DNA from: Hericium rajendrae | Lineage: Eukaryota; Basidiomycota; Agaricomycetes; Russulales; Hericiaceae | Assembly (NCBI GenBank): GCA_033439255.1 | Contig: CM065878.1 | Span: forward strand, 558,001 to 622,000 | Direction: 5' to 3' | Length of the DNA stretch: 64,000 bases | Shown: piece after piece, positions 1-64,000 of the stretch | How positions within the stretch are numbered: the first letter of the stretch is position 1 | Layout of the letters: each line of letters starts with the position of its first letter | Translations under genes and position numbers: made by a program | The notes under the pieces: model-generated | What the model was told of the DNA's origin: nothing | Databases searched by the model: none | What the model saw: the letters and a program-made list of their open reading frames with translations, nothing else

Positions 1-38
1 CGAGGCACCCACCAGGGAAATGGGAGTGGGTCATTTGC

Positions 39-1061
39 GTGAGAGAGAACCGAACGACCCCACTTACATTCTCTTATGCCCCACCTTCATTGGTCCTTGT
101 GCACGAGGAGGCACTGTGCAAGGACTCACCTTCTAGCCCCATGGTTTTAGTAGATATCAGTTCTGTAGCGGTTCACGCTTCTGTCTCGGTCAATAATGAT
201 GACATTGAACTCTATTCCATGGCGGCCACAACATCTACCCTTTCCCCAAGCATGGCCACTGTCCCTTTCATTCACGAACTTGTTATCCTCAGCCCTACAG
301 ACAAGAAAGTGCGCATCTGCAGCCTGTTCAATGAAGGAGCTATGATCGGTGCCATGTGCTCCACCATCTTCGACAAGATCAAGCACCGTCTCACGGGCTG
401 GACAGCATCAACAGGCATGCTGTGCATGGTGAATGGATCACGAGTCCCATCGGTTGCTACATGGCAAGGAACGATGGAACTTGATGGTGTCCATGTCCAA
501 GGCGAGTTTGAGGTGTTCAACAGTGGAGGTGGCTGGGCATTCCTACTTGGAAAACCCATGCTGCATGTCTTTAATGCCATACACGATTATCGGACCGACA
601 CCATGTGCATTTCCAACAACACGCAGACATCCATGCTTCATAACCAAGTCCATTCACCCCAAAACGACCACCTTCGAGCATTGTCGGGACTACTGCCCAT
701 GGCAGATTGGAAACAGCGTGAACATTTGTCAGGGAGAAAGTTAAAGCCCCCCACAAGGCACGTTCACAAGCCCCGATCATCCCACCTTGACAGTGCTAAC
801 ACCGTAGACATTGCAAACTCACATGCTCCTTCCCTCTTACAACCCACCACGAATCCCAACGATTCCCTCACGACAAGCACTGTTCCCAGTATGACTCCAC
901 TTGATCGCAGAGAAATGGGTATAGCAGATGTGCAGGAAAGACAAACTCAGATGAACACATTGCACAGAGATGCACGGGGGGATGAGAAATCCCCCTTGAG
1001 GCGAGTCTCTTCCAGCTCAGATACTGTATCGCTGCCCATCGCTAATGCTCACTCCCCATGA
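39..1061 (+). pseudogene. Gypsy 1 gag/retropepsin-like ORF
   Basis: This 340-residue frame opens gypsy 1. Around residues 95-195 it has a retropepsin-like fold signature: the LFNEGAMIGAMC segment sits where a protease normally has D-S/T-G-A, followed by a conserved MVNGSRVPS strand and a GGGWAFLLGKPML segment. The catalytic Asp appears replaced (NEGA), so protease activity is doubtful. The C-terminal third is Ser/Thr/Pro-rich linker. It ends at TGA 1059-1061, and the frame stays open afterwards in the same phase as pol, so the stop is either a decayed CGA codon or a readthrough stop. Decay is more likely given the other damage. Confidence 0.7.
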
Positions 1062-1076
1062 GGGACTCCACTGGAG

Positions 1077-1876
1077 ATGTTAACAGACACAACGTGCACG
1101 TCGCATTCCGTATCAGCTCGAATCATCGATGCAGTGACTGCGGTGCATGACGAGAAGCAGTGCACCACCAGAGTGTGCAAGAGGAGTGTCTCAGAGGGAA
1201 CCCAGCATGCAGCTATATGGGGGAGTGATGACAAGCTCCCCTCGAGGGAAGTCCAACCGACTCCAGCTACTCCCATCACCTCCATCCCCACTGATGTTAC
1301 GTGGCCACTAGAACCACAATTGCCTCCATCACTGCCTATCAATGAGATGTCTGTCACAGATGATGCGGCGATCTTCATGTGCCTCACCAATCCACACAAC
1401 CCGCAACGTGTCGAACAGCTTATCGACATCGGAACAGACCTCACGCCGCAAGAGCACAGTTCTGTCGAGGCTCTGATCACTGAATTTGCTGATTGTTTTG
1501 TGCTCTCACTCAGTGAAGTCAAGGTGGCAGATGGTGCAGTCCATCACCTGAACATACCCCCAGATGCTAAGTTCTCACTAAAACCAAGACAACGGCCGTT
1601 AACACCTCCCCAGCGGCAATATCTGGATAAGAAGATAGACAAAATGCTGGCAGCCAGCATCATTGAATCGGTCCACCTGTGCAGGTCAAAGCCATATCGC
1701 CGATGACACTTGCTCAAAAGGTGCATGAAGGTGGAGGGCTCAGTCTCGAGGAACTCCAACATCGCATTAATGATGAGTGCATCGCAGCAGGCCTCCCTTC
1801 CATGTTCGACATGCCACCATGCCCATCACCGTCTGATGCACAAGCACCCATGCCATCACCACCGCAGAAGTGGTGA
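1077..1876 (+). pseudogene. Gypsy 1 pol, segment upstream of the RT palm
   Basis: In the same frame as the preceding ORF, this segment carries the region typically N-terminal to a gypsy RT: LTPQEHSSVEALITEFADCF, then the LKPRQRPLTPPQ and YLDKKIDKMLAASIIESV motifs that start the RT fingers. The frame breaks near 1680; the continuation (VKAISPMTLAQKVHEGGGLS) is in another phase and runs to a stop at 1876. The usual 'contexplanations' of RT fingers resume in the ORF from 1907. It is a broken part of one polyprotein, not a separate gene. Confidence 0.75.
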
Positions 1877-1906
1877 GTATGCCAAAACTTCAATGAGGTC
1901 AACAAG

Positions 1907-3589
1907 GTGACTCCTATTGCCCCCATGCCACAAGGCAACATCTGCGCCAAGCAACAGTGGTTGAGTGGACACCGCTACCTTTTGGTGTTCAATTTCTTTG
2001 CTGGTTTCCATGCTGTAGAAATTGACATCGAGTCTCGGCCATATACCACATTCTACATAGAGGGCCGTGGATATTTCTGGTACATATGCATGCCATTTGG
2101 GCTTACAGGTGCACCATCATCATTTGCACACACCACAGCTGCCCACCTTCACGACCTCATCGCAGAAGATGTTATGGAACTGCTTGTTGACGATGGTGGC
2201 ACCTTCGCTGATGAGTTCACCGAGATGATGCTCAAACTGCGGTGCATCCTCACTTGTGTGCGTGACTGCAATCTCTCGTTATCAGCAAGCAAATCCTCAT
2301 TTTTCATTACAGAAGCCATGTTCGCTGGTGCACGAGTTGGGCCTCATGGCATCACACCCGATCTCACAAAACTCACAGCCGTAGTTGATTGGAAACAGCC
2401 GAGTGATGCGTTGAACCTCATGTCCTTCTTAGGCTTAACTGGGCACTTCCAGGATCTTGTCCAGAACTACGCCAGCCTAGAGAACCCACTCCGGGAGCTG
2501 GTTCACATGGTTAACGTCCCAAGCCAATGCTCCAAGCCCATCTACCATCGCGCCATGCAGGGCTTCAAGCTACAGGATCGGTGGACCACAGCTCACACGA
2601 AGGCTTTCCTTGGGCTCAAGGCAGCTGTTACATCAGAGCCCATATTGTGTGGGCCTCGATGGGATGGCACACCATTTAACATCACCACCAATGGCTGCAA
2701 AGATGGCTTCGCAGGGGTCTTGACACAGCACTCACCGACCACCTTGCCCAATGGATGCACTGTCAACAAGCTCCATCCTCTTGCATTCACTTCAAAGTGT
2801 ACCTCCCCTGCAGAAGAGAAGTACATGCCCTTTCTGCTGGAATTTGCTGCCCTGAAGTTCACTTTAGATAAATTCAGCCACCTCATTGGGCACTTCCCCA
2901 TTGAGATTGAAACGGACTGCCAAGCCCTGAGAGACGTACTGCTCAGTGACAAACTCAATGCTGCTCATGCTCGTTGGTGGGATGGAATCCTTGCATACCA
3001 CATCATGGATGTCCGCCACGTCCTGGGCAAGCTTAACGTGGTGGCCGATGCACTCAGCCGCAAAGGCGAAGGTACCCTGAAACTGCCAGGTGATGGCAGT
3101 GAGTGGACCGTCAGTGAGGACTGGGACACATCAGTCGGCCTGGCCAATGATCTACTTCTCACCTCAGATGACCTGCAAGTCTCAGTGCTGCGTGATCAGT
3201 TCTGTGAGGAGCCCCTCTTCCAAGAGGTCATCAATGTGCTGCTCGACATTGATGGTGGAGGCAGCATCCATGACAAGAGGTGTGTGCAGCATCGTGCCAC
3301 GTTCTATTTCATTGAGGATGGTGAATTGTGGTGCATGAAGGGCGGTACTAGCACATGCACTCGCACCAAATTCGAATGTGTATCAAAAGAGGAGGCAAAA
3401 GCTCTCGCTTATGTGCAGCACGTTGATGGGGGACACCTCGAACGTGACAACATCAAGATGGTACTCATTGACTGCATCACCAGTCCCCAACTTGACACCT
3501 CCATCATGGCCGCCATCAAGGAGTGCACATGCTGCAAGAATTTTGGCATGCCCCACATTCATTCCTTACTCAAACCCATAACCCGCTGA
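1907..3589 (+). pseudogene. Gypsy 1 reverse transcriptase, RNase H and integrase zinc domain
   Basis: The 560-residue frame contains the RT palm (MPFGLTGAPSSFAHT, then a VDD catalytic box in ELLVDDGGTFADEF), the thumb/connection segment (SFLGLTGHFQDLVQNYA) and RNase H (PFNITTNGCKDGFAGVLTQ; EKYMPFLLEFAALKF; IETDCQAL; VLGKLNVVADALSRK). It ends with a partial HHCC region, CTCCKNFGMPHI. The expected Asp in the first RNase H strand is Asn (ITTNG). The terminal TGA at 3587-3589 falls between the zinc domain and the integrase core, where the family reads straight through. Confidence 0.85.
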
Positions 3590-4651
3590 CACCCATTTGA
3601 ACTCCTGATCGGCAACTACCTCAAAATGCCTCCAGGAGCTGATGGCTTTGGCAAGCTCGGTGTCTACTTGGACACATACTCGCAGCACCTGTGGGTCTAC
3701 AAGTACAAGAAACCAGGCTCCGGTGCCTCGACGGTCGCTGCCCTTACTCAGATCTTCAACAGCTTCACACCATCAGAGACATTCATGGCCGACGACAGGT
3801 CGCATTTTGACTGCGCGGAGGTCCACGATTACTGCGAGTCATGTGGTTGTTGGCTATTCATCACTCCATCTTATTCACCATGGGTTAACGGCCTCGTCGA
3901 AGGCATGAACAAAATCCTACTGTGCGTTCTCGCCCATCTTATGGCCCCCGAGCTCAGTGAGGATGAGGTTGAGTCCATTACTTGGGATCAACTTCCCATG
4001 CGATGGCCAAACTTCCTCAATGATGCTGTCTGCCACCTTAACAACCGCATCCTTCCCTCTTTGAAGTTCTCTCCCAAGAAGCTGCTCCTTGGTCTCATCG
4101 TTAACACTCCACGAACCAATGATGCATCATCCACATCTACTCTGTCCCTAGCAGATGTGGATACCCAAATGGCCTATGTAGTGCAACAGCACCTAGATGG
4201 GTACGAGGCCATTGTTAAACATGTGCTCCATTGTGAGACCGCCTTCGATAAGCGGCTGCAGAAGTGTCATCCCAGTGAAGTCACATTCTCTATTGGTCAA
4301 CTCGTACAGATTTACGAAAGTAAACTATCTACCACACACAGTGTCCATCGCAAACTCAAGGCCAAATGGACTCCGCTGCACCACGTCACTGCCCGCGCCC
4401 AAAATTCCTACACACTCGAGATGCTCAACGGCAAGATCGTCCCTGACATCAGTTCTCGTCGGATGTGGGCCTTCTTCCCACGACTGGGCACGGAGCTTGA
4501 GACTGCCCAGCACGAGTTCAAAGCTGGCCTGCAGATGCAGACAAATGAGGCTGGCGTACAGGAGCTACAGGCTGCACTGGATGGGGCTGTTGTAGAGGAC
4601 GAACTAGATGGGGTCACGAGAGAGAGCACAGAGGCTCCGCTGGATGGTTAG
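3590..4651 (+). pseudogene. Gypsy 1 integrase core and C-terminal domain
   Basis: The frame continues in phase after the 3587-3589 stop. The integrase DDE core is visible: first Asp in LGVYLDTYSQHLWVYKYK, second in TFMADDRSHFD, Glu in SPWVNGLVEGMNKIL. A C-terminal region with a GPY/F-like tail follows (KLKAKWTPLHHVTARAQNSY, LEMLNGKIVPD). No chromodomain was seen. The ORF listed from the first Met starts at 3626, but homology begins at 3590 (HPFELLIGNYLKMPPGADG). Confidence 0.8.
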
Positions 4652-4785
4652 AGGAGGGTAGGAGAGCATGTTGCACGAGGGGTCAGAGTGAGTGTTTGCG
4701 GGCAAGGCGACAAGGACGCCATCATTTTTGAGAGGGGCACATGGAGCAGGGAGTCCCGAGGGAGCCAGAGGTGAGGCATAGCCAA
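4652..4785 (+). repeat. Possible polypurine tract and LTR start of gypsy 1
   Basis: Directly after the pol stop there is a purine-rich stretch (GAGGAGGGTAGGAGAG) followed by CATGTTGCACGAGG. An LTR beginning TGTTG at about 4669 would fit the polypurine tract rule. No second LTR copy is in the window to confirm it, and the putative LTR would be cut short by gypsy 3 sequence at 4786. Confidence 0.3.
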
Positions 4786-5054
4786 GCTTAGTCAGCAGAC
4801 ACCTTTGTAGCAGTAGCCACGTCTCCTGCACACTCACGCCATCCACCACCATCCCTCCTTGTGTGCTCGCTAGGGTGCTCCCACTGGCTCCCCATGTATT
4901 GAGGCATGATGAAGCCAGGGAGTGGCTGCGCAGGTGGGGTGAGGGCTGTGGTGTTGGGGAACTGACACTGCATGTCCGTCAAAGCCACGGCCATGGACTC
5001 CTCTTCATGCTGGTGGTCAAATGCCTTCCAGCGACCGGACCGATCCTTGCACAG
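4786..5054 (-). pseudogene. 3' end of the extra (third) ORF of gypsy 3
   Basis: On the minus strand the frame enters at 5054 and reads LCKDRSGRWKAFDHQHEEES to a TAA at 4786-4788. If J (with its AG duplication) and gypsy 2 (with its 5-bp duplication) are removed, this frame joins exactly, codon for codon, to the open frame ending at 32938: ...KRNDAHA then LCKDRSG. That continuity is strong evidence that the two pieces are one ORF separated by about 28 kb of later insertions. The encoded segment has no domain I recognise. Confidence 0.65.
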
Positions 5055-5087
5055 CATCTGAAAAATCTAATGTTTACATAGCAAAAG

Positions 5088-5290
5088 GTCAAGCTATGGA
5101 TCCTATAGGTATGCTATAGAGTCTATGGCTCTGACTTGCCAAGCTATGTAGAGCTATGAGAGTTATCATAGCCTTCATAGCAGACAGTATAAAACACATA
5201 GCCTATATAGCTAGTACTGTCAAACACATAGAGCTATCATACTTGCTAAGGGGAGCTATGGCTCCTATCAAGACTATGCTGACTATGCTT
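5088..5290. repeat. AGCTATG-rich subterminal array of J, GC-arm end
   Basis: Irregular, palindrome-prone repeats of TAGCTAT, AGCTATGG, CATAGCC and CTATGTAG fill about 200 bp just inside the left end. The same vocabulary, but not the same exact order, is found under both ends of all seven elements of this family, so it may be a binding region for the mobilising protein. Confidence 0.75.
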
Positions 5291-5399
5291 AGCCAGATAG
5301 ACATCAAAGGTGTGAAGTCAAAATTATTAAATTAAAATGTTACTTATACTACAAACTGGTCAGGTACATTACAGAAGGAACTAACTACTCTGGATGGAC

Positions 5400-6334
5400 C
5401 TCACACATACCCAACAGCACACACCGATGACGTAGTGCCCGTCGTCGCAGCTGTTCATGCAGCATGTGCATGCGTGTGGGTGCTGGCACAATCCTCCGGT
5501 ACCGGTGTGCACAGCCTCGTGTGCGCAGACATGGCTGCCCATGCACGTATGGGCCCTTATCGGCATGTGCAGCCACCATGCGTACACCGTTACCGGTGCG
5601 CATGCTCTCACACATGCAGATGCAACTGCCCACACACGATGGGCTGGCGCAGTCATCCGCTGGCCTGCGTGGCCCCATGCGAGCAGATGGGGACCGTGCG
5701 CGTGTGCGATGGCGTGGCAGTCACCGGCCTGCATAGCCTCGCATTGGCAGATGAGGCTGTGCATGCATACACATGCTGGCGCGGTCGTCTGTGGCCGTAC
5801 GCAGGGTGGAGCCATGCATGACAGCCTGCACGCTGGCAGGGCCGCACATGACTGCCTGTCCCATGTGTGCATGGCGCAGTCATCCGCGTGCCTGGTGGTT
5901 GCACTGGCACGGTCATCCACGGCTGCGAGAAGGCGAGGACGTGGCCGCGGGCGACTGCCCATGCGTTGGCAATGCCGGGCGGGGCGGTGCTCGCCATACA
6001 TGCATGCATGCGCATACGCGCCGGCGCGGTAGTCTGCGATCGTGCAAGGGCGGGGCCATGCGTGACAACCTGCATGCTGGTGGGGCCGTGCAAGGCTGCC
6101 CACACCGTGTGTGTGCTGGTGGGGCAGTCTGCGGCCGCTGAGATTGCCCGCAGCCATGAGTAGCCCTGTGTGTGCAGTCCGCAGTTGCCCATGCAGCATG
6201 CGCATGCATGGGTGCACTGGTGGTTGTCAGCGGCCATGTGCGGACTTACCAGTGCATGGCCCATGCATGTCAACAGGGCCACATGCACGCGTCTCCGGGC
6301 ATGCATGCGCATGCTGACAGTGGGGGCGAAAGCG
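5400..6334. repeat. GC-rich degenerate arm of J
   Basis: This block is rich in GCATGCATGCGC, CACATGC and GCGCAGTC words. Several long open frames exist on both strands at once (for example 5381-6217 - and 5457-6032 +), which is the expected result of high GC and few TA-rich stops rather than evidence of coding. The translations are low-complexity Cys/His/Arg/Met-rich with no domain. Confidence 0.65.
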
Positions 6335-6341
6335 AGTGGAG

Positions 6342-6425
6342 GAGGCATCCCTGTAACCCATTTACAACCTGTACTAGTAAGGACAGGAGGGAGGGTTCCA
6401 ACTTTCACCAATAATATAGGGAGAG
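6342..6425 (+). repeat. Left terminal inverted repeat of K
   Basis: It matches the inverted right end of K (12890-12973) and both ends of F over about 65-70 bp at roughly three-quarters identity, with a near-invariant GGAGGGAGGGTTCCAA core. Confidence 0.7.
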
Positions 6426-6479
6426 TTCAGAACCCAATCTCGAACAAAATAATCATTCTAAATATAGAAACTTTTACAG

Positions 6480-7677
6480 TCCGGGCCGCTTACCGGGCCG
6501 TACAGTACTCACTGCCGCGCGCTTAGTGCATCTCCTCGAGCGGCTGCACTCGGCACCATCCACCGACCTGCACGCTTCCCGCCTCGGCTACGCACTCACC
6601 ACCTCCCGCCCTGCCTGATCTCGGCTATGCAAGCGCTCGGCCACGTGCCCGCCTGCCCCTGCCTCCTGCCACTGCCACTGCCTGCTCCCCAGCACCGTTG
6701 CTGCGATGCACGTCGTCAGCACCGTAGGTGCTGCTGCCATCGTTGTTGCTGTGTGGCTACGCCGGGGCACGTGCACCGTTGCTGCGTGGAGTGCGTGTCG
6801 TTGGGGCATTCTGCATGGACTTTGGGCATTGCGGGCATGTGACATGTGATGCGAAAGGGCCATGGGCATGCGCGCCGAGTGCCACACACGTCCTGCCCTG
6901 GGTCGCGCCCACCTACTGCTCCCGCCGTCGTTGTTGCTACGTTGCTGGTGAGTGCTATCGTGCCACCATTGGACCACGTGCCGTTGCTGCGCATTTCGGG
7001 CCGTTGTTGGCATTCCGTGTGGGCGCTCGGCATCACGCACGGGTGCTGGCATTGCGCGCGGGTGCTAGGGCCCTAGCACGAGTGTGCGGGGGGCATGTGC
7101 GGTTGCCACATGCTGCGTGCCGTTGCGGGCATGCAGCGTGCTCTGCGCAGATGCTCAGGATACGGCGTGCATGTCGAACGATGCGCGGAGGGTGCTGGGG
7201 GTGCTGGGGCTGCACGAGGGTGATGCTTGATGGGTGGGGAAGTGGGCACATGCCATGGGCGCACAAGTCATGGGTGCAGGGTGCCAATAGATGTGTGCGC
7301 AGCTATCGAATACGCACCTTCGCCATTGGCTGCAGTGCGCGCACATCCCGGAGCATGTTCCACATGCTTGTGAGCATGTCCAGCGCGTGTGAAAGTGGGT
7401 GGAGGGCTGCTGGGAGCCATGGAACGTGTGGTCGAGGGGCATGGAGCGCGTCAGACGCACGGTTGGGGTGCGAATAAGGGAGGACGAGTGGATGGCGAGA
7501 CGATACGCGCGAAGAGCACAGAAGTGCGTGTATGCGCAAAGAGAGAGGCAAGGGAGCGTGAGTGCAGCTAGAATGCACGTACGTGCTGTTGGCGTGGCTC
7601 AGAATTCGCCGAACCTCAGTGGCTGAAGCCCGAGAAGCCTGACGCTCGAGGAGAGGTGCACCTCTGCACAAGTTCTG
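6480..7677. repeat. GC-rich left arm of K (shared with the right arm of F)
   Basis: This arm is repeated in inverted orientation at 24104-25440 with only scattered substitutions. Words such as GGGCATGTGAC, GTTGCTGCG and GGGTGCTGG recur. Open frames are present in nearly every phase on both strands, so none is called as a gene. The homology to F stops at GCCAGAACTTG (7666-7676 here), exactly where the hAT element begins in F. Confidence 0.65.
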
Positions 7678-8698
7678 GCCCGTATTGTTCCTGGATAGAG
7701 CCACGAATATAAACATAGAATAGTATACATCGTGTGATGAGATTTCTGAACTATCTAGAGGATCCTTTCAGCTACAATGAGTGACTTATTGTAACCCTAC
7801 AGTAACCCTAGCTCGTATTTCGTGTAGAAAAAACTTCATTATGGGTGATCTTGCCTATCTAGATATCCTTGATGACTTTACATGGTGTCAAAAATGTGAA
7901 TCCGAAGTTTGAATTTTTTTGGACGTGATTACAGAGCTTGAGGCCTGAGATACGCACAAAATACAGCTCATGGAGCCGAAAAGTTATGTATCTCGCAAGA
8001 TCCTAATGATCGAGACCACCGAAAATTACTGTAAAGTCTAGGTAGACACTTTATATATGTCACAATGCATAAAGATAAGCCGATACACGATGAGAGCAAG
8101 ATAGACTGCACAATCACAGCTCAAATCTTGTGCCCGGCGTGCCCGAGGCCTCGATTCGAGCTTGACGCGTTTAGTCTTTCACGCACTTTAGACTTTCTTA
8201 TCCATGGTTCAGAATTTTCTCAGCTCCATCGCATTCTATTCCTACCAATCTTCGTATTTGATTGTATTCAGACTAGCCACATCTACCGTATTATTCGTAG
8301 GGTTTAATTGAATTTATTTGTCCTTGAACGACCTCTTCGACGACTTGGGACGAGGCATGCAGACTAATTCGGCAATCGCCGAACCGTGTCGCAAGCTTGA
8401 CGACTGTTTTTCTTCCTCCCTCCCTCAAGCGGGGCGCAAATACGAGGCTCAATAGTCTCCATAATTCGTAAGTCTTTTTTTTCTTTTCTTTCCCTGTGTA
8501 TGCGTTTGCTAATGAGATTCCGTTTCCTTAGCCTTAAATTGCGATGACGTGGCACTTGAGATGCACCGCAATGCTGCCGCCCCTCTACCCACCTCCATCC
8601 CGCTTCCAAACGTGCGTGCGATGCCTCCCCGTGCCATGAAGGGGTACTCGCCAGCGCACAAGACCCGGCGCTCGCAATCGCATGCCGTCAAGCTCACC
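7678..8698. other. Interior of K, no gene recognised
   Basis: About 1 kb of lower-GC sequence that is absent from F. It has an 80-codon open frame (8065-8307 +) with no recognisable domain. A GTAAGT at 8469 with TTGCTAATGAG and a TTAG acceptor by 8531 could be a short intron. I see no coding support beyond that. Confidence 0.4.
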
Positions 8699-9584
8699 TA
8701 CATCTGAGAAATTTACTACTGGTATATAAGGCTATGTAGGCTATATAGCTTTCCTAGGTCCATAGCTGTCCTCTTTTCTACATAGCAGTCTCATAGCAGT
8801 CAAGTAATCTATTCATAGCTATCATAGCTTGCCATAGCTACCATAGCATAGGGTCTAAGCTATATAGCTGCTATAGCATAGAGTATAAGATATCATAGCT
8901 ACTGTAGCTATTATAGTATAAAGTAGCTATAGAAGCTATATCAACTATATACTATATCATCATTGTAATATTATATCTAGCTAATAACATTTCTATTCAT
9001 TCTATATCACTTCTGTCAAATATGTTGTTCTAGCATATTAAAACATTTTCTTACTCATTAATTTTATTCATCTTAAATCACAAATATCAAAAGTTTAAAA
9101 ATTATAATGTTTTTATTAGAATTTCATTACAAAACATTACTAAACTACCAAAACTACTAGATAACTACAAAAGATAACAAACTTACAATAACTACAAAAA
9201 GCGAAAATATAAACAAGAAAAGAAGACATTAGTATTGAGATAACAAAGATAATACATAGAAGCTTACCTCAAACTAACAAAAAGCGAAAACCTACAAGAT
9301 AGTTTGTAAGACATTAGTATTAAGATATAACACTACATACCTCGTAACCATACACAAAAGCACTGTAACAAGTAACGAAGACATTAGTATAAGACATAGA
9401 AGAGGAAGAATAAGAGCTTACCTGAAGAGATAGCAGTGACGAGCAAGCAAGCAATAGCGACGAGCGAATAAGCGACGACGAACGAGCAGGCATCGACGAC
9501 GAACGAACAAAGGACGACGACGAAGCGTCGACGTGGCAAGAGGTGGTGGGGGTTAAGAGCAAGAGGTAACGCGCGTCGCGCGAG

Positions 9585-9593
9585 CCTTATATA
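9585..9593 (-). promoter_or_regulatory. TATA box of the AT-arm transcript in C
   Basis: On the minus strand this reads TATATAAGGCTCGCGCGACG. The same block (TATATAAGG or TTTATAATG followed by GC.CG(C/A)CGA.GCGCG) occurs once in every family member, always facing the AT-rich arm. It is followed on the minus strand by several GTAAG...TACTAAT...AG short-intron patterns. Confidence 0.55.
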
Positions 9594-9821
9594 CGATTCC
9601 CGGGCGAAGCCGAGAATCGTGGCTGCCGGGCGCTGCCGAGCGTAGCGTCAGAGGCTGGATCCCAGACGTGACAATTTTACACACGATATGCATGAACACA
9701 CCGTATAGTAGATATATATTGTTCTGATCTGATGTATTTATATGAGAAATCGTCAGCTTCTGGCTTTTTCTCTGAATTTCTGCGGTTTGATTAGATTTGT
9801 TGTGCTTCAAACCGTTGAACT

Positions 9822-9850
9822 CGCGTTCGGTGGCTGACGCACCGAACGCG
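9822..9850. other. Stem-loop 1 of C
   Basis: Perfect inverted repeat CGCGTTCGGTG / CACCGAACGCG with a 7-nt loop GCTGACG. Equivalent stems with a GCTGAAG or GCTGTAAG loop occur in D, A, Z, B and E. Confidence 0.7.
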
Positions 9851-10002
9851 CTTCGACTTTGACAGTTCGTCTCTGTCTTACTCTCTATGTCGTCCCTCCT
9901 CACTATTCTCTCCGTTCCCTCGCCACCCTCTCCGTTATTCCTTCGGAAGTTGCCAAATTCGAACGTCGGGGGAGGGCTTAGTATTATGCAGAGGGCCACG
10001 AG

Positions 10003-10076
10003 GTAAGTAAAACACTAACTTTCGTTGTTTCTGCACTAAGGCAGAGAGTATCGCTCGTTTTTCGAGCGATACTCTC
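10003..10076 (+). other. Short intron abutting stem-loop 2 of C
   Basis: AGAGGGCCACGAG is followed by GTAAGTAAAAC, a branch-like GCACTAAG and the acceptor GCAG at 10041-10044, a 42-nt intron. The acceptor is the first base of a perfect hairpin GAGAGTATCGCTCG-TTTTT-CGAGCGATACTCTC (10044-10076). The intron-hairpin junction is conserved in all members, although the codon phase across it is not, so translation is not supported. Confidence 0.6.
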
Positions 10077-10084
10077 GTTTCCCC

Positions 10085-11400
10085 CCTCTTTCCTCAACCT
10101 CTCGTGCACCCCCGGTCTCCTCATCGCTCCTACCGCCCCTTCCGCGCTCCCTCCCCACCACATTCGCCCACGCGCAGCTGCCTCGTCCCACACGCGACAC
10201 CCAACACCCCACGACACCCGCGTGCGACCTCAACGACGCACAAGCCCTCGGCTCTCCCTTTCGCCCACAGGAGCACGGGCCATGCACGCGCGTCGTTGCA
10301 CGCCGTCTGCGCGCTGTCAACGACGTGTGTGCACGGGCCACCTCATCGCCCGTGCCCTCCACGTCTCCTCCCGCACCTCTCCCTTCCCTTCGCCTCCCGC
10401 CGCCGCCTCTCCCGCATCGACTCCCCTCCCCGACATCGCCGCCATTCCCACAGGGCTGGCGTGCCGTCTCAAACGACCGCGATTGCGTGCACCAGCGCAC
10501 GCACACCACCGGACAACGCGTACGCGAGCCCGCCGCCCTGCGCACGGGCTCCACCTCTCCGCATGGCCCCGCCGTTCCACGTATGGCACTGCCGCCTGGC
10601 GCACGAGTTAGGCCACGCTGTGCGCGGCCTCCTCGTCTCTCGCAGGGGCTGATGCGTTGCGCGCGATCCCGCTGTGGTCCGTGCGCACGGCCAGCGGATG
10701 GCCACAGCCGCGCGCGGATGCCGGCACGCGCGATGTGCGCGCGACCGGAAGTGGGAACACCAGCGCACCACGACACGGGACGAGCACGCATGCGTGCTGC
10801 AGCTCGACGTCTCGCATGCAGGCCTCGCACCTGGGGCCCCCCGCCGCCCTCCCGCGCTCGGCCATGCGCGCCTCGCGCGCAGGCTTGCCGCATCGTGCAT
10901 GGGCCTGCGGCAGCGCAACAACGCCCCTCGCGCGCCTTGTGCCTCCGGCGCGCAAGCCTACTGCGTCGCGCACGGGTCTGGCGTGTCGCGCACGCCTCCG
11001 CGCCTCGTCCGGGCCTCCTGCGCCTCGCGCGCGCACGCCCCTCAAGCGCATCGTGCACGGGCCCAGCGCCCAGCATCGTCTACTGCACGCCGCCTGCGCC
11101 TCAAGCACATCCGCGGCGCCCCACACACGCCTCCCGCGCATCTCGCGCCTGTCCCTCGCGCCTCACGCATGGGCCCGCCACCCACCGCCTCTTACCCACG
11201 CCCCCGTACCTCATGCATGGCCCCCGCACCTTGCGCGTCTCCCGCCCCTCGTGCACGGGCCCGCCGCGGTCCAGTGCCCCATGCATGGGCCCGCCGCAAC
11301 CCGACGACTTGCGCACGGCCCCTATCCCCGCGTCTCCCGTGCGCAGGCCCGCCGCGCCTCATGCATGCATGTTTTGTCATGCCCCGCCATGGCACATGGC
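10085..11400. repeat. GC-rich degenerate arm of C
   Basis: Words like CGCACGGGCC, GCCTCGCGC and CCATGCATGGGC recur at roughly 25-35 bp intervals. At least six overlapping long frames exist on both strands (up to 365 codons), all Arg/Pro/His/Ala-rich. With such base composition this is not evidence of a gene. Confidence 0.6.
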
Positions 11401-11774
11401 CCTGTCTGCAGACTGCATGTAATTAGGCACCTGTACTTGTAGTATATTTGATTGTAGTAGTAATCTCATTGAATATGATTAATTTTGACTTGTAATTTTT
11501 CATACCTAGTTGACTTGACATAGTACTAATAGTACTCATAGTAGTCATAGCTCACCTTAGTAAGTATGATAGTGTATGATAGTGCTATATATTTCAAACT
11601 GCTGGCTATGGAAGCTATGATAACACCATATAACTGATACTAGTAGCTATGGAGGCTATGAAAGCTCTCATAGCTCTACATAGCTAGATAAGCAAACTAT
11701 ATAGCTCTGATAGCTCAGTCATAGCACTCATAATATAACCTGCAGCTATATAGAATTCAGTTTTCTCAGATGTA

Positions 11775-12720
11775 GGGGTGCGCGTGTCCCAGCCCTCTGT
11801 CAGCCCCGCGCCCTGCATCCCAGCCCCAAGTCCCTGCGTGTCTCCCAGCCCCACACGCCATCTCCCAGCCCTGCGCGCCATCTCCAGTCTCCTGTGTGCC
11901 ATTTCCAGTCCCGCGCGCCGTCCTCAGCCCCACGCGCCATTTCCAGTCCCGCGCGTGCTGTCTCCAGTCCCACACCTCCCAGCCCCACGCCCGTGCGCCC
12001 CAGTACCGTGGCGCCGCATCCAAGCCCCCCACGTCCTAGCCCTGAGCCCCTGCATGCTGTCACCTGTCCCCCGCGCCATCTCCAGCCTCGCGCACGCTGT
12101 CTCCAGCTCTCTGCACGCCATCTCCAGCTCCCCGCACGCTGTCTCCAGTCCCGCGCATGCTATCTCCAGTCCTCCGCACCTGTCTCCATCCTCGCGTGCA
12201 CCATCCCAGCACTGTGCCCACGCTCTCCACCCTACGTCCAGCCCCGTTCCCACGCTTGCGGTCCCAGCGCTGGGCCCACGCACTCCAATCGCAAGCCCGT
12301 GCCCATGCACCAGCCCTAAGCCCGTGCTTCAGCGCCATCCCTGCGCATCCCAGCTGTGAGCCCGCTCCACCGCGGCACCCGTGCGTGAATTCCACCCGCG
12401 CACTCCACGTGCGGGAGCCATCGGCGATGCGCGGCGGACGTGCAGCGAGCGTAGGGATGGCGCGTGCACGTGTGCCGACCGCGGCATGCATGCTCTGCAG
12501 CGGGCATGCAGCGAACAGCGCGCGCAACCTGCGTGCAGTGCGTGCGTAGCCGAGGGGCGAGAGTGGGTGCGGCAGGTGGTAGGTGCTGGCGAGTGAGAGG
12601 AAAAGTGTGCGTGGAAGCGCCGGCGAGTGCACGTGAAGCACCGGCGAGGGATGGAAAGTGCCGGCGAGCGGATGGAAAGCACCGGTGAGCGTGAGAGAAA
12701 GCGCCAGCGAGCGCGAGGGA
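11775..12720. repeat. GC-rich right arm of K with CTGTCTCCAGTCC repeats
   Basis: From about 11880 to 12190 a unit resembling CGCRYGCTGTCTCCAGYYCC repeats every 24-27 bp with drift. The distal part (12317-12720) is repeated inverted in F at 19930-20372. Long frames in several phases again reflect composition. Confidence 0.6.
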
Positions 12721-12889
12721 AAGCGCCGGCGAGCCATAGGTAGTATGTAATAGTGGCCGAGATCCTTAAGATCTCGGCCGATATGTTTTTTTAAGAATAT
12801 AACATGTTTTTTGGAATATTTTATTCTATGTAAAACATATTCTATGCAAAACATATGAAGTTCCAAACATTGCATTTAGCCCGAAAATA

Positions 12890-12973
12890 CTGCTTATAGT
12901 GTTACTGGTACATTTGGAACCCTCCCTCCTATTACTACTGGTATAGGTTGCAACTGATCTACAGGGTCTGGTG
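12890..12973 (-). repeat. Right terminal inverted repeat of K
   Basis: Read on the minus strand it begins CACCAGACCCTGTAGATC and continues with the shared GGAGGGAGGGTTCCAA core. It is the inverted counterpart of 6342-6425. Just inside it, CCGAGATC.TTAAGATCTCGG at about 12753-12780 forms a small palindrome that is also kept in F. Confidence 0.7.
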
Positions 12974-13064
12974 AGTGGAGGGTAGTGGAACCGGGTGCGG
13001 GGGCTTGCGCATGGGTGTTGCAGTAGAGAGCAGCGGCGGGGCACATCATATGACCTTTAGTCAT

Positions 13065-13088
13065 GTCTCATTGCCACAGCAATGAGAC
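13065..13088. other. Palindrome GTCTCATTGC-CACA-GCAATGAGAC in J
   Basis: A perfect 10-bp stem with a 4-nt loop. Similar stems built on GTTGCYAYRGYAAC are found in the GC arms of D (18596-18624, 18944-18977), E (58657-58688, 59011-59036) and in the relic at 61298-61317. Confidence 0.6.
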
Positions 13089-13185
13089 TCGACATCAGCG
13101 TCATTGACGGTGCTGTCGAGGGAGTGGTATGGGATGGGCTCGTGGGCGTGGCCGTGGAGTGTCGAAGGTGAGGGCAGAAGAAATA

Positions 13186-13258
13186 CGAGTATCGTTCGCA
13201 CGAACGATACTCGTCTGATTAGTATGAAGACAAAAAAAAGAAAATATACTGTACTTAC
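13186..13258 (-). other. Stem-loop 2 and adjoining short intron of J
   Basis: CGAGTATCGTTCG-CA-CGAACGATACTCG at 13186-13213 is a perfect 13-bp stem. On the minus strand it is immediately preceded by a 44-nt intron pattern, GTAAGTAC at 13258 downward, TACTAAT, AG at 13215. This is the same junction as in C, A, Z and D although the stem sequence differs (ATCGTTCG instead of ATCGCTCG). Confidence 0.6.
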
Positions 13259-13405
13259 CTGGAGACCTCAACGCCCCTCCCTGCCCTCCTGAACGTCGCT
13301 TGACGACCTGCGCTGCGTGACAAAGGTGGTAAAAAGAGAGAGGAGGGGAAAGGAAGTGAGAGGGAGGAGGAGATGTGACTGCGAAGAAACACAGAGTCAT
13401 GCATT

Positions 13406-13426
13406 GAGTGCAGCCACAGAGCACTC
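13406..13426. other. Stem-loop 1 equivalent of J
   Basis: GAGTGC-AGCCACAGA-GCACTC lies at the position where other members have the CGTTCGGTG / CACCGAACG stem. The sequence is different but the position and stem-loop are kept. Confidence 0.4.
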
Positions 13427-13661
13427 GACTCGCATGTTTGGCGTTTTCGACTGCAACAAATCAAATAAAAACATTTAAATTGCCAAAAAAATGCACAAAG
13501 TATATTTCATTTGTTTGAGCACAACAGATGATCCATAAATGTATCTATTCTACTCTAGTCCCTTGGGCAGTCAAGCCAACTTAGTGAGATCTAATGGCTA
13601 GCCTCGGCCGCGGCATCCGGCAGCCACATTTCGGGCTCCACCAGACAAACCCGGATTCGGG

Positions 13662-13669
13662 TTTATAAT
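13662..13669 (+). promoter_or_regulatory. TATA-like box of J
   Basis: TTTATAATGCTCGCACGATG on the + strand corresponds to TATATAAGGCTCGCGCGACG of the other members and faces the AT-rich arm. Confidence 0.5.
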
Positions 13670-13689
13670 GCTCGCACGATGCGCGTTCT

Positions 13690-13943
13690 CTCTTATTTCT
13701 CAACCACTACCATCTCCTCTCCTCCTCCTTCCTTCTTCCTCTCTCTGTTGTTTCTCTCAAACTTTTTCATCTTCGGTAAGTATCTATCTATTGTTTATAA
13801 GTATTAATTGATTGATGTTTTGATTTTGTAGACTTAAATTTTGCTTTTTATCTTCTTTAAGGTAAGTCTTCTCTTATGTTTGTTGTAACTTATGCTGATG
13901 ATGTGGCATCTTTATCAGACTATTTTTTGACTTTCTCATGCTT
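13690..13943 (+). ncRNA. Predicted spliced transcript of J (AT arm)
   Basis: About 25 bp after the TATA box a pyrimidine-rich leader begins. A first intron fits 13776-13831 (GTAAGT to TTTGTAG), then a 30-nt exon at 13832-13861 starting ACTTAAATTTTGCTTTTT, a second intron at 13862-13918 (GTAAGT to TATCAG), then an exon from 13919 ending before GTAAGCC at 13944. Element E has a 30-nt exon at the matching position starting ACTTTATATTTTCGC. There is no sustained ORF. The exon model is inferred from splice signals only. Confidence 0.4.
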
Positions 13944-14164
13944 GGTAAGCCTTATGTATTGTTCAATTCAATAGTTTAGTATAGCATCTGTATTTGTATA
14001 AGATAAAAATATATTGTTTTTGAAATTTTACTGTTTTGCTTGTTTGATCTATAATTAGCCTACTGAGACTATAAAAGTTTTAAATTTCTATTAAATATTA
14101 GGCCTAAGTCACATATAAAGTATAGGCTAGATAGCAAACCTATTCGGCTGGATATGATATGATA

Positions 14165-14385
14165 ATAAACATATGGAATATAACTGACATAGCTTGTATA
14201 GCTATCATAGCTATGCTCTATGCTCTGATAGCTATCATAGCTATCATAGCAAAGCATAGCTATCCTATTTGACTACATAGCTTATCATAGATTGGCTCTT
14301 AGCTATGGAGGCCCTATGCATAAAAGAGGATTGCTATGGACCTATGAGATCTATGTAAGCCATCTAGAGCAACATAGCACTGGTA
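14165..14385. repeat. AGCTATG-rich subterminal array of J, AT-arm end
   Basis: Dense TAGCTATCATAGCTATG words, ending about 10 bp before the terminal CAGATG. It is the counterpart of the array at 5088-5290. Confidence 0.75.
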
Positions 14386-14405
14386 CATTTTTCAGATGAG
14401 GGCAC

Positions 14406-14828
14406 TGTCAAGACTCGGTCATAGACAGCAGAGAACCACCCAAGTCACCAGTGATGATGGGAGCGAGAGAGCAGAGAGCGACTAGCAGCGCAGTGACCTG
14501 TATTGGAGGTACAGTACAGTACAGACAAAATGGACAATCTAGGGAAATAGGTGAGTGACTGGGAGCCTATAAGTACTGGAGCAACAATGGGAAAAGAACA
14601 ATGGGCACCATTATGGGTTGAACAATAGAGTGAGAACAATGGTGGCCAAATGGAGAACAATGGGAGGGAGAACAATAGGATGTCCCAAAGGGGAACAAGG
14701 GCATGGGTGAAGGATAGCCCCAGGTCATGTGAGGAAGTGAACATGTGATGGGGCTGCTGGAACACATGACTGACATGATGCCTTGATGGCAGAGAAGAAG
14801 GCAGAGAGAAATGGAGCAATCCATGACA
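14406..14828 (-). repeat. 3' LTR of gypsy 2
   Basis: 423 bp, TGTCAAGACT...ATGACA on the + strand. On the minus strand a purine tract (TTAGAGAGGGGATGA, 14829-14843) lies directly upstream, as expected for a 3' LTR. Differences from the other LTR at 32510 are mainly CG against TG or CA. Confidence 0.88.
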
Positions 14829-14843
14829 TCATCCCCTCTCTAA

Positions 14844-17118
14844 GATGCACTTTCACCTGGAGTGCATGATGAGCATGGACGGGGTCAAGGTAGATGAGTC
14901 CACAAAGATTGGGAGCCTTGAGTGCATGTGGATGGTGGGTGTAGAAGTCGGTGATTGCACCATGGGCATTGGAAAGGGAGGTACGTGAAAGCCACTGATT
15001 TTCTTAATCAGGGTAGCCTGCCCATTTGACGAGGTATTCAATGCCACATTTGTTCCGGGTGAGATGAGCATTGAGGACAGACTCAACTTCATATTCTTCC
15101 TTGCCCTCCACAAGGTCAGGTGGTGGTGCAGGGAAGTTGGGACCATGAGCATCGGTTTCCTTGTAAGGGGACAACAGGGATGTGTGGAACACTGGGTGGA
15201 TACGCCAGGTGGGCAGCAGCTTCAGTTGATAAGAGACTGGGCCCAGGACGTCAGTGATTTCGAAAGGTCCCAGGTGTCGATCAGCAAGCTTAGCTTTGGG
15301 TCGTGTGGTCTTGATGTTCTTGCCATCAAGCCAGACCTTGTCACCAACCTGGAAGTGGATGGTGTCGTGCATATTGTCCTGGTTGTTGCACTTCATGAGG
15401 TCAGCAGCTGTTTGAAGGCTGGCCTGGACCTCAGTGCAAAGCTGTTTGAGATGGCAGAAGCGATCCTTGACGGCGGGTGTAGACGATGTGGGGTTGACAG
15501 TGGGGATGGCAGTGGGAATATAGCCGAGGAGCATTTCAAATGGAGCTTGGTTAGTGGTACTGTGGATATGGTGGTTGTGCGAGAACTCAGCGTAAGGGAG
15601 CCATTGGACCCAATCATCCTGACGGTAGTTGCAGAAGGTGTGAAGAAACTGCTCGAGTTTTTGATTGATGCGTTCTGACTTGCCGTCGGTCTGTGGATGA
15701 TAGGCGATGCTGAGGGAAGACTTGATACCAAGTTTGTCAAAGACACCATGCATGACTTTGCCTGCATACTGTGGGCCATGGTCAGAGATGAGGCATTCCC
15801 AGAGGCCATAGTTCTGATAAATCCTGTCAAAAAGGATGTTGACTGTGCCATCACTGGTAATGGTCTCATCTTGAAAAGGATGGGTAGGGATGGCATTGGG
15901 AATTGTTTCAACATAAGGGCAGTGATTTTGAACCTCGGTGGCCTGGCAGGTAGCACAGCCATCAACATAATCACAAACGAAGACAGACATACTAGGCCAC
16001 CAGTAGTTGCGACTGAGGAGCTCGTAGGTCTTGTAGCATCCTGGGTGACCAGCCATGGGTGTGTCATGATGCAGCTTGATGATGTCCCAATGAAGGTCCT
16101 TGTCAGCAGGGATGTAGACCTTGCCACGAAAGAGGATGAGGCCATCCTCGTAGTTCCATTCTTGGAGGTTCTTGACGAGGGAGCGAGGACCATTGTTCAG
16201 GATCACATCAAGGGCTTGAATGACCTCAATGTACTTGGTCTTGGCATTGCGAATATGTTGGTGAAGATCAGCATTGCCAATGGACTTGACAGCAGCTGAA
16301 CGTGTAGCATGGATCTGGAAGTACTTGGGGTCAAGGAGGACACTATCTGAGTTGTCATCATCCACCCCCTCTCTATGGTCAGGTTGTCTTGACATGACAT
16401 CTGGCCGGTGATGAATACCAGGCTTGTGGAGCAAGGTGAAGTCGAAACGGGTGAGGAAGAGAGCCCAGTGAGCCTGATGACGACTCAGCTTTTGGGCGGA
16501 CTTGAAAGGCTCAGTATTCCAGGTTCTTATGGTTGGTCCAGATCTCCACAGTATGGGAAGAACCTTCCAAGTAGTGGCGTCAGGCTTTGAGGGCATGGAT
16601 GATGGCCAGGAGTTCCTTGTCATAGATGTCATAGTTGCATTCAGGGGTGGTGAAGGCCTTGGAGATGTAAGCAACAGGGTGCCATTGCTCATCCTCTCCA
16701 CGCTGGGATAGGATACCTCCTGTGGCATAGTCTGAGGCATCGACCTCAACCAGGTAGGGTTTGGATGGGTCAGGCATGATAAGGACTGGGGATGAGGTGA
16801 ACACAGCTTTAAGAGCCTCAAAGGCATGTTGACATTCAGCAGACCAGGCCCAAGGATGGTCTTTCTTGGTAAGGTCGAACATGGGGTGGGCAACTTTGGA
16901 GAAGTCCTGGATGAAACGCCAATAGAAATTGCCAAAGCCAACAAAGGACTGGACGTCCTTAATGTTATGGGGGGCAGGCCACTCAGCAATGCCTGCAACC
17001 TTGACGGGGTCCATGGCGAGTGTGTTATGGGAGACAATGAGACCAAGGAACTCAACTGAGGGCTGCTCAAACGAGCACTTCTCCGGCTTGATGAAGAGGT
17101 CATTGTCCTGGAGGTGTT
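14844..17118 (-). pseudogene. Gypsy 2 pol, 3' half: RT thumb, RNase H, integrase, chromodomain
   Basis: From 17118 downward: RT thumb (DNDLFIKPEKCSFEQPSVEF), RNase H (YLVEVDASDYATGGILSQRG), a frame change near 16590, then RNase H end (HKPGIHHRPDVMSRQPD), integrase zinc region (HHDTPMAGHPGCYKTYE; CATCQATEV), integrase core and GPY/F tail (HLGPFEITDVLGPVSYQL), then a partial chromodomain (EYEVESVLNAHL..CGIEYLVKWAGYPD). The integrase first Asp region is missing: sequence jumps from PNAIPTHPFQDETITSDG to LFDRIYQNYGLWECLISDHG, an internal deletion of roughly 40 residues. Frameshifts and this deletion make it inactive. The long open frame over 16600-17181 in another phase is a shadow. Confidence 0.85.
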
Positions 17119-18263
17119 CATCTGAGAAAAACACCAGAGGTATATTGCACTATATAGTCTACATAGTTCTAATAGGGCCATAGCAGTCCCCTTTTCTTCA
17201 TAGCCATCTCATAGTAGCAAGGTAATCTACATAGGGCTATATAGCTACCATAGGATAAGGCAGTAGCTATGGTAGCTATTATAGCTATCATAGTATAAGA
17301 TAGCTATAAGAGCTATGTTAGCTATGTGATATATCCTCACTATCATATTATATCTAGTTATTCAGACTTCTATCTACCCTATGTCATCTCTGTTAAATAT
17401 GTCACTCAGAAGTACTATCAAAATATCAAAAGATATAAATCCAATATAAACCTGACTTATTATATTTAAAGCTTTCAAAAGATTGAAAATTTAAAAGCAT
17501 TATATTACAAACAATATCTCATTGCAATACATTTATACAAGACTACAAATTACTATAAAACTATAATAGATAGCAACTTATAATCAAGTCAAGCTAGATA
17601 AGATAAGATAAGATAAGAAAAAGCGAAAACATGATCTAAACATAGGTTAATAGATTAGTACAAGACAAAAGAGATACATAAGAACATAAGACATACCAAA
17701 GAAAAGAAAAAGCGAAAATATAAAGTCTACAAAGAACATTAGGGTTAGTGGACAAGAACACAACATAACAACCTACCGAACATAAGAAGGTTAGAGCAGA
17801 AGAAGAGCGAATGACGAAAGACAGGAGATGGTAGTGGTAGGAAAGAGAGAGAGACAGTGCATCGCACAGGCCTTATATAGATGTGGCAAGCAGTGCACCA
17901 AATGTGGCTGCAGAGACCGGGCCAGGTGGTGCTGAGCATTCGTGTCAGAGGCTAAGTGTCAGATTTTGCTAAGTTCACTTCATTGCCCAGTAGCTAATAG
18001 TAGATTAGTTGAAACTCATACGATTCAATGTTGTGATGAATCGTGGATGTAATCTTTTTTTCAGAATTTAAAGTGTTTTATTTGATTTACTAGACTCGAA
18101 ATGTTCGAACTCGCACGCGTTCGGTAGCTGAAGCACCGAAGGCGCGTCAAAGTTCGACTCTCATACCACCACCCTCCTCTCCTCTTGTCCCTCCGCTGTT
18201 TGTCTACTCATTGACTCATCACATCAAATGCAGGAGGGTCTCGATAGGGCAAAGAGGGGTCAA

Positions 18264-18345
18264 GGTAAGTAAAATTAAACTCTTTATTAGCATTCTTTGT
18301 ACTAATAAAGAGAGTATTGCCCATTTGAGAACGAGCGATACTCTC
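18264..18345 (+). other. Short intron and stem-loop 2 of D
   Basis: GTAAGTAAAATT at 18264, TACTAAT, acceptor AG at 18309-18310 (47 nt), then GAGAGTATTGCCC...ACGAGCGATACTCTC (18310-18345). One arm has decayed by C-to-T changes compared with E, so the stem is imperfect. Confidence 0.55.
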
Positions 18346-18595
18346 TCATTCTTCCACTTCCATGACACCTTGCTCGACTTCCCCTCCCCCGTCGCCATCT
18401 TTCCGCCATGTTGCCTTCTTTCTGCCACCCCGTCAGCGCAATGCCCACTTCTCAACCACATCGCTGGCAGCCCCGACCCACTGCACATCACCTACCCCAT
18501 GCCTATGCCCACACCCACGTCCACGAGCCTCCTGCCTCCCACCTCCTGCCTCCCGCACTCCGTGCATTGACGACGGCATCTGCGTCCACGTCGTC

Positions 18596-18624
18596 GTGCC
18601 TTGTTGCCATGGCAACGGGGCATG
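18596..18624. other. Palindrome GCCTTGTTGCC-ATGGCAACGGGGC in D
   Basis: An imperfect stem on the GTTGCCATGGCAAC core, conserved in E at 59011-59036. A second, GTCGCACCTCGTTGC / GTGACGAGGTGCGAC, is at 18944-18977 and in E at 58657-58688. Confidence 0.5.
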
Positions 18625-20669
18625 ATGTCATTCGCCCGTGCCCTCGCGTCCCCTCAACAACCCCTGCATGTCCTCAATAGGTCTGTGCAGGTTCATCGGA
18701 CTTACCCACCCTGCACATCACCACCTCCCCACCATCGACAACATGCCTGCAGCCATGACACATGGCTAAGCACGCCCGGCCACACACTTCCGTGGACAGG
18801 CCAGCCAGTGCATGCACGCACTCCTGCATGTGATCACGCATGGCGACGCACAGCATGCAAGCCCACGTGAGGCCCCGACAACCCGCGCCTACATCCCGAG
18901 CCTGTCACGCCATCTCCTCAACACCCACACCACCGTCACCACTGTCGCACCTCGTTGCTACGGTGACGAGGTGCGACTTTAGGTCCCTTGCCCGGCCTGC
19001 TGCACCCACTGTGCGCCTCGCATGCCCATGACAATGCTGCGTGCCCTCAACAGGCTCGCATGCGATCCCCCACATGGTATGGATGCACCAACACACCCCA
19101 CGCCATCGGCAACGTGCTCGCAGACATGACACGTGGCCGTGCGTGTGCGAACGGCCTCGCCAGCACACAGACACACTCCTGCATGTGGGCGCGTGGCCAC
19201 GCATGTCTATGCAGGCCCGGGCATGACCGTGCATGGTGCGTAAACCTGTGTGAGGTCTCGATGTGTGCACACGCCTCGACAGCCTCTCTGGAGTGTGCGA
19301 CTGCGCTCGGCCCAGTGAGCGCACGAAGACCGAGGCACCGACTGCACGTGTATTTCCCCCCGGATGTGCGCATACGCACTCTCATGCGAGCGCATAGCCA
19401 TGCATGTCCATGCTGGCATGCATGCTCGCGCCAAGCGTGCCTGCTCATGCACGCCTGACAGTGCGCACTTACCCGCTCGAGTGTAGTTAATGGTTGTACC
19501 CTTGTCTGTGGTAGTGTATTCCAAATATAAGAAAAAATTTGCTTTAATGTCTTGAGTGCTTAGCCAGCTGACAACAGTGAATATAGTAGTCATAGTAGTC
19601 ATAGTTTCCCTTAACAAGTATCATAATCCTATGTATATGACACACCTAGCTATGGAAGCTATGATCCTCTATGTATTTAACACTTCATGCTATGGAGGCT
19701 ATTCACCAGACCCTGTAGATCAGTTGCAACCTATACCAGTAGTAATAGGAGGGAGGGTTCCAAATGTACCAGTAACACTATAAGCAGTATTTTCGGGCTA
19801 AATGCAATGTTTGGAACTTCATATGTTTTGCATAGAATATGTTTTACATAGAATAAAATATTCCAAAAAACATGTTATATTCTTAAAAAAACATATCGGC
19901 CGAGATCTTAAGGATCTCGGCCACTATTACATGCTACCTATGGCTCGCCGGCGCTTTCCCTCGTGCTCGCCGGCGCTTTCTCTCACGCTCACCGGTGCTT
20001 TCCATCCGCTCGCCGGCACTTTCCATCCCTCGCCGGTGCTTCACGTGCACTCGCTGGTGCTTCCACGCACACTTTTCCCACTCACTTGCCAGCGCCTACC
20101 ACCTGCCACACCCACTCTCGCCCCTCAGCTACGCACGCACTGCACGCAGGTTGCACGTGCTGTTCGCTGCATGCCCGCTGCAGAGCATGCATGCCGCGGT
20201 CGGCACACGTGCATGCGCCATCCCTACGCTCGCTGCACGTCTGCCGCGCATCGCCGATGGCTCCCGCACGTGGAGTGCACGGGTGGAATTCACGCGCGGG
20301 TGCCGCGGTGGAGCGGGCTCACGGCTGGGATGCACAGGGATGGCGCTGAAGCACGGGCTTAGGGCTGGTGCATAGTGATGGACATGGGTAGGGGTAACCC
20401 ATGTGGGTTATGGGTATGGGTACTATGGGTATGGGTACGGGTTGGTATTCCTCAACCCAATGCTAACCCATACCCCTGTTGTGGGTACCCATGGGTTATG
20501 AACCATAATTTCAGGCTTGAGAGCCTGCCTTGAATATATCTTATGTAACTGCTGTACAGTAGTATCCACATATAGTAATACAGAACCAGTACCATCCGTA
20601 CCTTACTCCTTCAAAAATCCATCAGTGCCCTGCCAATCCATCAAGCTTCGAACTTCCTCCTGCTTCTCT

Positions 20670-23600
20670 ATGATGCCACCAACCAAGAACCCCATGACTT
20701 CAAAGAAGAGGAAGCCCCCCGCAATCTCTGGTAATGCATCAAAGAAGGTTCGTACCTCATCAGGTCAAGCACAAAAGGCAACTGTCATGTCGGAGGAGGA
20801 GGATGAGGAGAGCCTGATAAATGATGGTGCTGTTGAGGTGGAGGAGCTTGACAGTGATGGCAATACAGTAAAGACATACCCGCTTCGACGCAGTCACTCT
20901 GTGGCCACATCCGATGCCGAAGATATTGCAGAAGATGTCGAAGAGGATGACAACGCCGAATTAAGTACGTTATTCTAAATATATCGAAGCAGAGACTCAC
21001 CGCCAATTTTAGAACGTATGAAAGCACGCTGGACATTGCCCATGTATGCATTCTTCGACCCCGTACCATCTATCACCTATGTCAAAGACCGGAAATGCCA
21101 CGAGTTCAAGTGCTCTGCAAAGGGCTGCAAGCAAATCGTGCGTCGCTATCTTGACACCGGGGATGCCCAGTCGACTGGAAACATGCATAAGCATGTAAGA
21201 AGGTGTTGGGGCGAAGAGATATTGCATGCGGCGCTGCAGGCCATAGACGTGAAGACGGCGCGGGAGAAGGTAGTTAAGGGGTACCTGAAAAGCGGAAAGA
21301 TTACAGCATCGTTCGAACGAAAAAACAAGGGACAGTCACTTACTCGCATGTGCAGCACACTAAGATGGAGACATGGTAAGTAAATAATCCTTTCGGCCAT
21401 TAACGAAGACTTACCGGTGTTGCTCGCAGGGCGGAGATCGTAAGATGGGTCTCTAAAAGTCTTCGCCCATTCAATATCGTAGACGATGCCCGCTTTAAGT
21501 CTTTGATGAAGACTGGACGGCCGGATTATCAGTTACCGTCGCCACGTACCGTGTTGCGCGATGTCAAGTTGGTATTTGCACGCACCCGTAATCATATGGC
21601 GAAAATGCTACAAGTAAGCTATCAGTCTGCTTGAAGAATTAGAACTAACAAATGAAATGACTTACAGGAGTACGAAGGAGACTTGAATTTTGCAATGGAC
21701 GCGTGGTCGTCACCCAATCACCGTGCTTTTATCGCACTTATGGTGCATTTACTGCTGAACGGGGAGCCAATCAGTATTTTGCTCGACTTCCTTGAAGTCG
21801 CTGAGGTACGTACCGCAGGTCTACATATGTCCATAGGCACAGTTAATTGACTTGATCTGTGCACAATCTCTTGTATGATTGGGCGCCATCTGCTGTCCAG
21901 TTGCACTCCGGCCTTAACCTGGCGAAGGTATTCGCGCAGGTGCTCGACGACTTCGGGATATCTGAAAAGGTATGATGTCAGTATAGTCACGGCACACCAC
22001 GTACTCACCAAAACCCGCAGATCCTCAGCGTCACTTGCGACAACGCAAGTGCGAACGACGTAATGATACAAGAACTCGAGCGTCTTCTGCCCGAGTTCCC
22101 TGGCGAGACGAACCACACCCGGTGCTTCACGCACATTGTTAACTTAGTGGCGAAGAGCTTGCTAAAGCAGTTCGACACCAAGAAGGGAGGTGCCGGGGCG
22201 GACTCAGGAGCAGAGGCCGAACTTGACGCGCTAGCTGAGGACATTGACATTGAGGACATGCAGACATGTCTTGAGAACGCCGCTGTGGCTGCGGAGGGTG
22301 ACGAGGTGATAGACGAGGAGGAGGGATGGGTCGACGAGGTTGCCGATTGACCGCGGATGAAAAGAAAGAGCTGGAAAAGAGCATTCTGCCCGTAAGGCTT
22401 GTGCTCGTGAAGGTAAAGCTCAGCATTACTCACCTGGGAACCCATCTCTGATCCCAAACTCTCCAGCTATGCAAGGTGTCGTACAAGATCGTTCACTTGC
22501 AAAACTCCTACCCGCATGGAAGAAAATGTTATCGGACTTGAAGATGAACGAACGAGTCATGCCACGCAATGTTTCCACTCGGTGGAACTCCACGTATGAC
22601 ATGCTCGATTTCGCCCTCGAGTACAAACGGGCCTTGCGCGTGGTCGTTGGAGATACGGCATTGGGCCTTGATGCGTACGAGCTGTCGGCGCATGAGTGGA
22701 ACATCGCGCAGCAGCTGCGCGACGTGTTGAATGTAAGTGGCCGTGTGGGTGCTCGTATTGTCCCGTGTGGGCGCTCGTATTGTCCTGGGCGCTCGTATTA
22801 TCCCGTATGGGTGCTCGTATTCTCTCGTTCTCGTTCCTGCTGCAGTTTGCCTTGCTGACTGCGTTCCTTAGATCTTGAAAGACGCCACGCTTTTTTTCTC
22901 TCGCAGCACTCCTAACCTTGCGACGGTCATCCCCGCCATGGACCACATCAACTCATCATTCACTACCGACGCCCTTGCTGCCAAATATAGCCCGGCTATC
23001 CGTGCATCTCTCAACATTGCCAAATGCATGCTCAATCGCTACTACACTATGACGGATTTATCGGAGGTGTACAGGATCGCAATGGGTAAGTAACTGTTAT
23101 ATTTCTTCGATAGTAAATATTCATCTCATTGTTCTACAGTCCTTCACCCTCAACACAAACTGGCGTACTTCAAGGCCGCGCACTGGGAACAAGACTGGAT
23201 CGATACGGCGCGCAACGTTGTGCGTGAAGAATTCGATAGGTCCTATGCATCGCGGGAAGTCGAAGATGACACCGAGGATGAGAACAATAGCGCAGAGGTT
23301 GAGGACTCTGCACAAAAGGTACGTCAAATGCTTCTATTCATTGGTATTATTCCTCACTCATGTGCACATATTGATTCGATTCAAAATATAGCCTACCCAT
23401 ACTAATCTCTTCGACAACCTCCCGACCGTCGGCGCCTTGAACACAGAGGACGGTCGTGATGAACTTGACCGTTATCTCAGCACTGATCCCGAGCCCGTTC
23501 AAGATGCTATTGCATGGTGGAGCCATCCCAAGCGTCGCTCCGAGTATCCACGACTTTCGCGCATGGCTTTGAATTATCTTTCGATCCCTGGTACATACAT

Positions 23601-23889
23601 TGATGCATCCAAGATATGCTTATCTCTGACGTGTAGTGTGTATTGTGATTCAGCAACCTCTGTTGCAGTCGAACGTGCCTTTAGTCGGGGCCGTTTACTT
23701 TTATCTCATATTAGGAACCGTCTCTCTGCGCAAACAACTCGAGCTCTACTTTGTCTTGGTGATTGGAGTCTCCTTGGACTTATCAGGGACTCCGATGTAC
23801 TCAAGGTAGCAGCCCTTGGTGATGTGCTGGATGGTGATCCAGCAGAAGAGTTTGTGATGGAAGAGGGATGGGATGCTATCAAAAAGTAG
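20670..23889 (+). pseudogene. hAT transposase with BED zinc finger, about 10 exons, two frameshifts
   Basis: Start chosen at 20670 (MMPPTKNPMTSKKRK), which has a basic nuclear-localisation stretch; an in-frame Met at 20517 is less likely. Introns of 48-95 nt with GTAAG/GTACG donors are visible at 20965-21012, 21376-21429, 21614-21667, 21806-21900, 21970-22020, 22413-22466 and about 22733-22871. After an acidic N-terminus comes a BED finger (CSAKGCKQIVRR...HKHVRRC), then the RNase H-like core (NFAMDAWSSPNHRAFIAL; VTCDNASANDVMIQEL; TRCFTHIVNLVAK; NVSTRWNSTYDML), and the C-terminal dimerisation block (ATSVAVERAFSRGRLLLSHIRN). Frame is lost at about 22347 and regained at about 22495 without a plausible intron, so it is probably inactive. 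It would excise and reinsert hAT elements in the nucleus. Confidence 0.8.
22741..22820 (+). repeat. Minisatellite inside a hAT intron
   Basis: Four degenerate copies of a roughly 20-bp unit GTGTGGGYGCTCGTATTGTC lie between the donor after CGCGACGTGTTGAAT and the acceptor CCTTAG before ATCTTGAAAG. Confidence 0.6.
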
Positions 23890-25560
23890 TACAATATATG
23901 TTATTGGCATGCAGGCTACTTATAAAAGCTACGAAATGTCTAAATTCATCATTTTGGATACTTACCCATGGGTAATTGTGTACCCGCAGGGCACCCGTAC
24001 CCATACCCGTTAAAACCCGTACCCATGCAATGGGTCTGGGTTTGTATGGGTATGGGTACGGGTTGGACTCCAGACACCCGGGGGTTACCCATGTCATTCA
24101 CTAGCCAGAACTTGTGCAGAGGTGCACCTCTCCTCGAGCGTCAGGCTTCTCGGGCTTCAGCCACTGAGGTTCGGCGAATTCCGAGCCATGCCAACAGCAC
24201 GTACGTGCATTCTAGCTGCACTCACGCTCCCTTGCCTCTCTCTTTGCGCATACACGCACTTCTGTGCTCTTCGCGCGTATCGTCTCGCCATCCACTCGTC
24301 CTCCCTTATTCGCACCCCAACCGTGCATCTGACGCGCTCCATGCCCCTCGACCACACGTTCCATGGCTCCCAGCAGCCCTCCACCCACTTTCACGCGCGC
24401 TGGACATGCTCACAAGCACGTGGAACATGCTCCGGGATGTGCGCGCACTGCAGCCAATGGCGAAGGTGCGTATTCGATAGCTGCGCACACATCTATTGGC
24501 ACCCCGCACCCATGACTTGCGCGCCCATGGCACGTGCCCACTTCCCCACCCATCAAGCATCACCCTCGTGCAGCCCCAGCACCCCCAGCACCCTCCGCGC
24601 ATCGTTCGACATGCACGCCGTATCCTGAGCATCTGCGCAGAGCACGCTGCATGCCTGCAACGGCGTGCAGCACATGGCAACTGCACATGCCCCCCGCACA
24701 CTCGCGCTCGGGCCCTAGCACCCGCGTGCAATGCCAGCACCCCTGCGCAATGCCGAGCGCCCACACGGAACACCAACAATGGCCCAAAATGTGCAGCAAC
24801 AGTGCATGGTCCGATGGTGGCGCGATAGCGCTCACCAGCAATGTAGCAACAACGATGGCGGGAGCAGTAGGTGGGCACGACCCAGGGCGGGACGTGCGTG
24901 GCACTCGGCACGCATGCCCGTGGCCCTTTTGCATCACATGTCACATGCCCGCAATGCCCAAAGTCCACGCGGAATGCCCCAACGACGTGCACTCTGCGCA
25001 GCAACGGCACACGTGCCCCGGTGTAGCCACACAGCAACAACGACGGCAGCAGCGCCTACGGTGCTGACAACGTGCATCGCGGCAACGGTGCTGGGGAGCG
25101 GGCGGTGGTGGCGGCGGGAGGCGGGGGCAGGCGGGCACGTGGCCGAGCGCTTGCGTAGCCGAGATCAGGCAGGGCAGGAGGTGGTCAGTGCGTAGCTGAG
25201 GCAGGAAGCGTGCAGGTCAGTGGACGGTGCCGAGTGCAGCCGCTCGAGGAGATGCGCTAAGTGCACGGCAGTGAGTACTGTATGGCCCAGTAAGCAGCCC
25301 GGACTGTAAAAGTTTCTATATTTAGAATGATTATTTTGTTCGAGATTGGGTTCTGAACTCTCCCTATATTATTGGTGAAAGTTGGAACCCTTCCTCCTGT
25401 CCTTACTGGTACAGGTTGTAAATGGGTTACAGGGACGCCTCGGCTATTATAGGCTCCATAGCTCTACATAGCTGAACAGTCCAACTTCATAGTCCCCATA
25501 GCTCACTGATAGGGTCTATAACAGGACTTGCTGCTATATAAAAATCTCTTTTCTCAGATG

Positions 25561-27139
25561 TTGGAGGACCTTGCGCACAAGGTTGCAATGTTCTTCTAGG
25601 GTTTCAGTGAAAATGAGGATATTGTCCATGTAAATGATGACTTTGCCCGTGTCAATGAGATCCTTGAAAAGTTCATTCATCATTCCTTGGAACATGGCAG
25701 GGGAGTTCGTAAGACCAAAAAACATCACCAGGGGTTTAAAGAGACCACAGTTGGTCTTGAAGGCGGCTTTCCATTCATCGCCCTCTTTGATGCGAACATT
25801 GTTGTAACCCCAGCGAACATCCATCTTGGAGAAGACCTTGGCACCCTTGAGCTTGTCGACGAGTTCAGAGATGAGGGGCAGGGGATATTCATTCTTGATG
25901 GTGCCTTTGTTGAGGGTACGATAGTCCTGGACAGGGCGTAGTTTTCCATCTTTTTTCTTGATAAAGAAGAAGGGACTCGCCATAGGGGATTTAAAAGGAT
26001 GGATGTAGCCTTTCTTGACCTGGTCATCAAGGAATGAATCAAGGTCCTTCTGCTCAGTAGGAGCCATGGGATAGACCTTGCAGGAGCAGGGTTCGAAGCC
26101 ATCTTTCAGGTCAATGGCATGATCCCAAGGGTGACATTCAGGGAGGTGATGGGAGGATTCCTCGTCGAAGACAGGTTGGAAATCCTGATACTGAGGGGGA
26201 ACTATCTCAGCAAAGGACTTCTCTGCAACACGAGTGGCCACACGCTCAGCCAGTTTCTGAGCATTGGTGAAAGAGCGATGGATACGGATGGTGTGTCGGT
26301 AGTCGGGGTCATCGTCCAGTGGGAGTGGTGTGTCCCAGTCAGGGAGAACACCAGCTAGGCAAAGGCCCTCTTCAACCCAGTCATCATCGATGTTAGATCG
26401 TGGGTCATCATCCTCGGTGAACAGACATGCAGGAACCTTGGACAGGTGGATGCAGTGAAGGCAGACACCTTGGACTTGGCGAGCAGGGATCACGTATCTG
26501 GGAAGTGGAGCAGCAACAAATGGCAGAGGCAGTGGGAGCAATGGAGGGGGGCAAGGTGGGGGGAGCAGGACAGCAGCAGCACTGAGGACTGGTGGACAAG
26601 GGGCTGACTGGCAGCATTCAGTGCAAATGGACAGATTCTTGACTGGGGGTTTATTCAGAGTGCAAGAGGGAGGGCAGCGAGTCATGTCAACATGACAAGA
26701 GACCCAATCAATTTCAGGGTTGTGCTCCTGTAACCAACCGGTCCCAAGGATAATGTCGTAGTCAACAATATTGACAAGATAGAACTCAGCTGTTTCCTCA
26801 TGGAAGGACATTGAGCCCTTGGCATAAATGTGGATGTTCTGGTTGACTGAATAGCGGACCCAGCCCATGATGTTTTCAGAGTTGTCCACATTGCGAATGG
26901 GAAAGGGTTTAGGGAGTTTCTTGAGGGGGAACTGGTGTTTCTTGGCAAACTCGGGTGCATAATGATGCCTTCTGCACCACTATCGAGAAGTGCCTCAGCA
27001 TCAATTTGTTTCTTGATCGGGGCAGTGATAATCTTGGCCTGGAGCGTAATGGACGGTGTCTGACGGTTGGGCGTGATAGCGGACATGCACAAAGATGATG
27101 GATACAATTGCTCACAGGGGTCAGATAGTACAGAGAAGC
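25561..27139 (-). pseudogene. Gypsy 2 pol, 5' half: protease and reverse transcriptase
   Basis: Minus strand. The protease begins near 27107 with a retropepsin motif EALLDSGAEGIIMHP, changes frame near 26890 and continues (YLVNIVDYDIILGTGWLQEH). A proline-rich linker follows, then RT fingers and palm (YPMAPTEQKDLDSFLDDQ, KKKDGKLRPVQDYRTLN, FSKMDVRWGYNNVRI, MFFGLTNSPAMFQGMMN). The catalytic box reads YMDN instead of YxDD, a G-to-A change in the last Asp codon. The frame runs to the D insertion at 25561, after KVLQHL. Confidence 0.85.
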
Positions 27140-27977
27140 AATTCTGTCACAGATCATCAGATAAATGTGTAAGTGGTACATAGCTCTATAAAGTCTATAT
27201 AGATTTCATAGTTCCATAGCACTGCCCTTTTCTCTATAGCCAGCATAGCTAAAGGGGAATGCTATGTAGTGCTATGAAGCTAAAGGGTGATGCTATGAAG
27301 TGCTATGATAGCTATAATAGCTAACTATGTAGCTATGATAGTCTAGCTAGCTATGAAAGCTATAAGTGTCTATTAAAGCTATAAGGCTTATGTGTCTTAT
27401 ATATTCTACATTCAGTATGTGTCTCATATATCTTACATTTAATATGTGTCTTACATATTCTATATTCAATATCATATTAAAGCAATAAAATCTGTTGAAA
27501 CTATGAATATTTTTTACAGTCATATCAGAATTAGTAACATATGATCACACAAGTATAAACTATTTCAATGCATTAAGAGTATATTGATATCATGAAAACT
27601 ACTACTAATTAAAAAGCAAAAACATAAGTAAGAAAGTAAGAAATAAGATAAGATAAGATAAGTAGTACAAGATAAGATAAGTAGTACAAGATAAGATAAG
27701 ATAAGATAAGTAATCAAAGGTAAAAAAAAAACATTAGTCTTGAAAGATAAAGATAACACATGAAAACTTACCAAAGTAACAAAAAGCGAAATCTGAAAGA
27801 CAACTTAAAAGATATTAGTATTAGTATGAGCAATAAGAAAAAACAATGAAAGGTTACCTTAAAGACAACGAGCAAAGTAAAGAATGATGACGAGCAAGCA
27901 AAGCACGTCGACGAAGGTGTCGACGTGGCAAGAGACAGTGGGAGTTAAAGAGCAAGAGGCAACGTGCGTCGCGCGAG

Positions 27978-27986
27978 CCTTATATA
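27978..27986 (-). promoter_or_regulatory. TATA box of A
   Basis: Minus strand TATATAAGGCTCGCGCGACG, facing the AT-rich arm, identical in context to C, Z and B. Confidence 0.5.
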
Positions 27987-28370
27987 CGAATCCCGGACGG
28001 AGCCTGGATTTGTGGTTGCCGGGCGCTTGCCGAGCGTCGCGTCAGAGACTGGGCGCTAGACTTTATTATGTTGATGCTGCTGCTCAGCAATTCACGGTGC
28101 AGTAGATACATAGAATCCTCATTAATTCTGGTTTACTGTATGATCTATCATAGTATTCTTTTTCTCTGAATTGTTACGATTTTACTTGGTTTGTTAAAGC
28201 TCGAACAACGTAGCTTCGCTCGTTCGGTGGCTGTAAGCACCGAACGCGCATCGAAGTCAGTCTTGTCCCTACCACCCTCACTCCCCTGTCTCGCCCGTTC
28301 GCCATCCCTCTTCTCGCTCCCATCGGATCGAACACCGGAGGAGGATAGTCAGATGCCGAGGGCCTCAAAG

Positions 28371-28445
28371 GTAAGTAAAAAAAGTCTCAATTCATCTATT
28401 CGTACTAATCTAGAGAGTATCGCTCGTTCGACGAGCGATACTCTC
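28371..28445 (+). other. Short intron and stem-loop 2 of A
   Basis: AGGGCCTCAAAG is followed by GTAAGTAAAAAAAG, TACTAAT and acceptor TAG at 28411-28413 (43 nt). The hairpin GAGAGTATCGCTCGT-TCG-ACGAGCGATACTCTC (28413-28445) is a perfect 15-bp stem with a 3-nt loop. Confidence 0.6.
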
Positions 28446-28449
28446 GACT

Positions 28450-29455
28450 TCTTTCATCCTCCCGCACCCTCATCCCCTCTCGCCTCCGACTGCCGCCTAT
28501 CCTGCAACACCCTGCCCTCTGCCGACCTCGCCGCCACGCCGCCTCGCCGCCACGTCGTGTCACCGCCACGTCGCTAGCGCCCAGTGCGTCGCCTCCAATG
28601 ACCACGATCAGCGGAGTGCGCACGGTCGTCCGCGACCCGGGACGGGCACGCCAGCGCACGCACGTCGCACGGGGCCCTGTCCGTCCTCGCGACGTCTACG
28701 CCATCGCACCTCGCGTGCACGCCTGCTGCATTGCGCACGGGCTCGCGGTAGCCCGACATTTCGTGCCCGGCCCTGCGCCTCATGCACGGCCCCGCCGCCC
28801 TCGACCCTCGCCCACGCCCCTCCACGCGCCTTGCGCTTTCTGCGTGCAGGTTACCGTGTCACGCACGAACCCGCGGCAGTCTAGTGCCTCGCGCACGGGC
28901 CCGTGGCCGCCCAACGCTTCGCGCACGGACCTGCCACTCTCGACGCCTCACGCACGCCCTCGATGCCTCATGCACGCCCTCGGCATCTCGCGCACAGACC
29001 CTGCGCCTCGCGTGCAGGCTGCCGCCTCACGCACGAGCCCGTGGCAACCCAGTGCTTCACGCACGGGCCCGCCGCCCTCGACGCTTCGCCCACGCACCCT
29101 GCGCGCCTTGCGTCTCCCGCACGCAGGCATGACGCATCGCACACGAGCCCGTGGTGGCCCAAGATCTCGCGCACGGGCCCCGCACCTCGCGTACAGGCCC
29201 GCTGCCTGGCGTACGGGCCCCGCACCTCCTGCGCGCACATCTGCCGCATCGCGCACGGGCCCGCTGCCACCCAGCGCCTCGTGCACGCCCCGTTGTGCCT
29301 TGTGCACGGCCCTCCCGTCTCGCGCGCGCAGGCCTGCCGCACCTCGTGCATGTGCGCCTTGTGTCACGTGCGTCGGCCAGTGCGCGCACTCTCGTGTATG
29401 GGCCCCGGGCCCACGACGGCCTCCCGCGCTGTGGATGCATGCCCGCATTGGCCCT
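28450..29455. repeat. GC-rich degenerate arm of A, about 30-bp unit
   Basis: A unit close to GCCTCGCGCACGGGCCCG followed by about 12 variable bases repeats with drift through the arm. Open frames of up to 303 codons occur in several phases on both strands and are not called genes. Confidence 0.6.
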
Positions 29456-30239
29456 AATTACTTATTTACTTTTAATATAGTAGAATTAGCTGTTGTTTAT
29501 TACTCCTGAGCCCATAATTTAAATATATTTTCAACCTAGACAATTGGCTTAAGGTGCTCTTGCCTTAGTATATTTTGGGGTTCTAGGTATGGTATGATAG
29601 GAATCATAACATTGATAGCAACCCTATAATGTTATATAGCTAGCATAGCTGTCACTCAAAACTACATAGCTCTATATACCCACCACCAACAGCTATAGAA
29701 CCTATGATAGGTCTTATAGAGCCATAAAGCTGTGCTGCCAAAATACATAGAGTGCATAGAACTATCATAGGAGCCATATCATTGGCTGGAAGCTATGTAG
29801 AAAACTGATTTTTCTGATGATCACTCCATTTCTCTCCACCTTCTTCTCTGCCATCAAGGCATCGCGTCGGTCATGTGCTCCAGCAGCCCCATCACATGTT
29901 CACTTCCTCACATGACCTGGGGCTATCCTTCACCCATGCCCTTGTTCCCCTTTGGGACATCCTATTGTTCTCCCTCCCATTGTTCTCCTTTTGGCCACCA
30001 TTGTTCTCACTCTATTGTTCGACCCGTTATGGTGTCCATTGTTCTTTTCCCATTGTCGTTCCAGTACTTATAGGCTCCCTGTCGCTCGCCTATTTCCCTA
30101 GATTGTCCATTTCATCTGTACCGTACTGTACCTCCAATACAGGTCACTGCGCTGCTAGTCGCTCTCTGCTCTCTTGCTCCCATCATCGCTAGTGACTTGG
30201 GTGGTTCTCTGCTGTCTACGACCGAGTCTTGACAAATTC

Positions 30240-31967
30240 AATGGATCAAAGAAATGTGTCTTGCCACCCATGGACGACATGACTGGGGGGCACTTTAAAA
30301 ACCCTCAACCATGTCCTTCAATGCAGCCTTCGCCTCTTCCCTCTCCTCCTTGCTCAAGTCCTTCAACTGCGATGATAAGTCGGCGATGGACCTGTTGATG
30401 GCAGGGACAGTGAGGGCAACAGCTGCATCTTCTGGAGCTACTCCCGGGGCAGAGCCAGTTTCTAGTGCTCAGACACGAGGGATTGGGGCACGGGGGTTGG
30501 AGTCAGCATTGAGAGGGCAGTCGCAGAAGTCATGGCCCTTCTGGCAGCAGTGGAAGCAACCGCCCTCACACCTGAGGTGCTCATGGTCAGACTCCGAGAG
30601 TTTGGGCAGTTGGGCACCTGTAACAGCAACTGTGCGGGATCGGCCAGTAGATGTGGACTGAGGGGAGCGAGTGCTCACTGAGGTGCACCCAGTCACAGGG
30701 CAGGGACTCTGGAACTGGGTGCACATGAGGTAAGCAGCATTCCTGTCACGGGCCCTCTCCTTTCACTCGACCAGCGTGGTGGGTGTGGGGTAGCTGCACT
30801 GGCAATCATCCCACAGGGTGCTGTTTAGGCCATGCAGGAACCAGTCAATCAGAGCCATGTCGTTGTAGCTGGTGCGAGGAGCAAGGGACTCAAACTCGGT
30901 AATGTAGTCGACTACCGGGCGCATGCCCATCTGGAGGGTCTGGATGGCATGGGAGGCATCCTTGGAGTCGTCAAGGGGGGAGAAGTCCAAATTGAAGCAA
31001 GTTCGAAGGGCAGTGAGGTTGGCATAGCGAGGGACTTGGGCTGGAGATGAATTTGCAGCCACGAGGTCATCATCCTCAAGGATCTCCTCGACACGCTGGG
31101 TGGCCCACTGGCTGGCAATAGGGCCCTGGCAGAGGTCGAGAAAGAGGGAGATCTGGGCGGTATCCTCTTTATACCTGACAGAGTTGGCACGAAGGAATAA
31201 GCAAATACGCAGCTGAAATTCCTTGGACTTGGAACGATCTCCCTCAAAGGGAGCAGGTTTGATGCCAATCTCAGGGTTGGACATGTTGTCGATCGGCTGG
31301 ACAGGAGGAGCTAGGGCGATGATTGGTTTGACACTGACGGTGGATGTGGATGTAACAGCGGCGATGGGTGGAGCAGGTGAGGGGACTGGTACTGGGGTTG
31401 GGATATGAGGGGGTAGCAGTGAACGGAGGACTGCGAGCCAGGTAACTTGCTCTTGCTTGCGTGCTTCTAGGACTTGGTGAGAGAGAGCGAGTTCAGGTTC
31501 AGTGATGAAAATGCTACTGGCCTGCCAAAACCACTGATCTCTTCCTTCTACTAGGTTTGGTCTCCAGCCAATGACTAGGCGTCGAGAGTTGAAACGGTAT
31601 GCATAGTACTTCCTGGTAATGGTGTTGAAGATGATACCTGTTGGTACAAAGAGGGGTTTGGTGTATGTGGGAGGGGAGTCAACACTAGGAGGAGCAATGG
31701 TGGAAAGCAGTGGAGTGGCTGGGTGTAGGCAGTGGTGTTCCTCTCTGATGATGTTGAAGTCAACAAGTTCGAGGTAGGGGAAGTCTTCATGCTCAGTGAA
31801 GTACCACTGGTGGGTGGCAGCGTCTTGGTGAGAAAAGTGGATCCAGGTGATGCCAGCAAGGGTGTAAACGTGGTAGTCCCCAAGGGACTCGAAGATCCCA
31901 AGTGGGAAGGGTGCAGTGGTCTGGAAGTGGGGGTCGGTGGAATCAATGGTGACAACCTACAGGAAGT
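30240..31967 (-). pseudogene. Gypsy 2 gag
   Basis: On the minus strand an open frame enters at about 31967 with no Met (TIDSTDPHFQTTAPFPLG) and runs through the Met at 31284 (MSNPEIGIKPAPFEGD) to a stop near 30763; it then continues after short breaks. The retrotransposon gag core is visible (LRICLFLRANSVRYKEDTAQ; ASQWATQRVEEIL; VDYITEFESLAPRTSYND). A CCHC knuckle CFHCCQKGHDFCDCPLN lies near 30520-30570. The tail to 30300 is a coiled-coil-like acidic stretch (LKDLSKEEREEAALKDMVEG). An upstream frame change near 31968 may hide the true start. Confidence 0.8.
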
Positions 31968-32509
31968 CTGCCGCAACTGGACGATGTCCAAGGGCACGGG
32001 GGTACAAGGTGGTGGAGTACAGGGTTCTGAGGAATCAGTGGCTGAGGCGGTCTCTGGCCCACACAGGCTCAGGTGAGGGTTCTGGGGTGAAGAAACCTAG
32101 TGTGCAAAAGGGGAACGAGGTCGATGGCAGGATGCTTGCAGGGGATCCTCGGTTGGGTTGGTGACAGTGGTAGGTGATGTCCCAGGCACCAAACGTGAAT
32201 TCTTGCAAGTTGACGTCAAAGGCAACTCGAATTCAAGCATATAAAGCAATGGAGATAGCACCTGTATGTGGTTTCCACGACCTTAATCGAAACCAAACTC
32301 CTTTGGCTTCCCAACGCTTCACAGCACAATAGTAGAGGAGGGGAATGAGTGCACTGCCCTCGATGGTGTTGGCAATGGGGAAGGGGAGATGAGGTTGATG
32401 GAATGGATGTTGAGATACAGTGAAGATGTTGGCGGTGAAGGGTTCAAAGAAGAGAGGTATGATGGGCAATAGTAGGGAGGTGAGGCGGGTGTATGAGAGA
32501 TTGTCCAGG
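31968..32509 (-). other. Leader between the 5' LTR and gag of gypsy 2
   Basis: About 540 bp. A minus-strand frame (32469-32233, MPIIPLFFEPFTANIF...) and further open stretches suggest that gag once extended further 5', but stops and frame changes prevent a firm call. I do not recognise the primer-binding site next to the LTR (CCTGGACAATCTCTC). Confidence 0.4.
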
Positions 32510-32932
32510 TGTCAAGACTTGGTCGTAGACAGCAGAGAACCACCCAAGTCACCAGCGATGATGAGAGCAAGAGAGCAGAGAGTGACTAGCAGCGCAGTAA
32601 CCTATATTGGAGGTACAGTATGGTACAGACAAAATGGACAATCTAGGGAAATAGGCGAGCGACTGGGAGCCTATAAGTACTGAAGCGACAATGGGAAAAG
32701 AACAATGGACACCATAATGGGTCAAACAATAGAGTGAGAACAATGGTGGCCAAATGGAGAACAATGGAAGGGAGAACAATAGGATGTCCCAAAGGGGAAC
32801 AAGGGCATGGGTGAAGGATAGCCCTAGGTCATGTGAGGAAGTGAACATGTGATGGGGCTGCTGGAGCACATGACCGACGTGATGCCTTGATGGCAGAGAA
32901 GAAGGCGGAGAGACATGGAGTGATCTGTGACA
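32510..32932 (-). repeat. 5' LTR of gypsy 2
   Basis: 423 bp, TGTCAAGACTTGG...GATCTGTGACA on the + strand, paired with 14406-14828. It contains AACAATGG words repeated about eight times (32685-32790). Confidence 0.88.
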
Positions 32933-32937
32933 GGCAT

Positions 32938-34019
32938 GGGCATCATTCCGCTTGCGATGCTTCAACTCGGCTTCCGAGTCGACACCGTCGGAGGACGATA
33001 AGTCCTCATAGTAATGACCCAGTGGGGGAGACCCACCGAGCATTTCCACATCAGTGTTGTCCAGCTGCACCAACAGCGCAGGGGTGGATGCAGATGTGGT
33101 GGCAGGCGGGGCCTTCTGGGAAGGCCACTTTTTGGATGCCACATGAGGCGCATGAAGGCGGGGCAGGTGCAGCGACAGGCGGCGGAGCCATCTCGTAGGC
33201 ACGAAGGAGGCCCATGAGGTGGGTATTTTCCGCCGTGGTGCAGTCAAGTGAGCGGTGGGTCATTGCAAGGTTGGCCCGTGCATTGTTGTGCTCGGTCTTG
33301 TAGTGATGGCCGCGCTTCTCCTTGTGGACCAAATCATTGGTGCATTTGGTGAACTGGCACTCAATGGTCTTGCAGCGTGCAATGAGCACTGTGCGGCCAT
33401 TGCTGGCCAGGTGCTCCTTATGATGTCGATGAGCATGCATTGCCACAACGAAGGTGGCATCACCGACATTGGTGTGTGCAAGATACACACGGCATATCTT
33501 GCACATTGTCATCGGGTGCATGATGGCGTAGGTGCCAACCTCCCAGCCCCATAGCCCTGATGTGGTGGGAATGGAAGGGGGGAGAGAGGGTGTGGGAGCG
33601 ACAGAGTCACTGGCCGTACCCTGCAGCTGTGTCATGGATGCAGGGATGTTCATCCCCATGGTCTGCAATGCGGCTGGCTCGTTGACTTCCATTGATGGCA
33701 GATCAACAGGTGGGGCCTACGATCCGGGCGCACTGGTGTGCATGGTAGGCAGCTCGGTAGCTGGGGGCAGGTTGGTGGACTGGGGTTCAGTGGGCATGGT
33801 GGTGGTCACAGTTGAGGAGGGGGAGCAGAAGAGACTGCACCTTGATGCCAGTATTTTCACAAGGCACCATCAGACGCCCACAACCAAATCCGTCCGAAAG
33901 TCTAATGGCTCCAAGCCCTGGAAGCACATGGTGACTATGCGCACTTCTTTGGTGTTTGCCGAGGCATGTGCCTGGAGGGCTTCGGGGGCCCAGACACATC
34001 TTCGACTTCTACACTTCAT
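32938..34019 (-). pseudogene. Extra (third) ORF of gypsy 3 with two zinc-finger-like motifs
   Basis: The pol stop and the ATG of this ORF overlap as ATGA at about 34016-34019 on the minus strand. The reading starts MKCRSRRCVWAPEAL and continues through two in-frame stops (near 33868 and 33722) to a conserved-looking part: CKICRVYLAHTN...HAHRHH and CQFTKCTNDLVH...HHYKTEH, each with the spacing of a C2H2-like finger, then a hydrophilic segment. The frame changes near 33050 and exits at 32938 into the gypsy 2 insertion, resuming at 5054. No homologue is known to me. Confidence 0.55.
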
Positions 34020-35394
34020 GTAGAAGTCACTGCATGCTTGCTCGGGAGGGAATGCCAGTTAGTAATCCCTTGAAGCTCGAGGTACCTATCAAGAGCTTCG
34101 AGATCTTTACAGATCTCATATGGTTCCCATGAGTGGTCACCTAGGGACCACTTGATGTGGAATCGGACTTTGTTGCACACCCATTGGTGTCCAACAATGT
34201 CCTCGATATACCATTCTTCATCATCGGGTTGACTGAAATTGTAATACAATTTTGTCTCCCGGTGCAGAAATAGTATGTCATCGTTGGGCTCGTGATGGCG
34301 GAGGAGAGAGGCGTGGAATACGGGGTGTATTTGGTGCCACTGTAACTTCTTGTGCAACTCCAGCTTGTAGTTGGAGGTGCTGGGGTTGCTCTCGAGGACC
34401 TTGAACGGCCCGATATATTTGGGTAGCAGTTTCGCTGCACGACCCTTCAGCATGTTCAGGTTCTTAGTCGAGAGATACACAAGGTCGTTGACCTTGTATT
34501 CAACTTCGGGCGTATGGTACGCATTAGCATAATATGCCTGATTGACAGGGCTCTTGATGATAGCATCATGAGTGGCATCCAGATGTGCGCGAGTGCATTC
34601 TGCGAATGCTTTCACCCCTTTATACAGGGTGTTAGTGATGGGTTGCTTGCCCATGATGGGCATGTACCCATAGTTCAGTTCGAATGGGGTGAATCCCGAG
34701 CTCGAACTGACAGTGGAATCCAGTGTGAATTCTACCATGGGAATCTGGTCTACCCAGTCTTCCTGACTTGGGGACACCATGTTTCTCAGGATTTGCCCTA
34801 TGGAGCAGATCACGCACTCCAAGGCACCATCTGTTTGGGGATGGAACAAGGTGAACATGAGTAGTTTTGTACCTGTGAGCTGATGGAGTTTCTGCCAAAA
34901 CATTGACGTGAACTTTGCATCTCTATCAGAGATGATCGACTCTGGTACCCTGTGGAGTCGTACTATCTCTTTATAGTAGAGATGGTAATGGAAAGCAAAT
35001 GTACTATAGACATAAGGTGACAAATAACTACCCAGAGGTAGTCGAGGCCTTGGGCCTTGGGGAAGGGGCCAACAAAGTCCATCCCTATTGACGCCCATGG
35101 GTGCATCAGGATGGGCATGCTATGGAGAAGTCCTGCTGGGGGTTGGTTGCAAGTCTTTGTCATTTGACAAGACCTGCAGCTCGAGCAGAACTTGTCCAAG
35201 TCGTGTCCGATCTTGGGCCACCAGTACCATCGATGCACGTATTCGGAGGTTTTCTGCATTCCAAAGTGGCCGATGGTGGATGATTTCTCTGATGCTACGC
35301 CCTTTGAGGACAACCTCGGGTATGCACAGGACCTCAGATCCTGTCCTGGTTTTAGACCAGATCAACCCATCTTGTAGATTTAGACACATTTGAG
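34016..35394 (-). pseudogene. Gypsy 3 integrase and chromodomain (5' truncated pol)
   Basis: Minus strand: integrase zinc region (IGHFGMQKTSEYVHRWYWWP...CSSCRSCQMTK), first Asp (IGMDFVGPFPKAQGLDYLWV), a frame change near 35000, second Asp (PESIISDRDAKFTSMFWQKL), Glu (HPQTDGALECVICSI), GPY/F motif (YIGPFKVLESN), and a chromodomain (EEWYIEDIVGHQWVCNKVRF, then IKWSLGDHSWEPYE). RT and RNase H are missing; homology ends at about 35394 in repetitive AT-rich sequence. It ends HAVTST with TGA overlapping the next ORF's ATG. Confidence 0.85.
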
Positions 35395-35599
35395 AACGAG
35401 TAAATCGGTTGAGAATTGACTAAGGTAGCTTCAGTTCAAGTATTGCAGGGGGAAATGTAGGAACTCATTGCACTCTGTGAGTTCTGCACAGATCATGATG
35501 CAAAAAATATTACCAGAAAGCAATAAATGAGTAGATCCAGATGCATTTGAGAACAGGTGAATTGGTTGAGAACTGATCAAGTTACATTAAATCAAGTGT

Positions 35600-35745
35600 A
35601 AATAAAAGTCCAGCCAGACCTGGACTTGAACCTGCAAACTCATCAGATCAGTGATCTTGCAATTAGATAAGCTGACTGCCAAATGGGGGTAGTGGTCATT
35701 TTGGTGTCATTTTCGATAGGAAAACCTGGTATAGAGTAAATGATT
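35600..35745 (-). repeat. SINE-like stretch 1 with tRNA-type B box
   Basis: On the minus strand GGTTCAAGTCC matches the RNA polymerase III B-box consensus GGTTCRANNCC, and about 45 bp upstream a CAGCTTATCTAATTGC segment could be a decayed A box. It shares GGTGTCAT and AGAGTAAATGATTCT with 37195-37350. The arms do not fold into a good tRNA cloverleaf, so it is not called a tRNA gene. Confidence 0.3.
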
Positions 35746-36095
35746 CTAAAGAATCATAACAATGCTGATTCTATTCAAACAATGGAGGGCCTTGCATGAT
35801 TTGAAGCTACCAAACCAAAGTTGGCCAGAGGTGTTCATGGTGCATCAGTTGTCCAATGCGAGCCTTCAAGTAACTTGGAGGAAGAGGGCCGATGCTTTGC
35901 ACGGCAATACGATTCCTTTTGAATTGTTCTAACTTTGTAATGTTATTCTCACAGAATTAATAAGATAACAGAGAATTGAATATACTAGTATTGTAATGCT
36001 GCAAAGATCTCCATCTTCAAAGAATATTGTTTTACACTTATCTCTTATTTTTAAACTTTGTTACCAGCAAGAGTTGAACTAATGACAAAATAATG

Positions 36096-36141
36096 GTCAC
36101 GTGCAACAGCGAGCCCGGTCAGGCTCGCTGTTGCATGTGAC
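36096..36141. repeat. Hairpin with 20-bp arms
   Basis: GTCACGTGCAACAGCGAGCC and GGCTCGCTGTTGCATGTGAC, separated by CGGTCA. There is one G-T mismatch. It does not belong to a recognised gene. Confidence 0.75.
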
Positions 36142-36450
36142 TTCTCAAAAATTGTGTTTACATTTATGAAGTACATAAGTGTGGCCTTTGAAAGTCTGTC
36201 AACTGTTGTATGTTGCCTAGATTGATTTTATTTTTGCCTTTTAGGGGTCTGAATCAGTAAGTTGGCTATATCTCTGTCAATTCTCCAGCTATAAACATCA
36301 ACTCAAGTGTTTCTGAATAGTACTACCATGGCCATATTAACACGATTTTTACTGATTTTTTATGCTACTCAGTATGTGTCTATTTTCAGATGATTTGATG
36401 ATTTGCCCCTAGACTTTAATGATTTTTTTTCAATCTGCTTATAAATCGCT

Positions 36451-36550
36451 TATGTAATCCACAGCACGGGCTGATATGACGTCCTCCCGTCCCATGACAT
36501 CACCAGGGGGATGGGAAGATGTCATTTTTGCCTGTGCTGCAGATTATGTA
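36451..36550. repeat. Imperfect 42-bp inverted repeat (MITE-like hairpin)
   Basis: The arm TATGTAATCCACAGCACGGG... (36451-36492) is complementary to 36509-36550 at about three quarters of positions; a 16-bp centre separates them. No clear target duplication was found. Confidence 0.5.
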
Positions 36551-36805
36551 AAACCTTGAAAATAGTCAAATAGGAGGTTTTGTGATAATTCGAGTGTACC
36601 TCCTTAAGTACTGGAGATATCATCAATCCCTTGATTGCATCAGAAAGAGCTCTATTATACCTTTCCAACAACTCTAGGTGCATTACAATGGATGAGTCAA
36701 TAAAAAGATATGGCCTCAACAAGTTTGCCCCTGTCTCTAACACCAACCCTTTAGGAATTGCTACCGCGTTTTCTCAATACTTATCCGATCGTCTTGTATA
36801 ATATG

Positions 36806-36840
36806 CCGTTGGAAAGATACGAATCAGACCTTTCCAACGG
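36806..36840. repeat. Short inverted repeat CCGTTGGAAAG / CTTTCCAACGG
   Basis: Perfect 11-bp arms around a 13-nt loop. The same word TTGGAAAGG is echoed at 36660-36670 (CCTTTCCAACAA). Confidence 0.5.
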
Positions 36841-37194
36841 TATCTTTAGCGTGTAAATAGCACCACTCATTGCTCCGCTACGATGAAATCACTATGATCT
36901 TCTCCTCAAAGGTATCTTTTGAAGTGATTTGCTCATATCTCAGTCATTTCTGAACCTATTCTCATGAAAAAAAATGTTCTGACTAGGTAAAATCTGCCTT
37001 TAACATATTATCATAAATCACACTAACTTACATCAATGAAAAGGTGCAGAATATCCTATTAAATATGTTTATCTGTTATCTCAACAAGTTTGCACTTTCT
37101 TATACTAAAACCTTTCAGTTCTAATAAGACTAGCATTAATTTACATATGCATATAGTTTAACACTAATTGAATTTGATTTAGTAGACTGACATC

Positions 37195-37350
37195 TCTGAG
37201 AAACATTTAAAATCACAAGAATGACAATTGCCAGAATCGAACCTACAACCTTACTTTAAGATGTGAGAAATCATTACTATAAAAGGCATTACATTGGCTG
37301 GGTGTCATCTTTTTTGAGTTGAAAAGTGGGTTAGAGTAAATGATTCTCAG
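37195..37350 (-). repeat. SINE-like stretch 2 with tRNA-type B box
   Basis: The minus strand carries GGTTCGATTCT, one mismatch from the B-box consensus, within a segment that shares GTGTCAT...TAGAGTAAATGATTCT with stretch 1 in the same orientation. Confidence 0.3.
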
Positions 37351-37360
37351 GAATTGTAAT

Positions 37361-37962
37361 GAAAAATATTTCATGTGGAATGCGAATGCCACGATGCGCA
37401 TGAGGCTCATGAGAAGGCACACTGGCTAGGACTTATTGAAGGGTTATTAGGAGGAGACACTGACTTATACGAGTGAACAGTGCATACTGAAGAAGAAATT
37501 CAAGAGGCCGCAATATCAGATGTAGACGTTGGTGGCTTTTTTGTGCCTGGGCAAGATGAGAACGAGGATATTCTACAGAGTAGATCTGCGAAGTGCACTG
37601 CTGAAGAAGATGCACATATAGCAGAAAGTATACACATCATGGACAAAGCCGGATTACTTGACGAAACTCAAAAGGAGCATATTGGCAGTCTGGACTTATC
37701 ATCAGGAATAGTTGAAGTGTCAGCCGAAGACCATGTAAGTCATCAATGCACCATGGATCATCTGAAGAAACATAAACAACCTTGTATTTGGAATGTGAAC
37801 GAGAACGCTGATGGAGATTTTGGAGCTCACAGAGCAGTGCCACCTTCTGCATCGATTGATGTGGTCACGACTATGACATCATCATTGAAGTCTTCAAACA
37901 TTGATTCTGAGAGTTGCCCGCTGTCTCAGGAGAATATTTTGGAACAAAAATTTGCCAGTGAT
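37361..37962 (+). pseudogene. Helitron 1, linker between Rep and helicase
   Basis: The frame reads HVECECHDAHEAHEKAHWLG and LIEGLLGGDTDLYE, then TGA near 37476, then an acidic linker (MHTEEEIQEAAISDVDVGGF...), typical of the region before the helicase in fungal Helitron Rep-helicase proteins. It runs to FASD at 37962, where element Z is inserted. The Rep part is not present upstream. Confidence 0.6.
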
Positions 37963-39260
37963 ACATAGCTCTATAAAGTCTACATAGATCTCCTAGCTTC
38001 ATAGTATCGCCCTTTATTGTATAGCCCACATAGCCAAAGGGTGATGCTATGTAGTGCTATGAGGCTCAAAGGTGATGCTATGGAGTGCTATGGAGTGCTA
38101 TCATAGCTATGAGGGCTGATTATGTAGCTATGATAGTATGACTAGCTATGAAAGCTATCAGTATCTATCAAAGCTATAAGGCTTATATGTCTTACATATC
38201 CTATATTCAATATGTGTCTCACATAACCTATGTATAATATATATCTCATATATCTTACATTCAATATGTGTCTCATATATCTTATATTCAATATGTAGAC
38301 CTGATATATATATTACATTTTCTACAATCATATCAAAATTAATAATATATGATCACACAGATATAAAGTATTTCAATGCATCAAGATTATATTTATATCA
38401 CAAACACTACTACTAACTAAAAAGCAAAAATATAAGTAAGAAAATAAAAAGATAAGATAAGATATGATAATACAAAAAGATAAGATAAGATAAGTAAGAT
38501 ATGATAATACAAGAGAATAAGATAAGATAAGATAAGATAAGTAAGACAATATAAGATAAGACAATATAAGAAACTAAGTAAGAAAAGATAAGAAAACATG
38601 AGTCTCAGAAGATAAAGATAATACATGAGAACTTACCCCAAAGTAACAAAAAGCGAAATCTAAAGAACTAACTTAAAGTATTAGTATAAGCAATAAGAGA
38701 TCAACAATTAAAAGATTACCTTAAAGATAGCAACGAGGAAGAAATAACGACGAGCGAGCAAAAAAGAACGACGAGCGAGCAAAGGATGTCGACGAAGGCG
38801 TCGACGTGGCAAGAGATAGTGGGGGTTAAAGAGCAAGAGGCAACGCGCGTCGCGCGAGCCTTATATACGAATCCTGGGCGGAGCCGGGATTCGTGGCTGC
38901 CGGGCGCTTGCCGAGCGTCGCGTCGAGACTGGGCGCCAGACTTCACTATATGGACTTGGCTCGCTGTGGGCTTCATGTACAGTAGATACTTATCTTGCTC
39001 ATTTGTTTGAATTGTATATACGATATGTAGCTATATTGTTTTTCTGTCAATTTATGTGATTTTTCCTGATTTGTTGTGGCTCGAGGAACGTAGCTTCGCT
39101 CGTTCGGTGGCTGAAGCACCGAAACGTGCGTCGAAGTTCGTCTCTCTCGCTGTCTCCACTACATCCACTCTCCACTCTGCTCCCTCCACCCTCCTACTCT
39201 CCCTCTAACTCGTCAAACCGCATGCAGGAGGGACTCAGGCGGATGCAGAGGGTCTCGAAG

Positions 39261-39336
39261 GTGAGTAAAAAATACTTTTATTTCGTTTATTCGTGCTAAC
39301 GTCGAGAGTATCGCTCGAACGAGCGATACTCTCGAC
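39261..39336 (+). other. Short intron and stem-loop 2 of Z
   Basis: GTGAGTAAAAAATAC at 39261, GTGCTAACG branch, acceptor GAG at 39304-39306 (46 nt). The hairpin GTCGAGAGTATCGCTCG-AA-CGAGCGATACTCTCGAC (39301-39336) is a perfect 17-bp stem, the longest in the family, and includes the acceptor in its stem. Confidence 0.6.
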
Positions 39337-39819
39337 TTCTTTCATCCTCCCGCGCCCTCACTCTCCCTCGTGTCCTTCTCCCGTCCCTCCTGCATCACCC
39401 CACCCTCCTTCGACCTCGCCGCCTTGCCGCCATGTCACGAGCGCCCGGCGCGCCATCTCCAACGACCACGACCGTGCCCTGACGCACGCACATCGCGCAG
39501 ACGACGCGCACGCGAGCCCGCAGCCTTGTCCACGGGCTCTGCCCTTCCCGCATGGCCCCTGGTCCCGCGTACAACATTGCTGGCCGGCGAACGGGCCAGC
39601 CACCCTGTGCGTGGCCTCCCCATCCCGCGCAGGGTCCGATGTGTTGCACGCGACCCCGTCGTGGTCCGTGCGCACGGCCAGCGGGACGGGCGCGCATGCG
39701 CGCACGTCGCCCATGGCCGTGCGCAGTCGTGTCACAGCCCGACGCCTCCTCGTGCGCACGGTTACCGCGCCGTGCTAGCGCACCGTGCACGGGCCCGTGG
39801 CAGCACACCGACGTCACCA

Positions 39820-39915
39820 GCCCGCCGACGTTGCCAGCACACCGACGTTGCCAGCCAGCTGATGTCGGCAATCCGCCAATGTCGGCAATCCGCCAACGTC
39901 GCCAGCCAGCCTCGC
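39820..39915 (+). repeat. Short tandem repeat CCGACGTYGCCAGC / CGCCAATGTCGGCAATC in the Z arm
   Basis: The units CACACCGACGTTGCCAGC and GTCGGCAATCCGCCAATGTC repeat two to four times in tandem within the GC arm. Confidence 0.6.
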
Positions 39916-40715
39916 GTCTCCGGCGCGCAGGGCTGCTGCATTGCCACAGCCTCCGCGCCACGTTTCAGCCTCCTGCATCCCGTGCACGGGCCCGGCACGC
40001 CTCGCGCGCCCTCGCCACGTCTCGCCCGCTACGTCTCGCGCCTCACGCACAGGCCCGCCGCCCGTTGCCCCTTATGCACACTCCCCGCGCCTCGCATATG
40101 CGCCCGTGGCAGCGCGCCGCCCCATGCATGGGCCTTCGCACCTCGCGCACACACCCTACGGCCCCGCGTGAGTCCGCGCCAGCTCAGCACCTCGCGCATG
40201 GGCCCGTTCCTCCGCGTTTCCCGCGCGCAGTCCACGCGCAGTCCGCAGTCACGGGCCCCAGGCTTCGGACGTGACCATCGCGTCTTGCACGCAGCATCGC
40301 GCACACCAGCCGCACGTGTGCCAGCCCCACCTATGGCATGTTGTATACAATGTAGTATACTTGCATGTATCAGTAGTTTGATATAAATAAATTTGACCTG
40401 ATTTCGAGCACTCGAAACCATAGTCTCTACACCAACTATAGATATTATAGCAACCTGAGAGTCCATAGTAACCTTTGGAAGCTCTGTATGGAACATAGTA
40501 TCTATAGGATACATAGAGGGAGACTAGTTACATAGCAGGCATAGTAGTGTCCTATCACTATGTAATACTATATACCCATCACCCATGACTATGATAGCTA
40601 TGATAGCTACCATAGTCCTGTATAGCTATGTGGTCCATCTACATAGCAGCCATAGCACTATGGAACCAGGAATAGTATTGGCTGGCAGCTATGTAGATTT
40701 CAGATTTTTCAGATG

Positions 40716-42235
40716 ATTTGATGGAAGAAAGAAATATTAAAGACAATGAAGAGCAGGAGATGGCCGTCAGAATTATATATCAGCATTTCATGACGAAGGA
40801 CCCAGAACAATTGATGATGTACATATCTGGGATTGGTGGGACAGGAAAGAGCTATGTGATTAAAACTGTTGTCGAGTTTTTCCGATAGTGCAAAGTGGCC
40901 AGCAATATATTGATTGGAGCCTATACCGGTATTGTGGCAGTGCTGATTGGAGGCTACACATTACACGCACTAAGCATGATGCCAAAAAAATCAAAGCAAG
41001 GCAAAAGAGGAGGAGTTGGTGAACGTGTGGAAAAATGTACAATATGTTATCATTGACAAGGTGTCCATGGTTTTGGCCCCATTCTTGAGCCAGTTTTTGG
41101 AGTGCTTATGCCAAGCAAAATCTGAAAAGCCAGGAGCAAGTGATCTTCCATTTGGAGGAGTGAACATCATATTTACAGGGGATTTTGGACAGCTCAAACC
41201 AGTTAAAGCTCCTTTGTTGATTTCGCACAAGTTGGTGGCAAAAATTGATAGTTCACAGGGGCAAAGCTTTCATGGCCAACATTTGCTTCACAGAGCTTAT
41301 CTATGGAGGCAAGTCAATACTGTCATCGAGTTGAAAAAAAATTGGCAGCAACAGCAAGACTCTACTTATGGAGATCTTGTTACCCGAGTGCAAAACGATG
41401 AAGGTTCTAATCACTCACACACTGATGGTTCAACAGATTATGAAATCTTGTCTAGTTGCATGCTGGATATTTTGAAAAGCAAAGGTGATCAACCCATTAG
41501 TGATTTTCAGGATGCACCAATAATTGTTAAAATGCAAAAAATGTGTGATGCTTTGAATGCAAAACTGACATATACACATGCAGCACATTTGCGACAAGAC
41601 ATAAAGATATATCATTTGCAAGATAAGCAATTCAGATCTTACATGATGGGTGCAGCGGCGAAACGTCTTCGTTGCATATGCCCTGCCCTCTGCAACAAGG
41701 CCTACAGTTGCCTTCCATTGTTTAGAGGAATGAGAGTGATGATCACAGACAATGCTGATGTCATCCACGGTATAGCAAATGGTGCTGAAGGATACCTTGA
41801 GCAGGTTTATACTGCTGTAGATGAGGAAAGCACTGAGTATGCTACGTGTGCATATGTCAATGTTCCTGGTTCAGGCTTTCAGATCAAAGGCATGCCTACA
41901 GACCTTGTGCCAATATTCCCACATTCCATGCACTTCAAGTATCATTCTTCTGATGGAAAGATTTTTGGTATCAATCGCGAACAGCTACCACTGATGCCAG
42001 TGTATGCCTATACCGATTATAAGACACAAGGCCGATCTCTAACATGAGCTATTGTTGACCTTACTGACTGTAAGAGTATTCAAAGCACATATGTCATGCT
42101 GTCCCATGTCAAAACACTGGAGGGAGTAGCCATCTTGTGTTGGTTCCCTCTGGGCAAAATTGACTGCCCTTTGTCACATGAGTTTCACTCTGAGTTTCAG
42201 CATCAGAAACAACTTCAAGAACTCACCAGATGCTG
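40716..42235 (+). pseudogene. Helitron 1 PIF1-type helicase
   Basis: The frame resumes at DLMEERNIKDNEEQEMAVRI and shows the Walker A motif YISGIGGTGKSYVIK (about 40828), motif Ia (IGAYTGIVAVLIGG), motif II (VIIDKVSM, normally DEVSM, so the catalytic Glu is Lys), motif III (IIFTGDFGQLKPV), and motif VI (YAYTDYKTQGRSLT). A TAG at 40886, a frame change near 41010 and a TGA at 42045-42047 break it. The last stop replaces the Arg usually found in SLTRAIVDL. Helitron helicases unwind DNA during rolling-circle transposition; this one cannot work. Confidence 0.85.
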
Positions 42236-42373
42236 ATATGTAGCAGAGCATCCTGAACAAGTATGAAATGGCTTAAGGAAAGTGGAACTGACAGCAACAA
42301 ACATCGTCCGATTTCATGCACACAGCTGACTGCACTGACAACCATGTGCATCCTGATATCAAAGCAACAGTCT

Positions 42374-42836
42374 TGTTGAAATCGGTTGATGATGCTAGTC
42401 TCAATGACAACAATTATGGAAAGATCTGGAATGATCTGGACTTTAGTGATTGCAGAATCACATGGAACATTTACATAGCCTTACTGTACAAGTTAGTAAT
42501 ATGCTCTGACATATGCTTACTGATACCTTAGTGAGCTGACTGATGCTGTTCTCATGTGATGAGCAATCCATTATGCTATGCTGTATGATTACTGTACAAT
42601 TTCTGATTGGTAGATATGCAGAGCCCTCAGTACCATATAAGGGCTCCCTCGTTCGCTCAGATACCTCAGTCTTTCACATCACAGACTGAGGTGAGCATAT
42701 CTTGCATTACTTATGAGTTTCCTCTTTACTGACTCTACTTGTAGTATAGACTAATGTCTCTCTAAGGTACTGCAATATAGTCTTTCACATCACAGACTGA
42801 GTATAGACTAATGTCTCTCTAAGTCGTGTTTCTTCA
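42374..42836 (+). repeat. Ty1/copia-type LTR, 463 bp
   Basis: It starts TGTTGAAATCGG and ends TTTCTTCA. An identical-length copy is at 59341-59803. Internally it has a TATA box (CATATAAGGGCTCC, about 42634) and two direct duplications: TCTTTCACATCACAGACTGA twice, and TATAGACTAATGTCTCTCTA twice. There is no 5-bp duplication, because the right side continues into element sequence. Confidence 0.8.
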
Positions 42837-42851
42837 GGTTATAGGCCCTGC
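42837..42851 (+). promoter_or_regulatory. Primer-binding site, half-tRNA initiator-Met type
   Basis: GGTTATAGGCCCTGC directly follows the LTR. The gag-only element at 47866-49206 has GGTTATGGGCCCTGC in the same place. Both are complementary to the anticodon stem-loop region of initiator tRNA-Met, as in copia and Ty5, which prime with a tRNA half. So 42374-42836 is a 5' LTR whose element was truncated after the primer site. Confidence 0.6.
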
Positions 42852-43103
42852 CTGAACACCTGCTACACAAGAAGTTACCTTTGCTATTTTACCAAGGCAA
42901 GTCACCTTTCCCAACTCACACCCCACTCGAAGGGCTGCCGTTGGCAACTGTGCTTGCTCGGAGGCAGTGGGTGTGTTGTTACATCACAGTGACAGGCATG
43001 TGTGACAGTCGATGTCCATGATGCAAATCGGATGAGAAGTAGCTTTTGAGTGTGTATATATGTACAGGGTAGTATGAAGAAGGTGTATATTGGTTTGTAG
43101 AGC
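42852..43103. other. No gene seen
   Basis: A remnant of copia leader followed by unassigned sequence. No open frame or repeat of interest. Confidence 0.4.
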
Positions 43104-44695
43104 TTAGTACATGCCGACGGAGGAGATAGAGCGATGGTGTAACATGGAGTTTAGCCTCACCATTTGGCGAGCATAGGTATAAATATGAGTAAACATATGT
43201 GCGAGGACAATAGTTGGAGGTCCTTTTTGAAGGAGAAAAACATCAATTTTATTTCCATGCAAAGTACAGGATATGTCGTGTGTCGCTAGGAAGGCTAATG
43301 TTACAAAGATTTTTTTTCTGGGGTGTACAAAATTTTCATTTTTTTTTCTGTGTATGGTTTTCAATGGGATGGTTGCAAAATCTATACAAGCAATGTTAGT
43401 GTTTGATGGACTCGCAAAGGATATGAAAGAGCCATTACCATTGCATTGTGCTTTTTTTGTTTAGTCAATTCGCTGTTTCTTCTTTGCGAGGAGATGAGCC
43501 GGTGCTTCATACGCTCGTTTGGCAAGAGCGGGAGGATCTTTGAGGATGGTGATGTAGGTGATGTCTGCATAGAAGTTGTCTTTTCTGTTGCGGAATGTGT
43601 CGTGAGACAGTGTGAAAGCAATTACGACCACAGCACCGATGAGCCATTTATTGTATAGAGGTGGTACGGCTCAGCTGTCTTGTTCAAAGATGGAAATGGG
43701 TCTGCCGATGTAGAACTTGGACCTGGTCTCGATGTTGGTCTTGTTATCCTGAAGTAGTTGGGAAAGCATGGATTGGCATTCTTTGTTCTTGCATTTCCAC
43801 TTCTCCATGTGCATCTGTGGATCAAGGCCAGCAGAATCTGTTAAAACGATAGTGAGCAAGGGAATATGATATGTGACATAGAATCAGACCAAGTCGCTGT
43901 TACTCTGCTTCGAAATCAGCATGGTTTTTGAAGAGCTGTATCATGGACAGTCAGTGAGACATGTGGATAAGTGATGGACATTTTTTTTTACTTGGAAGAC
44001 TGTGTGTCGCAGATGGAGTGTGTTTTGCTTGAGGTCAACTGGTTTGTTGACTACGGTGCTTTGCACTTTGAGCGTGCCAATGATTTTGTTGATGACTGCG
44101 AGATTCTGCTTTCACATCTCCTTTGTCTTGTTAGAATAGTCGCTGTCGACAATATCCACCCGAGCTCAGCTTTTATTGAATTCCGATGAATATGTACTGT
44201 TTGTCGACCATGCACCATCAGAAGAGAGATAGGATCCCATCGGAGAAACCTTTCCACAGTACGAAGGGGAGCTTCGATAGCAGGGTCATCTTTGGATGCA
44301 TGAGCTTGGATAAGTTTATGAACGAGGCCTTCTTCGTACCACTCAACATGCGACAGGAGGTTGGGATTGCTGGCAAACAGTGTGGTGTTTGTGACATTGT
44401 CGATTATCTCATCAATAGTGAGTGGAACAGAGTTCTGTAAAAAGGAGGTGAGGGCATATTGATTGTAGGGTAAGAGACTGACCATGTCGGCCTCGTTGTC
44501 AGACATGATGGTGGTAGTGAAGAAGAAGTCAGCTGTGGCGGCAAGGTTGAGTTTGAAGATAGGAGATATGTTCGGTCCCATACTATTGTTGTCAGCACTC
44601 ACCTTGGTTGTGATTGTTGCCTTCATCCTCATTGTTATGGCTAGCATGCTCGATATTTGATCTGCTCTGGAAAAGTTAACTGCATCAGAAATCAC
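43104..44695 (-). pseudogene. Unrecognised multi-exon gene remnant, possibly host-derived
   Basis: Several minus-strand frames look like exons: 44695-44090 (MISDAVNFSRADQISSML..., about 200 residues), 43859-43675 after a TTTAACAG acceptor (DSAGLDPQMHMEKWKCKN...), a hydrophobic segment (NKWLIGAVVVIAFTLSHDTF, a possible membrane helix) and a basic tail. A GTAAAAAAA donor after VFQ near 44000 supports introns. I recognise no domain. It sits between two Helitrons, which often capture host gene pieces. Frame changes after 43675 suggest decay. Confidence 0.35.
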
Positions 44696-44714
44696 ACAAG
44701 CGGGAAAGGATGTT

Positions 44715-46543
44715 ATGACCTTTTCTGCTATGGCTCACCGCCGAAAGCAAGTCATGATTGATGAAGTCATGGAGCAATCAACGGACATGCATCATATCTT
44801 CATCGAAGCAGCTACAGCAAAGAACAAGGAGCAAGAGAGATGGCATCGGGAATGGATTCGAAGGAAGAGGGAGAGGCAGGCAGAAAGTCGTTGTTCTATT
44901 CACCATCGACTGAATGCCTATGATCCTGATCAGTATCTGCAATTGCCGTCTGAAGCAGAACTGCTAAAATGTTATCAGGCATTTTGGGATGCGACATCCA
45001 ATGCTGGTGTGCAGCACTTCATATGTGCTGTATGTGGTCGTGAACAGAGGAACACAGATGTCCAATGTCATACTATGAATATGACGGCCATACCTCATCG
45101 TTCACGTCTCATTCCAGTAGTCATCAACATCCGGTACAATCTCTGATGGATGATCTGCTGCTTGTCACTGCAGGCTGCCATGGAGAAGAAGCGGATTTGT
45201 GCACATCTTGTTTTAGCTCTTTGAACAGTGACAGTAGTGAAGAATGACCACCGAAATATGCTCTTGTGAACAATCTCTGGATGGACGATCCCCCCTTCGA
45301 GTTGCATCAGTTCACCATTCCCGAATCCATTTTAATCACCACTTATTATGTCTGTGCATCAATCGTCAAATTGTATCCTAAGGATCGTCAGGGAGCTCAT
45401 GATGAAGAAGGTCTACAACGTGGTCTGCATGGCAATGTGACTACTTTCAACATGAACATGAGCAATATCACAAGCATGGTGGACAGAAGCATGTTACCAC
45501 AACATCTGCATGTCTTGCCATCTTTGCTGTCTGTCACATTTATTGGACATGGTGAAGTGAAGAAGGATTGGCTGAAGAAAACATTCCGCGTCTGGAGAAC
45601 AGTCATTTGAGATGCTTTGGTGTGGCTGAAGGAGCACAACCCTAAGTATTATGGGCACATCTCCATAGATGAAGGCTGGCTGCATTCCCTTCCTAAAGAT
45701 GACATTCCAAAGGAGATATTAGCCACTATGCGTCACGAAGAAGATGACAGCACTCTTGACCAAGAAAATGATGGCTATGTATCTGAAGACAATTCTGAGG
45801 ATGACAGAGATGCTGGTGAGTCCTCATCATTTCATATGCAACAGATATTAATGATCTTTATTCTTAAAAATTCAGATATCAGTGATGAAAGCAATGAAGC
45901 AGGTGTCATACCATTGCAGTTCCTTGGTGTTCACGACTCTGACTTAACGAATGTTCATATGGATGACCTTATGACATGGGGTCTTCAAAACCTTGCTGAA
46001 GGTGGTGGTTCCTGTGAAGGAACTTATGCTGTGTGGCATAGTCATCAAGCTGTCCATGATTTTGACGGAGGTCGCAACAATGTCAATCAGAACATAAATG
46101 TGTGGGAGAAAGCTTATCTGGTGCTCTTTCCCTATGGCAGGGGTGGGTTAGAAGCAAAATGGGCTGTTGCATTGTCTTTAACAGAACAGATGCATTGGGC
46201 TCTGCAGTTCCATGACCGCCATTTTTGTACACATCCTATGTTCATTTTCCATGTCTTCGGGCTTCTTCAACATTGGCAAGCCTTGTTGTCAGCTTGCATT
46301 CAAATGTGCCATCGAGACTTCAATGCAATCACATGCAAGCTTTTGTCAATTACAATACAAGATCTGGAGCATGCCGCACAACAGGAAAGGATGAACTTAC
46401 CCATTTCGAACAATGCTATCAAGGTCTTGCGTAGACATGTGCGAGTGACAATGTCTCATATCATGGGTTTGGATGCATCGTGCAAAAGGAATAGGAGTAA
46501 AATATGGTCAAACACTGTTCAAGAAGGACCACCGTCAATATGA
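44715..46543 (+). pseudogene. Helitron 2 N-terminal region (Helitron-like N domain)
   Basis: It begins MAHRRKQVMIDEVMEQ and includes a coiled-coil Arg/Lys/Glu stretch (RWHREWIRRKRERQAESR), a Cys motif (FICAVCGREQRNTDVQC), a DUF6570-like middle (PKYALVNNLWMDDPPFELHQ; LPSLLSVTFIGHGEVKKDWL; VWLKEHNPKYYGHISIDEG) and the Helitron-like N domain (NVWEKAYLVLFPYGRGGLEA; FHDRHFCTHPMFIFHVFGLL). Stops at 45147, 45247, 45608 and 46541 interrupt it. Confidence 0.75.
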
Positions 46544-47865
46544 GCGACTATAAATGGAGACAATCTGAATGACCCTATTGCTCAAGTGTTTGCTGGACAG
46601 GAAATAGATATGGATCACTTTTCGGCAACATTTGGCCCAGACAAGAAACAATGTGCACAAATTATTGCAGGAGATCTGTACACAATGGCAAAGTTCTTCT
46701 GATTTCTGGTGGATGCCATTCTCGAACAGCTCCTGCAAATAAAAGTGTCTGGCCAATTGGTTTCATCAAACCAGGGAAAGTTTGGTTGCATAGTGGCTTA
46801 CTTTGGAGTGGTTGAGAGCCAAGGAAGGGGCACTCTACACCTGCATATCTTGATCTGGTTGAAGGATACTCCTCCCCCTGCTGAGATTCATCACATGCTT
46901 TCGACTGAAGAATTTTGAGAACGAGTAAAGAGGTACATTGAAGCCAACTTTTGAGCTCACCTTGATGGCATGTCCTCATATGAGGACCTACAAGCTATTC
47001 TGAAAGACCATGAAGTCGCATACTCTCATCTGCCTAATCCCTATGAGGACAATTATGCTCAGCGTGCAGAAGAAATGGAGAGAAAGGTGGTTTGTACGAA
47101 GCAAATGCATATGTGCAAGCCTGGAAGCTGCTTGAAATACAATTGTGGTCATCTGATCTGCAAGCGACGGGCACCTTGGCCTCCATTGAATGAGGTTACA
47201 ATTGATGCCGAAGGTACTTGGAAGCCAAAACAGACATACGAATTTTTCAATACGTGGATGCCATGGGTGTCTGTTAATATTCACTGCAACTGCGATGGAC
47301 AATTGCTGACAAATGGCGATGAAACACGAGGAATAACTTGTTACACCACTCAATATTCTATGAAGAAACAGGGCTGTGGATATAATACATCTGCTATATT
47401 AGCAGATGGTTTGGTTTGGCACTTCAAGGACAATGCATATGTTGGAGACTTATGCAATCACCAACATATGTTGCTTCTATGGGCTGCAAATATTCTGAAT
47501 TGTGAACAAGAAATTGCGGCACCTCTGGTTGTTTCTTATCTAATGGGTTGGGGGGATATGTTCGAGTCCCATCACTACACCAGTGTAATACTGGTCATCC
47601 TTTGTGTCACAGCTTGTGAAGACATACCCACATATAAACACGTGCACGGAGCAGCAAACAAATTAGTCAGTTTTTGCCTGCATAAATTGATAGAATATGT
47701 ACTGATCTTGTCATGGACAGGTCATCTGAGTCATCTAGTGAAACCACTGCGATGGGAGATACAGATGAGACAGTTGCTGAATCTGCAGTAAGGATTAGAC
47801 TTGGACTTGTAGCATGATCTTATTATTTACGTACTATCATAGGCTGATGCTGGTAATGAGAACTG
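46544..47865 (+). pseudogene. Helitron 2 Rep (HUH endonuclease) domain
   Basis: LNDPIAQVFAGQEIDMDHF leads into the HUH motif ESQGRGTLHLHILIWLKDTP near 46830. The Tyr region reads CYTTQYSMKKQGCGYNTSAI with Tyr residues in the usual spacing. TGA codons at about 46700, 46916 and 46951 interrupt; the last two fall at Arg positions (EEFRERVKRYIEANFRAH in the family). The frame weakens after 47791. Confidence 0.8.
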
Positions 47866-49206
47866 TGTTGAAAATGGCAAGTGCAGTGACAACGGAATAA
47901 AATGACATGTCTAAATTGGGACGTTGATGACACCAGTAAGTACTCGTAGATAAGGTTTAAGGACTTCAGCAAAGCCCGATGGCTGCTGTAATTACTGAAT
48001 CTAACACTCCTACATAATGAGGCAACCATTGGCAAAAAGTAACAATTAAAAGAGGTGAAGGAAAGGTTCATCAACTTGTGCAGATTGAGCAGACTCCTCA
48101 CCATTGCTCTCCACAAACCTGACATGAGACTGACTGGATGGACAGACCCTTGCCATATGACCTTTCCCACCACAGGTGTAGCAGGTAATGTCCTTGCTGG
48201 ATGACCCTGTGAACCGGGTCTGCCTGGCAATCAGGGCTTGGTCGGATACTGAGCGCCTGTCCTGGGAACGGCTGAGCTAAGACTCCAGGCCGGAGATACG
48301 TGACATGACACTGCTAAGAGTGAGATCAGAAAAAGGGATTCCATCGAGGGCAGTGACAATTGACTGATACTCCTCAGGGAGATCATCGGTGATGATGAGG
48401 ATGATGTCGATGTCCTGGACAGGAACAGGGGAATGGGATAGCTCAAGGGCTGTGGAATGGACACGACCAGTCCAATCCATGGTGGACTCAGACTCGAGCT
48501 TGGCCATACTGAAGAAGCGATGTCGAAGGGAGAGGATGTGATTGACAGACCCAGAGCAATGAATATCCTGCAAAGTCTTCCACATAAGCCTTGGATCCTC
48601 CAAACCCACAATGAAAGGCATCTGAGAGGACTCAATACTCAGTGTGATCTTTGAGTGTGCCTGCTGCCTCTTCTTCTCCCTTGCCTGAACTGCCTTCACA
48701 CCTCTGGGCACCAGCCCTGACACCTCTGGCCCAACAACCTCCCACAGATCTGCTGCAATAAGAAGTGCCTCCATGACTGTCCTCCACTGCACATAGTTGC
48801 CCTCCTTCAGCTTGTCAATACGTTCAGTGGACTGCATGATGGTGATGTCAAAAAGAATGACTGAAAAGGATAGGAAATAGAGAGAGGGACTGCTGAATGA
48901 CAAGTGATCAGGCCGAACATGGTTGATGCATGATTACCGGTCATTGCAAGCGATTGGTTCGAGGATGAAGCACAAGGAATGGAGCAGGTGTCAAAACAAG
49001 CCTGATGTAGACCGCAGAATATGAGCAAGAATGACAAGAGTTAGGAATGGGCAGGGCCCATAACCTGTTGAAAATGGCGAGCGCAGTGACAACGGAATAA
49101 AATGACACATCTAAATTGGGACGTTGATGACACCGGTAAGTACTCGTAGATAAGGTTTAAGGACTTCGGCAAAGCCTGATGGCTGCTGTAATTACCGAAT
49201 CTAACA
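47866..49206 (-). mobile_element. Gag-only LTR element (TR-GAG type), 141-bp LTRs, TSD AACTG
   Basis: 141-bp LTRs at 47866-48006 and 49066-49206 are flanked by a perfect 5-bp duplication AACTG (47861-47865, 49207-49211). The interior of about 1.06 kb encodes only a copia-type Gag on the minus strand and has a half-tRNA initiator-Met primer site (49065-49051). No protease, integrase or RT. It would need the enzymes of an autonomous copia relative. Confidence 0.88.
48060..48838 (-). pseudogene. Copia-type Gag of the gag-only element
   Basis: Start chosen at Met 48838 (MQSTERIDKLKEGNYVQWRT), the usual start of a UBN2/copia Gag; an upstream in-frame Met exists at 48903. The core is typical (MPFIVGLEDPRLMWKTLQDI; DLPEEYQSIVTALDGIPFSD). 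A TAG near 48278 separates it from an in-frame CCHC knuckle CYTCGGKGHMARVC at about 48165-48205, and the frame ends near 48060. With only one stop it is the best preserved retroelement ORF here. Confidence 0.8.
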
Positions 49207-51802
49207 AACTGTATTCTCATTCTACTGCAATCAGGAGGTGTTCAGATGCAAAACCAGGTGACAGATTACATGCACCGTGGCTCAACCTGCGATGCATACA
49301 ATGTTATGCAGTTCTTCAAAGATACGTATGAGGTTAAGCGTGAAGCTGCTCGTGAGTGACAATCTAATGTTGGACATCCTCAGAATGAGTGCATACCTTA
49401 TCTTTCCGATCATCCTCAAAGCGCAGAGAAGGAACATATTATCTGAACCACCGGTCACAATACTATTCCTGACTTCAACGGACCTTGGTTTCCAACAGAC
49501 GACGACCCAAACCTTCATGCATTTTATTGTGCATCAATGCTCATGCTTTTCAAACCATGGCAGGTGATCAATGATCTGAAAGATAATACTGAAACATGGG
49601 AGAGTGCATTTGATAACTTCTATTCAAATGTGTCAATGGAGATTCGGAGGATGATCGGCAACATCCAGCTTTATCACAATTCAAAGAATACTGCTGATGC
49701 TGATGATGACGTGGATGAAGGTCAAGGAACGTCAGCATCTCGAGTCGATATCAGGATAATGATGCTGATGATGAACCATTTCTTGAACCCAATCACCCAT
49801 CTACTATGACCATCACTGAAGAGATGATTGAAGCGGCACAAACAAGGCAAGTGAGCGGTCGAGACAGATTGTATGTCAGAGAAGCCATTACCATCGCAAG
49901 AATGAAAGGACTTCTTCCTGAGAAGACCGACATGAACTACCCCACACTTCCATCACCTCATGTTGCAACAGGAAGTGACCTGTGCAATCTTCTGCAATGG
50001 CAAGCTCAGCTTGACAATCAAAATACTGATCAAAATAATACGGACGATCATGACAGCTCACGAAGCAACACACCCAATGGTGCCAGGGTCAATCGCAGAG
50101 GGCATAACGCATATGCTTCCGTGGGATTGGTCGAACATAACATGGAAATGGCTGAAGCACCACTCAATGCTGTCGAGCCAAATTGATTGCTTTCTGATCA
50201 AAGACAGGCATTCGACATTATTTGTTGGCATGTTGAGAAAACGCGATCAGAAGAAGATGTACCTCAATTGCTCATGCAAATCCAAGGCGAAGGCAGCACT
50301 GGGAAGTCAAAAGTCATCCAAACCGTCACAAATTTCTTTGCACAGGAAGGCTTGAAGGATATCCTGCTTAAAGGTGCCTATACAGGCATTGCTGCTTCTC
50401 TCATAGATGAAAAAATGATGCATATTCTGGCTAGCATTCCTCGTAAAGGTGGTGCAGTCTCAGAATCTGCAAAAGATAAGCTTCGAAGGCTGTGGAAGAA
50501 TGTGGAATACCTTATACTGGACGAATGCTCTATGTTCTCTCGAGCATTCTTCACCCTTCTGTCAAGAAATATCTCTATCGCGAAGGCAGATGAGATGAAC
50601 GATAAGCCTTTTGGCAGTGTTCACGTAATTCTATGCAGCGACTTCCATCAGTTTCCACCGATCATGGGTAGCAGTAAAGTTGCCTTGTATCATCCTGCGC
50701 AACCAGGTCGGGAGTCTGCGGAAGAATCCTTGGGACGTTCCATATACAAGGAATTTCAAACTGTAGTTTTGTTACAGGAGCAAGTAAGTACCTTTCCAAT
50801 ATTGATGGCAATACTCACCGCATCATTTAAGGTCTGAGTGCAAGACCCCGTTTGGCTAAATTTTCTCCAACAACTTCACTGCAGAGAAGTCGAAAATAAT
50901 GATTTGCGCATGTTAAATGATCTTGTCATTTCTACAACAGATGATGCAGAGTCAGCATTCAATGAGCCTCCATGGAATTCAGCATACCTCATCACTCCAT
51001 GACATGCCATATGCCTCGCCTGCAACGAAGAAGCTATGTACAATCATTGTCACATGGTGCAAACACAACTGTTTATTTGCCCGGCCGAAGACAGATCATC
51101 TGGCAGAGAGCTCTTCCTCGTCGAGAGATATGCAATTGCTATGAAGAAGCCATCAAAAGACTCGAAACACAACAAAAATGCCAATCTACCAAACATTATC
51201 AATTTAGCAAAAGGCATGAAAGTAATGGTCACCTTGAATGTCAACACTGAACTTGATGTCACAAATGGAGTGAGAGGCAAAGTTGTTGATATTGTGCTGG
51301 ACGAAGATGAGACAATTCCAGAAGATGCAAATGAATGCAAAATATTGCACCTGCCTGCATACATCCTTGTCAAACTTGACTGAATGCATGCGACCCTGCC
51401 CAATCTACTGCAATCTGTTATTCCAGTGGTCCCAATGAAGCAGTCTTTCAAGATATCTGTACCAAACTCAAATGGTCAAACTAGCCAATGCACGATTCAA
51501 TGGAGACAATACCCATTAACACCAGCATATGCGTTCACCGACTACCGCTCGCAGGGTCAAACACTCGACTATGTCATCGTTGATATTGCTCCACCTCCGT
51601 CTGGACGAAGTTAGACATGTTCAACATTTATGTCGCATTGTCAAGGAGCTCCGGACAAGACACCATTCGCTTACTGCGACCATTCGACGAGCGTGTTTTA
51701 ACTGGTCCAATCGACGCTCACCTACAAGACTGCAATGACTGGTTAGAAGAGTTAGACCATGCAACAAAAGTGTGGTGGCAGCGAATGACGGACGACGCGT
51801 AG
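49207..51802 (+). pseudogene. Helitron 2 linker and PIF1-type helicase
   Basis: After the gag-only element the frame resumes at NQVTDYMHRGSTCDAYNVMQ. Helicase motifs follow from 50187: Walker A (MQIQGEGSTGKSKVIQ), Ia (KGAYTGIAASLIDEK), II (YLILDECSM), III (HVILCSDFHQFPPI), a GMKVMVTLNVNTELDVTNG segment, VI (YAFTDYRSQGQTLDYVIVDI) and NIYVALSRSSGQDTIRLLRP. Stops at 50184, 51001, 51381 and 51612; at least two match Arg positions of the family. An intron or break lies near 50785-50835. Confidence 0.83.
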
Positions 51803-52410
51803 ATGTCAGAAAATGTGTCGAACATCAAAGTAAAATACAAACTCGTAGTAGCACGAACACCAGACGAACGAAAGATTTCCATCAGAAGTGATGATGAACG
51901 ATCGATAAGCTGACAAACACTGTATGACAAAGAGGTAGCAGAAAAGGAAATGTTTACTATAAAAGTCCTTTGTTTGTTCAGATGCTGTGCCTGCAGGTTT
52001 TTGGGTCACATTGTGAGGTGCGTGTGCTTGCTCTCCGAGCAAGGACTTGGAGTTCTTCAATGCACTGCCATCGTGCTCTCGCCCTTCAGGGTTACATGAG
52101 CATCAACAATGGAAGCATGGCAATGCTAGAAGCCGGCATGAGTCCACCTGTCTGTGCTCCCTCTGTGCACTTACTATATGTACAATACATGAGGCGTCAA
52201 GGCTCGTGTCCTTGCTTCACCCTCTACTGTAGTAGGCAAGCATCAGGAAGCCGGCGTGATGCTATAAGGGATGTGAACGGTTGGCTATTGCCCTTAAGTG
52301 GGAATAGTTTTGGTGTCCCAATCCTGAGGGAGGTGGTCAATCCACCCAGGAGCACCTGTACAACTGCACATCTCATACCTTACAAATACTATAAGTGTAC
52401 ATGAACACAG
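51803..52410. other. No gene seen; possible copia leader
   Basis: Unassigned sequence between the Helitron and the copia gag. It has a weak TATA-like TACTATAAAAGTCC at 51954. I could not find an LTR start here. Confidence 0.35.
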
Positions 52411-53956
52411 ATGGGACAGGATCTTATGATCCTGGCTAGAGATACAGCACATGGGGTTGGTTTCGCCTTGAACTTCTTAAAGAACTTGGGTCTGACTGCT
52501 CCTCAACCCAGATATTCACCCAAACACACTATGATATACTCCCCTGTGGATTCATTCATTTGGATGGCTCCAACTACCAGTCATGGGCTCCAATCATGAC
52601 TGACTTCTTCCAGACCAAGCATCTGTGGAAGTACATTGGCAAGACCACCTCCACTCCTTCACCTGTGGATCCCACAGCACCAACCACCACTGAGAGAGAG
52701 AGGCTGTAGACAAATTCAATGAGGATAACGAGCAAGCACTTGGTTATTTGAAGATGGTATGTGTTTCTGCTGTCCGTGACAAGATTAAAGCCAGAACATT
52801 TTCTGAACTGGCTTGGGACGACCTTAAAAAGCTCTACAATAAGATGAACAATCACCAGGCCTTCACTCTCTTTGACCTCTACCTCTCTCGTTGTTTTACT
52901 GAATCAGAGAAGATGCAGGACCAGATCAACTCCTTTAACCAGGAGTATGATGTCCTCAAAACTGCTGGCTGGAAGATTGACAATCTCCAGCATGGCTACT
53001 TCATCCTAAAAGCACTCCCTCCTTCCTACAAGAACTTCTTTGAGGTCACCCTTAATTCCTACGCTGACCTCTCCACTGCCACATCTCAGGACTTCATCAC
53101 CAGAATCCTTGCTCAGGAGGATGGAAAGAAGGCAGATGCAGTCGTCGCTCAGGTTAATTACCAGACTGCCTCTTTGTCTAAGAAACCACAGACAAAGAAG
53201 AAGGGCAAGTGTCACTACTGTCAAAAGTTGGGGCACTTTGAGTCAGACTGTAGGAAGAAGCAGGCAGACCAGAAAAAGAAAGGCGATGGTGGAAAGACTA
53301 GTAGTAAACCCTCTGTAAATGTGATGGTTCAGACATTGCAGCACCTACCAATTGCTATCACTGTTTTCTGGTACCTGGAGTCAGATAAGAGCCGCTGGAT
53401 GTTGGACAGTGGCTGTTCCCATCATATCACACATACCCATTTGGACTGTGACCATTATGAACCTATGCAAAGTCCTGGCCATATCTCGGTCGGTGACAGC
53501 ACTGCTAGGAAGATGCCTTACTTTGGTACTGGCACGGTCAAGGGTTGGATGGATGTGGAGGGGAAGTGTGTTGCAGTTATGCTTAGCAATGTGCTTTATG
53601 CACCTAAAGCTGCACACCGGTACATATCAGTGCCTACACTGTTGAACCAGAAGTTTGATGTACTTCTACGGGGTTCTTCAGAAGTGTGTACAATAGAACA
53701 TGATGCCAGGCATTACCTATGGGATTGGCAAAAAGTTAGACAGTTTTCACTGGCTGCTACTTGAGCCTACTCCTACGGTTAATGCAGCAGTTAAGGATGC
53801 AGTCTCAGTGGACACTGCTCATGCATGCTTTGCTCATATGTCATATGGTGCTCTGAAGCGACTCATTCCTGGAGTCATGAAAGACATCGTAATTGACCAA
53901 TCCACAGTGGCTACCATGCCCTGTCATGGATGTGAGCTTGGCAAGAGCACTTGCCA
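52411..53956 (+). pseudogene. Ty1/copia Gag, protease and pre-integrase
   Basis: Gag begins in a frame near 52555 (LDGSNYQSWAPIMTDFFQ), changes frame near 52705 and continues (LKMVCVSAVRDKIKARTFSE; LQHGYFILKALPPSYKNFF), followed by a CCHC knuckle CHYCQKLGHFESDC, the copia protease motif WMLDSGCSHHITH (catalytic DSG intact), then a stop at 53762. In another frame comes the gag-pre-integrase domain (DTAHACFAHMSYGALKRL ... MPCHGCELGKSTC), ending where B is inserted. Confidence 0.83.
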
Positions 53957-55791
53957 CATCAGAAAAATCAGTTTTCTACATAGCTTCTAGCCAATGATAT
54001 GGCTCCTATGATAGTTCTATGCACTCTATGTATTTTGGCAGCACAGCCTTATAGCTCTATAAGACCTATCATAGGTTCTATAGCTGTTGGTGGTGGGTAT
54101 ATAGAGCTATGTAGTTTTGAGTGACAGCTATGCTAGCTATATAACATTATAGGGTTGCTATCAATGCTATGATTCCTATCATACCATACCTAGAACCCCA
54201 AAATATACTAAGGCAAGAGCACCTTAAGCCAATTGTCTAGGTTGAAAATATATTTAAATTATGGGCTCAGGAGTAATAAACAACAGCTAATTCTACTATA
54301 TTAAAAGTAAATAAGTAATTAGGGCCAATGCGGGCATGCATCCACGGCGCAGGAGGCCGTCGTGGGCCCGGGGCCCGTACACGAGAGTGTGTGCACTGGC
54401 CGATGCACGTGACACGAGGCGCACACGCACGAGGTGCGGCAGGCCTGCGCGCGCGAGACGGGAGGGCCGTGCACGAGGCACAACGGGGCATGCACGAGGC
54501 GCTGGGTGGCAGTGGGCCTGTGCGCGATGCGGCAGACGTGCACGCAGGAGGTGCGGGGCCCGTACGCCAGGCAGCGGGCCTGTACGCGAGGCGCGGGGCC
54601 CGTGCGCGAGATTTTGGGCCACCACGGGCTCGTGTGCGATGCGTCATGCCTGCGTGCGGGAGACGCAAGGCGCGCAGGGCGCGTGGGCGAAGCGTCGAGG
54701 GCGGCGGGCCCGTGCGTGAAGCACTGGGTTGCCACGGGCTCGTGCGTGAGGCGGCAGCCTGCACGCGAGGCGCAGGGTCTGTGCGCGAGACGCCGAGGGC
54801 GTGCGTGAGGCATCGAGGGCGTGCGCGTGAGGCGTCGAGGGTGGCAGGTCCATGCGCGAAGCGTCGGGTGGCCACGGGCCCGTGCGCGAGGCACTAGACT
54901 GCCGCGGGTTCGTGCGTGACGCGGTAACCTGCACGCAGAAAGCGCGAGGCGCGTGGAGGGGCGTGGGCGAGGGTCGAGGGCGGCGGGGCCATGCACGAGG
55001 CACAGGGCCGGGCACGAAACGTCGGGCTACTGCGAGCCCATGCGCAATGCGGCAGGCGTGCACACGAGGTGCGATGGCGTAGACGTCACGAGGACGGACA
55101 GGGCCCCGCGCGACGTGCATGCGCTGGCATGCCCATCCCAGGTCGCGGACGACCGTGCGCACTCCGCTGATCGTGGTCGTTGGAGGCGACGCGCTGGGCA
55201 CTAGCGACGTGGCGGCGACGCGACGTGGCGGCGAGGCGGCATGGCGGCAAGGTCGGCAGAGGGCAGGGTGTTGCGGGATAGGCAGCAGTCGGAGGCGAGA
55301 GGGGATGAGGGTGCGGGAGGATGAAAGAAGTCAAGAGTATCGCTCGTCGAACGAGCGATACTCTCTAGATTAGTACAAATAGATGAATTGAGACTTTTTT
55401 TACTTACCTTTGAGGCCCTCGGCATCTGACTATCCTCCTCCGGTGTTCGATCCGATGGGAGCGAGAAGAGGGATGGCGAACGGGCGAGACAGGGGAGTGA
55501 GGGTGGTAGGGACAAGACTGACTTCGATGCGCGTTCGGTGCTTACAGCCACCGAACGAGCGAAGCTACATTGTTCGAGCTTTAACAAACCAAGTAAAATC
55601 GTAACAATTCAGAGAAAAAGAATACTATGATAGATCATACAGTAAACCAGAATTAATGAGGATTCTATGTATCTACTGCACCGTGAATTGCTGAGCAGCA
55701 GCATCAACATAATAAAGTCTAGCGCCCAGTCTCTGACGCGACGCTCGGCAAGCGCCCGGCAACCACAAATCCCGGCTCCATCCGGGATTCG

Positions 55792-55800
55792 TATATAAGG
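55792..55800 (+). promoter_or_regulatory. TATA box of B
   Basis: TATATAAGGCTCGCGCGACG on the + strand, preceded by CCCGGCTCC, followed about 50 bp on by a palindrome GTCGACACCTTCGTCGAC. Confidence 0.55.
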
Positions 55801-55821
55801 CTCGCGCGACGCGCGTTGCCT

Positions 55822-56150
55822 CTTGCTCTTTAACTCCCACTGTCTCTTGCCACGTCGACACCTTCGTCGACGTGCTTTGCTTGCTCGTCATCATTCTTTA
55901 CTTTGCTCGTTGTCTTTAAGGTAACCTTTCATTGTTTTTTCTTATTGCTCATACTAATACTAATATCTTTTAAGTTGTCTTTCAGATTTCGCTTTTTGTT
56001 ACTTTGGTAAGTTTTCATGTGTTATCTTTATCTTTCAAGACTAATGTTTTTTTTTTACCTTTGATTTCTTATCTTATCTTATCTTATCTTGTACTACTTA
56101 TCTTATCTTATCTTATTTCTTACTTTCTTACTTTCTTACTTATGTTTTTG
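55822..56150 (+). ncRNA. Predicted spliced transcript of B (AT arm)
   Basis: The leader TTGCTCTTTAACTCCC is followed by a GTCGAC...GTCGAC stem. Intron 1 fits 55921-55985 (GTAACC, TACTAATAC, TTTCAG), exon 2 is 55986-56006 (ATTTCGCTTTTTGTTACTTTG), then GTAAGT opens the next intron at 56007. The TTTCGCTTTTT core recurs in the matching exon of C, D, E, Z and A. There is no coding potential. The model is inferred from splice signals. Confidence 0.4.
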
Positions 56151-56614
56151 CTTTTTAATTAGTAGTAGTTTTCATGATATCAATATACTCTTAATGCATT
56201 GAAATAGTTTATACTTGTGTGATCATATGTTACTAATTCTGATATGACTGTAAAAAATATTCATAGTTTCAACAGATTTTATTGCTTTAATATGATATTG
56301 AATATAGAATATGTAAGACAATTATTAAATGTAAGATATATGAGACACATACTGAATGTAGAATATATAAGACACATAAGCCTTATAGCTTTAATAGACA
56401 CTTATAGCTTTCATAGCTAGCTAGACTATCATAGCTACATAGTTAGCTATTATAGCTATCATAGCACTTCATAGCATCACCCTTTAGCTTCATAGCACTA
56501 CATAGCATTCCCCTTTAGCTATGCTGGCTATAGAGAAAAGGGCAGTGCTATGGAACTATGAAATCTATATAGACTTTATAGAGCTATGTACCACTTACAC
56601 ATTTATTTGATGCA

Positions 56615-57448
56615 GACATACCCTACTTCAGAGAAGTGCACTACATGGTTGCTGGGCAAAGTTCATTCAGACCTAGTCGGACCGATGCGCATTCAGTCTA
56701 TCCAAGGATTTTCATATGTTGCTACGTTCCTCAACGACTTCAGCAGTAGAGGAGTCGTCATGTTCCTCAAATGGAAGTCTGATTTCACTCAGGCTTTCGA
56801 GTCATATTTGGCCAGAGCTGAGAAGGAGACTAGCCAAAAGCTGTTGATCTTTCACTCTGACCAAGGGGAGGAATATATGAACACAATCCTGGATAAGTGC
56901 TTCAAAGAATTGGGTATTACGCACCATAAAACTATGCCATATATGCCTCAGCAGAATGGACATGCAGAGTGCTGGAACCGTACTTTATGGAGAAAGCCCT
57001 GTCTATGTTACACCATACAGGCTTGTCTCTCAGTTTCTGGCAGCTAGCGGTTGATACAGCAGTTTACGTATACAACTGCACTCCCACTTGCATACTAGAA
57101 TGGAAGACGTCGATGGAGATTTGGGATGCTGGTCACATTCCTGATGTCTCGTACTTCTGTGTTTTTGGCTGTAAAGCCTACATACACATTCAGAAGGAGC
57201 ATTGTCACAAGTTGGAGCCTAACTCCAAGGAAATGATGTTTGTGGGTTATAAAGACAGTTCTAAAGGTTACCGATTCTGGAACTCTACAACCCAGTCCAT
57301 TGTCTTGTCTAGCGAAGCAAGATTTAATGAGACTTCCTTCCCTTTGCGACCAACCCAGAAAGTGCCCCCCAGTGCTCTCACTCCTCCTTTACCCAACCTC
57401 AGTCTAGGGTTCGACATGAGTCAGAGTCACCCACAGGTCAATACCTGA
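56615..57448 (+). pseudogene. Copia integrase core, RT and RNase H missing
   Basis: It continues the interrupted pol: first Asp (KVHSDLVGPMRIQSIQGFSY), second Asp (IFHSDQGEEYMNTILDKCF), Glu (PQQNGHAECWNRTLW). A frame change near 56975 moves the rest to another phase (YNCTPTCILEWKTSMEIWD; FVGYKDSSKGYRFWNSTTQ). It stops at 57448 before any RT, so the element is 3' truncated. The normal family order is Gag-protease-integrase-RT-RNase H. Confidence 0.83.
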
Positions 57449-57822
57449 GATATACCTGCAAAATTTACTCACAGGTTTCTGACCTCTGGATCTAGATCAC
57501 CTGGTGGCTGAAACTCATCCAGATACAGGTCAAACATGTACTGAAATCCATTGACCCACAAGTGACTTGTGAGTAATTTGTGATCCAGTCCTTTTATTAT
57601 TATTATCAACAATGTATCATTGCTGTACTAATTTATGCTATATACAGTACATTACACGGCGCTGCTCCCTTCAAACTACTGCTACCACCCTACCTACCAA
57701 TGTCTCTGCATATACTCACTGTGGCCCACTAGCAGGTGGACGGGATGCTGAGAGTGTGCGCATCGAGTCGACAATCATGCGAGGCTGCTGGAACTGTGCA
57801 TGAAAGGAGGAGATGGTGGGCT
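57449..57822. other. Unassigned, no gene seen
   Basis: Sequence between the copia truncation point and element E. Its right part (from about 57720) reads continuously with 60992 onwards once E is removed, so it belongs to the element relic at 60992-62100. Confidence 0.4.
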
Positions 57823-59340
57823 CATCTGAGAAAAGAGATTTTTATATAGCAGCAAGTCCTGTTATAGGCCCTATCAGTGAGCTATGGGGACTATGAAGTT
57901 GGACTGTTCAGCTATGTAGAGCTATGGGGCCTATAATAGCCTCCATAGCATGAAGTGTTAAATACATAGAGGATCATAGCCTCCATAGCTAGGTGTGTCA
58001 TATACATAGGATTATGATACTTGTTAAGAGAAACTATGACTACTATGACTACTATATTCACTGTTGTCAGCTGGCTAAGCACTCAAGACATTAAAGCAAA
58101 TTTTTTCTTATATTTGGAATACACTACCACAGACAAGGGTACAACCATTAACTACACTCGAGTGGGTAAGCACGCGCTGTCGGGCGTGCGTGAGCAGGCA
58201 TGCTTGGTGCGAGCATGCGCGCCAGCGTGGACATGTGCGGCTGCATGCTCACATGAGAGTGCATACACACACGTCCTGGGGGAATACACGCGCAGTCGGC
58301 ACCTCGGTCTTCGCATGCTCACTGGGCCGAGCACAGTCACACACTCCGGAGAGGCTGTCGAGGCATGTGTGCACATCGAGACCTCGTGCGGGTTTACGCA
58401 CCGTGCGCGGTCGTGCCCGGGCCTGTATAGACATGCATGGCCACGCGCCCGCATGCAGGAGTGCGTCCGTGTGCTGGCGAGGCCATTCGCACGCGCACGG
58501 CCACGTGTCATGTCCACGAGCACATTGCCGACGGCGTGGGGCGTGTTGGTGCATCCATACCATGCGGGAGGTCACATGCGAGCTGAGGGCACATGGCGTT
58601 GTCGTGGGCGTGCGAGGCACGCAGTGGGTGCGGCAGGCCGGGCAAGGGACCTAAAGTCGCACCTTGTCGCCGTAGCAACAAGGTGCGATGGTGGTGATGG
58701 CGGCACGGGTGTCGAGGAGATGGCATGACAGGCGCGGGATGTAGGCACGGGTTGTCGGGGCCTCACGCAGGCTTGCATGCCGTGCGTTGCCATGCATGAT
58801 CGCATGCGGGAGTGCGTGCACACACTGGCTGGCCTGTCCGTGGAAGTGCATGGCCGGGCGCGCTTAGCCACGTGTCATGGCCGTAGTCATGTTGTCGATG
58901 GTGGGGAGGTGGTGATGCGTGGGGTGGGTAAGTCCGATGAACCCGCACGGACCTGTTGAGGACGTGCGGGGGTTGTTGAGGGGACGCGAGGGCATGGGCG
59001 AATGACATCACGCCCCGTTGCCACGGCAACAAGGCACGACGACGTGGACGCGGACGCCGTCGTCGATGCACGGAGCGCGGGAGGCGGGAGGCGGGAGGCA
59101 GGAGGCTCGTGGACGTGGGTGTGGACATAGGCATGGGGTAGGTGATGCGCAGTGGGTCGGGGCTGCTGGCGATGTGGTTGAGAAGCAAGCATTGCGCTGA
59201 CGGGGCAGCGGAAAGAAGGCAACATGGTGGAAAGATGGCAACGGAGGAGGGGAAGTCGAGCAAGGCGTCGCGGAAGTGGAAGAACGAGAGAGTATCGCTC
59301 GTTCTCGAACGGGCGATACTCTCTCTATTAGTACGAAGAA

Positions 59341-59803
59341 TGTTGAAATCGGTTGATGACGCTAGTCTCGATGACAACAATTATGGAAAGATCTGGAATG
59401 ATCTGGACTTTGGTTATTGCAGAATCACATGGAACATTTACATAGCCTTACTGTACAGGTTAGTAATACGCTCTGACATACACTTACTGATACCTTAGTG
59501 AGCTGACTGATGCTGTTCCCATGTGATGAGCAATCCATTATGCTATGCTGTACGATTACTGTACAATTTCTGATTGGTAGATATGCAGAGCCCTCAATAC
59601 TATATAAGGGCTCCCTCATTCGCTCAGATACCTCAGTCTTTCACATCACAGACTGAGGTGAGCATATCTTGCATTACTTATGAGTTTCATCTTTACTGAC
59701 TCTACTTGTAGTATAGACTAACGTCTCTCTAAGGTACTGCAATATAGTCTTTCACATCACAGACTGAGTATAGACTAACGTCTCTCTAAGTCATGTTTCT
59801 TCA
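59341..59803 (+). repeat. Solo copia-type LTR in E, TSD AAGAA
   Basis: 463 bp, TGTTGAAATCGG...TTTCTTCA, flanked by AAGAA at 59336-59340 and 59804-59808. Same family as 42374-42836. It splits the short intron next to stem-loop 2 of E, so that intron is no longer short in this copy. Confidence 0.87.
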
Positions 59804-60227
59804 AAGAATGCTAATAAAGAGTTTAATTTTACTTACCTTGACCCCTCTTTGCCCTATCGAGACCCTCCTGCATTTGATGTGACGAGTCAATGAGTAGACA
59901 AACGGCAGAGGGACAAGAGGAGAGGAGGGTGGTGGTATGAGAGTCGAACTTCGACGCGCCTTCGGTGCTTCAGCTACCGAACGCATGCAAGTTCGAACGT
60001 TTCGAGTCTAGTAAATCAAGTAAAACACTTTAAATTCTGAAAAAAAGATTACATCCACGATTCATCACAACATCGAATCATATGAGGTGAGTATCTAACT
60101 AATCTACTATTAGCTACTGGGCAATGAAGTGAACTTAGCAAAATCTGGCACTTAGCCTCTGACACGAATGCTCGGCACCGCCCGGCCCAGTCTCCACAGC
60201 CACATTTGGCACTCCGCTCGCCACGTC

Positions 60228-60236
60228 TATATAAGG
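60228..60236 (+). promoter_or_regulatory. TATA box of E
   Basis: TATATAAGGCCTGCACGACG, followed by CGCTGTCTCTCTC leader. Confidence 0.5.
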
Positions 60237-60257
60237 CCTGCACGACGCGCTGTCTCT

Positions 60258-60520
60258 CTCTCTTTCCTACCACTACCATCTCCCGTCTTTCGTCATTTGC
60301 TCTTCTTCTGCTCTAACCTTCTTATGTTCGGTAGGTTGTTATGTTGTGTTCTTGTCCACTAACCCTAATGTTCTTTGTAGACTTTATATTTTCGCTTTTT
60401 CTTTTCTTTGGTATGTCTTATGTTCTTATGTATCTCTTTTGTCTTGTACTAATCTATTAACCTATGTTTAGATCATGTTTTCGCTTTTTCTTATCTTATC
60501 TTATCTTATCTAGCTTGACT
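60258..60520 (+). ncRNA. Predicted spliced transcript of E (AT arm)
   Basis: Leader, intron 1 at 60331-60380 (GTAGGT, CTAACCCTAATG, TTGTAG), a 30-nt exon at 60381-60410 starting ACTTTATATTTTCGC, intron 2 at 60411-60471 (GTATGT, TACTAATC, TTTAG), and an exon starting ATCATGTTTTCGCTTTTTC that runs into the (TTATC)n tract. The micro-exon length and ACTT start match J although the introns differ. Confidence 0.42.
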
Positions 60521-61565
60521 TGATTATAAGTTGCTATCTATTATAGTTTTATAGTAATTTGTAGTCTTGTATAAAATGTATTGCAATGAGATATTGTTTG
60601 TAATATAATGCTTTTAAATTTTCAATCTTTTGAAAGCTTTAAATATAATAAGTCAGGTTTATATTGGATTTATATCTTTTGATATTTTGATAGTACTTCT
60701 GAGTGACATATTTAACAGAGATGACATAGGGTAGATAGAAGTCTGAATAACTAGATATAATATGATAGTGAGGATATATCACATAGCTAACATAGCTCTT
60801 ATAGCTATCTTATACTATGATAGCTATAATAGCTACCATAGCTACTGCCTTATCCTATGGTAGCTATATAGCCCTATGTAGATTACCTTGCTACTATGAG
60901 ATGGCTATGAAGAAAAGGGGACTGCTATGGCCTTATTAGAACTATGTAGACTATATAGTGCAATATACCTCTGGTGTTTTTTTCAGATGCTGTGATGCGA
61001 TACACCAGCTTGTTGCTCACGGTGAATGCACTCAGGCCAGCAAGTGGCATCAGTGATTGGCCGACATGCTGGATACCGCAGGAAGCAGAGACAGGCACAT
61101 GAGGGCTTTTAAGGCCATGCGTTGACATGCACCGCATGCGTTGATGCATGGGATGTGAATGGCAGGCATTTGTGCATGCATGCACTAGTGTACTGTGTCA
61201 GCTGTTGCAGGGCACGTGGAGGGAGGCAGGAACACAAGTGCCATGTCGAAGCTAGCGTGTACAGTCCCACGTGGGTGGTGAACAGATGCAGATCAACCTC
61301 GTTGCTATAGCAGTGAGACTCGACCTTTGTTGCTGCCGGCCTTTCATATGGTATGGCTGGGCATACTCCTGGGGTGGTGTAGAACCTCGGGTTTGAGAAC
61401 ATGTGTTGCGGGCAATGGATGGGGTCAATGGAGTCACTGACATGCCAGCGAGGGGCATGTGGGCGTAGGCGGGATTGTTGAAGGCACGGGTGACAAGTAG
61501 CACAGCTGGTGCACATGAGATGAGAGTGGAGGATCGAGAACTGCTGTAGAAGAACAAGAAATGAG

Positions 61566-61592
61566 AGTCTTGTTCGTTATTGAGTGAGACTC
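61566..61592 (-). other. Decayed stem-loop module copy
   Basis: GAGTCTTGTTC...GAGTGAGACTC pairs with two transitions. On the minus strand a GTGAGTCC donor lies upstream near 61643, as in the intact module at 61748-61850. Confidence 0.4.
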
Positions 61593-61747
61593 CCGGTATT
61601 ATTACAGTATAATATTGGAAGTAATGGCTTTTGGACTCACTTTAAGGCCCTCATGGTACTATAAATCCCTCCTTACCGTCAAGTTGAGGAGAATGGTGTA
61701 AAGGAGAGGATGCAATGCTGGGGTAGCGAAGGGAGACCAATGAAAAC

Positions 61748-61850
61748 TGAGTCTCGCTCATTATCGTCTCGCTCGATAATGAGCGAGACTCATGAGATTA
61801 GTACAATACAATGAGACCAAAACTTCGAAGACTCACCTAAATCAGCCAAA
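61748..61850 (-). other. Stem-loop with 19-bp stem and adjoining short intron
   Basis: TGAGTCTCGCTCATTATCG-TCTCGCT-CGATAATGAGCGAGACTCA (61748-61792) is a perfect 19-bp stem. On the minus strand it is preceded by a GTGAGTC donor (near 61840), TACTAATC branch site and AG acceptor directly at the stem. The layout equals that of the seven elements but the stem sequence is different. Confidence 0.6.
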
Positions 61851-62150
61851 TAGTTCCATGAGCATTCCCTACTATCGAGCTGAAGCGATGTAACAAGCAA
61901 CATTGAAGGACAGGTGAGCATGCTGGCTAGGGCCCTGTGTGAAAGTGTTTGTTAGAAAGTCAGTTTATAACAAGGTGTTATAAACACATTATAAACCACC
62001 CCATCACTGAAGGTACCCACTTTTCGAGTGTTAGAAATTTCAAAAGAGTGGCCATAGTGAATGAATAGACAAGGTTGAAATTGAGCGACACAGGCTGTAT
62101 TTACATTAGCCTGTTCCTGTATATTTAACGATCAGACTCCAAGCCTCGTT

Positions 62151-62702
62151 TTGGAGAGAGCTCCCTTCAACTTGCAGCCGCCGAGCTTCCCCAACTGCTC
62201 CCCGACCTCATTATGTAATACACCCCTGACATTGTTTCTAACCCCTTCTCTGTGGGAGAATCTGTCTTTACTCAAATATCTCCTTTCAAATCTGTCCCTC
62301 TCCGTAGTACCTAATGGTGCTGAAATTTACTGCTTCCATCAGTTCCCTGGTCTGGATGCTGAGCTGGTCGAGGATAATGGCTCTGAGATGGGGGCCCTCA
62401 ATTATGAACTTGAGGTCATACTCAGTCGTGACCGAGACACTGGACTTATTGTCTTCCAGGAGTAAGGGCTGTCCCTCACTGTGGTTGTCGATGTTATCGA
62501 GCGATACATGACTGGATCTGATGGTGAGAACATTCTGTTGATCAAGTGGATCAATGATCTTCTCGCAACTGAATGCAATCCTCCCACCACGTTATGCGCC
62601 GCATCATCACGTGCTCCTTTCCCGCGCATTGTGCAACTTCCTTTTACGGATGTGTCGCATCCTCCGCCTAAGTCGAAGCAAAAGGAGGGCCCGTCTGACT
62701 GA
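62151..62702 (+). pseudogene. Unrecognised ORF with one in-frame stop
   Basis: The frame from 62151 (MERAPFNLQPPSF) runs to TAA 62463-62465 and stays open in the same phase to TGA at 62700-62702. The second half (LTVVVDVIERYMTGSDGENI ... VSHPPPKSKQKEGPSD) looks like genuine protein with a basic, proline-rich tail. I recognise no domain. Its last 45 codons lie in the long inverted repeat. Confidence 0.35.
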
Positions 62703-63364
62703 GTTCTGTGCATGGGGAGGGCACGGATAAATAGAAATAATGTTCCATGATGTGCCAAGGCAATTTTAAAGCCTTCTGTGGAAGAAAAATGAGAAATTCA
62801 CCATTGGAATCACATAAATTGAATTTCTATTGAGGGACAGTTGAATCAGGACAAAGATCAATTGCTGGGGGCCTCAGAGATCCACAGAGACCAGAATGTG
62901 AACAACAGAAGATAGAAATAAGGTTCAGCCATTCAAGAATATCTAGATTAGCAACAAGTAGACTTTTAGCCCCTCAGGATGCCTTTCACAGACCCCTCTT
63001 CAGGACCTTCCTTTTTTCTATCTTATATTTGTTCATATTCTGTTTTCTGTGGATCTCTAAGGCCCCCAACAATTGATCTTTGTCCTGATTCAACTGTCCC
63101 TCAATAGAAATTCAATTTATGTGATTCCAACGGTGAATTTCTCATTTTTCTTCCACAGAAGGCTTTAAAATTGCCTGGGCACATCATGGAACATTATTTC
63201 TATTTATTCGTGCCCTCCCCATGCACAGAACTCAGTCAGATGGGCCCTCCTTTTGCTTCGACTTAGGCGGAGGATGCGACACATCCATAAAAGGAAGTTG
63301 TGCGACACGCGGGAAAGGAGCACGTGATGATGCACACATAATGTGGTGGGAGGATTGCATTCAG
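62569..63364. repeat. Long inverted repeat, arms about 360 bp, spacer about 70 bp
   Basis: The arm 62569-62933 (CTGAATGCAATCCTCCCACC...) is complementary to about 63005-63364 (...GGTGGGAGGATTGCATTCAG) at well over 90% with a few small indels. The arm includes the end of the ORF at 62702 and its 3' flank. A transcript through it would fold into a long double-stranded RNA. Confidence 0.85.
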
Positions 63365-63431
63365 TCTTCTCGCAGCAGCTCGAGCAACCTTCGAACGAGC
63401 CGAGGTAGAGGTCAGAACTTACCTTTTACTC

Positions 63432-64000
63432 ATGGTTCCGAGCGGTGCTGAGAGGCCCAAACAGATCCCCATGCTGCCAGCTGAATTAACCAGTAGAGTT
63501 AATCATGAGCCTCTGAGCGGCACAACTGTGGGAAAGAGAAAAGCTGATGCTGCAGCTGCTCGACAAGAAGATAAGAAAAGGGCAAAAATGAAATGTGCAG
63601 AAGCCATTGCAAAGACATCGCAGAAGGTCAGCAGAGTTTTATCTGACGAGAGAAGTATACTCACGAAGCTCAGATAAACCATCCATATGACAATCTCCTT
63701 GATATTGCAGAGAAAGAATATACCACTGGGCACCCACCGAACCCAGTTCTCACGTGTTTGTCAATCACATGTATCCAGAAGTCCGATAATTGTAAGAAGC
63801 ACTTCTGCTGCAGCTCAGATGGGTGCCAGTAATCCTGGGCAGGCCCTGCTTGCCAGACCCCCCATATCATTGGCCATGCCGTAGAGGAGTGCAACTTCAT
63901 CTCAAATGAACTGCGACAACTTGCGCTTGATCATGCCGGCGATCTGTCACTTGGTTCCAAGGTGGCTGCGCTGCCACCTATACCTACTTCGCAGGCATCT
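63432..64000 (+). pseudogene. Start of a possible hAT-like transposase gene, runs off the window
   Basis: MVPSGAERPKQIPMLPAELT begins a Lys/Arg-rich N-terminus (GKRKADAAAARQEDKKRAKM). After a possible intron (about 63630-63676) another phase reads NHPYDNLLDIAEKEYTTGHP, a Cys/His cluster (CKKHFCCSSDGC...GHAVEECNF) and SNELRQLALDHAGDLSLGSK. The basic N-terminus followed by a Cys/His cluster resembles BED-type N-termini of fungal hAT-like proteins, but the catalytic core lies beyond 64000. A TAG near 63832 is in the second frame. Confidence 0.3.

Follow-up and report, generated by a model that had tools for sequence, protein, structure and literature searches.

Plavaka transposons are abundant in mushroom genomes and yet understudied. 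According to the consulted parts of a recent account, PlavakaB elements have CATCA..TGATG ends and target duplications of 2 or 3 bp (Kojima 2025, PMC12730594), and Plavaka is grouped with EnSpm in the CMCT clade; the duplication lengths of Kyakuja (7 bp) and Zisupton (8 bp) are given there too (PMC12730594). Non-autonomous elements in Marasmius oreades are under 1 kb in most cases, as far as the consulted part of PMC8290104 describes them. In a different setting, some Tc1/mariner elements transposed more when CpG-methylated, without any need for CpG in the ends, as stated in the consulted part of Jursch et al. (2013, PMC3680223). Here we compare these systems with seven elements in the window, by which we mean the whole stretch of 64,000 nucleotides of Hericium rajendrae DNA that was analysed.

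Elements of the window and their genomic copies

The original prediction described a family of seven elements with CATCWGA ends, AGCTATG arrays, splice-type sites and palindromes, and on re-reading the window we found all of these features and each element in its predicted place. In each, an AT-rich arm is followed by a GC-rich arm, with CATCWGA ends on either side. Element A (27155..29819, plus strand) is 2665 bp long with an AT duplication, and element B (53957..56612, minus strand), which is 97% identical to A, has a CA duplication and one end decayed to CATCAAA. Element J (5055..14398, minus strand; net 2711 bp, duplication AG; its AT-rich arm has the higher coordinates) is split by a TIR element at 6342-12974, and within this insert is nested element C (8701..11772, plus strand; 3072 bp, duplication TA). 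Element D (17119..25560, plus strand; net 2704 bp, duplication TT) is likewise split by a TIR element at 19704-25441, and element E (57823..60989, minus strand; net 2705 bp, duplication CT) carries a 463-bp insert at about 59341-59803, a copy of which lies at 42374-42836. Element Z (37946..40715, plus strand) has lost its left CATCTGA, and its homology with the other copies extends to about 37946. Differing kinds of element are mostly 66-77% alike where they can be aligned. The motif AGCTATG occurs 62 times on both strands of the window, and 58 of these occurrences are inside the 350-bp element ends.

Elsewhere in the window, a retrotransposon protein has its closest named match in Dentipellis fragilis (identity 63% at 48% query coverage and 67% at 41%), and its named relatives are basidiomycete. 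An Rfam scan of the window at gathering scores found 0 families.

In the genome searched (46.8 Mb, 19 contigs), at least 69 pieces matched element A, with 40 of 664 candidates scored. The end pattern gave 773 matches, some ends being matched twice, against 5 for the reversed-pattern control, and 82 distinct array-type ends were present among the 100 matches listed (of 773). Many ends have T instead of A at position 5. Exact 2-bp duplications flank six of the window elements, and such duplications, varied in sequence, were found in 17 of the 18 distinct insertions with both ends readable, L005 being the one without. For eight rows of the insertion table, including A and B, the ends were fixed by alignment to A and not by hunting for duplications. 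CATC[AT]GA stands at both ends in 13 of the 18 insertions, and the other five have one variant end each (CATCTCA in L013, L019, L020 and L034; CATCAAA in B). Moreover, two empty sites agree with these duplications: L019 against L013 has a single TA, and L026 against L034 a single AA. The simplest inference drawn earlier, a non-autonomous family moved in trans, is supported by the many copies, the exact duplications, the empty sites and the lack of coding.

CpG split and inner cassette

A split body is one of the new features here: the ends are nearly CpG-free, and a CpG-dense arm varies mostly by CpG transitions. In twelve window-type elements the left 350 bp contain 2 CpG in total versus 114 predicted from composition, and the right 350 bp contain 11 versus 142. 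In A, the left subterminal AGCTATG array (27155..27504, plus strand) and the right subterminal array (29470..29819, plus strand) both have 0 CpG, and the GC-rich arm (28409..29506, plus strand), the open frames of which are non-coding, is CpG-dense. The CpG ratio of the GC arm is 0.78-1.28, compared with 0.47 for the window outside the elements. Among eight A copies, CpG transitions make up 166 of the 177 variable GC-arm sites, and 45% of CpG positions vary versus 1% of the others; the Z family shows this in a weaker form (98 of 120, from six copies that all derive from one insertion). Such variation fits CG methylation followed by deamination. The Plavaka-coding element at C12:966055-975712 also has 0 CpG in either 350-bp end, and the left ends of a sister non-coding family, with 8-14 CpG per 350 bp, speak against a general rule.

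The other new feature, as judged from sequence, is a conserved non-coding cassette with compensatory changes. In A, it would begin with a TATA-like site of a putative internal transcription unit (27980..27989, plus strand), followed by palindrome 1 (TTCGGTGGCTGTAAGCACCGAA; 28223..28244, plus strand), which has 166 genome matches and 0 in the control. A putative 43-nt intron (GTAAGT...TACTAATCTAG; 28371..28413, plus strand) is proposed from sequence and alignment, and palindrome 2 (28411..28447, plus strand) lies at its putative 3' splice site, with compensatory changes between copies. Palindrome 2 is located at 10044..10076 in C and 39299..39338 in Z on the plus strand, and at 13183..13216 in J, 55334..55364 in B and 59286..59325 in E on the minus strand. 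When 11 elements were aligned, of which A/B and D/E are close pairs, the TTATA site, GT(A/G)AGTA and CTAA were kept in all 11, and palindrome 2 was recognisable in all 11 and decayed in D.

A pattern that joins CTAA with palindrome 2 was matched 328 times in the genome, and its reversed control 0 times. Covariation was read from the 76 distinct sequences among the 100 matches listed (of 328); these sequences are related, not independent, and the pattern permitted only purine or pyrimidine at the sites concerned, and on these terms stem pair one is A-T in 64 and G-C in 12 and pair two is T-A in 71 and C-G in 5, both with 0 mismatches, and pair three is G-C in 63, A-T in 3 and changed on one side in 10. 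One-sided changes were found on both strands, consistent with CpG decay. C1 and the initial 2.7 Mb of C2 contain 46 palindrome matches, and 30 of them have a window-type end at the expected distance, one of these 30 pairings (C2:992956) being false; sister-family hairpin sequence is present in 8 of the 46, six of which were fetched. Between families, the mean share of the commonest base per 100 columns of the 11-element alignment is 0.52-0.71 in the cassette, compared with 0.57-0.82 in the left 350 bp, 0.32-0.67 in the AT arm and 0.20-0.55 in the GC arm. The intron-like stretch and the hairpin look preserved by selection.

Search for a coding partner

The window elements are non-coding. None of the 132 Plavaka-domain matches in the genome lies inside the window, and the A-type arm lacks coding signal, in line with the earlier claim that no transposase is encoded. 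PF18759, the transposase of PlavakaB, is absent from the window elements, which are placed only as non-autonomous relatives.

We compared the positions of 195 distinct ends (typed by coordinate; a subset of the 773 pattern matches) with those of 80 Plavaka loci, hand-merged from the 132 matches. This positional search revealed no Plavaka-coding element that combines CATCWGARAAA ends with AGCTATG arrays, and the coding elements with shared termini and arrays for which the original prediction had proposed a search did not appear. A Plavaka locus is within 9 kb of eight of the 195 ends on the inner side and of eight on the outer side, with about three expected on each, pointing to clustering, not inclusion. 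Two ends, L048 and C7:2504228 (the latter by position only), have a Plavaka domain 2.1 kb away on their inner side, and two further cases at 3.05-3.07 kb are about one element length away. L048 was rejected as a coding partner because a Plavaka element (ending ..CTCCTGATG) is inserted there at position 165 of a C-type element. Similarly, L031 (J-type, 6.4 kb), D and J were rejected as coding ancestors, their extra length being a related TIR element at differing insertion positions. Transposase_21 (PF02992) has 31 genome matches, most with open frames, and at least 9 of the 31 have an element end or palindrome within 9 kb, counted on a partial list of marks. As an internal transposase it was rejected, since all nine near-mark cases are outside the element, seven of them as placed by marks; at C2:4510991 and C3:1631855, which were read, the domain is 19 and 38 bp beyond the element end.

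The complete Plavaka-coding element C12:966055-975712 has CATCAGG ends with dense TCAGA/TCTGA arrays under both, and in this follows the plan of the window elements. Its flanks are unlike (CC, TA) and hence show no duplication; a copy of the element may account for this, and the predicted left flank of a second copy was absent from the piece fetched (L039). Another Plavaka-coding lineage, L036/L037, has CATCTGGAAAAAGTG at the one end read, and L036 matches PF18759 at E 1e-85 and an Ulp1 protease below threshold. The ends of the sister non-coding family (L040-L046) are of the form CATCTGGAAAA, its right ends are rich in CTACAG, and two of three insertions of this CATCTGG family lack the duplication. 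With the window elements it has in common a CTAA-hairpin piece of 39-55 bp (E down to 5.7e-11). Its left end aligns with the L036/L037 Plavaka-coding end over 45 bp at 82% (E 2e-6), L041 has an additional collinear 52-bp patch, and a palindrome is common to the sister family and the L036/L037 element (E 1.6e-11). In L036/L038 this palindrome is found near frame starts: palindromes of its kind are located between oppositely directed protease-like and transposase frames, and also directly before a third frame. None of the Plavaka-coding loci scanned showed palindrome 2. We tie the window elements to Plavaka because of their ends, duplication length, plan and shared hairpin piece.

Mechanism, rival readings and known systems

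The best explanation, to which we give a probability of about 0.8, is that the elements are cut-and-paste DNA transposons of the PlavakaB type, non-autonomous and, within the CMCT clade, related to CACTA/EnSpm. A Plavaka transposase supplied in trans would bind the repeated AGCTATG-type motifs under both ends and cut at CATCWGA, and a 2-bp staggered cut at insertion would give the 2-bp duplication. Arrays with almost no CpG would not be markable by CG methylation; concomitantly, the CpG-dense body appears methylated, as copies differ there mostly by CpG transitions. The inner Pol II-type unit, with its TATA-like site, two palindromes and short intron, would most likely yield a spliced non-coding transcript or provide operator palindromes for a transposon protein. 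We can suggest only tentatively that the cassette acts as a selfish non-coding RNA gene or as a regulatory operator, spread among Plavaka families with different ends, and that the elements consist of two methylation zones: CpG-free transposase-binding ends that would evade CG methylation, and a CpG-dense arm that would draw methylation and compact the body so that the ends meet.

Alternatively, the GC-rich arm could code a disordered Arg/Pro-rich protein from a spliced transcript. Its open frames do translate as Arg/Pro-rich low-complexity sequence, A, Z and C have one frame of 366-460 codons apiece, and an ATG stands directly ahead of the putative intron in A, B, Z and C. However, an ATG is absent at that place from D, E, J and L034, and B is without the open frame of A. 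Variable sites in eight A-type copies are spread evenly over codon positions (57/61/59), and of seven indels, six have lengths not divisible by three; on these two grounds coding in the arm was rejected, and we regard such a protein as extremely improbable.

The remaining rivals concern descent. An unrelated, perhaps undescribed transposase superfamily might also make 2-bp duplications at CA..TG ends, with the PlavakaB likeness arising from CMCT-style convergence. The lack of an AGCTATG-array coding partner among the 195 ends and the many open Transposase_21 frames would allow this, but those frames are outside the element in every near-mark case, the sister family links the same hairpin piece to the end of a Plavaka-coding element, and the published PlavakaB ends match, as given in the consulted part of PMC12730594; we consider it unlikely. 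It is rather more conceivable, and still doubtful, that the elements are internal-deletion derivatives of an autonomous Plavaka, with the intron and palindromes as a functionless remnant of that element's transposase gene, namely its promoter and 5' exon. Related palindromes near frame starts in L036/L038 suggest that such structures are normal for these elements. Nevertheless, palindrome 2 is frequent in the genome, with compensatory changes, and unseen in the scanned coding loci, and the cassette is kept between families at the levels given above. Nor are the elements simple deletion derivatives of any coding element identified here: among the ends compared, no coding element bearing AGCTATG ends was detected, and the hairpin piece is common to families with different ends.

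As non-autonomous PlavakaB-type transposons, the elements would offer Plavaka a frequent, recognisable class with intact ends, which can be used for testing the motifs bound by the transposase. They also raise the question of whether transposons distribute CpG in such a way that, with the body silenced, the ends remain free of methylation. In addition, the covarying hairpin at the putative splice site is a hint of a non-coding RNA, or of an operator, preserved for the family's own spread.

CACTA/EnSpm elements resemble the window elements in CA..TG ends and short duplications, and Spm has arrays of short motifs under its ends, as the window elements do. CACTA/EnSpm proper, as far as described in the consulted literature, has 5'-CAC..GTG ends of CACTA type and a 3-bp duplication, in contrast to CATCWGA and 2 bp here. 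The earlier choice of CACTA/EnSpm as nearest holds for the shared CMCT clade with Plavaka (PMC12730594), but the closer described group is PlavakaB. The statement that no described superfamily has all these traits is not supported, PlavakaB having CATCA..TGATG ends with 2-3 bp duplications (PMC12730594). KDZ elements (Kyakuja, Zisupton) differ from the 2 bp of the window elements by duplications of 7-8 bp. Sleeping Beauty-type elements are similar in that transposition rose when the body was methylated and compact, and the ends did not require CpG (consulted part of PMC3680223), but they belong to a different superfamily and host and are a mere analogy for the CpG split. The non-autonomous DNA elements of Marasmius oreades are likewise set by ends and duplications without coding (consulted part of PMC8290104), but most are <1 kb, compared with about 2.6-3.1 kb and a conserved inner unit here. 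PlavakaB partly shares the CATCWG termini, and has 2-bp duplications and a host rich in Plavaka genes in common, whereas the window elements are without transposase, have AGCTATG arrays and an intron-hairpin cassette, and in many cases have CATCT instead of CATCA ends. The consulted part of PMC12730594 does not mention such arrays or an inner cassette for PlavakaB, and the Plavaka literature consulted, Repbase and the supplements of PMC12730594 being outside its scope, contains no description of this non-coding class. The elements are real and abundant, and most likely represent non-autonomous transposons of PlavakaB type. Such a class is already known in outline; what is new is its conserved non-coding cassette and its CpG split.

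Insertions into and beside other transposons

Elsewhere in the genome, two elements of the type found in the window (seven non-coding, CATCWGA-ended copies named A to E, J and Z) have an end 19 bp (L049 273-292) and 38 bp (L050 398-436) from a Transposase_21 domain. Further copies sit inside or adjoin Plavaka genes; insertion into other transposons is frequent. A multi-copy carrier of a Z-type insertion was read in genome stretches L009-L015, L018 and L019, and it apparently has inverted ends of about 280 bp. One Z-type insertion is present in eight of the carrier copies read, and the related copy in L019 is empty.

In the window, retrotransposon frames on the reverse strand lie on each side of element D, at 15004-17208 and 25534-26979. 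The first carries integrase zinc-binding and Tf2-1 SH3 domains and the second a reverse transcriptase, as if a gypsy-type element had been split by insertion of D. PIF1 helicase and Helitron_like_N domains, encoded on the same strand at 40980-42047 and 45611-46543, are likely a Helitron remnant.

A second element kind within D, J and L031

D (19704-25441), J (6342-12974) and the large J-type copy L031 (about 1240-4860) contain inserts of a second element kind with inverted ends of about 60 bp. Its insertion point differs among the three, and the flanking 7-bp repeats are GGCTATT in D and GTGGAG or AGTGGAG in J. The open frames listed for these inserts include no long one.

Inverted Plavaka copies on contig 12

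Two inverted Plavaka copies occupy C12:966055-994600 (read in L032, L033 and L035) and are 99.6% alike over the part compared. Their flanks, CC and TA, look exchanged, which suggests that recombination inverted the segment; a search of the stretch L039 did not locate the fourth flank. A Plavaka-coding element contains a tandem hairpin array (CGAGAACGAGCC..GGCTCGTTCTCG; L035 3617-4052 and L032 1-458) with a spacing of about 81 bp.

Repeats in the window and copies of A

A 0.42-kb repeat occurs in both orientations at 14406-14828, 29824-30234 and 32510-32932, with 93-95% identity among copies. Two further long palindromes (36096-36141 and 61748-61792) lie outside the elements. Among the matches listed, seven close copies of A, including A itself and B, fall at C1:114281-614612 and form a clear cluster at the start of contig 1, within its first 0.62 Mb.
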